From positions 2,976,001-3,040,000 of the forward strand of contig NW_026570223.1 in NCBI RefSeq assembly GCF_019649055.1: a stretch of 64,000 bases of DNA, in the 5' to 3' direction. Made by a program: the position numbers and the translations under genes. Origin of the DNA: Paramacrobiotus metropolitanus (taxonomy: Eukaryota; Tardigrada; Eutardigrada; Parachela; Macrobiotidae). Below are positions 1 to 64,000 of this stretch, one piece after another; positions within the stretch are counted from its first letter, which is position 1; each line of letters begins with the position of its first letter. The notes beneath the pieces were generated by a model that saw nothing but the letters and a program-made list of their open reading frames with translations, was not told where the DNA came from and did not search any database.

Positions 1-171
1 TTGGATAACTGCCTCACAATAACTTCAGTGACACGGGCGGAAAGCAAAGCCATCTTCCAGAAACTGCAGAAAATCCACAAAATTCTCTACAAGAAAGGGG
101 AAATAACGCCGATTACTGGCACTGTGAATCATGAAACATCGATGCATCAGAACTTCGACTTCTACTACTGA
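1..171 (+). CDS. C-terminal end of an unknown protein (partial)
   Basis: An open frame enters from the window edge in frame 1 and ends at TGA 169-171, leaving about 56 residues. The residues are charged and non-repetitive (for example RAESKAIFQKLQKIHKILYK), which looks like real protein and not random translation. A CAG near position 29 could be a 3' splice site, so the true exon may start there. I do not recognise the family. It would be the last exon of a plus-strand gene lying mostly outside the window. Confidence 0.4.
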   Translation: MDNCLTITSVTRAESKAIFQKLQKIHKILYKKGEITPITGTVNHETSMHQNFDFYY

Positions 172-530
172 AAATGATTATCAAATTCAACTGGCGCGAG
201 AACCGTAACAGTTTTCTGGATGCGTTGCAGCGTTGCTGTGCAAGACTGCAGATAGACGCTGTGTGCGTGTGAGACTCAAAGGCTTACTCCTCCGGGTGCG
301 GTAGTATTATCAGTCACTGCGGTTTATAGTTTTATACCGTATTTCAAATTTTAAAAACTATGAAGTAAAGGCTGTAAGTGTAAATCGCAAAATCCTTTTT
401 TCCCGTGCCCAGTGCAGAGAGTGCGTCACTGATATTAATTTTAAAGAAGTTCACTCAAGTGCTAAACACTTCGCGCACACGGATTGCTTGCGAACCTCGA
501 TCGTCGGTAGTGTAGTGTAAATCGGAATTC
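172..530. other. Intergenic spacer and probable 5' UTR
   Basis: No open frame of note. The stretch separates the upstream stop at 169-171 from the ATG at 531 and should hold the promoter and leader of the C9orf85-like gene. I see no clear TATA box. Confidence 0.4.
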
Positions 531-1081
531 ATGAGTACTCAGCGTGGCAATGTTTCCCGTACTCGGGCTCAAAAGTATAAGAACGCTACGGTCTACAAGA
601 AGGATCTACACGGTACCACACCACAGACCAAGAGTTTGGAGAACTTGAAGATCGAAGGCCTCTGTCCGCACTGCAAATCTGTGCTTGAGTGGAAAGTGAA
701 GTTCAACAAGTATAAGAAACTGACGGCACCTGCCACATGGTAAGGATTAGTCGTCGAAGGCATACTCGTAATCTCGTACCATTTGTTCAGTCCTTCGAAG
801 CTCGGACCTTCATAACGGAGAACTTCTGTTGCAGTGCAAGATGTCTACAGAAAACCGTGAAAGAAGCGTATCATACATGGTGCAGGCAGTGTTCTGAGGC
901 GACTGGTGCGTGTCCTAAATGTTGTCAGACGTTCTCCGCTGATAAACCGGTGACGGATGCAGTGCCACAAATGGCTGATCCTTCTGCCGTTTCCCCACGC
1001 GCCAAAGCTTCCAGTGCGAGTTCGGATGATTACGCCAGTCCCGACGAAGATAGTGAGGAAGAAGCTGACAGTGATGACTAG
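531..1081 (+). CDS. C9orf85: C9orf85 homolog (small Cys-rich conserved protein), two exons
   Basis: Exons 531-739 and 835-1081 encode 151 residues. The intron 740-834 begins GTAAGG and ends TTGCAG, and splits a codon after its second base. The join creates a Cys that continues the family pattern C-x2-C...VLEWKVK...C-x2-C-LQKTVK-x-A-Y-H...C-x2-C...C-x2-C. The start MSTQRGNVSR matches the conserved N-terminus of this eukaryotic family. The cysteine pairs suggest zinc binding; no function is established that I know of. The C-terminal third is an acidic, Ser-rich tail not expected in the core family. An AATAAA lies 355 bp downstream. Confidence 0.82.
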
Positions 1082-1435
1082 TACTGAATGTCACCAATGG
1101 AGATCTGTTTTGAAGACGGTTCCTGTAAGTACTGTGACTATTATCATAATGCAGCACTAGCGATGTTAAGTGTTACCCGGCTGGCAGCTGGATATTAATA
1201 TGGAGCTCGAATGTCAAATTTGGGGAAACATTTTAAATGCAAGATCGACAGCTCGTTATCATGGGTATTGAGTTTTTTCTTGAAAATCTTTACAGTATGC
1301 TTAAAACGCGCATGAGTTTCTGTTTACTTTTGCGCAAATTACGCTGGTGATGATGTATAATGCCGCACTGCACGCAAATCTCAAAAATACAAGTTACTTT
1401 TTGTTTTGCGACGGAAACATTTTTTTACCTTGCTG

Positions 1436-1441
1436 AATAAA
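1436..1441 (+). terminator. Polyadenylation signal AATAAA
   Basis: Canonical AATAAA downstream of the C9orf85-like stop codon at 1,079-1,081; the likely 3' end of that transcript. Confidence 0.5.
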
Positions 1442-4211
1442 AGCTCGCCACTTGTCTGCGATTTCTTCGTAAATTAAGTACTCCGTAACCAATCGTTTGC
1501 CGTTTTAAAATCTGAGTCATAAATGAAACAGTTGAGAAAGGTTGCGTTCATGCAGTGCTATGCTGGCATCTCTTATTCTCTTGTATCACGAACGTGCCCG
1601 GATGACGATACGTACATACGTTTTCTTATTGTTAGTTCCAGTATTCTCCATTCTTGTTTAAGTTCTTCGCTTGTCGCTCATACTAAGTGTTTTTGCAGTA
1701 GCTTTAATATGCTGCGAAATGGATTCGAAAGCACTTCCGGAAAAGACAGATGATTTCTCATCACCGTTAGAACTCCGTGAATCAATTAAAACTGTGATAA
1801 TCATGTTTACGAATTACGATTGAAATTGAACCGAGAGTTTTGTGGTTTGGTTTTTCTACGGTTCAAGAAATCTGGGACAGATCATGTGTATGCACTGTGG
1901 GATTTGCAGTTTAGTTGTAACTGGATTGACTGTGGTAGTGACGTAGTCTCGTGAAGGTGTTATCTGGTGTTTGCGCAGTTTTATTTCTTACATGAATTTT
2001 ACTTCTTTGAAACATGTATTATCCGCTTATTGTTACAGCCAGCCGTGAGCAGCTTATTGTTAGTTATTCTGACTAGTAAAGTGAACTCTCTGCTGTTTTA
2101 ATTTTTAATTGTACTCATGACAGTACGTACTTGTCTGCCATTTATCTCGAACAAAGTAAGACACGGCATAAGCCATAAGGTTGCGCACTCACGCCATCGA
2201 CACCTGGATGGCATTTCAAATTTACATTTTCGCATCCAATATGTCGGTTATTCCAGGCGTCTCGATTTTTTATGGTCTACAGACCAGTGCGTTTATGTTC
2301 TCACAGTACACAGCCGTTGGAGTTTTTGATAACGTTTATTATTGATGATCACGGAATTAAGTACTTCGAAGCGCTTATTTTTTATGTTAACACTATGAAC
2401 ATTAATTCGGTAAACATACCGGTAGCAGAAGCTACAATACTTCGTAGTTTATTTACTCTGTACTTGTATGTAGCTACAAATAATTCGAATTACGCAGCAC
2501 GTTACAGCACCGAAAAAGCCTGTATTATTTAAAATCTGTTCTATTAACTAACCAAGACGATCCAGATCTTAAATAGACACGATACGTCTTATGAACTAGA
2601 GTCATCATTAGAACATCTTAGTATCGATCAAGGGATCGAGGCCTAGAGTAGAGATGGCAACCGGAAATACCTACTCTCGGGTAAATAAAATGTCATCTGC
2701 CACGTAATGCATAAAGCAGATGTTTTGATCGCGGACAAACATCACCAGTCAGCATCCTTCTGGTTATCTTCCATTGTTTTATTCCGTACTCGTACAGTGT
2801 GCGTAATGCGCTGCAGGGGCTGATGCCATTAATTCCGATCCAGACGTAAATTCGAATACACTGCACGATAATGCCGGGCTTTATTAATTTGTTTGTTAGT
2901 TCAATTAGAAACCAAGTAAGTACTTAAAAACTGCATGTTTTTCTTATCCAGTTTTTCTTACTGTTCCTTATTTTTAAAGTTATTTGAACTGTAAAGTCCA
3001 ACACCGACGTGGAATAGCATAACAAATAAATGTAGCATAGCAGAATAGGCCGAAAGTGCTACTGACACATCATTTTTTGCAATGGAAGATCACTGCGCTT
3101 ACTGTTACGTTTCAAAGTAGAGTGCGCTGCATGGTTTTAATTTTGATAGTAAGCCGCTGAAAGGAGTCAAATCCATGTGATAACCCAGCCTTTATTAATT
3201 AATTTGTTTTGTGCATGGGTGTAATGCGCGCCTGTTAGTAATTATAGATATCAGCGCACCCAAGGCAAGAATGAATGATTACTGTTGTGGAGAAAATGAT
3301 TTGATGGTAAACGTGACCGTCCTGAATCCTGATATATACTGTGTAGTCGTCGAAGCCGGTACTTCTTCTTGTAGGTAGTTCTAAACTCGTATAACATTGG
3401 AGTCTTGTGTGCGCCAGGCGCCGTGCATGACAATTGGACAGTGCAGCACTATATTAAACGCCGATTGCAAGTATTAAAGTACTACACAGGGACTCCAAAT
3501 TGGGCGAATAGAAAGCCAAATAAAATTGATTCCTGTGGGATGCGATTCTCGCGGTCGCTTCCGTCAGATAATTATAAGGTACCACCATGCACAGCTGAAA
3601 GTACATCTTGTACTTATTTGTTAATAATTACGATCCCAAGTAATGCAACTGACCTATCGCACTACATGAAACATCTATTGTATACCTGCAATCCATTCCA
3701 TGATTTCCATCTATGTATCTCTAAAAATATTACTTTAATATTTTCTAGGAATGTTTGACTAATTCCATAGACATCGGATTGCGTATCGCTTTTGTACCGT
3801 TCTAGGCGAATGCGGTAGATTGGAAGGTATTTCGTCGCACTTGCAAGTTAGCTTTGCTGACATATAAACAATACCATACTTAATGCGTGCCTTATAAATG
3901 TATTTGTAATCGTGAATGTAATACTTAGTAAAATGCCTTTCAGAACCAGTTTTCTAATCCTGTACGTGTATCCACCTCGCGTGCCACCTTGAGACTGTTT
4001 TTCGCAAGGTTACTCCGTAAGAACCAGTATAGTTCTAAAGAGAATAGTCTCTATATCTTAAATATTCTCGTGTAGTACCAGTAACAGTATTTTGTGCCAA
4101 GTGTTGCTAGTTTTCTGTTATGATTAATTGCTAGCAAGAACTGTTTGCTGTAGATCTACGTACATAATTCTATAATAACTGATAACGTATGCACTAAAAT
4201 TCCCTCTTCAG
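1442..4211. other. Long non-coding spacer
   Basis: AT-rich sequence with only short, unconvincing open frames (longest 117 codons at 3,405-3,758, low-complexity and without a recognisable motif). It may hold the promoter or 5' UTR exons of the GPCR gene: a CTTCAG directly before 4,212 could be a splice acceptor. I found no RNA gene or transposon here. Confidence 0.4.
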
Positions 4212-7200
4212 ATGTTAATAATGACTTTAATTGTCAAAACCGTTGTTATATATATTTCTGCCGTTAATGCTAAAACGTTCCAAAGTGCACCGGCCATACC
4301 GACCATGGAATACGTTGGTGGCTTATTTCCGGCCAATGAATCCACCATCGTTGATCCGGGCCAAACGCGATTTACGGGCGGCCATGGATTCTCCTTGGAA
4401 TACCGGATAATGGCCACCGTGCTCCACACTTTTATTTTCGTTTTGGGTCTATGCGGCAACGTTGCGACAATTATTGTGTCATTACGCACGAAGAGTCTAC
4501 AATCACCCCCATACCGCTATTTTGTAAGTTAACTACAGAATTACGTATTTCGGTTTCGCTAATAGCCTAATACAGAAGTACAGGGACAACTATACCGCTT
4601 CACTGCGATACAACTGACTGAAGCCGAAAACATTTTTGCAAAGTGAATGTTAACTTTTAAAATAATATCGACTCTTATGCGCACAACGCAATTTCATCCA
4701 GGATGACGTATTCAGTATATGAGAATATGTATGCAGTATGAGCTTAATTTGATCTCGTCTTTTTTTTTAGTACAATATAATTTAATTTCAACCGTATTGC
4801 GTATTATACAAGTAACAATAACAAGAATCCACGACACTCGTCTTATAGCCACATTGAATTATTTAAGGTTGGGGCATAAAATGTGTGCAAGTTACAAGAA
4901 ATCATTAATTCTGCTGTTTCCTGAACCCTATTAAATATGCACCTTTTATATACCGTACCTTAATTCACACATTCTCTTCGCGTACAATAATTCTAACACT
5001 GGTGATTCGGTTGAACAGACAAGACCGTTTTCACGTTGCGAAATTTATGTTATCTATTGTTTGACATGTTCCTAACTGCGGTGGGTGTTCGGTAATTTCA
5101 GTGAATGATGTTTCGACAGGTATCGCTGGCATTTGCCGATCTGCTCGTCTTGATATCTGCAGTCCCGGAAGCCATCGTTTTCCACAATTTCGGCAGGCAC
5201 TGGATGGCGGGGCAGTTGGCATGTTCTCTGCTTGTTTACACAAATTTTCTCGGGATCAACGCCGGCAGTATCAGGTCAATTACAGGCAATTTTCATATCG
5301 GATTTTGCAGAGGGGAAGAGACACAGGCTTCATGCCCCGAAATGTTACCGAGAATTATTTGGGACCATTTTGGGTGTTATTAGTAAATGTCAGTTATACG
5401 CTCCCATGCACACACGTCAAACACAGTAGCCGAAAATAATTCAGGCATGGAATTACTGTATGTGATATCAATAGAAGTATCATTACTGTATTATTGATAA
5501 TTCGCGTGTACATCGATGCTCGTTCGAAAATTCCGGTGGCCCAGTTTTTACCTAACGCTATGGGAGTTTGCGAAACATATTTTACTTTTTTCCTTTTCAG
5601 TTTTCAAGTGTAATTCTGTTAAAACGCCGTACACAGTAAAAGAAAGGAAATTTGGTAAAACGAATACGGAATAACGTTACATAGTACTGTACTGTGGATT
5701 GCATAATACTGTTAATATTGTTGTAATAATATGCAAAAGTGGGTTTAACACAGATAAAAAATAGTGGTTGAGGCCGTTGAGCCGTTGAGGTGTTCAAACA
5801 TTTAAAAACTGACAACTGAAAATAAAATTAGTATTATGACTTCCGTGAATTAGCATTTCATACAGTTTAAACAAGTGTCTAACCGGCTCGAATGGATGGC
5901 AGATGATATTATTTTGTTAATTTATTCCTCACGCATTATATTCTTTTGTTAATTCCTTCAATGTGCACTTATCATCTGGTGCATCTACAGAAGTATGGAA
6001 ACATGATTAATAGTGCTATGAGATTTTGCTACTACATTGCGTATGTCTCATGACCGTCAATAACCCGTCGTAGTCTGCGTGAAAACAGTCCCAACGACCG
6101 GATATTATATATGGCTAACGGTGCATGATTACGAAACGCCGACATAGTCCCTGATTAGATGACAGCCCGGGATCGTTTTACAGTTATCCGTGATTAAATT
6201 AGGATGGGGCTAATAACAGGATGGCATTCCCATGTCAAATCCGCGCGCGGTGCTCCCTTTTCCAGCTTCCCTTACGGCCACTGTACTCTAATTGTCAGGA
6301 TTAATTGCGTTGCTGTCTGTGTGTATATACGCCGCACGATAAAGTGCAGTGTTTTTATATTACTCTGGTTGTTGCAGCATTTTCGCTTTTACAATGGAGA
6401 CATATATTGCGGTGTGCCGACCGCTGATTGCCAGCCGGTTCTGTACGCTGGAAGCCACAAAGAAAATCATCCTCGTCCTGTGGATTACTGCTGTCTTTTA
6501 CTGTGCACCATGGCTGGCGCTGACAGAAGTGAAGCCGCATCCATTCCAGGCTGACCAAAAGATCTGCGATTTCCGCTTATCCAAAGAACAATATGTCTAC
6601 TATTTTACCATTGACCTGATTTTGTTCTATGTGCTGCCATTGCTGACTTCCTTAATTATTTACTGCAAAATCATCCATGTTCTGCATCAGAGTGCCGAGC
6701 AGCGGAGACTTTCCGGATTAGGGCAACAGCCACGCGGTGCCGAAGGAGATATTACAGATAATGCGGAAGCCGAAGATAATGCCGGCAATGACCTTTCTGA
6801 AACCACGCCGGTTACCCTTAACGGACATGACGATTCGTACAATTTCCAGCGGCTGGAGCAACCGCGCGTTCGGGCTCGTGCACATGTACGTAATTATTAT
6901 CAATCAAATCTGCAATAAAAACTTTGAACGGTCATAACAGCGCAAACTATTTTTTTATATGTTTCAGATACTATGGATGCTTATAGTCATTGTGGTCCTG
7001 TTTGCTGTTTCATGGCTTCCGTATCGCGGACTACTTATTTACAACACGTTTCTAGAAGAGCCATGGTTAAATCTGTGGTATCTGCTGTTTGCCAAGACGC
7101 TGATCTACCTGAATTCGGCAATGAATCCATTCCTTTACAGTGCAATGAGCCGGCGATTTCGGCGTGCAATGGCGAATACTTTATGCTGCCGATCACTCAA

Positions 7201-7246
7201 CTGTAAGTTACACGAGCGTCCACTAAAACAGTCATTTCTCCTATAA
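4212..7246 (+). CDS. Thyrotropin-releasing-hormone-receptor-like GPCR, four coding exons
   Basis: Coding exons 4,212-4,523, 5,120-5,274, 6,378-6,885 and 6,968-7,246 join in phase to 417 residues. Every intron has GT..AG borders (GTAAGT, GTCAAT, GTACGT donors). Seven helices can be followed: TM1 in exon 1 (LGLCGNVATIIV), TM2-TM3 in exon 2 (VSLAFADLLVLISAVP, then NFLGINAGS), TM3 end to TM5 in exon 3, TM6-TM7 in exon 4 (VSWLPYR, YLNSAMNPFLY). The phrases LGINA, SLAFADL and YLNSAMNP fit the TRH-receptor branch of rhodopsin-like receptors, so a neuropeptide ligand and plasma-membrane location are likely. The Cys pair before TM3 and in loop 2 is present. The E/DRY motif reads METYIAVC: the key Arg is Thr. 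The first ATG gives a signal-like N-terminus; the ATG at 4,305 has the better context (ACCATGG) and is the alternative start. Confidence 0.85.
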
Positions 7247-9927
7247 AACCCTTCAACTCCCGTAAAAACACTCGAACATATGAAAAACTGAAAAAGTTAA
7301 AAAGGTAAAACTAAGATATCTCGATGCCTAACACCATTAACAAAAAACATCGCATTCTTGCAGATAACGATGCACTGGAAGACATTCCCCTGGAAAACAC
7401 CCGGGTTGAACCTATTGTTCTCAAAGAATACGCCCACAAAACCCAAATTTCCTCGGAAGCTGACGGCAAAATGGAGTCGGTAGTGTCCTACTCGTAGGCG
7501 ATGCGTCAGCCGACACGTACTCACAAACATCCCACTATTATCCACAAGAGGAATTAGCTTTCATTTCAAACGATAACAATCCTCAATTGATCATGATTAG
7601 ACATCCATTTCCGATGAGAAAGATTGCGCTCTCTCATTATCCACTCGCGAAAATCCCTTCCGCTGTGATCTTGAAGGTCATGGAGGTCGACGGCAGACAC
7701 GGTGAAAACAGAACGCACATTTCGCGGTGTGGCGAAAAGGAGGGCGATGCGCGGGATTCTGAGTTATACGTCTTACGAAGCATAATCCGCGTGGAGACAA
7801 AATTAGCCCAGGCGATTCCCAGTGCCGGTACGACACTATTCCCCGGTGGCCCATGGAGATCGCTGCTCTGCACAGCATCCGAAATCTACAAAATATTCCG
7901 TGCTCAACTTAAAAATATTGATGTTTTATTGAACACATTACTGCACTTACTAGAGTAGTATTCCACTAAATTTATTAATGCTCTAATGCATGCGAAACGA
8001 TTCGCCGAATGCTATAATTTCTTACCACGCTGTGCGCAGGTCCTCCCTCGTGTAATACAATATGTATTTGAAATATTGATTAACCTATAGTTTCGTATAC
8101 TGCACGCTGCACCTTTTTATGCATGAAAAAAGCAGCTAATCGCATTATGAACTGCATGCAACTGATGGGGTCAGATGTTGAATTCACAATATGGTGAAGT
8201 CTGGCTGCAGCATGGTGTATACGATATATGTTATTTCTTGTTGAACTGATCTCATTCATAAAAGTACAAACTAAAAAAACCATAGCTAATATGATTCGCC
8301 ATTTTAAGTACGAAGGATTGTTGTAATGTACTCCAATATGATGATCAGTTTGCTCCTATTATCAATTTTACTCGACACATGTATAACAATCAAAACCTTA
8401 ATACCATATTCCAAGTCAAGCGAATGAATGCATTACTGTGAGAAAAACATACCATTTGCTCCGAGGACACACAAAACAATGAATTCACCGCACACTCTAC
8501 ACCGCACTGACCGCAGACGACATTTACAAGGCACCCAATCAGCCGTCACAAATTCGCGCAGTTTTCGTAGCAGACAAATATGTGAATCTCTATATTAGGT
8601 GTAATTAATTTTATGCTTTGAAAATATTTTATCTCAAAAAAAGTTTTAATTTAAAGCATCACATAGCGGATGAAGATAACACGGACGTACTTACCTGGTT
8701 TGCGCAAACTATGCTGACTCCATAGGTATTTTGCAGACCAATCAGTAGCGTTCCAATGCTCTGTAGTCTGTACTAACGCTCTAGCCCGCTGCGGGATCTC
8801 AGATCTGGACGTCCTCTGTGTCAATATAACGAAATGTGTTGGTGATACGAGTAGGCTGTGAATTCGGATTGTCAAGAACGCCTCCAGCTTATCCTGGAAA
8901 GAAAATACATAACCGAAAGCTGTTTAAAGTGCTTTTACGAGAAAACGCTAAAAAAGGCATACAAAACTGTTGCGTGTCTCGACAAAAACATGATCCAGGG
9001 AAATCGCAGAATAACTTGCGTCAATTCCAGCATGTTTTGCGTAATAATTGGATAACGGCTTCAAATGCCTGCTGGGAAAGCCATTCTCGGTAAATACAAC
9101 TGTATATACAGCAGTCTGGAAAGCAGAGTACTGCAAGTAACAAAAACTTTTTAAAATTCGATAAACAAAACCGAAAAATCTGACAGAAATACAGTTTTAA
9201 TTTTTTAATTAATCAAGTAACCTTTAAACAGGTAAAAGTCGCAAAGCAATGCAATGTAGCACAACCAAAAAATACAAAATATTGACAAAAATATTCAATG
9301 TCTAAAGCAAATGGAAATCAAACAAATTATCTCTTTTGTTGGTTTTATTTTAAAAATAATGCTACAGAATTAACAAAAAATAACAATATTATAGCGAGAC
9401 TTAATAAGTTGAAAAAAACAAAATTTCGTACAATGACATTTTCAGGAGTAATTATTTGGTGTGATAAAAAAGGAATGCTCTGTTAGCAGCTTATCATCTG
9501 TATGCTACGTAATTTATCGTAAAACCAAAAATTTCGTTTCGTAAAACCAAAAATTCGTTTCGTAAAACCATCAATTTATTCAATTGACGTACTAATTACT
9601 AACCCCCTTCCAATCCCCCCGAAACTTTGGCCAACTGGAGCACCAAGAATAACTGCAAACGTAACTGATTGTGAGTTTTTCCAGCTCCGGCCGGTCCACA
9701 CTTCTAGGATGTGTTCATGCGGTAAGCCACCGCGAAGCAAATGGTCAAGCTTCGGCCTTCCGCTGGTGAAACGGTTCTGCGCTGCTTCCAGCTGCGACGA
9801 TATTGCTTTGAGAATCGTCACATCAATGTCACGGACCGTGTAAGCGAATCATTACCCTGAAAATGTTTTGGTATTTGTTTCCTGACACTGATAACACGAC
9901 TGTAGTTTTCCTGTAGAGGCTGCTACT
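6905..9927. repeat. Segmental duplication, left copy (GPCR end plus XRCC3 remnants)
   Basis: From the last GPCR intron to about 9,927 this stretch aligns in the same orientation to 58,510-62,983. Very similar blocks include 7,587-7,900 with 60,479-60,790. The alignment ends after the shared CTGTAGAGGCT / CTGCAGTGGCT. Net of a 1.3-kb retroelement in the right copy, both are about 3 kb long. The left copy keeps a working GPCR 3' exon but a ruined XRCC3. Confidence 0.85.
7637..9821 (-). pseudogene. XRCC3: XRCC3 pseudogene (exons 3-6 only, damaged)
   Basis: Reading on the minus strand, exon 6 (7,867-7,637) is still open and nearly identical to the intact gene at 60,529-60,759. Exon 4 (about 9,090-8,945) is fairly well kept. 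Exon 5 (near 8,880-8,690) has insertions and lacks about 30 bp that encode the Walker B strand VRLIVIDS. Exon 3 (9,821-9,580) has a one-base change that shifts the frame inside the Walker A motif. Exons 1 and 2 are absent because the duplication ends at 9,927. It cannot make a RAD51-type ATPase. Confidence 0.8.
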
Positions 9928-10626
9928 CTGTTAAAAGGCTACTCTTGAATACAAAGGGCAACTGTTGTAACAAGTCACAATAATCTCTGACAAATGGCAA
10001 ACTCAAAAAGTTCCAACAGCTGCACCTAATTGCGTCTGAGTCAACAAAGCCATGAATCATGCATTTTCGTTTGGCAGCTGATGGACAATATAATTATGTT
10101 GAGGTGTGCCCCAAAATCAAAAATGGATGTTTTAATATTGTGCATGTGTGCTGTATTGGAATTATTGCATGTCGAATTTTCTTCAAACAATATGTAGGTG
10201 TCTGCTCTTGATTAGATATTAACTTCATAGCAATAATTATTGTAATGCCTGTTGTGATTATAATTGTAATTAAATAATAATAATAATTGCAGTTAATAAT
10301 TTATTATTGTTATTGTAATTTTAATACAAAAGTGGTTGTGACTTGTGAGTTTTGTTACTAGCCTCTACGCCACTGTACGGCGGTCAAGGGCGGTGTACGC
10401 GTAAACTACGGCAGTAGAATGCTAACCGCACAGTGTGACGGATTGAACCCATAATTTGCGCGGGGATTCGTTTGCTGTACTAGTACTGGCAAGTTTCGCC
10501 ATCCGGCAGTCAATTTGTTCGGATTGTTTCAGGATACACCTTCATTTCAGGATACACCTTGAAGCGATCAAAATTATGATAAAACGTTGTTCAAAGCTTG
10601 AGGCGTCACGCTGAGCGAATTCTAGA
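9928..10626. other. AT-rich spacer upstream of the broken ATP synthase gene
   Basis: No gene seen. Contains an A/T microsatellite-like patch (10,258-10,330, ATAATAATA runs) and a weakly tRNA-like stretch near 10,400-10,460 that does not fold into a full tRNA. The end before 10,627 would be the ATP synthase alpha 5' region. Confidence 0.4.
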
Positions 10627-10674
10627 ATGGCAGTGATTTGTGAACGTATTGTCGATATTTTTGTTAGGCGGTTA

Positions 10675-11686
10675 TGTGAGCATGCCACAGCGCCTCTGGT
10701 CTCGATCATTGCCTCTGGTACGGAGAGCCTTGACTTGGTGCATCAGTTGTGGCAAACAGCTACGGGTACCGAGCTACCACCGGAAAATCTTCGGCGTGTA
10801 CAAAAAGTGTGGGATGTAGCTCTGGTACAAAAAACTTGTAGAATCATTAGAGAAGCGTTGTCTAGTGATGTCACTCACTGTGCGCGTTTGCTTGCTGTTG
10901 CAGAGTCGGAATCTGGCAAATGGCTGAACGCTCTGCCTGTACCTTCCCTCGGAACCCTGATGTCGGACGAGAGCTTTCGCGTAGCAGTCGGTCTCCGAAT
11001 CGGCGCAGCTATATGCCGTCCCCATCTTTGCACGGACTGCCGTCTGCCCGTGGACGAATACGGCCACCACGGCTTATCCTGCAAAAAGAGCGCTGGGCGT
11101 TTTCTTCGCCACACCGCCTTGAACGAACTGATTCGTAGAAGTCTGGTCACCGCTAAAACGCCGGCTGTACTGGAGCCGCTTGGAACTAATGACGAAGATG
11201 ATCGCCGTCCGGACGGTGTGTCGCAGTTGCCTTGGAAGAACGGTTTACGGCTAGCCTGGGACGTGACGTGTGTGGATACCGTCGCATTATCCAACGTTAT
11301 TAGCAGCAGCGTCAAGGCTGGAGAAGCGGCCCGAAAAGCAGAAGACCAGAAGCGGCGGAAATACGAATATTTAGCACCTGAGTACTATTTTGTTGCATTG
11401 GCTTTTGAAACTTTTGGCGTCGCTAGCCCTTCATGTCTTAAGTTTTTGCGAGAATTGGGCAGGCGGTTAAAGGATGCTACGGGAGAACGACGCTCTTACG
11501 AGTTTCTGCTACAGCGTATTAGCATTGAAATACAGCGGTGGAATGCGCTGTCCGTGACTTCTACTGTACCGCGTTCTGACGGTTTTAACGCTGTTTACTT
11601 TGTTTTATGATGTTGATGTTTAAAACTGCTGAACGATAAGCAAACCAATAAATTCATACCCCTTTCGAAAAAAAAATGTGAGCATG
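10675..11686 (+). mobile_element. 5'-truncated poly(A)-tailed retroelement inserted in ATP synthase exon 1
   Basis: A 10-bp direct repeat TGTGAGCATG (10,675-10,684 and 11,677-11,686) brackets 992 bp. That insert ends in AATAAA (11,647-11,652) and a run of nine A (11,668-11,676). This is the structure of a LINE-type insertion. The body is the C-terminal region that follows reverse transcriptase in some animal retroelements: a C-x2-C...H-x4-C knuckle (CTDCRLPVDEYGHHGLSC), then RRPDG and LAWDVTC, which fit a PD-(D/E)xK restriction-like nuclease. The frame is open to the stop at 11,608-11,610 and runs in from host exon 1, so a 327-codon chimeric ORF starts at 10,627. No RT domain remains. Family naming is from memory of similar post-RT regions and is uncertain. 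Confidence 0.78.
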
Positions 11687-11901
11687 TCTCAAAGGTAAGC
11701 AGCAACCGAGCGACTAATATCCAGAAGCGTTTTCGGATCGCTCCCAGTTTATTATAGCAAACTCTGGACGACGTGCGTTAGTTGTCTTTTCGAGTGCGTT
11801 CACGCGCGGCAGTTTTTGATGATAAACAAATGTGATTATATGTAATTGCGTGATATGCTTACTAATACTGATTCCTCTACACCCTCTGGTGTCGTCTGCA
11901 G

Positions 11902-12942
11902 GTTTGTAAAACCCAACACTACTTCCATACCAGTTCAATTGATTTTCCTGCCCAACGCACTGAACACCCAAAAAATAATTCGAAAAGAGCCTTGCACAAC
12001 AAAGAGCTGGAAATAAGAATTATGGCGAGATCTCACCGGAACACAATCAGAGAGTTGGCATTTGAGAGTTACCGACAACAACGGAAACAGCATTTGGTGA
12101 TTCTCGATATGAGCTATGATCTGCAAATTCGTGGACTAGTTGAAGCAGTTGAATCGTTCATGACCAAAGCTTATGAAGACACAGGGAAAGAGTTCCCAAA
12201 AGGTCTGTCAAACGAATTCGTTCGTAAAAGAGGGCGGCAGTTTTTCCCAGAACAATTTAAGCCTTAATATATAAATGAAGTCGTTGAAGTGCGTTGTGTG
12301 TTTCGTCACTGTTATTGTTGGCTTTATTTCTTAGAACTGCTGCCGCCTGCGGTGCGCATAAAGGCTGCTGCCGAGACACGACGAGCGCGATACTGGAAGC
12401 ACCTGAAAGATGACGAATCTTTCAAACTCAAAGAGCTCCTTACGATTTACGACGACGATGGCAACAAATTTATTTCAGAACAAACATTTCATAATCTGCA
12501 TACTTTAATCGCGGAGATTTACTTCGATACTAGTGAAAGAATCCATGTTCTGCGATTGGTGGGTGGTATCATATACATAGACTCCAGGAGACTGACACCG
12601 GAAAAGATCAGTGTGATTGAGGCTTTCTGCTGTCATCGAAATTATAAGTACAACATCTACCATGGGGCTGTCTTGATTCGGGATTCTGGTGTGGAGGATC
12701 ATTTTAAAGGAGAAATGGAGCACCTTTTTGCTAACCCCGATGAAAAATGTTTTGTGGATAATCAGGATGTCCATCGCACTCATGCCAAGATGACACCAGA
12801 CATCTCCGGTGAGTCGGGCACACTTATTGTTAGGCAGCAGGCTACACTATTGTCGATGTTATTCTTATTCTCTGTAATAGCCTATACCGCTTCGTTTTTT
12901 GTTTCAGATTCAATATGCGTGATTGCGTGTACTTACTCTTGA
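11902..12942 (+). CDS. Unrecognised small gene A, nested in the ATP synthase alpha intron 1
   Basis: Proposed exons: 11,902-12,223 (after GTCTGCAG), 12,335-12,808 (after TTTCTTAG) and 12,908-12,942 (after TTTCAG), with donors GTAAAA and GTGAGT. The phases fit and the product ends SICVIACTYS, followed by AATAAA at 12,954-12,959. The protein is hydrophilic and helical; the best-kept parts are EFPKGLSNEFV and YWKHLKDDESFKLKELL. It is clearly related to gene B at 51,322-52,621 (shared PKGL, WK-LLK, and the stretch from KLIS to IYKG), which supports the exon model. No known domain recognised. The true start may lie in an upstream exon; the first in-frame ATG is at 12,022. Confidence 0.55.
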
Positions 12943-12953
12943 GTGTGTCTTTT

Positions 12954-12959
12954 AATAAA
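12954..12959 (+). terminator. Polyadenylation signal of gene A
   Basis: AATAAA 11 bp after the proposed stop of gene A and only about 25 bp before the next ATP synthase exon, which fits a separate nested transcript. Confidence 0.5.
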
Positions 12960-13722
12960 TGACTTATAGCGTTTTCTACTGAGGCAGTTCCAACTCGGGA
13001 CGAATGCAGTCTGAGTGCTGCTCCGAAGATCGACTTCGAGGAAACAGGCCCAGTGCTGTCCAGTGGTGACGGTATCACCCGTGTGTATGGTCTGAAAAAC
13101 ATCCAAGCTGAGGAAATGGTGAAATTGTCCAGTGGGTTAAAGGTTAATATGAATTTTTCTGCATGATAAGAACAAATCCCTCGGTAAATGTGTCGTGCAT
13201 TTTGTAGGTTACGAGTATGCCTCTAAACTTGGAGGCCGACAACGTCGGTGTTGTCGTCTTCGGTAACGACAAACGGATCAAAGGCGGCATCGTCAAGCGA
13301 ACTGGTGTCATCGTGGATATCCCTGTCCGAGAAGGATTTTTGGGCCGCGTCGTGAATGCCCTGGGAAATCCTGTTGATGGCATGGTAAGAATGTAATGCT
13401 GAATGTGTACTGGAAGTGAAAAGTGAAAGTATGTTGTCGTACATCTATTTTTAAGGAGCGGTCAAGTCAGTTGAACGCTTCGGCGTGGGTTCCGATGACC
13501 ATCGAAGAGCAGGTCGCGGTTATCTACGCCGGTGTCCGTGGTTTCCTGGACAAACTGGAGCCATCGAAAATCACCCAATTCGAAGCAGCATTTTTACAGC
13601 ATATTAGACAAGATCAGCAGGATCTACTTAAGAATATTCGCGATGAAGGCAAACTTACGGAGGCAACGGATGCCAAGCTTAAGCAGGTTGTGACAAATTT
13701 TATGGCTAATTTCACGCCATGA

Positions 13723-16260
13723 TTTGAGCAAAGGATCTCACGGACATTTTATGCTTAGTTTTATTTGAACGGTTAATTTAACTGATGGTGTATGTACTGC
13801 AGAGTGGAACACTGTTCTTAATTGTGCCGTTCGTGCGTCGCGTGTGTTTTAGATTGTTTCACTTTGATCACGCGTTTCTTTATTGAAAATGTACCAATTG
13901 GCTGTGTTAATTCATTATCCTGAAAATATTCACTTGGAACTATTCGGTGAATTCCCGTAAAGTTTTGGCAGTACGCTGTTACAATGCAAATGCTTACTGA
14001 TTTACTGCAGATGTGTATCGTCGTTGTTACGGTATACAATCTAATAAGTGCAGATATGCAATACACAATTCCGTATGAACTATGCGGTGATTGTTTAAAG
14101 CTTTCTCTGTTTATTTGATTTGCCGTTAATCGTAATTAGCAGCAGTTCGGCGCACCGTTAGCAGCAGTAGTTCGGCATAAGTTACTGACAACGCGACTAC
14201 AAAACTGGCAAGAACGCTTATCGCTAAAAAAAAATAAATATAGCAAAACAAAAGTATACCAGTTTACCGTTATTGCGTAAATAGTGAACAATAAACATCG
14301 CTATAACGCCTCTTCGTTCAAATTGCCGAAACATTTTCAGTGGTCAATCGCTTGTAAAAATTATGTATTATAAGAACCATTAGGACTTCCTGGGTTGTCT
14401 CTGACCCTTTTAGAGGGCAAGCGAGATTCGTAGTGCGCATTATCGGATCGCTGATCGTGTTGCTCTTGTCATGTTCCAGGACTTTGTCTTGACTGTCTGT
14501 AGTCACTTCCCATGGGATCGGCAGTGGGCATTTGAGCTGGGAACTGGAATGTTTCGCCCGTATCAATCGCCGGTTGATCGGACGAAGCCAGCCCGTTATT
14601 GTTCTCGTTGAGGCTGGTTTGAGCGTCCGACTGTGGCCTGGGATGATCGTCCAAGTCGTGCTTGTCATCTCTATCTAAGATTCCGTTGTTACTCCCATTG
14701 TGCAGGATGCTGAGAAAAAGCTCAATAAGCGCAGCATGGCACCACTACTGGTTGCTGCGTAGCCGCTTTGCCCCAAGTATTCAGCACCGCGACCGTAATA
14801 TCCACTCTGGTTAACGTTGTACTGCAAAAGCATACCAACATTCGAATTCAAGTCAAAAGTAAATTACTACATCACCCAAAAAGGAATCAATGAGTGAAAA
14901 AGATCTTAGACATTCGTTATTCATAGAGTCACTAATAAAACGCTCATGTTTAGACAGACCGCAAACATTTGGATATATAGACATAATCATGGCAGTACTA
15001 ATATAAATACTAATCTCTTTAGTACCGCCGCCATGACATACTAGATAAGTAACATTCCGGCCATAATCGACCACGTAGGGCGTAGAGGAGGTCCTCATAT
15101 TCAAAACTAATGCATTCGTTGATTTCTATCCGTTACGGAGCTCGTTACGGAAGTTTGTTACGGAAGCTTGTTACTAAAGTAACGCTATGAAGTCACGCTG
15201 CTGACCGCTATGACGTCACCTCAGCTGGTGTATATTACGTAGAACAGAACATAGCGCAGAACATTTCAACGTACAAATACATACCATCAAACAGCGCAAT
15301 GCACACGAGTGACCGGCAATGATGGCTTCCGGCAAAAATATCCTCAAGGAAGATTTTTCTGTATCCCACTCCCTCCGCCCCAGTCGAGATGCCGGGATGG
15401 TACTGCATTTTTGCAAACTTAGCCACCGGTTTCGTAGCCCGAAGGTAATGCTCGCCTTTGGTTTAGAGACTGCGTTCAATACCGTTTAGACGGTTCAGTT
15501 AGCGACTGAAAGCTAGAGTTTTTAAAGTTTACATCAACCGCACGAACGCAACCGCCGAACCGGAACATTGGGCTGAAAAGCCATTCTTAATTTCGCAGAG
15601 GAACAATAACATATTCGCTATAATGGCCACAATACGGGGGCATCAAGGGCGGCTTAACATGAACTGCTCAATTTGTCATCTTTCATACGTCTTCAAGCGT
15701 AAAATAAAGTACCAAACTAAAAAGTTTAGAAAACAGTCAAACTTTAGGCAAAAAGTAAGGGTGCTCCACATGGAACACTACCTAAGGTGGTTGGTTTGGG
15801 TCATTTTTGCCAGTCTTGCAACATGCATGCCAGAGCATCTGTTTTTGAATTGCTATCTGCAATGGTCAGTCCCGGACTCCCGGTCTGCAACCTTTACCGA
15901 TTATTTACTGTATTTTCCCGTTATTTCTACAAAGCGGATCCCATTTGACCGCTTCCGTGGTATTTTGATAGCCTTCTTCTCTCATATCGAGAGCGAAATA
16001 CATTTAACTGTGTTCTGATGATTGAAAATACGATTCTACCTTTATTAATTTTAAAATTATTTTTCCAAAAATCACTTTCACATCTCTGAAGGTCGCAATC
16101 GGTTTTATCCAACATTCGATAAATGCCCGCGCGGCTTTTCCAACTAACTCGCTAAACAGCTCGAACAAAAGCTCTTCCACTGTCCTATCTCCGCAGTTCC
16201 CTCATGCAGATAACGTAACCCTAAGGGTTCAATAAGTTACGATACAGTATGTTACGTAAA
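13723..16260. other. Mostly non-coding, with possible exon fragments on the minus strand
   Basis: Two minus-strand stretches read like protein. One (about 14,830-14,465) gives a Gly/Tyr/Gln-rich segment after a TTTTGCAG acceptor and then, in another frame, a polar segment ending in TGA at about 14,469. The other (about 15,465-15,355) gives TKGEHYLRATKPVAKFAKMQ. They could be exons or remnants of an RNA-binding-type gene, but I cannot join them. A short CGTTACGGA tandem patch lies at 15,130-15,180. The rest shows nothing. Confidence 0.3.
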
Positions 16261-16262
16261 TA

Positions 16263-17378
16263 CAGCCTGGCCACGCTAAGTTCGGACAGTTTTTTTAAAA
16301 AAATTGTTACAAGTCATCCGCCAAACAATATGAACTTATTTAATTTTTTTTCCTGATTCCCTCATGTGTCACACATCTTTTGCAGTTGAACTTTTCAGAA
16401 TAAGAGCTTGTTCTGATTTACGGTGAGATTAAATCCGAACCAAGCCGGTCTAAAAAAGCGGATGGACCCATCTACCGCGATATCCTTTGGCTCATTTAAA
16501 ATTTTATTAAAATTGCTGTTGATGATGTAATCGAAAAACGATTGTTTCATGATGTTGACCATTCAATGCCCTTTAGGATTATCTAAGAAACTTACCGATT
16601 TGAGCAAGCCTACGTGACCTTTGTAGTGCGACTGCGAGCGCTAATGAATCATAGGATTGCTTCCTTTGCCGACTCGCCGCACAGCCACCAGGTGTCAGAA
16701 GTAGTTATTTTTAGTTGGATCTCGGACAAGAGGCACTGTGCGTCAGTTTAAGCATCTTCGTTCTCAGAAAAAGCTCGCTACGTTCTGTCACGAGAAATTC
16801 AAACTACAGCCATAACTTTTTTTTGTTCCAGCTTTGTCGGGTTTTTCTGCCATTTGTTTGGCACTAATATCTTCCCGACTTTGCAGTGGACATCTGTCGT
16901 AACATTAAAATCGTTTGGTGTGGTCCGTGTGCCACTCATAGAAATTATCATTTCAATGTTGGTAGGTCTGGGCAGCTAAGCAACCGTAATATTCGGCAGG
17001 TGTCGTTTAGCATACAAGTCTACGGGTGAAAAGTTATCTTTCGAGGTCACCGCGAGCCCCAATCGCCAAAGACCTCAATGCCACCCCGAAAGGGATTCCT
17101 TCAGGTCCCGCAATACTTTTCATAAAAGTTCACAAAAAAATATCAGATGGTAGATTTCTCAAGGAGCTAGGTATAAGCCTTCCAGAAATGACCACTACCC
17201 TATCCCTTAAATCGTAGCTCAGCTCGCTACCGACCAATTAAAATTTAAATTTTTTAAGGGTACCAGATCCGCAAGAAAAAGTTACACTAGAAAACTGCAA
17301 AACTAAAAGCAAAACGACTCACGGAAATACTTCCTAATTTATTTGGCATAACTGTCCGAACTTGGCGTGGCCAGGCTG
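16263..17378. mobile_element. Tc1/mariner-type non-autonomous DNA transposon
   Basis: Terminal inverted repeats of 29 bp (16,263-16,291 and 17,350-17,378; begin CAGCCTGGCCACGC) match at 28 of 29 positions. Both ends are flanked by TA, the target duplication of Tc1/mariner elements. The 1,116-bp body has no long transposase ORF in either strand, so it is non-autonomous or decayed. Confidence 0.8.
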
Positions 17379-17528
17379 TATGTTGAGTTACGGTATGTTA
17401 CGTATAAATTGAGTAACCCTGTAGCACAATAACTTTGGAGCAGTTATTTACAAGATGTTCTTTTACTGTACCTTCATTATGTGGTACATCTTGTTGGGAC
17501 TTGCATAGGCCAGCCGCAGCGTAAAATA

Positions 17529-17763
17529 GTTTAAGCATCGCTCCGGTCTGCCAATGCTCGCCAACGTGCATTCTTCTAGTAGTTGCAAAATGCAAAATGA
17601 TAAAGCGGCTTACAACTGACCTGCAAGCTTGTAGAAAGTGGCCATATGCTCTTCCGTTAAACAATAAACACATCTTCTCGTTCAGATCAACTGGAAGTCT
17701 GGTCGAACCATATCTTCGGCGTGCACGTTGGCGAGCATTGGCAGACCGGAACGAGACTTAAAC
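17529..17763. repeat. Inverted pair of a short coding-like fragment
   Basis: 17,529-17,570 and 17,722-17,763 are inverted copies matching at 39 of 42 positions. Read outward, both encode HVGEHWQTG followed by LKLF: on the minus strand inside an open frame ending near 17,398, and on the plus strand in an open frame to about 17,829. The parent protein is not recognised. Confidence 0.6.
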
Positions 17764-18125
17764 TGTTCGCGCCGATAAGATTCCGACCTGGTGTAAAAGA
17801 AAAATTTGTAACCACTTCAGATTCTTGAAATATGATATATCTACAAAGGCGGTTTGATGTCTGTTTGGAATCGTAAATGGTATGTACACAAATTTTCGTG
17901 GCAAACACTTTGAAACCATTCTGCGTCCATTCTTCGCAAGAAAGCAGAAGCAGTTATACTGGAATTCTTTATTGCAGTTATACTGGAATGCAGTACTGAA
18001 GAATGAAAATTGATGTTTCATAATTGACGTTTACGCAGATTTGTAAACGTAAAGTTAGGTCAGAGGAAAGTGAGGTCACTGAGGTGTAAGGTTTTTCCGT
18101 GTGCATTATTCAAGGATATTAGTTT

Positions 18126-18576
18126 TGTTAGAGGCACGACAGCCTGCGTGATAGATACGCCACTTTGCGTATGCGTATCACTGCACACATGCTGATTCGC
18201 CCTCTCTTGTACGTACGTGAGTGGCTGCACTGCACTCTCCGCCTATGCGGATACACCGCGGGCGCACTCACTGAGCATACTTGCTCTCTCGCTCCTCTCT
18301 CTCGCTGTATGACTCAGCGCATATACGCTCGCGTTGGATACGAGTCCAGTCTGCGCACTCACATTCCATGTGTCTGGACAGCGTGACGCCGTTGCCGCCA
18401 GCACATTTCTTTCTCTACATTTTATTACGCTCTAGAACTAGCTCGCAGCAACTTGACTTGCTGATTTCTGCCAGACACTGGCCTTTGTTGTGTTTTTCCC
18501 CGCATTCACGCGGCATTTGCTCCACTTTATTTGTACAATAAAGTCATCTGTGAGCTCTCTGTGCTTGCCTGTCACA
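18126..18576 (+). repeat. 5' LTR
   Basis: 451 bp, starts TG and ends CA, identical to the 3' LTR except at 18,190 (T against G) and 18,423 (T against C). It holds an AATAAA at 18,537-18,542, placing the R region before the last 30-40 bp. CT-rich sequence and ATATACG-type patches may be promoter parts, but no sure TATA box is seen. Confidence 0.92.
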
Positions 18577-18594
18577 TGGTAAGCAGATCGTCTG
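18577..18594 (+). promoter_or_regulatory. Primer binding site (TGGTAAGCAGATCGTC)
   Basis: Directly after the 5' LTR CA comes TGG, the usual complement of a tRNA CCA end. I cannot say which tRNA primes; matching these bases to tRNA 3' ends of the host would decide. Confidence 0.6.
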
Positions 18595-18613
18595 GTTTTT
18601 CGTTCTACCGGAT

Positions 18614-18765
18614 CCTTTGAGGAGACGGTAAAGGCATAATTTCGCGGAGAACTTCGGAGAACCCGTGGTTGAAAGTCAGATTGACTGCGCCTTTGAGGAG
18701 ACGGTAAAGGCATAATTTCGCGGAGAACTTCGGAGAACCCGTGGTTGAAAGTCAGATTGACTGCG
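18614..18765 (+). repeat. Perfect 76-bp tandem duplication in the leader
   Basis: 18,614-18,689 and 18,690-18,765 are identical. The unit lies just downstream of the primer binding site, in a stretch where packaging or dimerisation signals usually sit. It also contains internal GGAGAACTTCGGAGAACC repetition. Confidence 0.9.
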
Positions 18766-19511
18766 AACGCAGCCTCTGCTTCAACCTGGTCTTTGCTGTC
18801 TAGCGACTGTGGTAGCAACAGGTTGATCGCAAAAGCGATCCCTGCCACCTTCGCTTGCCCTATCTTTCGGCTCTTCCACACAAGGAGAGCACTTCGGCTG
18901 ACTGCCCCAGACGGACGAACGGGAACTTCCCCAATCCCAACTGACGGATCAGGCTCGGACAGTAGCCTGCAGCGCCCAGAAGGAGCCTCTCAACAATCGG
19001 GGACCTTCGCCTTGAACGGCGACCCGCAACTCTAACGGAAATCGACCTCCCAACGGCGGATCACCGACCTCCACGGACTCTACAGTAACATACGGTAAAG
19101 TCCCGGTTACAGGTCGACACAGGTCGATTCTAGCTATAACTTTTAATTCCTAACGGCTGAAATTTATTTCTAAGAACTAGAAATAATTTTTCTACGGTAA
19201 AAACTTAATTTTTGTCGGAGAAACCGACCTAAAAAAGTTACTTTACCGACCTAACGGACCACTCTGTGTAACTGACCACAGGTCGGTCATACTCTTTCTT
19301 TGTTGATTCGACGGACTTTTCACCGTCAGAAAAATTTCTAAAGAACCTAGAAATTATTTCTAACGGTTAAAAATTAAAATTTCGACCAGAAAACATCTCT
19401 GATCGACCTAAAAATATTCTTGTTTTTCCGCGAAAATAAGCGTGAAAATTCTTGAATTTCCTTGTGACGTCAGAACGCCCGATTTTCAGTACTTTGAGGC
19501 TAGCCAATCAG

Positions 19512-19559
19512 CGCCTATGTTAAGCGTATGGGAAACTTCCCATACGCTTAACATAGGCG
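19512..19559 (+). promoter_or_regulatory. Perfect 23-bp stem-loop in the 5' leader
   Basis: 19,512-19,534 and 19,537-19,559 are perfect inverted repeats separated by two bases, about 370 bp before the gag ATG. In the RNA this is a very stable rod. A dimerisation, packaging or translation-control role is inference; a recent fold-back insertion is the alternative. Confidence 0.85.
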
Positions 19560-19841
19560 TGAATCATCATTTTTTAAATTTTGCACGCGGCTCGCATTCT
19601 GTGACGTAGGCAGTGAAGTGCAAGACCACTTAGCCCTGTGACGTCATACTGGTCAGCACAGTAGTATAGGACGTACTCTACTGTAGTACCTTATCATACT
19701 GCACTGTACCATAGTACTGTATCGTAACGTTGTGTACTGAGTCATACACAGACACATCAACACAACAACAACAACAACAAGTCGGACCATCCTGACCCTC
19801 GGAAGTTCCTGAACCCAAAGACGTTCCTGATTTCATTGAAC

Positions 19842-19858
19842 ATCCCCACATAAGGGAT
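19842..19858 (+). promoter_or_regulatory. Leader hairpin with CACATAA loop
   Basis: Stem ATCCC/GGGAT closes the heptaloop CACATAA (19,847-19,853), 70 bp before the gag start. The same loop on different stems recurs at 42.8, 42.9, 45.2 and 45.4 kb. Confidence 0.7.
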
Positions 19859-19927
19859 TGTTCAAATTACTGTACAACAGTACAAGTCTCTCGTTGGTTC
19901 CACTTGAACCGACCTGACCCGACAACA

Positions 19928-22900
19928 ATGTCGAACCCGAAGGAAAACGAATACGCCCGAAAGTTCAACACGGACTATTCGCGGCGCCTGACCTCCAACG
20001 CGCCGTATGCACTACGGCACTCCGGTCAGGATAGAAGTCAGCCATCGTCAACAGACTCGACGAAGTCGGCGGAGGCAAGGGAGAAGCGCAACGAGCGGAT
20101 CCTCCTCGCCGATTCCAACCCAACGTCGGACGACAGCTTCGAGGACGCTCACGACAAGACGTTCCTTGAGCCCAGAGCTGACTTAGCAGCCCCGTCCCAC
20201 CCGACCGGGGGGGAACTGGAGAAGCTGCAGGCTGAGATCACATTGTCTCATGCCGAGGCGGAACACCCACATGGGGCACCGACCTCTACGGACCCAACAG
20301 AAGGACTTCAACTGAGCTCACAGAAAGCTCAGGAGCCGGTAACGACTACGAAGGTCACCGACTCTGGACGGCAATCACCCAACCAGACGGATGAAGCGAA
20401 AAGGTCGACCTCGCCCAACTCGGGTAGAGCGACTTCACCGACCTCGAAGGTCGGAGTGAAACAACCGATAACGGAAATCGGTCAAGTCCAACCGACCACA
20501 GAAGTCGGTAGGGCTTCACCAACCTCTAAGGACGGTCAACGGAAACCGACCCCAGAGGTCGGTTATTCTCAACTGGAGGTCGGACCTCGCCCGACAACAC
20601 AAGTCGGAATTGAGGTCGGACGACCACAGCAATCATCAAACAAGGAAGTTGGCAAAGTCCAACCGACAACAGAAGTCGGGAGGATTTCGCCGACCAAGAA
20701 GGATGGAAGTCCACCGACCAACCAGGTCGGACCTCGTTCGACAACACAAGTCGGAACTGAGGTCGGGCAACTTCCACCGACCTCAAAGGTCGGACAACAG
20801 CAAGTCGGTCAAGTACAACCGACCTCCCTGGAAAAGAAGCCAGTCGATACAAGGTCGGAAATGGACATCCAGTGGCCTAAACTACCGGCCAAAACGGGAG
20901 AAACTGAGGCCCCGCCACGAAGCGGACCCCACCCGGCTGGATCACCAACCAACATACCGATGCCTAACGAAAAGGCTATTTCACCGCTAAGTCGACCTTC
21001 GCCAACGGAAGGAAGGTCGACCCGAGCAACAGAAACTCAACCGGAGGTGAAGTCGCCAACAAGTCGACCTGTCGACCTAAAGAAGAGGTCGCCACTTATG
21101 TTCGAACTTGGCGACTCGGGTAGTGGAACTCCACCACCCACGGACGACGTATTCGACACGACACAAGTGTCACGTCCCAGCAGTAGGGATGGATTTTTCC
21201 GAACGCCAGTGGCACCCCACTTGGGTAACCACAGGTACCAAGCAAGCACGCTTGAGTACACGGCACGGAAGTGGATTGCATCCACACCTCCAGAAAAGAT
21301 CGAAGACATCGATCGACTCCGGAAACGATGCCAGGATTTGATAACACAAATCGTCCTGGCCGACCAAATCGTTAACTCCACGGAAAATCAGATGTCGCGA
21401 TCGGAGGACACCCATAAGCTCGAACGGAAGCGATGGGAGAAGGAACTAGCCGAGGCCAACAATGGCATAGCTGCGCAACAGCGCCGCATTGAACACTTGG
21501 AGAGTCACCTCAAGAGGTCCGACAATCCATGTCGGTACGACTTCGAAGAGATCGAACGACTCCGAATTACACTTGCAACGTCAGTGGAATCGGTCTTCGA
21601 ACTGAAGAGACGCCTTGCCACCGTGGAAAAAGACCTGGCTGACACACAAACAGCCTTGGTCGAATCGGAACTGGCAGCAGGGACGTTCCACCAACAGTTG
21701 AAGCAGGCCAATGAAGAGGCCGAAGTGTACCGGAACGAGGTCGACAGATACATTGTCGAACTCAAGCAGGCCGACGACGAGGTCGACCGGCAGAAATATC
21801 GAATCGAACAACTCGAAAGGGAGATGGAAACTCTCCTGGTCAGGGCAGGACGACAGCTAATGGCTCACTACGGCCAGCAACCTGCCTCACCCGACCGAAG
21901 CAGAGCCATCACCGACCTGGAACAAGCGAACGCCCAATTGGCCGACCAGGTCCACGGACTAAATGATGTGCTGAAGGAAGAACAAAGACTCCGAGCACAG
22001 CTGGAACACAGCCTGGCAGAAGCCCAGAAGGTGTACGAAGCGCAACAGAACCGCATCGCACACTTGGAAGTCCGCGAAAACGACCTGTACAACTACGGGC
22101 TGGACGCGGATAAATATATCGATGACTTAAATCGATATATCGACGAAATGACCACGTATACCGATGACTTGGATACGGAGGTACGCTGTCTCCAGGAGGA
22201 AACGAAACACCTGGAACAATCCAGGACGGAGCCTCCATCCTACAGGACTTCGATGGCAACGGATTTCCACTTTGAACCGTCGCAAACAGTTCGAGATATC
22301 CTGTGGGACATCAAACCCAAAGAGGAGAAGAAGGAACAGAACTTCTTCGTGGGTGTGGTAACAACTAACCCGCTCATCGGAACTCCTCCGCAGCAACAGC
22401 CTCTGCCCCACCGTCCAGAACCGGAACGGAATACGTCGACTGCGGCACCACATGTGCCAACGTCAAACGTGCCGACAACGACGACGGCCACGTCAGGTAC
22501 CTACACTAGTACCACGTACGCAACACACACATCGATGCATGCGCCAGCGCCCACCACGTCCCACCCGAATGGACCAGCGCCTAATCAATGGGGCGCAGGA
22601 CGGCGACTGGGAGAGCGAACAAGCTCACATCCCAACATGGATGACTTCGGCCGCTTGACGATAAGCGACTCCGACTATCGGCGTGAACGAGCTAGGTCAT
22701 ACAATAACGACCTACCTCCAGGAGGACGAAGCGGACAACAGAATCCGGAACGCCCCCCCGCCGACTACCCACAAGACTCACAGAACGTGCCTCGGTTCCG
22801 ACCAACAGAAGGTCGGGCACCACCGAGAAGGCCGTTCAGAGGTCAGCAGGGAAGGGTGAACGACCTTCCACCTGGATTCTATCAACAGCCACAACGGCCC

Positions 22901-24646
22901 CCACGAGCACCAGCTCCTCAGCCGGAACCGTACCCGGCTGGATACCCAGACCAACAAGGTCGGGCATACCCAGACCAACAAGGTCGAGGATATCCACAAC
23001 AACAGAATTATGGATATCCGGAGCAACAGAACCAGTATTACCCAGACCAACAAGGTCGGGGATACCAAGCGGAACAAGGATGGGAAGCAAACCCTCCCCC
23101 ACCACCCTATGCCGCGGACGCCCAACAAGCGGCTACCCGGGCATTCCAGGAAACAATGATACGCGTATGTGCCCGCGGACGCACACAGAAGCTACCGGAA
23201 TTCGATGGGGACCATAACAAACTTGAAGGATGGTTAAAACAAATCCGTCGATTCTACGCGGAAGCACAGGAATGGCATGAATCGGACCACACGTTCATGA
23301 CCGACCTCATCTCACGACTCGAAGGCCAAGCCGCCCAATGGCACCGGGACACAGCCGGAGCCGAACCTGACGGAGGATGGCCAGTCAACATGTGGTTGAC
23401 TAAATTCGAAGAGCGGTTCGGAGATAAGAACAAGGAAATCAACGCCGTAACCGCCATGGCTAAACGAAAGTACCGTTTCGGACAAGAAACACCGGAACAG
23501 TACTATGACGCCATGATGAACATCAAGTCCCGATGTGACACCATCACGGACCAGATGGCACTCTTCCATCTGAAGGATAACATACACGAACCCAAGCTAC
23601 GAGAAGCCTTGGAGATCCGTATGCCGGCGACTCCGGTAGAACTGCGTGACTACATACGCCAGTTCGTGAATGGAAAGGAGATGTACGACGTGGTGAAGGG
23701 ATCACGGGATACAGACTATGCCCGGGTCCGAGCAACAACGCCGACACCAGCTCCTTTACCGCAGGCACCAGTACAAACAGTGTACCAGCCGTACATGATG
23801 CCGGGATACCAAAGTCCATCGGCAACATATGTGGAACCGACCACACCGATAACGCCACCAGCGCAAATGATGCCGGTCCAGCAACCGACCTGGGCAGGAG
23901 TGGCAGCTGTCAACTTGGCAGCACCTCAACCAGCAGCCGGAGCCCCAGTAAACAACTACGGCGGCCAAAGTCCAGGCTCTGGAAGCAACCAGAACAACGG
24001 GAGTTCTGGGTACAACCAAAACCCAAACCAGGGATACTCCGCGTACGGTCAGAGTCCGACACAAGGATTCGGCGGCGGAGGCTACGGTCGCGGAAGAGGA
24101 CGTGGCGGCGGAAATCGCGGCCGCGGTAACTTCCCCAACCGGGGAGGCGGAAACCAACAGGGTAACCGACCTTCCCAAGCACAACAAGGTGCTCGGCAAT
24201 TCACGACTTATGCGGATAAGATGGAACAACTGTTCCTTCAGTGGACGCTGGCGGACAGCTTTACTTGCCACTTCTGCAAGTTCGGGAACCATCCCCAGGC
24301 ACGCTGTGCGTTCATCGGCACTCGGGTGCAGGACAACCCGAATCGCCGCTGGTACGAGGATTGGCATACGCGATACCTGACGGGAGGACCGTTGGGTTCG
24401 GCCAACCCGAACTCGGCACAGATCGTGCCACCCCCGCGCCAACGCCAACAAGGAGGAGGCTCGGGCGGTGCTGGTGACGGAAGCCAGCAGGCCGGCCCAG
24501 GAAGTGGGTCCGGCGGAAATCGCAGATACAGTGGAGGTCAACAAGGATCTCCGGAACAGCGGCAACAGTTACCGCCACACCAGCCTTTCGGCGCACGGTC
24601 ACCCAACAATGGGCCGGCTCGGGGAAACTCCTCGGGAAACGCCTAA
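19928..24646 (+). CDS. gag: Gag polyprotein, 1,572 residues
   Basis: Start ATG at 19,928 (the frame is open a little further upstream, without an ATG). Order of parts: polar Ser/Thr-rich N-terminus; about residues 176-307 a repeat region of PTTEVG / PTSKVG units; about 450-767 a long coiled coil; a Pro/Gln-rich part with PDQQGRGYP repeats (about 1,003-1,047); about 1,074-1,257 a capsid-type domain of the retrotransposon-gag kind (LEGQAAQWH, WLTKFEERFGDK); an RGG-type basic stretch (about 1,383-1,407); and a CCHC zinc knuckle CHFCKFGNHPQARC at 1,447-1,460. Only the last third resembles an ordinary Ty3/gypsy Gag; the coiled-coil N-terminal 1,000 residues are extra. This frame is intact, in contrast to pol. 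Confidence 0.88.
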   Translation: MSNPKENEYARKFNTDYSRRLTSNAPYALRHSGQDRSQPSSTDSTKSAEAREKRNERILLADSNPTSDDSFEDAHDKTFLEPRADLAAPSHPTGGELEKLQAEITLSHAEAEHPHGAPTSTDPTEGLQLSSQKAQEPVTTTKVTDSGRQSPNQTDEAKRSTSPNSGRATSPTSKVGVKQPITEIGQVQPTTEVGRASPTSKDGQRKPTPEVGYSQLEVGPRPTTQVGIEVGRPQQSSNKEVGKVQPTTEVGRISPTKKDGSPPTNQVGPRSTTQVGTEVGQLPPTSKVGQQQVGQVQPTSLEKKPVDTRSEMDIQWPKLPAKTGETEAPPRSGPHPAGSPTNIPMPNEKAISPLSRPSPTEGRSTRATETQPEVKSPTSRPVDLKKRSPLMFELGDSGSGTPPPTDDVFDTTQVSRPSSRDGFFRTPVAPHLGNHRYQASTLEYTARKWIASTPPEKIEDIDRLRKRCQDLITQIVLADQIVNSTENQMSRSEDTHKLERKRWEKELAEANNGIAAQQRRIEHLESHLKRSDNPCRYDFEEIERLRITLATSVESVFELKRRLATVEKDLADTQTALVESELAAGTFHQQLKQANEEAEVYRNEVDRYIVELKQADDEVDRQKYRIEQLEREMETLLVRAGRQLMAHYGQQPASPDRSRAITDLEQANAQLADQVHGLNDVLKEEQRLRAQLEHSLAEAQKVYEAQQNRIAHLEVRENDLYNYGLDADKYIDDLNRYIDEMTTYTDDLDTEVRCLQEETKHLEQSRTEPPSYRTSMATDFHFEPSQTVRDILWDIKPKEEKKEQNFFVGVVTTNPLIGTPPQQQPLPHRPEPERNTSTAAPHVPTSNVPTTTTATSGTYTSTTYATHTSMHAPAPTTSHPNGPAPNQWGAGRRLGERTSSHPNMDDFGRLTISDSDYRRERARSYNNDLPPGGRSGQQNPERPPADYPQDSQNVPRFRPTEGRAPPRRPFRGQQGRVNDLPPGFYQQPQRPPRAPAPQPEPYPAGYPDQQGRAYPDQQGRGYPQQQNYGYPEQQNQYYPDQQGRGYQAEQGWEANPPPPPYAADAQQAATRAFQETMIRVCARGRTQKLPEFDGDHNKLEGWLKQIRRFYAEAQEWHESDHTFMTDLISRLEGQAAQWHRDTAGAEPDGGWPVNMWLTKFEERFGDKNKEINAVTAMAKRKYRFGQETPEQYYDAMMNIKSRCDTITDQMALFHLKDNIHEPKLREALEIRMPATPVELRDYIRQFVNGKEMYDVVKGSRDTDYARVRATTPTPAPLPQAPVQTVYQPYMMPGYQSPSATYVEPTTPITPPAQMMPVQQPTWAGVAAVNLAAPQPAAGAPVNNYGGQSPGSGSNQNNGSSGYNQNPNQGYSAYGQSPTQGFGGGGYGRGRGRGGGNRGRGNFPNRGGGNQQGNRPSQAQQGARQFTTYADKMEQLFLQWTLADSFTCHFCKFGNHPQARCAFIGTRVQDNPNRRWYEDWHTRYLTGGPLGSANPNSAQIVPPPRQRQQGGGSGGAGDGSQQAGPGSGSGGNRRYSGGQQGSPEQRQQLPPHQPFGARSPNNGPARGNSSGNA

Positions 24647-24677
24647 GGTCGATGAGCCCCGGTGACTCATTCGACCT
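24634..24677 (+). promoter_or_regulatory. Programmed -1 ribosomal frameshift signal (Gag to Pro)
   Basis: In the gag frame the codons read G GGA AAC GCC TAA, so GGGAAAC (24,634-24,640) is a correctly phased X XXY YYZ slippery heptamer one codon before the gag stop. The protease frame is -1 relative to gag and open across this point. Five bases downstream a stem of 11 pairs with one bulged base forms (24,646-24,656 with 24,666-24,677, 9-base loop). Heptamer, spacer and stem together are the classic layout; GGGAAAC is used by known retroviruses. Confidence 0.88.
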
Positions 24678-25911
24678 GCGACATCCCACCGAACCACCGG
24701 ACAAGGATAACCCTACTAACCAACTTCATTTTAACCGGAGAGAATCGCCCATACCCACAACAGAAGGGGAAGTCATCCAACGGATGGATGCCTTGGTCAG
24801 ACAACTAGGTCTGGACCATAACAGCACGGAAGAAGAATTCGTCAACGCTTTGATGGCTTCAACAGATGAAGCCACAACGGCCAGAACAATGGCAGAACGA
24901 CTCGGAATTCTTGTCAACAATGGCAAAATTGAAATCCGGACCGGAACACAACGAATGCCCGACTTAACCGACACAGCGCATCAACTTGGCGTTGGAACGT
25001 CGGAGGCCGGAACGCAGGGATTGCCCGGAACGGCCGACCCAATACCTCAACTTGGCATTGGTAGGTCGGAGGTCGGAACGCAAGAAATGCCCGACCTACG
25101 TAGCACAAACAACGTGACTACGCCGCCCGCCACAGAAAGCGACGCAGGACGGACCGGCCACGGAAGTTGGACCGGACTGCCGGTGAGAAGAAACTCAACC
25201 GAGCAGCCCAGACAAGGGCCGAGACGCGGAGGACCGGGACGCCGATTCACGCAAAGGGGCAACAGAAACTTCCCCAACGTATCATCCGGACGCGCAACGG
25301 ATAGATACGCTGCAACAATGGCAGCCATCGACCTCACCGAAGAATCGGACGGAGAAGTCGAAATATGGGAAACATTCCCTCTGGAAGCACAGGCACCCGC
25401 TCACTGGCTGCAGCAGGAGTCGGGCCTCTCCCAGCAACAACCTCAACCGGCTAGAACAGTAGCCGGACCTCGGACGTTCGTCAACCTCGACTACATATGG
25501 TCGCAAGTGAGGCCAACGGAAACCTCGATAGAAGAACGGATACGAGAACAAACACGACGGTTCGAAACTCCCACCGACGTGCTGGAGGACGGAGTAGCTA
25601 ACCGACCTCAGGCACATGAAGTGGTCGTAACCGAAGTGGGACCAATCCAAGGCACGCTGACGCCAACAGAAGGCGGATCAGTCTCCTTAATTCCCGTCAC
25701 ACCGACTGTACGGGAAGTGACCTTCGAAAAAGGGACTCACAAGAAACCGAAGACGGTCAGAGCCTGGACACACGCAATCCAGATCGGACCGACGCCCACT
25801 ATGGCGATGCTCGACACAGGAGCAGAGACTTCGCTGATCGAACAACGATTCTGCGAACAAAACGACCTGCCAATGCAACCTCTTGCCATTACACTAGGAT
25901 ACTTGGCGTAG
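24652..25911 (+). CDS. pro: Pro region: spacer and N-terminal half of the aspartic protease
   Basis: Frame -1 to gag; an ATG at 24,652 exists but entry by frameshift at 24,640 is more likely. About 380 residues of polar linker with its own QLG(I/V)GTSE(A/V)GTQ repeats precede the retropepsin motif MLDTGAETSLI (Asp codon 25,813-25,815). The frame ends at TAG 25,909 inside the protease fold; the other half of the domain, with VTLQGF and VLLGCDYL, continues in the -1 frame from 25,908. No slippery site is visible there and the break falls within a folded domain, so it is a mutation or assembly error and not a second programmed shift. Confidence 0.78.
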   Translation: MSPGDSFDLRHPTEPPDKDNPTNQLHFNRRESPIPTTEGEVIQRMDALVRQLGLDHNSTEEEFVNALMASTDEATTARTMAERLGILVNNGKIEIRTGTQRMPDLTDTAHQLGVGTSEAGTQGLPGTADPIPQLGIGRSEVGTQEMPDLRSTNNVTTPPATESDAGRTGHGSWTGLPVRRNSTEQPRQGPRRGGPGRRFTQRGNRNFPNVSSGRATDRYAATMAAIDLTEESDGEVEIWETFPLEAQAPAHWLQQESGLSQQQPQPARTVAGPRTFVNLDYIWSQVRPTETSIEERIREQTRRFETPTDVLEDGVANRPQAHEVVVTEVGPIQGTLTPTEGGSVSLIPVTPTVREVTFEKGTHKKPKTVRAWTHAIQIGPTPTMAMLDTGAETSLIEQRFCEQNDLPMQPLAITLGYLA

Positions 25912-28253
25912 GCGGACAAGTTGCCTTCACCGTAACCCACTGCTGCACCGTACCGGTAACGCTGCAGGGATTTACGAGCCATCATACATTCCACGTTCAA
26001 CCGAACAACGCGGATATCCCAGTGTTACTTGGATGTGATTACCTTCATTCCAAGTTCACCTTCGTGTTAACGCCCATTCCTAATCCGGAACGACCTGGAG
26101 GGATGACGGTAGTGCAGTCTATCCCGATACCAGAGGCATCGGGCACGGTAACAACTGAAGCGAGGATAAGTCGGCTTGATCACCCGTCAAACCCCCCGCC
26201 CAACATTTGCCGTGACTGCCGGGATACCAACCGGACTCTGATCGAGGAGATGCAACTGCACAACGCCATCGAAGCGTACGAAGAAAGGATACGAACTGGA
26301 AAACTACGTCCGAAGAAACGCATACTGAAGACGGCAGTAAAGTCTATCCCGATACCAGAGCCATCCGCAACGGAAGCGGATGCCATCTTAGAAGTCCAAC
26401 AAAAGTACCGGACTTGGTTTACGGGAATACAACACTTTCTCGACCGACGGACGTTGGAGATGATGGCCACCCTCCAACAGAACGGAGCGGTGACCACGGA
26501 CCAGATACAGGAAGCACAACGGACATGCGAACCTGTATTGGCCCTCGCCGAAGACATCGACGATGAAGCTTGGGAATGGGAAGACGAACGAGTCCCAATC
26601 CATCGGCAGTACATGGAATACGGACTTCCAGTACCACGCCCTCTGGAGATACCCTGCCAAGAACTAGGCGGAGCACTCTTCAGTTACATGCGACAAGTAC
26701 AGTTGTACGGAGAATCGACTACAACTGCGTTTTGGAAACGGTACGGCGAGGACACCTCAATAACAAGGACGATCCCCGACCCGTTACCGCCAATCACGGA
26801 ACACTTTCCGAAGGAAGTCAAATTCGTCAACGACCTGAAGAAGCCAACTGAGCACACACAAATTGGCGAAACCGACCGACCTGACCGCTGCATAATTTGC
26901 AACGATAATATTGACGGAGTCGTCCGGACGCTGAAGACCCACCATGACTTGACTTGGATTGACGGCAGACCGTCGTCACCAGCCCCTCCGCAACCAGAAC
27001 GGAAGGTAAACTCAAGCCGGAAGACCAAGTCGGTAGCCAACCAATGGCTGAGCAACATAAGCTCGCAGCCATCCGACCTGGAAAAACAGGACGAAGAGAG
27101 TCGACCGACCCAACCGAAGGAAACGGCCGACCAGGGAGTACCGACCACGGAAGTCGGCGAAGGTAGTGTGCCACCGACCACAGAAGTCGGACACGGCGAC
27201 ACACCTGATGTTAACCCTGAAGATGAGCAAGAATCCGAGGAATACAACTCGGATGGCTCGGACGTACAAAGTTCGAGTGATTCACCGGACACAGACTCCG
27301 ACAACCAACCTTCGGAAGAATCCGAGGAAGAGGATGATGATGAAGAATTCGACCCCTCAGTACGAAACTGCAGGTCAGATAAACCGCGGAATGACGACTC
27401 GGACGACTCATCCGAGGAGGACGAAGAACCGACCTACGACGTCCGGCTGACAAAAGCCTTGCGGTCCGTCATCCATACGGAAATCATAGTCGACCTTCCC
27501 CCGGAACAAACCGGACAGGAAAAGTTAGTCGATGTCGAACAACAAGTGGAACTTGAACAACTTCAAATTTTACGGGAATTTGGAGGAGGCCAACCGGAGG
27601 AACACGACCTCCGACCTCCAACCATAGTAGTCCAGCAGCTGTCAACCGAACAACCGACCTCGGTTAACTTAACCGACCAACAGAAGTCGGAGCAGCCGCG
27701 CCCACAGAAGGTCCGGATTGCAAAAGTTAACTCGATTACGGAGTTGAACTTGGGCAACAAGCACCCACAAGTTCATCATCTAGCACTGGACCCGTTCATC
27801 GACTCGAAGCCGCTAGACCGACAGGTGGTCTTTAATAGCGAGCGAGTCTCTCTTCCACCTTACTCAACGTGTTCTATCAAGGTACGGACAGCCAAACCAA
27901 TGGACCCGATGAGACCCATCTACTTCTACACTTTACGGCGGAAACACCGACCTATCCGACCGATAGAAGCTAAAATTGAGATCCGACCTCAGATAGACAC
28001 GGCCTGGATAAACATCCAGAACATGACCCACCAACCAAGGATATTGAAGAAGGGCATAAAACTTGGCCATATGCAATACAGCGACATGTTCGAACCGGAC
28101 ATCGACAACCAGTACGTCGAATGGGAACTCCCACTTGGAATTGCCAAGACTTGGCCACCCAAGTCGGAACCAAAGCCATCGCCAAAATTCGAAATCTTCG
28201 AGTCAACAGGAGTTAGAGCTCAACGGAAAGTGAAACTCCACCGCGGGCGATAA
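25908..28253 (+). CDS. pol: Pol segment: protease C-terminal half and long acidic linker
   Basis: Opens with the second half of the aspartic protease (VLLGCDYLHSKF). Next come Cys pairs (CRDC near 26,210; CIIC near 26,890, followed by a His), two PTTEVG units at 27,141-27,190, and a strongly acidic Ser/Glu/Asp run (about 27,225-27,430). The last part, near 27,720-28,110, is a beta-rich domain (VSLPPYSTCSIKVRT, LKKGIKLGHM). Similar beta-rich segments precede RT in some large retroelements. A frameshift near 28,230 moves the reading to the next segment; the ATG at 26,022 is not a real start. Confidence 0.65.
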   Translation, partial: VGGQVAFTVTHCCTVPVTLQGFTSHHTFHVQPNNADIPVLLGCDYLHSKFTFVLTPIPNPERPGGMTVVQSIPIPEASGTVTTEARISRLDHPSNPPPNICRDCRDTNRTLIEEMQLHNAIEAYEERIRTGKLRPKKRILKTAVKSIPIPEPSATEADAILEVQQKYRTWFTGIQHFLDRRTLEMMATLQQNGAVTTDQIQEAQRTCEPVLALAEDIDDEAWEWEDERVPIHRQYMEYGLPVPRPLEIPCQELGGALFSYMRQVQLYGESTTTAFWKRYGEDTSITRTIPDPLPPITEHFPKEVKFVNDLKKPTEHTQIGETDRPDRCIICNDNIDGVVRTLKTHHDLTWIDGRPSSPAPPQPERKVNSSRKTKSVANQWLSNISSQPSDLEKQDEESRPTQPKETADQGVPTTEVGEGSVPPTTEVGHGDTPDVNPEDEQESEEYNSDGSDVQSSSDSPDTDSDNQPSEESEEEDDDEEFDPSVRNCRSDKPRNDDSDDSSEEDEEPTYDVRLTKALRSVIHTEIIVDLPPEQTGQEKLVDVEQQVELEQLQILREFGGGQPEEHDLRPPTIVVQQLSTEQPTSVNLTDQQKSEQPRPQKVRIAKVNSITELNLGNKHPQVHHLALDPFIDSKPLDRQVVFNSERVSLPPYSTCSIKVRTAKPMDPMRPIYFYTLRRKHRPIRPIEAKIEIRPQIDTAWINIQNMTHQPRILKKGIKLGHMQYSDMFEPDIDNQYVEWELPLGIAKTWPPKSEPKPSPKFEIFESTGVRAQRKVKLHRGR

Positions 28254-28270
28254 CCCAAGTACACGTTATA

Positions 28271-29640
28271 ATGGACGTTGCAGTAGCCACCGGACAGAAA
28301 CTCATGTACCTTGGTGGATCCGACCCCCAACGAGACGGAGTCGAAATGATGGATGGCGTAACTAAACATGATGGGAGACGATTTACCATCATGGTAGCCA
28401 ACCACACTCACCGTGAGGTCACCTTACGAAAAGGTGCCCCCATGGGTCGAGTCGAACCGTTCCAAATGATGACGGACGACCAGAGAGTTGAAGAAGCAAG
28501 AATACGGTCAGCCCAGGTAGAGGAAGAAGACGCGGAATCCCAGGAAGAGCGACGAAGAATCATCGACTCCATGAACTTCGGTAAGAACTTAACCGATGAG
28601 CAACTTGCCCAACTTAAGGCAGTCGCCTGGGAATACCGGACCGTCTTCCCGACCTCGAAGAAACCATACGGAGATGTCAAAGGTGTAACACACACCATCG
28701 ACGTCCAAGGTGCACAGCCGATTAAGATGAACCCCACCAGAACAAGCTGGAAAGGAAGGGAATTCATCCAGAAACACGTACAGGAGATGCTCGACCAAGG
28801 AGTCATCGAACCTCATCGGCTGCATGGAGCTTCCCCGTCGTCTTAGCCGCGAAACGGAACGGGGACGGCACGGTTGGAACTCGTTTCTGCATCAACTACA
28901 TAAAGTTGAATGCAGTAACAAAGAAGAACAATTACCCGTTACCGAACCCGGACGAGCTACTGGACCAGTGCGCCGGAATGGAGTACTACGGTAAAGTAGA
29001 CTGTCAGTCCGGCTTTTGGCAAATTCCCATGGACGAAAACTCCAAGGACTACACAACCTTCGTAACACCGGAGGGAATGTGGAGATTCAACCGTATGCCA
29101 TTTGGAGTCTGCAACGGACCAGCGACCTTCCAGATGCATATGGATAAGATAACGGCATCAGCCCGGAAGAAAGGCGTGTTTGCATACATTGACGACATCA
29201 TCTTCTTCGGCAAAACTTTCGAAGATTTTGTCGAGGCTTTCCGAGCGACCCTCGAATGCCTCAGAGATGCCGGATTCACCATTAAGCCCTCCAAATGCGA
29301 GGTCGGAACGGATAAAATGCTGTTCCTCGGACACGTCCTTAGCAAAGACGGAGTCCAAACCGACGATGAAAAAGTAGCAGCCATAGCTCAACATGATTAC
29401 CCAAGGACAGAACGCCAACTGAGGTCGTTCCTGGGATTGGCTAACTACTACCGTAAGTTCATCCGAGGATACGCCCAGAAGACATCGAAGATGTACGAGC
29501 TCCTACGGAAGGACCAAAACATCAAAAAAGGATTGGACGGAGGCCCACACGGCCGAGTTCAACGAAATCAAAAGGCGTTAACAGAAGCGCCCGTACTGGC
29601 GAAGTTCGACCCGGCAAAGAGACCGTCATTGAATGTGACG
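28271..29640 (+). CDS. pol: Reverse transcriptase domain of the giant element (frameshifted)
   Basis: Frame 2 from about 28,230 to 28,830 holds the region before RT and the RT fingers (EMLDQGVIEPH). A one-base shift near 28,825 moves to frame 1 (from 28,906), with FWQIPMDENSKDYTTF, FNRMPFGVCNGPATFQ, the catalytic YIDD (29,185-29,196), FLGHVLSKDGV and RSFLGLANYYRKF. This order and wording are typical Ty3/gypsy RT. The palm residues are intact. Two nearly compensating shifts at about 29,525 (next to an A run) and 29,575, and a third at 29,627, break the connection to RNase H. Confidence 0.85.
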
Positions 29641-30413
29641 CAAGCGGAGCCGGACTTGGCGCGGTGTTATCCCAGGACGGACATCCGATCGCCTACGCCA
29701 GCAGAGTCTTACACGGACCTGAACTCAACTATGGAGTCACAGAATGGGAATGTTTGGCCGTGGTATGGGCAGTGCAAAAATTCAAGCACTACATCGACCA
29801 TGGACCTTTCACCGTACAAACGGATCATCGGGCATTGCAGAACCTGCTTAGATGCGAGTCAAACCGACCTGGCATCAACCCTCGGCTAACACGATGGGCA
29901 CTGGCTTTACAAGGGCGGGACATAACCATCAAGTACAAGCCAGGAGTTTTCTGCGACAATGCGGACGCCTTGTCGAGGTGGCCACTCGAACGGAGTGATG
30001 ACAAAGATCCACACGAAGAGTTGGATCAGGTGCCTAACTTCGAGGACTTTAAGGATGAAATTAAAGTCTGCACCATACGGACCCTACGACGTCTGAAGGA
30101 CAACACAAGGAAAAAGAAGAGGGATGAGAAGGAACCACCGGAAATTCCACTTCCACCACCTCTTCCCGGATGTAACGTCATTTCAGACTGGGATGACCTA
30201 AGTACCACAGAAGTACGGGTCGTCAACGTACCGCTCAGCTCCGAAGACGTCGGACCTCAACATATTGGAACCGACCATCCGGACCGCAAATACGGCGGAA
30301 GAGACGGACGAGTTGAGCCCACGGCGATATACTCATGCACCGCCCGTGTCAACGAACGCGGAATTGCGGAAAGCACAGCTGCGAGACCCGCACCTGAGGA
30401 AAATTATCGATGA
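29627..30413 (+). CDS. pol: RNase H domain of the giant element
   Basis: In frame 0: DASGAGLGAVLSQDG, then YGVTEWECLAVVWAV and FTVQTDHRALQNLL give the Asp-Glu-Asp set of the Ty3/gypsy RNase H, ending with CDNADALSRWP. A Lys/Glu-rich linker follows. A frameshift near 30,270-30,300 passes reading to the integrase frame. The ATG at 29,664 is internal and unlikely to be used. Confidence 0.82.
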
Positions 30414-31607
30414 ACTGGAGAACCTGGATAAACTCGACTACAAGTCGAAGTACACCGAGCACTACCAGATGGCTCAAGGACTCCTGTATCGATTGAAGGT
30501 AATAAACGACAAGCTGGAACGATGCTTCGTCGTACCTCTCTTCATGCGAACCAACATCATACGTTCGCTACATGATGGGAAAACCGGAAACCACTTCGGA
30601 CGCGATAAAACCGTAGAAGCATTGAAGTTGCGCTACTACTGGGAACGGATGTCAACCGACGTGTTCGAATACATTCGGAAATGCCGACAGTGCATTTTGG
30701 CCAACAAGGTCCGACGTCCCCCACCGGGTAAACTCCAAAAGATGGAAGTTGGTGAAGCTTGGTATCGCATCTACGCGGACTTCAAGGGACCTTTACCTCG
30801 AACGCAGACGAAAGGATACCAATACATCGCAGTGGTAACCGACCAGCTGACGAAGTTCACCATCGCCCGGGCAACCAAAACGAACACCGCGAAGGAATTT
30901 GAAAAGTTCTTTGTGGAAGATGTCCTGCTGAAGTACGGAATGCCGACCTTCATCCACTCGGACCGAGGGACGCACTTCACGGCGAAAACATTCGCTAAAG
31001 TTGCGAGGATTTTCGGCATCCAACATACGCTTGGAACAGCCTATCATCCGGAAGGTCAAGGACAAGTCAGACGGCAAATGCAGACGATATGGGACGGAAT
31101 ACGAAAGTTCTGCAATATAAAGGACGGACACCGTTGGCACAGAGCCTTACCATATGTCGTCTGCGGGATGAACAGAGCAGTCCATGCCTCGACCAAATTT
31201 TCACCTTACCATATGCTGTATGGTCGGGAAATGACCATGCCACAGGACTTAGTGGCCGGGACAAACGCACCGGAACAGTATACGGACAAGGAACATTACA
31301 TCAGGCGGATAAAGGAACGACTTCAGATGGCTCACGAAATTGCGCGCATCAACATCGATGAAGCCTTTGAACGGAGCGCCGAAGTTTATAATAAGAAGAA
31401 GTCATCACCGACCTTTAAACCACGAGACAAGGTAACGGTGGAATTCCCAACTAAGGACCCCGCCAGGATGGAACGATACGACGGAGAGTGGACGGTCATC
31501 AGTTACGTTGGCCCAAACAACCTGCTACTCCGAAGTGAGGACGGACGTGAAGACACCGTAGCCGTCGACCAGTGAAACACTTCCAGCCGACGCACGTCGA
31601 CCAGTAA
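30265..31607 (+). CDS. pol: Integrase of the giant element, catalytic Glu lost
   Basis: The zinc-binding H-x-H...C-x2-C N-domain (HDGKTGNHFGRDK, then CRQCILAN) is followed by the core: Asp in YADFKGPLP (30,778-30,780), Asp in HSDRGTHFTAK (30,961-30,963), then AYHPEGQGQV. Exactly 35 residues lie between the second Asp and the position where the DDE family has Glu; that codon (31,069-31,071) is AGA, Arg. The C-terminal region ends at TGA 31,573, but one base shift gives a natural ending at TAA 31,605-31,607. No chromodomain seen. As written this enzyme should not catalyse strand transfer. Confidence 0.85.
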
Positions 31608-31809
31608 CTCGGTCATCTGGTCAAAAGAAGCCGGATAATGACCTGGGAACCGAAGGGAGGGACCAGTAAGTCGACCAAAAGCCTGAAGTAACCATCGGCA
31701 TCGGAGAAATCGCTTAACCGACCACCCGAATAACGGTTAAGAAAAAGGTCAGGTCGACCTCGGAAAAACCGCCGATGGACTTCGAACACACCAGCCCTGA
31801 ATAGAAAAA

Positions 31810-32280
31810 ATGGATACCGATGAACCAGCTGAACCACCTGAGAAGCAGGATGACAACAGTCCAGCCTCGCCATCCTACCAACCCACGGAAGAATCCAAGA
31901 GGCCGGTGACTAAACCGGCAAGGAAAGAAGTCGGATAAACGCACCGGCACGACACAGAAGGAAGTTGCCACCCGGCGTCGCACCGACGAGCCAACGGCTA
32001 CAAAAGGACGGTTAAATCAACCGACCCGGCGGCACCGACCACGGAAGTCGAAGTGACCGACCAGGAGGTCGGACCGCCCAAACCGAAACGGAAGATCGGA
32101 ACGGTGAAGCCGAAACTAACAGCACAACAGGTGCTGGAGGATCGAGTCGCTGAAGACGAAGCTCACAAGGAAATCCTCGATAGAATTTCGGAGGACGGCG
32201 GACTCGAGAAACCGTCAAAACCAAAATCAAAGACACTAAACAAGCAGTCACAACGAACAGACTCAGTCATAGGGCCATAG
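31810..32280 (+). CDS. Small basic/acidic 3' ORF of the giant element (broken)
   Basis: Starts at ATG 31,810 (MDTDEPAEPPEKQDDN) and runs in three successive frames to the stop at 32,278-32,280. It passes a degenerate PTTEVE unit near 32,035 and the helical stretch QQVLEDRVAEDEAHKEIL. About 155 residues, no domain recognised. Shifts near 31,935 and 32,010 interrupt it. Confidence 0.45.
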
Positions 32281-34211
32281 GCGTAACTTAGAATAAGTTA
32301 TAGTCATAGGTAGCTTAACAGTAGCTAGGTATAGGCCGACCTTTGGTGTCGAAATGGAACCCTCAGTAACATCAGAATCGGGAGTTGGGAATTTAACCGA
32401 CCTCTCCTTAACAGCAGACAATGTCGGGCCGACAACGCAACGACCCACCTTCTAGCGGATCCAACAGCGGACGCAGCAAAACCATACCGTCTCACCAGCT
32501 GACCCGCGATCGGATAAGCCAAGAACACAGTCGCAGGTACATAACCCGCATGCTAACGATACAGCTAATGTCTTAGCAGGTTTAACGGTCGGGCCAGAAC
32601 GAAGCCCACAATATCGACCAGTACCACCGCAGCATCTGCCACCGAACACCGGATTTACGACTGGCGGACTTCTCGTCAACTATGGCGCGAATGGGAACCA
32701 ATCTGCCACGGTAACTGCGGGCGACCCACTCGGTCAAGCGCAACCTTACCGTTGGACGGTACCAACAACAATGGTTGGTCCGACCTTCCCAGGGCCGACG
32801 TTAGTGCCGGGAATGGTGAACGTACCACCGCCGATTTTCACAACGCCTACTTTGGCGTCGAGCCAGCCGACATGGGCTGGACCTGTAACTCGATACGTGC
32901 CAGTGTCGGGAGGAATGGGAACGATAACTCCGACGTCACCAACGCGATTCGGAACGTTCAGCGCGATAGGGACAAACAATACCCTATCATCTCCCCGACT
33001 TGGAACATTCAGTATCGCGGGAGTGGTTCCACCTCTACCAATGACGGGACCAGTCTCACCAACTCGTATTGGACTCCCGGGACAACCGATTCCGTGGGGG
33101 GATCCACATCTGGCACAGTACTTGATTCAGTCGCTTAACCAGCACTTGAATCAGTACGGAGGACAGGCCCCACATGGGACTGTACTGGCAACGACCACAC
33201 AAGTCGTACCGCCGCGACCTCCTCCGCCACCACCGACTGAACTTCCCATACCGACCTCTACGCAAAGTAGGGCGATACCAACGGGAGAGTTACGGAAACT
33301 CGACCAAATTGCTCGTGACCAGGCGCGTGACTTGACGCACCAGCTGTCTTGACAAGCTGTCGACACCGACAACTCCTGGTTACCTGGACAGAAGGGTGGA
33401 AATCCTGGATCGAATTTCCGGACTCCAGACCTTCATTAACGACAACACGAATATAATTGCGATTCGGAACCAACGAGCGGCCCAACCGACGTCCGCCTCC
33501 ACAGCTCAACCGTCATCGACAACGACCACGCAAGTCGTTACGTCGATGCCTCCACCACAGGAACCGACCTCGTCTACCACACAGCCTGGTAGTCGGACAT
33601 CCTTCGCGGAGGCCATGGAACGCAGAAAGCGGCGGGATGCTGAGCTGAAACGATCGAAGTTGGACGAACTCCGACAACAACGAGAAGACGCGTGGAACGA
33701 AACGGTTGAACTCAGACAGACGCTACATAAGCTGTCTACTGAACAACCTGACAACCATGCCGCATGGAAAGAGGTCATGGACCAACTAGTGGTTGGGACC
33801 ATTATATGAGGGACATGGATGAACAAATCGAGAAAGAGGAACACCGCCCCGGAACTCGCCATTGTCCCCCCGACTCAGCAGATACAACCGGTTCAGCCGA
33901 GTCCGACCTCGCCAGCTACGGTGCCCAATATGCCGAACGTGCAACCTCAACCAGCACCGAACCCACCGGCCCAACAGGAGGCGGTAGTAGATCCGATTAT
34001 ACAGGAACTACAGTACCTCCAGCGGGTATCAGACATAATGATGACCCGCATGGAGGCGGTCGGACAAGATCGGAGACTCGAACTGCACGAGTCAACCCGA
34101 CTGGGAAGGGACTCCCAAGATATTAAGAAAACCAATGCCCAGATCCAACACGCGATCAAGAACGGCATCCCCAAGGAACAACTGCCCTTAGCGACCTTCC
34201 ACCAAAGATAG
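32281..34211 (+). CDS. N-terminal part of the large 3' ORF (Pro/Thr-rich, frameshifted)
   Basis: Possible starts are the ATGs at 32,354 and 32,421. The reading then passes through open frames 32,771-33,352 (PTLVPGMVNVPPP-type Pro-rich sequence), 33,396-33,809 and 33,819-34,211, always on the plus strand. Pro/Thr-rich spacers and short helices alternate (for example RRKRRDAELKRSKLDEL and LQRVSDIMMTRMEAVG). I read it as one long polyprotein broken by single-base shifts near 32,580, 33,350, 33,780 and 34,208. No known domain recognised. Confidence 0.5.
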
Positions 34212-35551
34212 CTCACCTTCGGCAGTTAATGGACCAGTACCCCAGTATTCCCAAAACTTAGAAGCGTCAGAAGGGCGATCCGAACAACTACGGATACCCG
34301 ACCCCGTGGCCATCGCTTCCACGCTGCACGAGGCCAGACGACTTCGCCAGGTATGGACCATGGATGAACACATTATGGACTTAGGCGAGGTAATCGGCAA
34401 CGCACAACGACTTGCCGACCTGGATAGAGCCATCTACTCGGCAGAACGCCTTAGCAGCCGAGGTCGACCAACAACGGACGACGAAGCTCAACGGCTCATT
34501 AACATCCTGGAGCGACTAAAAGCCCTGATCCAGAACGAACCTTTAATGGCGGAACAACAGGTTCCCCAAAAACGGGACGGGAAGTATCAAGCAATGGCAC
34601 TCCAGACGGAGGAGTCCAAGCGGACAGAAGCAGCTTGGAAAGCCATCCTTGAAGGCAAAGACACACTTCGGACAATTTACGAGCGTGTCCTGCTAGGCAC
34701 CGAACCAAGAGCCTTGACCAAAATTGCCGACCTCCGAGCTTACATAAAGCTCGCAGAGGGCCTGGTTAAGAAAGACCCGTCAACCGCAACGGTGCAGGAG
34801 AAACACCAGCTTCGGATGGCGGTCGAGTGGATCGAGAGACAAAATCTCTTTGAAAAGAACCCGCCATCCCAGATACCCCTACCGAACAGGAATTATGTGG
34901 TATCCCCGGACTTCTCCACACAGTCAGCAAGTCCAGTGACGTCGCCGAAGACGGCCCTGCACAACAAAGTACAGGAAGACCGCCAAACCCGGATATCCAC
35001 CCACATTTCGGATGGATGGGACCGGCTCGACGACCTTCAACGGGCATATGTACACCTGACGCCCACGGACCCAGATGCCATTAGAACGGCACGTCAGAAG
35101 ATCGACACCCTGGCTGCTTACTTAAAGCAAGCCCAGGACCTCTTCGATAAGGTCGATCCGAACGACACTGAAAGCCGACAACTCAGGTCGGTAGTTGAAA
35201 GGATTGTAGAAATCCTCGATTCAGAATCGTCGTGCACTCGAGATTGCCACACCATTACCTCCTCAACGGCCAGCACCGACCACAACAGCAGTAATGACGT
35301 TGGTACGGACGACACCGATACCCGACGTCCTAAAGCACGTTGAAACAATCAACCATGCCGGACGGGACTTGGCTGAAATTTACAATTACCAGCTGAATCG
35401 ACCGATGTCACCAACGAAGGTGACCGACCTCGAACGAACGGATCGACACCTGCGGATCGAGCTGGATTTCGCCGAAACACTTAGCGAATGGGGCGTTCCA
35501 ACATGTGGCCAACCCAGAGAACGGTTGGAGGAAGCCCTTCGGTCAATATAA
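34212..35551 (+). CDS. Helical-repeat part of the large 3' ORF, first section
   Basis: Open from about 34,210 (in-frame with the ORF at 34,306) to 35,343, then in another frame to about 35,510. It has repeated two-helix units of about 45-60 residues. Each has a helix, a short loop with Asp-Pro or Asp-Thr (KKDPSTA, TPTDPDA, VDPNDTE) and a second helix with an LRx2VE-type motif (LRMAVEWIE, LRSVVERIV). This looks like a structural, spectrin- or coiled-coil-type protein. It has no counterpart in standard LTR elements. A host-gene capture origin is possible but unproven. Confidence 0.55.
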
Positions 35552-38500
35552 TTGACCATGTTAAACGGTATCAGCCGGTGCCAACACAAGCACCAGCCAG
35601 AGAGGCAACGCCACATGAAGCGGAACCCTCTCCAGCTATATCACCGGCACCAGCCGACGGACTCGAATTTGCCGAAAACGCCAGAGACCAACAAGAGGTC
35701 GACCTGGATGAGGTCGAAAATCAGTACAGAGAAGCTGTAGACGTGCTGGAGAACCTGGCTAAACAGCTTCGTGACCTCAACTCAGCAGACAAGTCAGAAG
35801 AACGCCTGAAGGTAGCGCTGGAACAACAGCACACCATCTGCTCCAGACGAGTTGAGGACTTATGGAAAATGTTGGAGGCGAATCCACGCTTTAAAACACA
35901 AGGCGAACTTGACCGGGAGGAAATGAAGAGGTTGAAGACGGACTTCGCCCGGGCAGAACAAATAGCTGCCAACCTCCAGGCCCAGATCAACAAGATGGAA
36001 GGCCACGACCCAACAATGGCTAACGTGAAGAGAGCACTGCAGGATCAACTTAGATTCTCGCAGATACGCGTCACTGACCTCCAAAACAAAATCGACGGTC
36101 ACCGTAGAATGATGACTCGGATAGCAGCAAAGCAGCAGCCGACCTCAACAGGAGGACCGGCTCAGCCGAAGCCACCAGTACAGGACTTGGCTACGTTAAG
36201 AAGCGCCCTAAGTTACGCGGAAGAAATCGTTGTCAACATGACAGTGCGACTCGCCGGCATGGATGACAAAGATCCAGCCCAAGCAGCCGACAAGAAGGCC
36301 GCTGAAGACCGACTGACGTCCTCGCAACAACGAGTCCGCGAACTAACGGCGGAAATCGCCGCGCTTCAAAGTCAGCAGTCAGCACCGACCTCGACTAGCT
36401 CGACTCAGCCGACCTCCACACCAGGACCGGCTCCACCGACCTCAACAGTAGGAACGGTTCAGCCTAAGCCAGCGAACATTAGCGACCGACCTATGTCCCC
36501 GGTTACTGAAGCTAGAATAATGTCAGCAATACCGGACCCAGGAACGATGCCAACAAGCGCACCACCTCACTTGGTTAACCTGGTGAATCAGACGATGGAA
36601 CTCATCACAGAAATGAGAGCCCGTCGAATCTTTTGTGATTCCAACAGCCGGTTAGCACAAGACTTGGACCGTGACATCGTGGCCTGGGGCACTAACGTAA
36701 AGTTCCTCCGCCAACTCCACCACCCAGACGCGCCGAAGACTCCCGGCATAAGAGGCCATATAATAAGGACCTCTTCCTGGTTGGAGACACGAGTCCGAGA
36801 TTACATTGAAGAACGGGACCGTGACCAACAACGAAAGGAAACCTCTGAAGCATCGCTGCGGACTGCAGCAACGGATCGTCGAGCTCGGATCACACAAATC
36901 CAGTCGACACGTAACCCGACGGACCCTTTCGCGGTTCCACAATCCATACCGGATGACGAAATCCAGTTGACTCTGCAGACCGCGGACAGATTGATTGGTG
37001 AACTTTACCAATTACGGGACTCAACCGACCCGCAGACTCCGCAGTACTGCCAGATTGACATCAACCTAGGCCACTTGGAGAACAATACCAAGGAGGTCCG
37101 ATTCATTCTCCGACCTGAGACGCAACGGACCGTCAAGAATCAGGATCGGTTACGGATTCTCAAAGTCAAAATTGACAGCTTCGCGGAAGACTTCTACAAA
37201 CGCAAACAACAGGAAGCGGAACGCAAGCTGAAAACTCCCGCGAAGAAGATTAAGGCGACACTTAAGCCACCGGTCCAACCTGTCAAACCATTGGAGGTTC
37301 AACAAGATGAACCAATGGATGAAGTACCGCCACTCGGGAACGAACTCGAGGTCGGTGCATTCGAACAGGTGGATATGGATACTTCCGAAACACCAACAAC
37401 ACCGCAGGACGGCCAACCAAAGCCAGCTGCCCGACTCACTCGACCAACAACCCTGCCGGGACTCTCACATAAAGAGCCCATAGCAGATGATAAAGGTCCG
37501 AGGAGACGTCTATTCTCACCCCCACCAGTCCGAACAAAAGAACAACTGTTGGAAATTTTGAAAAAGACTCCAACGGGTGAAGCTCAGCCGGGTCAGTCAC
37601 AGAAACCGACCTCGGCAACGAAGTCAGTGTTCACCTCCGGAGTCCATAAGAAGTTAGTCCAACAGGCCAAGAACTATGACCTGGAACGGATTCTCAACGA
37701 AGCCCACCTAACAGAGGGATTGAGGCTAGGAAAGCTATCCACTGACGAGCAACAAGCACTTGGCCAGCGGATATACGCGTTAATCCAGGACAGGGATAAG
37801 GCTCTACGCCGATTGATGTTTGTGAGGTGCGGAAGACAGGCACTACGACAGCTTCCGCTGGATGCGGCCATTATTAAGCCAGCCCAACTACTCCGACACC
37901 CTCGCATCAACCCTGCAGCCTACACGTTGGAGATGCCTCCTCAACCCGGTCAACAGGTCACCGAGAAAATTCGATGCATCATGTCCGACAGTAGCGACGA
38001 ATCTGACCACAACTACAGAAAGGGTGCTCAGATCGAAGATGACCCGACCTACGACGACGACTTAACCTGGCAAGAGACCCTGCTCATGGATGCACAGACA
38101 AGCTCCAGGTCGTCACATGGATCCCGACCGGCAGAATCAACGCCGAGAAGGAGTAGATCCCCGGTGAAACAAATTTCACCGAACCGGGCAGCGTCTCAAC
38201 CGGCAACTATGCCGAGCCAACCTCCGAAGGAACAACCACGTAGGTTCACGCCCCGGAATACTCCAACCAAACCAAAGCAAACCCCGGAGGAGATGGACAC
38301 GACGTCTCCAAAGGAGGTCGGACCTGAATCACAGAACGAATCGACCTCGGAACCAGCCAAGTTGGTCATAGATGAATCTCGAACAGATGAACCGGCAACA
38401 GCTCCGGGTAAGAGAAGTAAGAAGAAGCAACAACCGGCTGATGACTTCTCGCGAGAATACCATGACGACCCAGCCTTAAAGCACGTTCAGGACCTGACTA

Positions 38501-38871
38501 GGTCGGAACAGGACGCGAGTGTGGACACAGCGTTTCCAGAGGACAAAGAACTCTGGAACTCACTCAAGTCACGCCGTGCTAGCCTCGTTGGAAACACCGA
38601 CGCGGTCCGTAAGGAACACGAACGACTTACGCAAAGGATGGCTGAGGTCATGAAGAGAATGGGAGAACGATTCCGTGCGGAGAAGGCCCGACCTGCGGCA
38701 CAACAACAGGCTGTTACGACTCGGCAAAAACTCTTCACACCGGATCCCCAGTCAACCTCTAAGACGACACGACAACTGGTCGTTAAAGTGAAGAACCCTG
38801 AACCGGCAAGAGAACCTTCCGTGCAGATCCAGGACAGAATTACTGGATTCAAAGGTGATCAACTCGGCTAA
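35488..38871 (+). CDS. Helical-repeat part of the large 3' ORF, main open frame (about 1,120 codons)
   Basis: The longest intact frame after gag. More two-helix units follow (GHDPTMANVKRAL, KDPAQAADKKAAEDRL, STDPQTPQYCQIDINL), separated by PTSTPGPAPPTST-type linkers. Then come Pro/Ser/Lys-rich tracts and a last helical segment (KEHERLTQRMAEVMKRMGERF). The frame overlaps the previous one and the next, so the first ATG here is not a true start. No membrane helix or signal peptide is seen, which argues against an envelope protein. Role unknown; a particle scaffold or a partner of the coiled-coil Gag is conceivable. Confidence 0.6.
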   Translation: MGRSNMWPTQRTVGGSPSVNIIDHVKRYQPVPTQAPAREATPHEAEPSPAISPAPADGLEFAENARDQQEVDLDEVENQYREAVDVLENLAKQLRDLNSADKSEERLKVALEQQHTICSRRVEDLWKMLEANPRFKTQGELDREEMKRLKTDFARAEQIAANLQAQINKMEGHDPTMANVKRALQDQLRFSQIRVTDLQNKIDGHRRMMTRIAAKQQPTSTGGPAQPKPPVQDLATLRSALSYAEEIVVNMTVRLAGMDDKDPAQAADKKAAEDRLTSSQQRVRELTAEIAALQSQQSAPTSTSSTQPTSTPGPAPPTSTVGTVQPKPANISDRPMSPVTEARIMSAIPDPGTMPTSAPPHLVNLVNQTMELITEMRARRIFCDSNSRLAQDLDRDIVAWGTNVKFLRQLHHPDAPKTPGIRGHIIRTSSWLETRVRDYIEERDRDQQRKETSEASLRTAATDRRARITQIQSTRNPTDPFAVPQSIPDDEIQLTLQTADRLIGELYQLRDSTDPQTPQYCQIDINLGHLENNTKEVRFILRPETQRTVKNQDRLRILKVKIDSFAEDFYKRKQQEAERKLKTPAKKIKATLKPPVQPVKPLEVQQDEPMDEVPPLGNELEVGAFEQVDMDTSETPTTPQDGQPKPAARLTRPTTLPGLSHKEPIADDKGPRRRLFSPPPVRTKEQLLEILKKTPTGEAQPGQSQKPTSATKSVFTSGVHKKLVQQAKNYDLERILNEAHLTEGLRLGKLSTDEQQALGQRIYALIQDRDKALRRLMFVRCGRQALRQLPLDAAIIKPAQLLRHPRINPAAYTLEMPPQPGQQVTEKIRCIMSDSSDESDHNYRKGAQIEDDPTYDDDLTWQETLLMDAQTSSRSSHGSRPAESTPRRSRSPVKQISPNRAASQPATMPSQPPKEQPRRFTPRNTPTKPKQTPEEMDTTSPKEVGPESQNESTSEPAKLVIDESRTDEPATAPGKRSKKKQQPADDFSREYHDDPALKHVQDLTRSEQDASVDTAFPEDKELWNSLKSRRASLVGNTDAVRKEHERLTQRMAEVMKRMGERFRAEKARPAAQQQAVTTRQKLFTPDPQSTSKTTRQLVVKVKNPEPAREPSVQIQDRITGFKGDQLG

Positions 38872-41044
38872 CTCGGCTAAGTTGTCACGGAGGGAAAAGA
38901 AGAAGGCTAAGAAGGAAGCCAGAAAGGAAGCTGAAAAGGAGGTGACCAAACAACCTCCGAAGGAACCGACTAAACCGAGGTCGGACCTTTCAATTAAGAC
39001 GCCGAAACCTAACCCGGCCAAACGGCATAAGTCCTCCGACGACCTTGATACCTCAGACGCTGGCCCACAGAAGCCGGATCAAAAGGGGAACGCCAAGGAG
39101 GAATTTGACTACGACGCAGCCAAACAGCGGATGCGAGAACTGATCGCCAGAGCAGGTACTGCGGCGACCAAAACGGAGGCCGAAAGACCACACGAAAGGT
39201 CTAAGCCGACGCCTAAGCCACCACCCAAGCAACCGAAACCTTCTACGTCCAAGAAGACTCGGACGATGAATCAGAGAAACCCTCGGAACCCGACGATGAG
39301 ATCTCCGACCATGGAGAAGCCGATCCATACGAAGGATTTAAAGGCGATCGAAATGAAGAATGGAGTCACGAAGAAGACACCGACGCTTCTGAATGGCCAG
39401 CCCCTGATGACGTACGTCAGCGGCTACCCGACGCTCAACCTGGTGACCGACCAGTCGGATTTCATACGGTTCGACTTCACGTCGAAATAGTCCGAAGCGT
39501 TAGGAACGCCCGAAACGAAGGCAGAGATGTGTACCAGTCATTGGTGCGCGACCTCTCGACCAACTTAAGGATCGTAGGTCGGACCTCACCCTGGCTCACA
39601 CAGAAACTTATGATGGCTATAGTGGCATGGGCCTTGGACTTCGGATTAGCCGTAGCGGTCCACCGACAATGGGGACGGACCGCCGAGCTAATCGCACCGG
39701 ACATCATTCAAAAGCTCAAAAGTGCCGCTGCCAGAGCACTGGACGACCCGCCGACGAGAATCGTCAGATGCATCGGATACGCAAGAAACCCCGCGGATCC
39801 TCCTTACTACATATCGCCCGTATATACAACGTTATGTACGAGAACAGCCAGGGCAATATTGACGTCATAATGGACCTCCTAAGACCTGTCATCGCAACGA
39901 TGGTGGCAGAGTTTTCCCTCCAAACGACCAACGCGGAACGCGATTTACCACTTCGGTACACAGTACCTCGGTTCATACCGGAGCAGCAACGACGCGATTT
40001 CAAACTCCGGATGTCCTTTACCAACCTACAGTCCTCTCCCGAAGGTACCGAAATGATCGTCGAGGAGTACAGTGAGTCGGAGGAACAACCATCCGGCGAG
40101 GCGGCGGACATGTTGAACATTGCACGGGCGTCAGGTATGTCGTCACAGAAACGACTACCAACCAACCGACCTCGGGCACCGTTCGAACCGGTAACATATG
40201 TCAACACCGCCTCGGCACCAGCAAGGGCAAGTGCAACTAAGCCAGGTCGGACTACAACTGGACGTTTTGCGGTGAAAGACACGCAATCTCTTCCACCGAC
40301 CTCACCTATGGAAACTTCACCGGCTCCGGAAGGTAAGACTCTACGGAAGAGTCAACCTAAACCGCTGAAATCAACGAAGAAGTCGGTGAAGACCAAGGAG
40401 AAAACGCCCTCTGAGGAAGAAGACGAAGATGAAGAAGAAGAAGATGAGGACGATGACGACACCTATCAAACACCAGAAGGGTCGGAGGATGACGATAATG
40501 ATGACGACGACCAACCTCCACCAGCTTCGGCACCACAACAGCAGGGTGAACCGGAGATTTCTGACAATCAGAACGAACCACCGGCCAACAACGGCAACGA
40601 AGCTGACGAGCCGATGGAGGAAGATAGTGGTGACGTCTACGTTCCCCAGAATTACCGTCAACAAGTACGGTTAACACCAGATTCCGACCCGAATCAACTC
40701 CTCCAGGAATGGAATGAGGATACCCAGGAAGTCCTACCGTTACAGATTCCTAGCCTACCGAAGGTAAACGTCAAACACCCGACGGTGGCCATTAAACGTG
40801 CTCATACTCTACCTCCACGCGTCTCGGAATACGATCCGGGATGGATGTACACCTTTGCGGCCTTGAAGGCCCTGGCGACCTGTGGACCGAAGTTTGCGAC
40901 ACCGAAGATCGCATTCCAGCTCCTCAGGCACCATAAGATCGGTGACATCGGCGGAGGTTGGAGGCAACTAAGCCAGAGCAACGTATACCGGTACTGTAAC
41001 CTTGGGTACAACGAAAGTAAAATCATACGGACATACACCAGCAG
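38855..41044 (+). CDS. Large 3' ORF, C-terminal part before the nested insertion
   Basis: Continues after a shift near 38,860 with a Lys-rich stretch (SRREKKKAKKEARKEAEKE). After shifts near 39,245 and 39,790 it passes an acidic segment, a hydrophobic helical domain (TQKLMMAIVAWALDFGLAVAV, about 39,600-39,660), then PT-rich and very acidic Glu/Asp runs (about 40,410-40,520). A compact region follows (VSEYDPGWMYTFAALKALATCG, near 40,830-40,895). The frame is cut at 41,045 by a transposon and resumes in phase at 42,335. No family recognised. Confidence 0.5.
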
Positions 41045-42334
41045 TAAGGAACGACCGTCCATGGAAAATGGAATTCCACGGATGGAATCCAATTTCCAAA
41101 TCCGCGCTCCATGCGAGCGGCTCGGATTTGGAAAATGGAAAATAGGGAATCCGTGGAATTCCAATTTTTACTTGGAATTCCAGATTCCCTATATTTGGAA
41201 TTCCAAACGCCCAGAAATGTCGGGGAGAAAAACTAAAAATGAATGTTTTTGGTGTTTTTTGACTGGTAGTTACAATTTTTTCTGCTTAAAAAAGTCGTCC
41301 CTATTCTGGCACCACCCGGTAAACATAACAACGCGCCAAAAATTCTGAAAAACGCAAAACTGCAACAAGGGTACACATGCATCACTCGTATAGTATCGGC
41401 CACAAGTTGCCAGTGTCCGTAACTCCGTTTAACCGCAATACAGTGGAACCTCCGAGTTTGAACACCTCTTAGCGATGAACATATCTGAACCTTGAACAGA
41501 ATTTTCCGTACCGGGGTAATGCATAACATTGGCGGTAACCTCTGAGCCGTGAACACCTCTGAACACTGAACAAAAAATTACGTACCGAGGTTGTTCAGGA
41601 TCGGGTAGGTTCCACTGTACATCAATAATGGCCTATACTGGTATTTGGCAGTATCTGTAGAAGCATGGTTTTGCCATTTCGAAAGTAAGCAGAAAACAAA
41701 CATGCATATCGAAAGTTAATAACTTCATACGTTGTTTTATTGTAGTCGCCAAAACTGCTCCTCTTCGTTTTTTGTGGAATAGATCAAGAAGTCTTCTTGA
41801 TCTATGTGATAGTTTACAACACATGTACTAAAAAAAAGATGATTTGATTTCATTGTTCTATGGATCAAGATAATGGGTATTGCAAGATAATTATATCGAA
41901 CAACTCCGTTCACTAGCCAACTGTCTGCAGTTGCCGAATCTGTACTATAAGTATACTGTATCTGTACTATGCTCTAGACCGGTGGTATCATTCTGTACTG
42001 TCCTCTAATAGTAAGACATTACCGCCTTGTTTACTCGTAGGAAAAGCAGATAGTTCTGTGCCCCTTTACTCTATTCAGAAGCTTGAATAAATTTCCAAGT
42101 GATGGAAGCGCAGTTATTGAGAAGCTGACGATAACTCAAATGGTGTTTTGTAAATATTTACGTAAATAAATAGCCAAATAATGGTATTCCAACGAAAATA
42201 ATGAAATCCTTGGATTTACGGAAATCCATTTGGATTTCCGTAAATCCACGGATTCCATGGAATTCCATGGCAATTTCCTTTCCAAATCCTTTCCACGGGC
42301 TCGCGCCCGTGGATTTGTCCTCCTTAACCAGCAG
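41037..42334. mobile_element. Nested transposon with 8-bp target duplication (hAT-like size)
   Basis: ACCAGCAG occurs at 41,037-41,044 and 42,327-42,334. Removing one copy plus the 1,282 bp between them (1,290 bp, a multiple of 3) restores an open frame through TSSK. The ends are imperfect inverted repeats (TAAGGA..GAC inward on both sides), with many GGAATTCCA / GGATTTCC palindromic motifs near the termini. No transposase ORF is seen. An 8-bp duplication is usual for hAT elements; the family assignment is inference. Confidence 0.7.
41439..41619. mobile_element. Small MITE inside the nested transposon
   Basis: Inverted ends CAGTGGAACCT (41,441-41,451, with the reverse complement ending at 41,617) are flanked by TA on both sides. 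The body is 177 bp and non-coding. Ends and TA fit a pogo/Tc1-mariner-derived MITE, making a three-level nest with the 1.28-kb insertion and the LTR element. Confidence 0.65.
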
Positions 42335-42788
42335 CAAGCGGATGTATTACGAGTTCCCACCGGAGAAACGAGATCCGGCGCCGACCACTTACGAAGGTTG
42401 GGTACATGCCATCGAAGCGTGTATGGAAATGTCGTGGCACCCGGAAGGACTGACCCGCGGCGAAGTTCTACATCAGCTGGTAGCTAGGTTCGAATTTGAA
42501 TGGGAAGCTAAAAAACCCCAGCTAGTCGACCCGAAGTACAAGCCCGTCAACAGAACGAAAGGAGGCGAGAAGTACATGCTGGGCGACGACTTGGACTTCG
42601 TCCTGAGCAAGGGATTCTTCCAAAAGAGATTTGGCATTAACCAGACTCGGGAAGGAGAACGATATGAAGCCCTTAAGCCATCAACACACCGACACGGACA
42701 CTTACCGAAGCATCCACCGACCTCGGAGCAACAGAATGAGTCAACCGACTCTCTCCAGGTGAACCGCGTGGAATCGACTAACGGATGA
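42335..42788 (+). CDS. End of the large 3' ORF after the nested insertion
   Basis: Resumes in frame with the part before 41,045 (RMYYEFPPEKRDPAPTTYEGW) and reads to TGA 42,786-42,788, ending SLQVNRVESTNG. It contains a compact helical region (WHPEGLTRGEVLHQLVARFEF and LDFVLSKGFFQKRFG). Unknown function. Confidence 0.55.
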
Positions 42789-42832
42789 GGAGACGTGGAA
42801 TACGTCGGAGGAGTCGCAGAATCGACCTCCTT

Positions 42833-42925
42833 CATGAGTACCACATAAGTACTTATGATTACCGACCTCCTCTTGGACACAACAGAATGTCCCGACCTAC
42901 CTCATTAGGCACCACATAAGTGCCT
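42833..42925 (+). promoter_or_regulatory. Two CACATAA-loop hairpins between ORFs
   Basis: 42,833-42,857 has a 9-pair stem CATGAGTAC/GTACTTATG (one G-U) and 42,907-42,925 a 6-pair stem AGGCAC/GTGCCT, both closing the loop CACATAA. They lie in the 240-bp gap between the large 3' ORF and the Cys4 ORF, so protein coding does not explain them. Confidence 0.75.
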
Positions 42926-43012
42926 TGGACCGGCTCGAGAACCGACCTGGCCCGACCGTTGTAACTATAGGGTGTAACATTCATAGGCTAACGAATCCGA
43001 GAAACGGATCGT

Positions 43013-43030
43013 CTAACTTTTCTTTTGACA
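43013..43030 (+). promoter_or_regulatory. Strong 3' splice-site sequence before the last ORF
   Basis: A pyrimidine run followed by TTTTGACAG directly precedes the open frame that starts at 43,031. This would let a spliced subgenomic RNA place a 5' exon in front of an ORF that has no early ATG. The donor is not identified. An AGAAA-loop hairpin (ATCCG/CGGAT, 42,995-43,009) lies just upstream. Confidence 0.5.
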
Positions 43031-45173
43031 GCCGCGAACGGAGGCATACACGGCGGACTGCCGACATTGCATAGAGAATTCCACTCCGCAGGGCAACAGA
43101 CTCCCGTGTGCGGACTGCATCATTTCCTTCTCGGACGAACATACTCCACAAACCGGACGTCGTGACGCGATGCAAGCAGCGGCGTTGTACATAAACGTCG
43201 TCGCTGGGAACATTAGCGCATACCGACGTTTAGCCCGCAGCGAACGTCTAATTAACCAGTTACGGGCCTACGAACAGGATCACTTGTCGGAAATCCAACG
43301 CAACCGCGCTTCCGACCCCGGATGGACTAACACAGTACCACCGACCTTGACGCATCGGCTTCTGGAATACCGCCAGCAACAGGACCTGCGGCGCCAGGAG
43401 GAGGACCGTGCGAAACTTAAGGCAGTCAACGAAAGAATTGCCACCATGAAGGTCCATCCACCACCAACGAAGCACGAACCACAAATCACTGTTCACCTAC
43501 AGCAGCCCACACAAGGCCGCTCAGAGTCGGAACAGGTGCTTCATGACGTGAGAGAAGTGATAGTCGGAGACATTCACCGACCTCTTCAGTCCGCATCAAT
43601 CCAAATGATGATGCGACAGGACGACGGAACCATGAAAATGGTCACTCTTTACCCTGCAACGGCGGAGCAGATGGCAACGATCCCACAAAAGGTCGTTCCA
43701 GTGGTCACACAAACCCAGCCATCTATTCCCCAGGAGATTTCTCAACCTGGATCCTCGGCACAACCAGTTGCCGCGTCGTCGACTCAACAGCGCCGACCGG
43801 CCAAACCATTGGCCGGACACGACCTTCGACATAGGCTCGGACACGACGCTCGACACAGAATCGAGGAACGACGAGCCTCTGCCGGACACGGCAATAGCGA
43901 AGCAACCCGACCTTCACCTGGTAAACGGTCAAGTCCGGAGAAGACGAGCATGGGACTGGTCGTCGACTCAACTAGTAAGTCGAAACGGAACTTCGTCCCA
44001 CCTGAACACCAACCAGGACCGGAAGCCCACATGGCGGAACCGGCAGACAAACCCGAAGAAATGGATGTGGATGTGGCAAATCAGATGGCCTCGATGCCAA
44101 CAGTGCAAGTTCCCAGCCAGGACGACCCTCGCTACGATAACGCCCGACGACAGGGAGTCGAAGTCGTCATGCCACATCCGACCGAACGGACGAACTACAT
44201 TATGAATACCCTGGGATACGAGGAACGACACCGACCACACATTTGGCGAATGGTAGAAAACCTGCGTCAGTTCCTCATCCGATCCGGATTCCAGACCAGA
44301 TTCCAATTGAATAACTGGATGGGCGAGTTCAACATGAACGACCACCCCAACGTGGAACACCCGATCAATCGAGCAAACGCTTTGCCTTCGGTGCATGATC
44401 CGGCACTGTTGGACGTACCTTTGTCCACACCGGAGAGGACGAGTCTAAGTCAGCTCGGACCTCAGGAGTACTCACGCGATCAACTGGAAAGCGTGGCTCA
44501 ATTCGTCATCACCGACGCCCACCCGGCCTTCATCATCGCAGCGGCTCGAGCGGCCCTCGACTTACTGCAGTACTTGCCGGAGGAAGAACCGGGACCAGAA
44601 GATCGAAATGCAACCATTTTGCGGTACGTCTTCGCAGCAAGGCTAGGCAACTACTTTTGCCACTACACGCTGTGGGGAGCACGTCGCACGGCACATATCC
44701 CACCAGAACTGGATACGATCGTCGTACAACTTGGTTCACCCATGCGAAGTATCATCTTGGCAGTTTGGTTACGCGACCTCCTCTACATACAGGAACGGCA
44801 CGCGGCCAGATACGCCTTCCGCAAGGACTTCAAAGACCCAGACGACGATGCGGCCGAATTCGTGAAGTGGTACCGTGAAGAAAAAGCGTTACCTAGTGGA
44901 TTCACCTCTAGACCATATGGAGAAGGGATGTCGGACGACTTGGCACCCGGCGCAGTACCTAACGCGCATAAGCTCCGTAGGAAGGTCCAGAAAGCCAAGA
45001 AGGCGCGGGCGGAACAACCTGGCCAGGAAGACACCCCACAACAAGATGGGCAACCACCAGCGACATGTAAGCCTGACGTCTTCCGGCGCCTTGGTCGACC
45101 ACCACCTAAATCTGACGAAGATGAGGAAGATTACTTCGGCGGAGACCCGCCGATCTCAGTCCCCCTGGGATAA
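43031..45173 (+). CDS. Cys4 / helical protein, last ORF of the giant element
   Basis: The frame is open from the splice acceptor at 43,030 to TAA 45,171-45,173, about 714 codons; the first ATG is at 43,170. The N-terminal part has C-x2-C-x12-C-x2-C (CRHCIENSTPQGNRLPCADC, 43,063-43,122), a likely zinc site that is lost if the ATG at 43,170 is used. A polar Gln/Pro-rich middle follows, then a well-formed helical domain from about 44,200 to 44,870 (WRMVENLRQFLIRSGF, VFAARLGNYFCHYTLWG) and a Lys-rich, acidic tail. No membrane segment. It is intact, like gag and unlike pol. Not recognised. Confidence 0.6.
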
Positions 45174-45399
45174 CAGGTTCCCACATAAGGAACCTGTGGT
45201 CCCACTTCAACAGTAAGGAAGGGACATCGAGCTGAGAAACAGCGAAGTCGAGAACCGACCTGGCGGAGAACCTGCCCGGCTGAGAAACAGCCACGTCGAG
45301 AAACGACATGGAAAACATGAAACGGATACTTTTCTCTTATGGACCCTAAAGCAGACGTGAACCACGAATAAGCCAGAAGCGCCAACCACATAAGTTGGC
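45173..45399 (+). promoter_or_regulatory. CACATAA-loop and AGAAA-loop hairpins at the start of the 3' UTR
   Basis: 45,173-45,197 has a perfect 9-pair stem ACAGGTTCC/GGAACCTGT with loop CACATAA and touches the stop codon of the last ORF. 45,381-45,399 has GCCAAC/GTTGGC with the same loop. Between them lie four short hairpins with loop AGAAA or AGAAC on stems GCTG, GTCG, GGCTG and GTCG (45,231-45,307). Confidence 0.75.
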
Positions 45400-45833
45400 C
45401 GGATTCTTTGGTCGGACGCGGAAACGTGTGGTCAGACCTGGGTATTTCGGTTCTTTCACCGTACCGGTACGTCCTCCAAGGAATCCCCTGGAAAGAACTG
45501 GGCAACCGACCTCAGTTCCCCAGCATGGCATTAGCAGATCGCGAACCAGATCAGAACCACATCTGCTACACCGGAGCCAACAGACGCCCCGGCTTGCTAA
45601 CACAGCATATCGTGAACCACGTCTTGCTACCGAAGGAAATTACCCCGGCCAACCGACTCCGGAGGACAGACCGAGAGGATTACGCTAACATGGTGTCGAA
45701 AACGTTGTTACGTTCTCGACACCATGTTCGCCTGGCACCCGTGGCCGACTTTGGGACCGGGTAACCGACCAGTAACTTTCATCACCGCAGACAGTGGTAT
45801 CCTCATCGGCCCGCAATGTCACATGGTTCGGAA

Positions 45834-46634
45834 TTGACCACAGAAGTCAAAACCGACCTGTTATGACACGACGCTTTGGATTAACCGAAGGCAGGAACGA
45901 AGAACCGGACTCCCGCCCAGAGACCTAACTTCGCAAACCGCGACCTTAACCGTGCCCCGTTACCTCAGTCAACCACAGAAGTTGACCATTCCCGAGGTAA
46001 CTAAAGGAAGTGACGCAGACCGTGTCACAGAACCACGATCCACTACCTTCGTTGACCACGGAAGTCAGCCAATTTTGAGGTAGAACTTGGACCTCCCCCA
46101 ATCACGATTCGGATAACTTAGCCGACCACAGAAGTCGGTGAAGTTTCAACTTTACATCCGAAGGATAAGTCATACAGAAGGATATATCCAATACAGACCG
46201 TGTTGGTTAGCCACGATCTACTACCTGAGTTGACCACGGAAGACAACCATTCCAGAGGTAGATGATCGGAATCAAGACACTCCGGCAACCGGACTCCGGA
46301 GTACAAACCAGCGAGGATTCCGCTAGCATGGCCCGGAACACAGCACTGCGGTGTGTTCAGGACCATGCTTGCCAAGGCACCCACGGTTAACTCCGAGAAA
46401 CGGACGGCCGATAGGATAACAAGTCCCTAAATAACACGGAATCAATTGGACTGCAACGGAACGGACAGTGTCAACTACGACCCGCTACCTAGAATCGACC
46501 ACAGAAGTCGATTTGTCAACGGTAGCCGACCTCAGAAGTCACCATTCGACCAACCGACGTCGACCTGACGGAAGCATATGGAAATTACAAACGGGATGGC
46601 TTTATCGCAGTCTTCACTGACCACAGAAGTCGGT
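45834..46634 (+). repeat. Series of CACAGAA/CACGGAA hairpins, four with a second outer stem
   Basis: Simple hairpins: TTGAC/GTCAA (45,834-45,850), CCGAC/GTCGG (46,122-46,138) and ACTGAC/GTCGGT (46,616-46,634). Compound units pair an outer TACC/GGTA stem around an inner hairpin: 45,959-46,001 (outer GTTACCTC/GAGGTAAC, inner GTCAAC/GTTGAC), 46,043-46,083 (outer CTACCT/AGGTAG, inner GTTGAC/GTCAGC), 46,221-46,261 (outer CTACCT/AGGTAG, inner with one mismatch) and 46,484-46,526 (outer GCTACC/GGTAGC, inner AATCGAC/GTCGATT). Inner loops are CACAGAA or CACGGAA throughout. Confidence 0.8.
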
Positions 46635-47447
46635 AAAGGTGACCGCAAACCGCGACACCTGACTACGATTTTAGTCTGGACGGATTCTCCGTTTGAACCC
46701 GGATCTACAGGCCTCAACCAGGAACCTGTACCTGGAGTCCAACCGCAGTCTCCCCCGGCGGATATCGGATAAACCAACCGATTCACCGGTGACCACGACT
46801 ACGCGCGGCTTGACCGTGCTGCCATTACCTGAAGAGGAACAGCGACGGTGATTTGGCTACTGACGTACCAACGACTCCGCCGCGACCTGCTTCCCCATGT
46901 CTTAATGGAACACCTTAGGCAAACCGTGTTAGGACACACGGCTTGCACCCCCATACAGATCCCTACGGACGTGTGATGTCTTTCCCCAACAGAAGTGGCA
47001 AGGCGTCACAGGTTCGCGGAACCGAACGAAGGAACTCCAAACTAGGGAAGCGAAGTGATCTGATTTTACCTCAGTTTGCATGTTGTAAGGGGATGGGAAC
47101 GGGCAGTCTGACATAAGTCGGGGCCCGACGCACAACTCTGCTGGGGCGCGAGAACCTTACGCCGGTTTGAAACCAAAGAGTCTGTCTTGTGGAGTGGGAT
47201 CACAGAAGTCCCTTGACGCCACAAGCGACCTGGATTGCATGCTGAATGGCCAACAGACGCCATGGGACTGCCGAACTTGACGGAACTCGGACCCGTCCAG
47301 AGGCAAAACCATCGACCCGAACCAGGGCATGTTAGAGGCACGAAAGAGACCATCGCTCCAAACAAAACCTCGCAGAGATCGGATGAGTGCCCAGAGGCTC
47401 GAAACCGACCTCTTGACGGACGGAACCGACCTGGATGAGGAATCACC

Positions 47448-48221
47448 GACCTCAAGTTGGATAACATTACGTCCAACCTCAGGTCGGATAAAGTGGAATA
47501 ACCGACAACAGGTCGGTTATAAGGATGATTCCACCGAAATGGACTTGTACGGCTCCACATTGAGCCTGCATACCGCTTCGGGTGAACACGGAATTACGGA
47601 ATCACCGACCTCAGGTCGGATAACGTTGTAACCGACCTCGGGTCGGACATGAGAAGTAACCGACAACGGGTCGGTGGATGGAAACGCCATCGTAGGGATT
47701 CACGGAAAACGACTTCCGGACGTAAGAATTCGACCTCAATCGACCTGGGATTTGGAGTAACCGACCTCCAGTCGGATACATTATTACCGACCTCAGGTCG
47801 GAGAAACAGTCCAACCGACCACAGAAGTCGGTTAGGAACACCGGATCGTTCGGATTCGCTTGGAACACCAGCGGATCAGCCGAGATACGACCTTCGAACG
47901 GACCCGTTACATGGTAACCGACCTCACGTCGTATAACATTACCACCGACCACGGGTTGGATAACATCATACCCGACCTCCAGTCGGACATCAAGAGCCAC
48001 AGATAACAGGTCGGTGAAGGATCACCAAACTGAAGATTGGAACTAGAAACGACCTCGAAATGGACGAATCCGACCTAACGGGACTTGTTTGGCCCCACAT
48101 GGGCCTAAATCACACGAGTTACCGAGGTCGACCATGGAGGTGCGTTATCACCGACCTCAGGTCGGATAACATTGCGACCGACCTCAGGTCGAATATCCAT
48201 CCCAACCGACAACAGGTCGGA
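47448..48221 (+). repeat. Array of short palindromes ACCGACC(TCA)GGTCGG
   Basis: At least a dozen interrupted palindromes of the form CCGACCTCAGGTCGG or CCGACAACAGGTCGG lie in under 800 bp, often followed by ATAACATT. They have variants that mostly keep pairing, plus one CACAGAA hairpin with a 7-pair stem AACCGAC/GTCGGTT at 47,813-47,833. The spacing is irregular, so it is not a simple satellite. Confidence 0.8.
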
Positions 48222-49195
48222 TGACAACAGCGAATCATCAGCGGATGGACGGAGCAACAAATTCCGACCGGACCTTCGAGCCAGTTCGCCTCGGAAAAGT
48301 CTTAACCAGGCTCGTGGTAGCAGATTTAACGGTTTTAAACCGACCACATTCCATCGGCATTACCACTTGGCGACCACAGAAGTCGCATGACACAAGTACG
48401 GTTTTGTCCGACCTGACTTTCTGGAATTCGGGACTTAGCCGAAATCCCTTGCCGCCGGTTAACTTGCCGGTAGGCCGACCTTGGTCCGACGACCTTGGTC
48501 CATTCTCCCTAATCAGAGAGGATGCTTCGGCATTCGCAACAGCGACAGTGCCTCTCACTCCGGAACGGATGAACACGAGTCGGATGTAAGTGTCAGCCGT
48601 GCTTACCCGACCTCGTACGGATTTGCCGGTTACGTTGGGTAACCCGGGAACCGACGCCCCGGACCTGATACGCCGGATTGCATTTAGACAGGAGACCACC
48701 CCGTGGAAACCCAAGACCCGTGGACGTCATCCTAGTCGGAATAAGCCCCCGGACAGATCTTTTTTTTAGTATTTTTGTACATTTTCTAACAAACGGAATT
48801 GTATTTTACTTAGAATCTCTAACCAGATCTGTTTTGCATTTACTTTTTGCTCACTGGAATTGTGATTAAACTTTATTACATTTTTATTTCGCGCTGTTAA
48901 CCGTCATTACATTTCTCTTTTACTTTCTCCGCGAGCCAACAGAAGCAAGATGCCAGGCCAACAGAAGCAATACCGGTCCAACAACGAACCCCGAGCGGCT
49001 TCCAGATTTGCGGCCGTGAGTTGCTTGCCTCTCATGGATCTGGAGGTGAAGGATGGGACGGGCAACAGACACCGGACTCCCATTGGAAGAGGACGCGTAC
49101 CGGCGACCCCACATGGGTCGACCGGAGAGGTGCGACACTGGTGCGGTACTGAGTCGGAGCATCCTCGCAGGAGCTCGGATTCCCGCCCAGAGGCA

Positions 49196-49646
49196 TGTTA
49201 GAGGCACGACAGCCTGCGTGATAGATACGCCACTTTGCGTATGCGTATCACTGCACACAGGCTGATTCGCCCTCTCTTGTACGTACGTGAGTGGCTGCAC
49301 TGCACTCTCCGCCTATGCGGATACACCGCGGGCGCACTCACTGAGCATACTTGCTCTCTCGCTCCTCTCTCTCGCTGTATGACTCAGCGCATATACGCTC
49401 GCGTTGGATACGAGTCCAGTCTGCGCACTCACATTCCATGTGTCTGGACAGCGTGACGCCGTTGCCGCCAGCACATTTCTTTCTCTACATTTCATTACGC
49501 TCTAGAACTAGCTCGCAGCAACTTGACTTGCTGATTTCTGCCAGACACTGGCCTTTGTTGTGTTTTTCCCCGCATTCACGCGGCATTTGCTCCACTTTAT
49601 TTGTACAATAAAGTCATCTGTGAGCTCTCTGTGCTTGCCTGTCACA
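49196..49646 (+). repeat. 3' LTR
   Basis: 451 bp, two mismatches to the 5' LTR (49,260 and 49,493). Its AATAAA at 49,607-49,612 would end the genomic transcript. Confidence 0.92.
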
Positions 49647-49650
49647 GTTT

Positions 49651-51321
49651 AACAGTTATTTTCAAATTAACCGAATTGCGGATAAAGCTCTCAAAATAAT
49701 TTTTCAAACAAAGTAATCAAAACCGCACTCCGCTAAATTACTTATTGCCGGTAGATAAATTGTAAAAAAAAGATGTTAGTAGTGGTCACTAGGCTATGGA
49801 TAGTCAATAGATCCCATCGGTAGGCCGCATACGCAGAGCATTTGTTATCCAGCAACAGACAAATACGACTTACCGCGGTTTTGTGGCGAAGCGATCCCTT
49901 GTACCGATTCAAACTTCCTTCTGTCAGCCGTTGCAATGTCCACAGCACTGAAGGTCTCCCAGTAATCATACTCCCTTTCAGTGTCCGGCCAAGGCATTAC
50001 ATTACACTACACGTAGTGTATAATGTGCTGTGGTTCGGCAGTGTCTTAACTCTCTTTGATCAGCGCCTTCGCGTCGTGGACATTGTGCGACGAGTACTGT
50101 ACATTGTACAAGCGAACCATTACGGCCATTATCCGCATTTGAGGACGATTATGATAGTACATCCGGTTTCCAATTAGAACATGCCCAAATCTATTTTATA
50201 TAGCAAATGCAATCAAGAATATTTCATTACTTTGCATTCATGTAAACTGAAAAATTAAAAACAAATACAGTAAATATGTATTACACACCCAGAAGAATCC
50301 GAAGTGGTCGAATTGTACGAGTATATAAAACAAATGTGGACTATTCCATTTAACACATTTAGGGATGTGTGATTAGGCACTGTTAGTTTATCGTCCTTTT
50401 TATAGTCTTATATGGAATAATTCAAGCGTGTTAAAATTAAATTCACATCATCATCAATTAAGATGTCGGTCAACTGGTTAGTTCAGATATTTCGTTTTTT
50501 CTCATGTTTCTTACGTTTACTTACCTTGCGTTTCTTCTTTGCCCGTGTTTGTCTTCGATATATCTTTAAGCGCTGACGTCGAAAGAGAAGCGGTCTGTTT
50601 AGAACGGCGCATAAAATCAAACATGCCGCGTACAACATTAATTTTCTTGGTTAGCAGTATTTAGCAATGTTGTTCACTAAACAAAGGCCATTTGCCTGTA
50701 TAACTATTTCAATAGTTCCACACGTACTTTACTGAAAACAAACCGGAATACAGTAGACTTAGAGGTCACTGTTTACTGTTGAGCTCTCGACTTTCATCGA
50801 TAAATGGCTTTCATACTTTGGAATACTTCTAACAGTGAATTAGTTTAATTCCAATAAAGAAACCAACAATTTAATATACACGATACGCACGAACGGCACA
50901 ATTATGAACAATGCTCCTCTCTGCATTATACACACCCATCCGTAAATTAACTGTTCAAATGAAACTATCGGCAATGAATATGCTTGAAATTCAGTTCTTA
51001 CACAAATTAACACAAGCAGCCGCAGCCAAAACGTCAGTCACAACCTGCTTAAGCCTAGAATTTGTTGCCTCCGCAAATGTACATTTATTGAGCATACTCT
51101 GCGTTCTATCGCTCTTGACCTGGCATCCTGTAAAACGATTTCTGGTGCTATTTAATTCTCACAAAGGGCTAAAAAACAGGAAAGTGACCATGTATTTGGC
51201 ATTTGCCATACATTTACCGTTAACATAAGAGCTCAACTTGAGAGAACACCATGATAAAAGAGAAACCCAAGAAAGAAACTTACGCTTAAATCGTCAGCAT
51301 CATTCTCGTCGCTGTTTTTGT
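49651..51321. other. Spacer with one possible minus-strand exon
   Basis: Mostly non-coding. On the minus strand 50,624-50,525 reads from an ATG (MFDFMRRSKQTASLST) to TQ and ends at a strong donor GTAAGT. That is a plausible first exon of 33 codons plus one base, but I found no convincing partner exon. A plus-strand frame at 50,911-51,228 shows no recognisable motif. Confidence 0.3.
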
Positions 51322-52621
51322 TCATATGCTGAAATTGATTTCATGCGAATATACTGGTCTCAGCGATCCTTTATAGATCTCGAACTCGACTTCAAAGAGC
51401 CGACAAAGGGCTTGCACCACAACAATTTCATCCGGAGACAACAAGTCGGAATCGATACATACTCTATCTCCAGTCGAACATACATTATGAGCCTGGTCGG
51501 CAGCTTTCCGATAGATATTCTCCACTAAATTTTCCAGACGGTTAAATATGTCCACAGAAATCAGTTTCTTCCCCTCGTCATTAGCAACTTCTAACAACTG
51601 TTCTTTGAAATAATCGTGTTCTTTCAAGAGTTTCCACAGTTCAGCGTGTTTATCTAAAAATTGTTGTAACTGTTAAAAATTAGCGTTTAATCGAAATCTG
51701 CTCAGCAACGACTTCCTCAAGGGCAGCAGCATAAAATACGATCTGATTTTAATTAACCTACGATCTAACTCCAAGCATTATTACTTTACTGCTAACTTCA
51801 TATGCCATACAATAATGCAGACAATCTCTACTCTACCCTAATTAAGCAAAATACTCTGCCACTACTGCTTACCGAAGGGGGAAGGTTTCCTGTAAGCGTT
51901 TTCCCGCTCAAGATGTTTTCTCCACATCAGTTTGGGGTGCAGGCCTGCAAAACCAGCATAAATTAAAATTAAAAAAAACACCACAATATTAGCAATCAAA
52001 ACTTGAACCGCTTTGTTCTTGCCTTACTTACCTTTGGGTAATTTCTTTGTCATTTCATACTCCTGAACCCAGTCGTCTTCCAAGTGATCGATAACACCTC
52101 GAATATGAAGAGCGCGCGACAAAAAAAGAATCTGAGTGTTCTTCTCTCCTAACTGAAACCGATGGATTCTAGTCATCGCCTTGATCTCCTTGTCCAGTGC
52201 ACTAATCAGCCTGTCGTTGTCAGTATCCTTTGCACGAGTTTCTCTTCTCAAATCCACCAGCTCTTTCTCCAAATTACTGGAATACATTTTTGGACGAACT
52301 GCGGAGACAAAAGTTGTATGGAAGAAACGTGCCGGGCTCCAACGCTAAACAAACGAAATGCTTCTAGTGTAAAGTGTTAACTTTCGTTAGTGTAAAGAAA
52401 ACTAAAGGCATCGCGTGGAAACGCACTCACAAAGCCTCAAAGGCAAAAAACGCCCTACTACGCTTACAAATGATAATGGTCAATGGGAACAAATAAAAAA
52501 CATGAAAAGGAAAAGTTAAAATCATTATAAATACAACACTTAAAAGTAAAATCCCATTAGATAACGTTACATGATTACAACAAAACGAAAGCCAATGTGA
52601 TTTGTTACCTCTGCCGTCCAT
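51322..52621 (-). CDS. Unrecognised small gene B, paralog of gene A in inverted orientation
   Basis: Exons on the minus strand: 52,621-52,609 (MDGR), 52,298-52,032, 51,944-51,873 and 51,653-51,322. All have GT..AG borders and a matching phase (one base carried over at each junction). The product is about 228 residues. It shares with gene A the stretch ending LPKGL, then WKLLKEHDYFK, and the block from KKLISVDIF to FEIYKG; the overall resemblance is moderate, so the duplication is old. Helical, charged, no known domain. Its last exon ends at TGA 51,322 in this model; a GTAAGT just downstream leaves room for a longer version. Confidence 0.6.
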
Positions 52622-52799
52622 CCTCGATATGCTCCCACGTCCCGAGGGAGAACTTCATAAATATCATGTGCGATCTATAAAGTGAAACTTCTCGTGATGT
52701 GATTTAGTAAAAATGCGTGCAGTTTCATCGATTCAAAGTTATGGAAACCATTTGCCTGTCGAAATCCACAACTCAGTCAGCTGCTGCTTACGGTCTTAC

Positions 52800-52865
52800 C
52801 TTCGAGGCACGGCTGGATAGTTGTTTCACAAGAACATTAGTAATACGGACAGAAGGCAGTGCCAT
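52800..52865 (-). pseudogene. Isolated ATP-synthase-alpha-like first exon
   Basis: Minus-strand ATG at 52,865 reads 22 codons (MALPSVRITNVLVKQLSSRA, then SK) to a GTAAGA donor at 52,799. It is the same length and phase as exon 1 at 10,627-10,684/11,687-11,694, and the last bases match with mostly transition differences. The sequence is basic, without acids, and resembles the mitochondrial presequence of F1 alpha (SVR followed by a basic helix). No further ATP synthase exons were found downstream on this strand; gene B follows instead, as gene A does in the other copy. Whether it belongs to ATP synthase or to gene B is open. Confidence 0.45.
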
Positions 52866-53638
52866 TTTGCGATTAATTACAAGAAATTCGCTTACATTCA
52901 GTTAAAGAAACAATACTGAGATGGCAGAGTGGAATAAACCTGGAGCTTTCCCGTTAATGGCAGATTGAAGTTCCGTAGTCCGTTCTAACGAACGCAATAT
53001 GAAACACGAAAGTGTGTAGAACGGTGGAACCGTGTGACTCATGTTTCATATTAGACCAGATGCGCATAGGCGCTTCGGGGACTTACTTACATCGAATTTC
53101 ACCATGCACCTACATACAAAGTAAGCAAAACCGCGCCCTTTTGCACGGCTTCCGTGTAAGTCTGTACGTGTAAAACCACACCGTGTGCGCACTACATGGC
53201 CACCGCACTTACATACAGACCGCACATATAATTAAACCGGAAGTAGAGTACTGTACTGTACTTTAGATACGATAATTAAAGTCGAGAAATTATTATTAAT
53301 TATACATACTGTAAAGCAATATGAAAATGTGAAACATGCACCTGCTGAAAATGAAACAAAAAGTATGCTACAAACGTAGCGTGGAATGCAGGGTGATGTT
53401 AAAAATTTGAATACCACAAAAATATTAAAATAATAAACAATAAAGGTGCTAGCACGTTCACACAAGCTCAATGCGGGAACGCGCTGTATTACAAACTGAA
53501 ATTCCACAACAAATTTACGTTACTGTTCTGCTGCAACGTACACTTCCACGATAAACAACCAAATTAAAACTAACCCAGTTTATATCGTTTATGTCAATAA
53601 GTTATTTAAAACGAAAATTATCACATACCAGACGCGTG

Positions 53639-53797
53639 CTATCCAGCATTATGGGTAGCAGCGCTACCGAAGAACAAGCTCAGAGCGCAGTCAACATATC
53701 CACCAGCTGGGTAGCCAGCAAGCAGAGTTCCCTGCGATGCAATGGTAGCAGCAAATAACAAGAACATTACAGATTTTAAAAGAAAGCCCAGATGCAT
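53639..53797 (-). CDS. Possible small secreted peptide, 52 residues
   Basis: Minus-strand ATG at 53,797 to TAG 53,639. It starts MHLGFLLKSVMFLLFAATIA, a good signal-peptide profile, followed by a short Gly/Ala-rich mature part (GYPAGGYVDCALSLFFGSAA). Unknown family; the chance of a random ORF is real. Confidence 0.3.
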   Translation of the reverse strand: MHLGFLLKSVMFLLFAATIASQGTLLAGYPAGGYVDCALSLFFGSAATHNAG

Positions 53798-54304
53798 ATT
53801 TGCACGCCACTGGGTCTTTCTCTGTCCATCTGCAATGCACTTGGCAGTATTATAAGTGCTGTCACGGGTAATTTGGCATCAAGTCACGGCAGTTGGACAA
53901 ACCCAACTCACTTAAGAAAGCAGGAGCCACACGCAGGGTTTATTTGTCCGACTACAACTGGAATCCCAGAAAAGCAGGCTTCCCTGCTGCATGAACCCAG
54001 TACAGAATAGAAACTTTTCAATTTTCCACAGTAGTAGTTTAGGCTAATAAATTTGGAAAATCAACTTAGAAAAAGCCCGTTGTTCTACTGCCATGATTCT
54101 TGACGTTTAGTCAAAGTATGGGAAAACGACCACGTGGTTTCGAATTTTGCCATTGGCGGTGGGCAGCCTCGATCTAACCCAAAATGCTGACCCACCAATC
54201 AAGATCGCAGAAACGCGAAGTTTGTAAGTAGCTGGGCGTCGCTTAGACCCGTTACAAGGTACGCCCATGTTGGTAATGGTTTTCGTCGACGCTCACCGAC
54301 AGAC

Positions 54305-54395
54305 ATCGAGCAAAAAGCGACTTACATCGAAGCCCAGCCAATTGGGACTTGGGACGTCTATTTCTTGCTTCGGTGTAAGTCGCAGATGCTCGATG
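54305..54395. repeat. 30-bp inverted repeat / long hairpin
   Basis: 54,305-54,334 and 54,366-54,395 pair almost fully: CATCGAGCA and GCGACTTACATCGAAGC with their complements, with a short internal mismatch. Probably a MITE remnant. Confidence 0.6.
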
Positions 54396-54399
54396 TAAG

Positions 54400-56290
54400 T
54401 CCGCGTTTTGACTCTGCGCATCCTCTGGATTATTATGAGCTCGTAGTCCTTAATGCAGGTGGCCGAAACTCAACGGCAAACCCCTGCGGGTGCACATGCA
54501 ATCCGTCCAGCCTACTTATTATACGCACCACTAAGTACTATAATATAATACAAGTATCGGTCGCGCTATCGCGCGACCAGTTGTGTTTGAGGTATGGAAG
54601 TATGAAAAAAATACAAAAATTCGTACAGCAATAAAAAATATATACTTCGTACAGCAATAAAAAAAATTTTGAGAAATATTTCAAATATAAAACCCAGCGA
54701 GGCCAGCTGCGAAAACATTTTAAACATGAAGAAATGCGGTTTTTTATCGCGTTTTTAATGTAACTTTATATTACCGATCTCATGAACTGAAAACTTGAAT
54801 TTTTTGGTTCCACAGATAATATTTTAACGGTGATAAAATGGATTGAGTGGGGTCATATACAGGTCGATCACACCAAGTGTGGGCAGTTGCAAAAAATAAA
54901 TTAAAAATATGTCTGTGAGTCGTTTTGTTGCTTTGTCGGCATATTTAAAAAAAAATAAAATTCTAATAAAATTTTTTTTGCAAATCCAGCACCATCAAAA
55001 CTAATATCTTTTAATGTGCTAGTAGGGAGCCGAGCGGTGTTTTTGGGGAAGGGGCACCTGTCAGTTTTTTTATGGTTATAACTACCCTTGGGAAAATCTC
55101 AGCGTTAAGATTGCTGCCTGGAGTATTCTGGAAGTTATTGTACAGCCCTTAAGATGTTCGTTACGCGTTATTAGCAAAATCTTGCGTGATCAGTGATCGA
55201 GGGGAACTCGAAGCAAAGGGCATCTCCCATAGACTTATGTGGTAGAAAGCACCTACCGAGAAATGTGGTTGCCTAGCGCAAGGAGCGGGGGATCTCAAAC
55301 TAATAATTTCCATGAATTAGACATGGACTACCTGAGTTAATTTTGGAGTGTCGACAAATATCTACAACACAGGAAAGGAGATATAAGTGCTGGACGAATG
55401 GAGAAAAAAATTAGTGAAGCGATGACTAAAAAAAGTCATGAGTGCTGGAGAAAGTGGGCGGATTGGAACGTCTTGAGCCTTTTGTTTTGATGAAAAGTTT
55501 TAAGCGGACAGTGAACACTTTCTCAACGTGATTTTGTCAAGAATGCACATTTGAGACACTCCATGGCTGCACTGAGACGGCGGAAGTGGGGTTGCCCACC
55601 CTTTATAACGGTGCCCGCACTGACTCTGCAAAGGTCAGGCGGGTTTGGTGAAACTCGGTTCATGGCAGGCATGTTTCGTAAGAGTATTGGTTGGGCAACA
55701 GCCCAAATTTATCACTTTGCGATAAGACGTCAACGAAAGCTCTAAACAAATTTAAAGTCGGAAGACTGCAACCACGGCCGATGGGTCAAGCCCCATTTGC
55801 AAGACGGTCGGAAACAATTTTGATATCACTGGGATTCGAAACACGTTCTCAACAGGGCGATTCAAGTGCAAAACATGTTAGACACATGCTGCAACCATGT
55901 TAAAATGAAATAATTATTTAATTGTTGACGGCTGACATTTTATAATTTTTAAAAAACTGCAAACACTTGGCGCGATCGACCTGTATCTGTACACGATGCC
56001 CATAAAATACCATTTTTTCAGCGCAGAATTAATGGAAACTTGCGGGGAACAGTTAACGTTCGCCCAAGGTGTCCTTGCAGGCTGCATCTTTAGATACTAA
56101 TTGTAAGATTTTTTCAGCCATCAGTCAAGCTCTTCAGTATTTATTAAGATAAAATAAATACATGTTTATTAGATTTCGAGGTTAGTGAATGCCTAAGCTA
56201 CCACCAGTATCACAGAGCCGCTATGTGAGTGAATACGGTAAACGGGCCGCGGGCCGGCTTTTAGATACTTAGAAATTACATATAAATTAG
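54400..56290. other. Gene-poor stretch
   Basis: Only short frames. The plus-strand reading at 55,551-55,900 is partly open in two frames and could be a gene remnant, but I recognise nothing in it. Confidence 0.3.
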
Positions 56291-56297
56291 ACAATTA

Positions 56298-57404
56298 AGG
56301 GATTTGGCCCGGTACATAGTACCAATTCGGGTAAATACACGGGAACTTCCGCTGTCGCGCAATCCTAAACACTTTTTTGCATGGCTAGCCAGGCTAGGTA
56401 TGTACCTAATATTCGTAACGGCTCTCATACTCATACTCATAATCCTACTTCTAATTCCGAATTCATACTCATAACGGCCCTTATAATCATAATCATGCTT
56501 TGGTCCTACCGGTCATCATATTAATTTATTTATAATTATTGCTCACATCTTAACCATTACTCATGCTGGTGTGTCAAAAATGTAATATTCAATTACAACC
56601 ATGTGTTCATGCAAGTCTACTCCACCGCCCGCTTTCGTCCACTCGTAAAAATTATTTTACCTGAATTAGTAGCGAAAAAATATTTATTAGAAAATGGCTT
56701 CATTACGAAATGACTTCAGTAAACTTGAACTGAGAAACGAAAGCTAGGTAATTTAATGTGCATATAAAAACAGCAAGAAAATCTACCATTGTCCACTTTC
56801 GTCCATTTTTTAAACTAGTGCTAATGAAAAAAAACCTGAAATGTTAATGGGCTTATTACGTAGCTTCCACCAAACAAAAAGTTAACGGGCCGTTAACTTT
56901 CCACAAAATTAAATTTCGACAAAAGCATCGTGCACACTGTACTGCAATGGAAAACAGGAACAGTAATAACGCAGTTTGCTACCCAGGACAAAAGCAGATA
57001 TCAAAAAAAAATTTTTTTTAAATTCAAGAACGGTGCACAATTTGCGCAACAGCTATTAAAACTTAGTGTCAATATTACGGTTTTTACGATTAATGAATGC
57101 TATAATGCTTTCACTAATAACATTAAGCGCAGTAGCGCACTGGTATGAGTAGCGGTAAAGGCTTGAGTTATGAATATGAACAAAAATATGACAACCGGTA
57201 GGATCAAAGTATGATTATGATTATGAAAGCCGTTTTGAGTATGAATTGTGAATTAGAAATAAGGTTATGAGTATGAGGACCGCTATGAGAATTAGGGTTT
57301 AGGAGCGCGCGGCAGCGCAAGTTGTCGTGGATATACTATACAAATTTGGTGCTATGTACTCGTAGTATGTACCGGGCCAATCCGGCCAAATGCCTTAAGA
57401 CCGC
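56298..57404. mobile_element. Fold-back type element with long inverted ends
   Basis: About 56,298-56,540 and 57,150-57,404 are inverted, diverged copies of each other. They share TTAAGG...ATTTGGCC..GGCCCGGTACATA at the outer edge, a TCATACTCATAA / TTATGAGTATGA middle and ATCCTACCGGT at the inner edge. The middle 600 bp has no transposase frame. Long inverted ends without coding content fit a fold-back or MITE-like DNA element. Exact ends are uncertain. Confidence 0.6.
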
Positions 57405-57842
57405 GAGATATTGAGGTACTCAGACATTTCTAGACATTTTTAAAATTTCGAAACTCTGGAGGCTAAAAAAATTAGAGGTAACGGCCCCGCTGCGCGAGGC
57501 CGAGTCGAAATATTTAGAAATATTTAGAAATTCTGGAAATTTAAAAGCTTTGGAGCCGACTTTGGAAAAATTAATACTTATTTTGAGCTTTTCGAACATG
57601 TTTTAAAAACGTCTTAAAGGTTTCAAGAATTTAAAAAAAGTTATAGTTTTGAATTTTTGATGGAATTGACAATTTAAATAACATACAGAGATCTGTAGTT
57701 CAGGTTGCTAAGCTGCGAAATTTGTATTTGCTCATTCGAGACGTTTCCAGAAGTTACTGGAAATTTCTATGAACTTTAAACGCTAAGTACAGAAAGTTTG
57801 AAAGGGTTTCTGAAACGTTCCGGAAACCAGAAATTCTTTTCC

Positions 57843-58118
57843 AAGCTGCAGGTAGGAAGCTTTGGAAGATGTTTTATTTTATAAAATTAACAACTTAGTG
57901 GAAAAATCAACGTTGAATTAGGAGATAATTTCCAAAACTAGCAACCGTTAAGTACTAACAACCCTTAAGTACTACAACTTCTAAAAATTTTTTTAGACCT
58001 TCTCCAAAACTTAAGATTTTTTTAAAGATACAGGTAGAAGCGTTTGTGCGATGCTTTATTTTATAAAATTATCAACTTACTGAAAAAATCAATCTTGATT
58101 TAGGAGATGATTTCCAAA
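57843..58118. repeat. Tandem direct repeat, about 180-bp period
   Basis: 57,843-57,937 and 58,023-58,118 are diverged direct copies (shared TTTATTTTATAAAATTA, AACTTA, GGAAAAATCAA-like and TTAGGAGAT.ATTTCCAAAA parts). AT-rich, non-coding. Confidence 0.6.
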
Positions 58119-58578
58119 AAATAAGGACGTAAGGATATATGAATCTATTGATATATACAGTATATATATATTAAGCAAGTTATGCAAATATGCATATTAT
58201 GCAAAAACATAGTGCGCCTGTCCTGTCCTAGTACTGTACTCGTACTATAGCTGTAAGGACTCGATCCAGCTATCCACCCAGCCGTCTCGATTTGCTTTTG
58301 TTGGCTTATGGGGACCATAGTCACCCTGCTGTTTTTTTTTCGGTTTGGAGTAGTAGCAGCGCGGCGTCGATAGAGGCACTGCCGGTAACGGCAACGCATA
58401 ACATGATGACAATACGCCGGCTTTGGCCATTCTTGTGCATCCGCCTCCGCTACCATAAAGTCCTAAACGGACATACAATCTCCAGCGGCTGGAGCCCGTC
58501 CTCATGTTGATTATTAATCCAAGTTTTAACAACTCTTACGAGCCATAACTGCGCCGGTTATTTTGTTGTTATTTTTCA

Positions 58579-60114
58579 GATACTGTGGATGCTTATTGCT
58601 TATTTCAGACTGATACTGTGGATGCCCAGTTTGTTGTTGTATGGCGTACTACTCATTTACAACGCTTTTTGTAGTGTAACTTTTCTAGAAGAGCCATGGT
58701 TGATAAAAGAAAAGCCGTAGCAGTTCTGTTTCTTGATTTGAAAGCTGCGTTTCCGTCGGTCTGCCACAAATAAAACTCCGAGACATCGGAGTAAAATCAT
58801 CAGCATTGTCGTGGTTTCACTCCTACTTGACTGGCCGGCTGCAGCGAGTCCGAAATGGGAAGCGTGTGTCACAGTGGACGGAAGTAAAAACGGGCGTTCC
58901 ACAAGGATCGCTGTTTAGTCCGAATTTGTTCTCTGTTTACCTTAACGAATTTTTGAAAACTCCATTCGGTGAAGTGCAACTAGAAAGCTTTGCGGACGAC
59001 ACCATCGGTTATGTTACTGCCGATAACAAGGCGGAAGCAGCAACTAGGCTAGAAAGTGCACTCCCCGGAATTGTAGAGTGGTTGAACGCTAACCACCTTG
59101 TCATTAATGAGAAAAAGTCGAAGTTGATGTACGTTTTTTCTTCGCGCAGTAATGAAAAGATACGACCAGCAATCGTGCTGAATGGTCACCAGCTCGAACC
59201 AGAAACATCCGTTAAGCACTTGGGAGTGGTAATTGACCAGCACTTGAAATGGACCGAACAGTTTAATAAAGTTCAAAAAAGTGTTAGTCATGGAACTGCT
59301 CTCATAAATCGTGCGAAAGACGGTCTGTGCGACTCTCAACGCATTGGACTTTTCTACGCGTTCGTCCAGTCTCGTCTGGACTACTGTTCTACAGTGTGGA
59401 GCAGCGCGTCTGTGTCCTTGCGCGAGAAGCTTGCGGTTGCACACCGTAACGCTGTTCGAGCAATTGCAAGAAAACGCCAGTGAATCTGCTGATGAATCGC
59501 TTTGAAATTCTCCCACTGTTCACGCGATGGCGGCACCAGGAGGCCATCTGGCTGTATAAGATTAAACATCCGGAGCCATTCAACGTACCAGCGTACCTTA
59601 CCGATATGATCGACCTTGGACCGAAACGGAACCCATACAGCTTGCGCAACGCCGACCAAGTGACCATCAAAAAGAGTGCGGCAACGAAGTGTGGGGAGAC
59701 GACGCTATCCTGGAGACTGGGAAAACTTCTGGATAAAGTTAACGAATGCGGCAGTAATATTCTTGATTTACCTACACTTAGCTGTTTTAGAACCGCTCTG
59801 TACACAACTAAATTCTGTTAATCTGTTTTGATGAATCGCTTTTTGGTGTATGATGTATCGCTGTTTTGGTGTATGTGTATGGAGTCTTCAGGTCAGTTTC
59901 CCACTCATTGATGTTTTCTAATTAGCGTCTCGCCAGCCAGGTTTAAAATCCCAGGCTAGATGTCATCCTAGCCGGATATGGGCTACCTGCACTGACTCAA
60001 ATTAAATTAAATGGTTAAATCTGTGGTATCTGTTGTTTGCCAAGACGCTGACCTGCCTGAATTCATCAATGTGCAATGGCGAACACTTTATGCTGCCGAT
60101 CACTCAACTGTAGG
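58579..60114 (+). pseudogene. GPCR last-exon pseudogene split by a LINE
   Basis: Begins after TTTTTCAG with ATACTGTGGATGCTTAT, matching exon 4 of the receptor at 6,968. It contains a local duplication of the TACTGTGGATGC part, loses the TM6 WLPYR region, and is interrupted after the GAAGAGCCATGGTT point. It resumes at 60,011 with AAATCTGTGGTATCTG and lacks the NPxxY segment. No receptor exons 1-3 were seen upstream. Confidence 0.8.
58702..60010 (+). mobile_element. 5'-truncated CR1/Jockey-type LINE
   Basis: Flanked by ATGGTT on both sides (58,696-58,701 and 60,011-60,016); the 3' end is an AAATTAAATTAA tail. The body starts inside RT motif A (AVLFLDLKAAF), then YLTGRLQRVRN, motif B GVPQGSLFSPNLFSVYLN and motif C SFADDTIGYV. 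Further on are VKHLGVVIDQHLKWTEQ and a C-terminal segment to TAA near 59,821. Frameshifts near 58,760 and 59,475 make it inactive. 1,309 bp; it inserted in the receptor pseudo-exon. Confidence 0.82.
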
Positions 60115-60528
60115 ACACACCCGCGTCAACTGAAATAGTCACATTTCTCGTAACAAACCTTTCAGCTCCGTAAAAGAACTTGAACACAGAAAAAATTAAA
60201 AAAAGTTGAAAAGGTAAAACTAAGACATCTCGATGCCTAACACCACTAATAAAAACATCGCATTCTTGCAGAACGCTGCATTGGAAGACATTCCTCGAAA
60301 GCACCCGTGTTGAGCCTATTGTTCTCAAAGAATACGTCCACAAAACCCAAATTTCCTCGGAAGCTGACGGCAAAATGGAGTCGGTGGTGTCCTACGCGTA
60401 GGCGATGCGCCAGCCGACCGTACTCACAAACATCCCCCTATTATCCACACTTTAATTTCAAACGATAACAATCCTCAATTGATCATGATTAGACATCCAT
60501 TTCCGATGAGAAAGATTGCGCTCTCTCA

Positions 60529-63301
60529 TCATCCACTCGCGAAAATCCCTTCCGCTGTGATCTTGAAGGTCATGGAGGTCGACGGCAGACACGGTGAAAA
60601 CAAAACGCACATTTCGCGGTGTGGCGAAAACGAGGGCGATGCGCGGGATTCTGAGTTATACGTCTTACGAAGCATAATCCGCGTGGAGACAAAATTAGCC
60701 CAGGCGATTCCCAGTGCCGGTACGACACTATTTCCCGGTAGCCCATGGAGATCGCTGCTCTGCACAGCGTCCGATATCTACAAAATATTCCGTGCTCAAG
60801 TTAAAAATATTCATATTTTATTTAACACATTACGGTACTTACTAAGTATCCCACTAAATTTATAAATGCTCTAACGCATGAGAAACGATTCGCCTAACGC
60901 TACAATTTCTCACAATCTAACCACCCTGCGTGCAGATACTCCCTCGTGTAATACAGTATACCTCATTTGAATATTGATTAACATTAACCTATACATAGTT
61001 TCTTTAATTTCTTATACTGCACGCTGCCTCTTTTATGCATGAAAAAAGCTGCTAATCGCATTAGGAATTGCGTGCAATTGATGTGTCAGATGTTGAATTC
61101 GCAATATGGTGAGGTATGGTTGCAGCATGGTGTACACACAATACGATACATATTAGGTATTAGTACGATTAATTGTTGCAATATCACATGATATTTTATT
61201 TTATAAACTAAACAGTGGATTTCAGATCAACACAGATATGGTACAGATATGCAATATACACCAATATGATGATCAGTTATGTATACACCACCAGTTTGTT
61301 CTGATTATTAATTTTAGCTCGACCCATTTCTAATAATCTAATAACCTAATGCCATAATTCAAGTTCAAGCGAATGAATGCATATTTTGAGAAAAACATAC
61401 ATATAAAAAACATTTGCTCTGAGGACAAACAAAACATAAATCTATATACAGCGCACCATACACTCTGTAGGCAACATTTACAAGTCACCCAACAGCCGTT
61501 AAAAATTCGCGCAGTTTTCGTAACAGACAAAAATGTAGGCGCAATTAACTGTTATGCTTTAAAAGGATTACACTAACTTGTAAAATATCTCAGAAGTTTT
61601 AATTCTGAAAGCATCAGTCAACGGACGAAGATAACATGGACGCACCTGGTTTGCGCAAACTATGCTGACTCCGTAGGTATTTTGCAGACCAATGAGTAGC
61701 GTCCCAATGCTCTGTAACGCTCTGGCCCGCTGCGGGATCTGGACGTCTTCTGTGTCAATATAACGAAATACGTTGGTGATGGAGTCAATGACTATCAGAC
61801 GCACTGGCCGGGCTGCAAGTAGGCTGTGAATTCGGATTGTCAAGAACGCCTCCAGCTTATCCTGAAAAGAAAACACATCACCGAAAGCTGTTTAAAGTAC
61901 GTTACGACAAAACGCATACAAAACTGTTGAGTGTCTCGACAAAAACATTATCCAGGGAAATCGCAGAATAACTCGCGTCGGTTCCAGCATGTTTTGCGTA
62001 ATGATCGGATAACTGCTTCAAGCGCCGGCTGGGAAAGCCATTCTCGGTGAATAAATACAAACAGTCTGGAAAACAAAGAAATGCAAGTTACAAAAACTTT
62101 TAAAAATTCGAAAAACAAATCCGAAAAATTTGACACAAATACAGTTTTTAATGATTAGATCAACACACACATTATTATCGATGGATTCAAAATAATAATA
62201 TGTCCTGCGAATTTTAGTGCTCGTGCACAGTACTGTAACGACAGCAGTAAACATCGTAAGCAGGGAAAAGTCTCAAAGCAAAGCAGTGAACCACACACAA
62301 AAAATATACGATACGAATTGATAATTTCTTCTAGATACTAAAAATATACATTGGAGTCAATTTCGGTCCCCATTGCATATTGTGTTTACAAATTACAACA
62401 AAATGTTCATGGTCCAACGCAAAAGGAAATCAAAAAGTTTTTCTCTTTTATACTTATTAAAAATAATACTACACTATTACTGAAGAATTTTAGCGAGGTT
62501 TAATAAGCTGAAATAAACAAAATATAGAAAGTCGTTTCAAGAGTAAGTAATTACTCGGTGTTTAGAGACTGGTTTGCAGCCTATCATCCTTCTGTGTACT
62601 GGTACGTATATTTTATCGTTTTGTACAAGCGCAGACCAACTCAGTCGACGCGCTACCCACTAACCTCCTCCTAATCCCCCCGAAACTTTGGCCAACTGGA
62701 TCACCAAGGATAACTGCAAACATAACTGAGTTTTTCCAGCTCCGGCCGGCCCACACACTTCCAGGATGCGTCCATGGGGAAAGCCACCGCGAAAGAAATG
62801 GTCGAGCTTCGGGCATCCGCTGGTGAAACGCTTCTGCGCTGCTTCCAGATGCGACGATACTGCCTTGAGAATCGACACATCAATCACACGGACCATCTAA
62901 GCGAATTACTACCCTGAAAATTTTCTGGTATTTATTTATCTTCTCACACTGATTACACGACTCTAGTTTTTCTGCAGTGGCTTTGGACAACACTTCGCAC
63001 AATTCACGTTCTGTCAGGCCGCAATCCTTCAGCTCCTGCTTCGTGAATTTCCACAGATCACGCAAGGAGGTGATCTTCACTGAAACACAAGGAGATCAGG
63101 ACCCACAGGGAATTCTGTTGGACAATAATAGTAAAGCAAATCAATTACGATACTTCGATGGAGAATTCTCAAGGATTCGGGTGGTAGGTCGAGTGCGCAA
63201 ACAGGATCATTGAGGTTTCGCTGAACTTGTGGCAGCTTCATTTGATCGTCCGTTCTGCGACGATCGGATGACATAATATCCGTAGACTGGGACGAAGCCA
63301 T
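60529..63301 (-). CDS. XRCC3: XRCC3, RAD51-paralog DNA repair ATPase
   Basis: Minus-strand exons: 63,301-63,154; 63,079 to about 62,940; 62,896-62,665; 62,065-61,920; 61,861-61,646; 60,759-60,529; about 380 residues. XRCC3 works with RAD51C in homologous recombination. Walker A is CGPAGAGKTQLCLQL in exon 3, Walker B VRLIVIDSITNVFRY in exon 5. Exon 4 has LFTENGFPSRRLKQL and exon 6 ALGIAWANF with the ending ITAEGIFASG; all match the family in order. The N-terminal helical domain (SLRDLWKFTKQELKDCG) is in exon 2. All junctions are in phase except exon 2 to exon 3. There I found no canonical phase-matching donor, so either an unusual splice or a small error lies near 62,900-62,960. Confidence 0.85.
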
Positions 63302-64000
63302 AATTCAAGAAGAATGTTACAAAAAGCACGTAATGTCCCTCAATATTCGAGGAAATTCGTCGTTATCTTTCTAGCTTGATCGTGCAGCTCGAGGAAACGT
63401 TTCGGTTCTTACAGCAGTGACAAAATCTACCATAGGTCTGTGTGATGAAACAATCTGGCGTGAAACAGGTGACGAGTACAATGGAGCGTTGTCTAATATA
63501 ATACCGCCATCTCAGGGGGTAGACGAAACGGAAATCCTTATTGTACTTATCAGCATAACGTGATTACGAAATTAAGTATTTATTCCCTTTACGGCTCCTA
63601 CGTATCGTTTACGCTAAAACTTGTCTCACAATAAGGGAAAAAAACTTCTGCATATGCTAAAATGCAAATGCTAACAAAAAAATATTATTTTGATTTAATG
63701 GATACCGAAAAAATTACGAATTCGATAAAAGACAGAAACTACAAGCACAGGTTCTGATTTTAGCACCGCCCAAATGCCAGTGGTACAAATTCCAACCGGC
63801 ACGATAACATGCACAACCGTCACAGCGCAACAAAAATCATTACTGTAAGAAACAACATAATAGTACCATGAAAATTTCCTTTACGAATGTTGTAAGACTA
63901 GAGAACAAATCAGGCTATCAAAAACGTTAACAGCAAACATCAAAAACAATTTCTCGGGATGAATGCTAGATTCTTCGCACCTTAGGTGCGAACGTCAAAA
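63302..64000. other. Upstream region of XRCC3, no gene seen
   Basis: Should include the XRCC3 promoter. AT-rich, no convincing open frame, RNA gene or repeat on either strand. Confidence 0.35.

Follow-up and report, generated by a model that had tools for sequence, protein, structure and literature searches.

Short loops of fixed sequence on variable stems are read by proteins in lambda-type boxB pentaloops and iron-responsive elements. These have other loop sequences than the hairpins described here and serve phage or cellular regulation, and no homology with them is claimed. Dispersed hairpins sharing a loop motif have been proposed as assembly guides in small RNA viruses. As described in the accessible parts of the reports on MS2, STNV, the HBV pregenome and parechovirus, many stem-loops with a common short motif occur along each genomic RNA (PMC6281560, PMC7612645, PMC3593212, PMC5431903), a precedent for dispersed loop-motif packaging signals (PMC6281560). 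We likewise find multiple stem-loops with a common loop motif along the genomic RNA of a tardigrade element, although here the loop is ACRNA and the carrier a ~30-kb LTR retroelement rather than a small capsid virus. The viral signals are backed by protein-binding evidence, the tardigrade hairpins by sequence evidence.

The GACG tetraloops of alpha- and gammaretroviral RNA are presented, in the sections available, as a conserved loop involved in packaging and perhaps dimerisation (PMC516450). The tardigrade hairpins differ in that they are dispersed over the internal RNA, and those tested have ACRNA rather than GACG loops. In MMTV, the purine loop/PBS is needed for selective Gag encapsidation and appears, in the excerpts of the report, as a single determinant (PMC8096270), compared with dozens of hairpins here. 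Among animals, planarian Burro is another giant LTR element of gypsy type (at most 25 kb internally, >30 kb with LTRs), and the available parts of its description mention no such hairpin system (PMC6431247). A limited literature search found no such retroelement system in print.

A giant Ty3/gypsy-type element and its hairpins

The ~31.5-kb element lies on contig NW_026570223.1 of Paramacrobiotus metropolitanus (GCF_019649055.1), within a stretch of 64,000 nucleotides that was analysed as a whole (the window). It has the two LTRs, TG...CA ends and short target-site repeat (GTTT, found by eye) of a Ty3/gypsy-type element, and integrase follows RT and RNase H (Pfam). LTR segments 18126-18425 and 49196-49495 share 99% identity. 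The internal part spans ~30.6 kb in the window, compared with at most 25 kb in Burro, and includes a probable ~1.3-kb nested insertion that is free of hairpins. Pfam profiles for protease (E 0.002) and Retrotrans_gag (E 0.031) match, each under its curated cut-off; the translation of the putative Gag contains a CX2CX4HX4C knuckle and an RGG-rich tail. ORF F has no confident fold (predicted structure with mean pLDDT 40.1 and pTM 0.25) and no relatives at E <= 1 among solved structures.

18126..18576 (+) 5' LTR, ends TGTTAG...GTCACA, flanked by the target-site repeat GTTT
18577..18590 (+) putative primer binding site TGGTAAGCAG..., abutting the 5' LTR end, called from sequence
28726..31572 (+) pol: RT, RNase H, integrase, frames overlapping (Pfam PF00078, PF17917, PF17919, PF17921, PF00665)
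43013..43031 (+) probable 3' splice acceptor at the ORF F start (CTAAC, pyrimidine tract, GACAG), called from sequence and retained in copies
49196..49646 (+) 3' LTR, counterpart of the 5' LTR

A preliminary description had named 11 hairpins with a constant seven-base loop, and all are present, letter for letter, where it placed them. They are listed below with the further hairpins that we identified. The leader hairpin lies ~60 nt 5' of the first ATG of ORF1 (19928). The whole window gave 0 matches to Rfam 15 at the gathering score.

19836..19865 (+) leader hairpin, 11 pairs, one 3' bulged base, loop C-ACATA-A
20312..20332 (+) ORF1 coding hairpin CTGAGCT-CACAGAA-AGCTCAG
20464..20482 (+) ORF1 coding hairpin ACCGAT-AACGGAA-ATCGGT
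20491..20509 (+) ORF1 coding hairpin ACCGAC-CACAGAA-GTCGGT, encoding PTTEVG
20591..20607 (+) coding hairpin CCGAC-AACACAA-GTCGG
20663..20679 (+) coding hairpin CCGAC-AACAGAA-GTCGG
21155..21171 (+) coding hairpin GACAC-GACACAA-GTGTC
22798..22816 (+) coding hairpin CCGACC-AACAGAA-GGTCGG
24774..24790 (+) coding hairpin CATCC-AACGGAT-GGATG
24854..24874 (+) coding hairpin TGGCTTC-AACAGAT-GAAGCCA, pentaloop ACAGA, A-T closing
25808..25824 (+) coding hairpin TGCTC-GACACAG-GAGCA
26362..26382 (+) coding hairpin CATCCGC-AACGGAA-GCGGATG
26614..26630 (+) coding hairpin TGGAA-TACGGAC-TTCCA
27141..27190 (+) coding hairpin pair CCGAC-CACGGAA-GTCGG and CCGAC-CACAGAA-GTCGG
28420..28436 (+) coding hairpin CACCT-TACGAAA-AGGTG
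33191..33207 (+) coding hairpin ACGAC-CACACAA-GTCGT
33521..33539 (+) coding hairpin AACGAC-CACGCAA-GTCGTT
34735..34753 (+) coding hairpin CGAGCT-TACATAA-AGCTCG
36260..36276 (+) coding hairpin TGGAT-GACAAAG-ATCCA
36601..36617 (+) coding hairpin CTCAT-CACAGAA-ATGAG
40139..40155 (+) coding hairpin GTCGT-CACAGAA-ACGAC
40337..40353 (+) coding hairpin GACTC-TACGGAA-GAGTC
42833..42857 (+) hairpin 5' of ORF F's probable splice acceptor, one G.U pair
42907..42925 (+) hairpin AGGCAC-CACATAA-GTGCCT
43849..43865 (+) ORF F coding hairpin CTCGA-CACAGAA-TCGAG
45173..45197 (+) hairpin immediately 3' of the ORF F stop
45231..45307 (+) second hairpin class in tandem array, with G-C closing of the pentaloop AGAAM
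45381..45399 (+) hairpin GCCAAC-CACATAA-GTTGGC
45834..45850 (+) hairpin TTGAC-CACAGAA-GTCAA
45968..45986 (+) hairpin GTCAAC-CACAGAA-GTTGAC
46122..46138 (+) hairpin CCGAC-CACAGAA-GTCGG, extra G.U pair outside
46493..46513 (+) hairpin AATCGAC-CACAGAA-GTCGATT
46616..46634 (+) hairpin ACTGAC-CACAGAA-GTCGGT, one U.G pair
47813..47833 (+) hairpin AACCGAC-CACAGAA-GTCGGTT
48370..48386 (+) hairpin GCGAC-CACAGAA-GTCGC

Abundance, strand bias and position

Internally, the element has 468 NACRNAN sites, of which 34 are enclosed by five or more Watson-Crick pairs, compared with a mean of 0.39 and a maximum of 3 in 200 runs on shuffled sequence (the control proposed in the preliminary description); these counts are optimistic because the loop pattern ACRNA was picked post hoc and refined on the same data. 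Beyond the element, 0 of 354 such sites are closed. The control pattern NANRCAN is closed at 7 of 282 sites, itself exceeding background. With the loops as originally worded, closing by five or more pairs is found at 12 of 26 internal CACAGAA sites (binomial P 2e-23) and 5 of 6 CACATAA sites (P 3e-12), together 17/32, against a background of 0.34% for all 7-mers closed in this way.

The reverse complement contains 0 NACRNAN hairpins, a strand bias of 34 to 0. Hairpins 42,833 and 46,616 each include one G.U pair, and G.U is the majority state at 46,121 (21/30 copies) and 46,616 (22/31 copies; the window's own copy, L001, is included in these counts). Both observations bear out the initial suggestion of a selected RNA structure and place it on the sense strand. 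Inverted repeats are present in the DNA too, where palindromes might bind protein or form cruciforms, but the orientation bias is complete and the majority G.U pairs are sensible in RNA only. A DNA-level explanation is barely credible, and we reject it on the strand bias. Restriction to the RNA strand would also suit reverse-transcription or RNA-dimerisation signals, such as pausing, kissing or template-switch sites that need no protein reader, and retroviral dimer linkages rely on hairpin loops according to the part of the literature available (PMC516450). However, loop-loop kissing is not obvious, because the loop is not self-complementary and the reverse complement of CACATAA occurs once inside the element; we consider signals of this kind very improbable.

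The hairpins had been thought to cluster in the leader, between ORFs and in the 3' UTR. Some do lie there, but this is only partly right because open frames hold 23 of the 34, in phases 0, 1 and 2 (ORF1 phases were counted from 19927, with the ATG at 19928, and are thus shifted by one; the other frames show all three phases). Third-codon-position cells vary at 3/102 inside coding hairpin 34,735 versus 29/285 in its flanks.

The reported variety of stems holds for many hairpins, but 12 of the 34 (counted from the hairpin list) share GAC/GTC closing and could have arisen by duplication of a single CCGAC-type unit; one of the 22 remaining stems (22,804) is also CCGACC-type. A CCGACC...GGTCGG repeat spread by template switching or tandem growth, and partly kept for PTTEVG/PTSKVG coding in ORF1, would make the loop constant because the repeat itself is constant, with no recognition code. 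CCGACC occurs 116 times in the element versus 6 outside, tandem-like CCGACC-TCA-GGTCGG units are found in the 3' part, the unit is coded repeatedly in ORF1, and the shared GAC/GTC closing fits as well. This origin is nevertheless quite unlikely given the 22 stems of other closing, the use of all three phases by coding hairpins and the compensatory stem changes at homologous hairpins (leader, 45,381). The PTTEVG protein repeat as sole cause is rejected on the codon phases.

Covariation among copies and sister families

Homologous places in copies and sister families were sampled from two sets (18 of 41 places in one; 16 of 17, all but the window's own, in the other); loci L039-L045 repeat places already in L002-L008 and were excluded from counts. 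As had been predicted, stems change with pairs preserved in the leader, at 45,381 and at 43,849, and more weakly at 45,173. In the leader hairpin, 98.3% of cells are paired and double changes occur at 3 pairs (19 sequences, 11 distinct), while slid structures are at most 54.5% paired. The strongest case is 45,381, with 95.2% of the stem paired, double changes both in the stem (2 pairs) and at the column pair that closes the loop, and 88.4% pairing over the whole structure versus at most 49.7% when slid (32 sequences, 21 distinct). Here 43 rows had the hairpin, and the window and 31 others were aligned, leaving out L001 and 11 rows with window-identical hairpins; loci without the hairpin are not rows because the extraction pattern needs the hairpin start and 3' flank.

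At 45,173 the pair count is weaker (12 of 25 rows used, those of equal length whose loop has 6 nt), and between families the stems vary and the loops range from 5 to 8 nt. The counterpart of 43,849 in one sister group is TCTTCGA-GACAGAA-TCGAAGA, under an extraction pattern that fixes the inner stem. One member of the AGAAM array (45262-45276) covaries; 28 rows were extracted with a pattern that favours pairing, and 21 of them were aligned. In pair counts, double changes go beyond the slid-pair controls, by a wide margin in the leader and at 45,381 and less clearly at 45,173. Pooled over stems (L001 excluded), pairing is kept in 16/19 double-change cells versus 222/415 in the flank control (Fisher P 0.006); where a shared change affects one side only, the pair is broken in 20 of 37 cases. 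In pair-count shuffles that ignore kinship, the number of pairs with both sides changed is unremarkable (166/500 for the leader, 416/500 for 45,381).

Sister families (~70-82% DNA identity) retain hairpins at most compared places, with different stems; in some, hairpins are lost or imperfect. Alignment over the 45,173/45,381 stretch is poor for L014, L018, L019, L021, L023 and part of L056, and the 45,381 hairpin was not found in L048, L054 and L055. At 42,833, some sisters have AACACC-ACAAA-GGTGTT and others GACACC-ACATA-GGCGTC with an A.C mismatch; the sister versions of 42,907 have a mismatch or bulged A, and both hairpins are imperfect in many sisters. Pentaloop hairpins were counted in 10 of the 15 sister loci among L046-L060. 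Seven (L046, L047, L051, L053, L056, L058, L059) have 5-8 ACVNA hairpins per 5.6 kb, compared with shuffled means of 0.08-0.28, and the poor ones have 3 (L048), 2 (L054) and 0 (L060).

The sister pentaloops ACAAA/ACACA have a real closing pair (C-G or T-A) where the window family has C.A. The common core of the loop, as read from these alignments, is the pentaloop ACRNA, which the window family appears to close with a C.A or A.A mismatch. The seven-base loop of the preliminary description is better read as this mismatch-closed pentaloop.

Candidate readers of the loop

The hairpins occur far beyond chance, on the sense strand only, and mostly keep their pairing at the checked positions despite stem change. 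Selection on them at the RNA level is well supported.

The sense RNA bears some 34-45 short hairpins with a common ACRNA pentaloop and otherwise free stems. Stem sequence is free and the closing pair lineage-specific, yet loop and pairing persist, from which we infer that an RNA-binding protein reads the loop. Less surely, this reader may be encoded by the element; the most likely candidate is Gag, with its knuckle and its tail rich in RGG. In that case the hairpins would be scattered signals for packaging or condensation, by which the unspliced RNA of ~30 kb is singled out for assembly into particles, a reading to which we give an even chance. Packaging, Gag binding and translation control were guesses in the preliminary description, and as functions of the loop they keep that rank.

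The main rival is that the element exploits sites for a host RNA-binding protein, which might export its unspliced RNA from the nucleus, stabilise it or control its splicing. Export elements in multiple copies are known from retroviruses, and hairpins 42,833/42,907 and 45,173 lie upstream of two probable splice acceptors (CTAAC-pyrimidine-GACAG and ..CTTACAG, the latter 3' of ORF F in several other copies). However, many hairpins are distant from acceptors, within gag and accessory frames, and a lineage-wide closing-pair difference would be easier with an element-encoded, co-evolving reader. We regard a host reader as unlikely.

We tentatively suggest a distributed recognition code that LTR retroelements can carry, in which dozens of one-pentaloop hairpins, placed in UTRs and all codon phases of open frames, shift in concert between lineages (C.A-closed ACAGA/ACATA versus pair-closed ACAAA/ACACA) as the reader, probably Gag, coevolves. 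We hold this code and its lineage shift jointly to be somewhat less probable than the packaging role itself. If true, it would explain the selection and compaction of a ~30-kb RNA, and it bears on RNA handling by giant LTR elements that exceed the usual ~10-kb size. Because a single genome holds a natural series of such families, which differ in the closing pair and have many sites on each RNA, it would offer a comparative test of the packaging-signal idea, and the comparison could ask which protein region changes along with the loop.

Hairpin excess and the element that carries it

The preliminary description listed 11 hairpins in which a constant seven-base loop is closed by different stems, and all 11 were found where it placed them. 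Five or more Watson-Crick pairs close 12/26 internal CACAGAA sites and 5/6 internal CACATAA sites (background 0.34%). For the generalised loop NACRNAN, 34/468 sites are closed inside the element and 0/354 off it. The 34 hairpins compare with a mean of 0.39 and a maximum of 3 in 200 dinucleotide shuffles by segment, as the claimed selection on structure would predict; the reverse complement has none (0.09 in shuffles). Among control patterns, NCARNCN is closed at 0/363 sites and NANRCAN at 7/282, itself higher than background. The pentaloop pattern ACRNA (1/354 closed off the element) was derived from these same data, and its numbers are descriptive, not a blind test.

There is also a general excess of hairpins with 5-nt and 7-nt loops (83 and 105 versus ~28) and a smaller one with 6-nt and 8-nt loops (55 and 58 versus ~27). 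Genome-wide, GACCACAGAAGTC occurs 299 times, versus 7 for the reversed control. Thermodynamic folding recovered the hairpin stem, whole or partial, in 12/12 stretches (z-scores -0.93 to -4.42). We identified a second class, in which a [AG]GAA[AC] loop is closed by at least 4 pairs (9 versus 0.98 expected), and a tandem array of this class at 45,231-45,307. One member covaries (GGCGG/CTGCC, GGCAG/CTGCC, GGCTG/CAGCC, GACTG/CAGTC; 97.8% paired, with an extraction pattern that favoured pairing). CCGACC-TCA-GGTCGG and CCGAC-AACAG-GTCGG hairpins are clustered in tandem-like units at 47400-48230, and are more numerous in four other copies (L018-L021).

A single LTR element surrounds the hairpins in the window, with repeats (18126-18425 versus 49196-49495) of 99% identity. 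LTR termini TGTT...CACA, a target-site repeat GTTT and, directly 3' of the 5' LTR, a putative primer binding site (TGGTAAGCAG) were read from the sequence. Pfam domains follow the order RT, RNase H, integrase zinc-binding and integrase core; Gag and protease are matched weakly, under curated cut-offs. A CX2CX4HX4C knuckle is encoded in the first frame, as is a tail rich in RGG. The best 4 of 17 protein relatives are P. metropolitanus entries, and the genome examined comprises 169.8 Mb in 533 contigs; a 170-Mb genome is reported for that species (PMC11191345). The AT-rich ~1.3 kb at 41,001-42,300 is probably a nested insertion, judging by the shorter distance in two other copies: window 34,620 to 42,700 spans 8,080, and the matching places span 6,781 (contig C5) and 6,802 (contig C126). 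This stretch carries inverted repeats of its own. The leader contains a perfect 76-bp tandem duplication (18614-18765) and a perfect inverted repeat of 22 bp around a 4-nt loop (19512-19559). At 47326-47343, GGCATGTTAGAGGCACGA is identical to the junction of the internal part and the 3' LTR (49192-49209), and by this identity reads as the beginning of the LTR copied within the element. The element is flanked by direct repeats (7063-9668 and 60011-62729; 79-98% identity, spacing ~52.9 kb).

Stem changes in sister families and within the family

Comparison with sister families provides the strongest evidence, and the pair-preserving stem changes proposed earlier are borne out at homologous places. 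The leader hairpin reads ATCCC-CACATAA-GGGAT or ATCCC-CACAGAA-GGGAT in the window family. Sisters have ATCCTC-ACACA-GAGGAT, ATCTTC-ACACA-GAAGAT and ATCTCT-ACACA-AGAGAT, or ATCTCC-ACAAA-GGAGAT and ATCCTC-ACAAA-GGGGAT (one U.G in the latter); all variants sit inside a longer outer stem that has a single bulged base. Across 19 sequences (11 distinct) pairing is 98.3%, with three double-change pairs, versus a maximum of 54.5% for slid structures. Double-change cells number 9 versus 3.2 shuffled (0/500), in shuffles that take no account of relatedness between sequences.

At 45,381, GCCAAC-CACATAA-GTTGGC in the window corresponds to GCTGACC-ACAAA-GGTCAGC, GCCGACT-ACACA-AGTCGGC and others in sisters; the hairpin is missing from L048, L054 and L055. 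The stem is 95.2% paired, with double changes in two stem pairs and in the closing column pair (T-A 6, C-G 4, unpaired 11 in 21 distinct rows), and double-change cells number 18 versus 8.5 (0/500 in the same kind of shuffle). Stem variants at 45,173 are AGGTTTCC/GGAAACCT, GATCGAGTTCC/GGAACTCGATC and ATCAGGTTCC/GGAACCTGAT; loop length is inconstant and the pair count weaker (89.4%, 4/500, in a 12-sequence subset). The ORF F coding hairpin has CTCGA/TCGAG in 9/17 loci found and TTCGA/TCGAA in 8/17, and a glutamate codon (GAG/GAA) tracks the change in the opposite arm. The places of 42,833 and 42,907 are retained in sisters, mostly with an ACANA loop, and many have mismatches or a bulge.

These alignments are unified by reading the loop as a pentaloop, ACRNA, flanked by C.A or A.A in one lineage and by a base pair in another. 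Counts of hairpins with an ACVNA pentaloop over the initial 5.6 kb, taken in ten of the 15 sister loci, are 7 (L046), 5 (L047), 3 (L048), 2 (L054), 7 (L051), 7 (L053), 6 (L056), 8 (L058), 7 (L059) and 0 (L060), with shuffled means of 0.08-0.28. L060 has only two 7-nt-loop hairpins. The reverse complements of sister loci have no 5-nt-loop and 0 or 1 7-nt-loop hairpins.

Within the family, 38 loci (the window's own among them) have stems of 5+ pairs, G.U allowed, at 214/265 CACAGAA, 40/46 CACATAA and 47/128 CACGGAA sites. Compared with the window, 12 hairpins in the 3' part have identities of 0.86-0.995 in loops, 0.87-0.98 in stems and 0.87-0.96 in flanks. Loop identity at 45,173 (0.862) is lower than in its own flank, and stem identity at 46,229 (0.867) matches that of its flank (0.869). 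A pooled test covered 21 hairpins (six of CCGACC type with 3- or 5-nt loops) with shifted flanks as controls. Pairing was kept in 16/19 double-change cells versus 222/415 (Fisher P 0.006), in 17/37 shared one-side changes versus 544/1831 (P 0.03) and in 27/89 single-copy one-side changes versus 389/1578. Variable columns were 63/264 in stems versus 870/2814 in flanks (P 0.017) and 29/127 in loops (P 0.06). The within-family pairing signal is modest, and many copies have evolved neutrally after insertion.

Placement along the RNA and a possible reader

With G.U counted, the element has 45 hairpins, none in the AT-rich stretch 41,001-42,300.

Hairpins per region of the element (G.U counted)
Leader: 2
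ORF1: 9
ORF2: 9
pol: 1
Accessory frames: 10
ORF E and intron end: 2
ORF F: 1
3' noncoding: 11

All three codon phases are represented among coding hairpins. The pol core is nearly without hairpins, as would be expected if protein constraint wins there. In the one coding hairpin examined for synonymous constraint (34,735; 17 sequences), variable third-position cells are 3/102 inside versus 29/285 in flanks.

The start of ORF F (43013-43031) carries CTAAC, a pyrimidine tract and GACAG, retained in most aligned copies, and is probably the splice acceptor of a subgenomic ORF F mRNA. Past ORF F (45330-45350), several other copies have an acceptor-like ..CTTACAG; the window copy, L002 and L006 have TTATGG. 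ORF F identity between families is ~60%. Its N-terminal ~140 residues (43029-43450) contain CX2C...CX2C and are modelled with pLDDT ~59-85, the remainder lacking a fold; this part may be a zinc-binding domain, and perhaps binds RNA.

The constant loop, free stems, sense orientation, coding and noncoding spread and lineage-specific closing pair require explanation, and a loop-reading RNA-binding protein would account for every one of them. Because hairpins lie immediately upstream of two probable splice acceptors, the main rival is a reader from the host, active in splicing or export. The difference in closing pair between lineages would be best explained by a reader encoded by the element, for which Gag would be the natural candidate. 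We found no description of a comparable hairpin system in an LTR retrotransposon in the literature searched, which covers the field in part, so this absence is not firm. The closest working model is offered by the dispersed packaging signals of ssRNA viruses.
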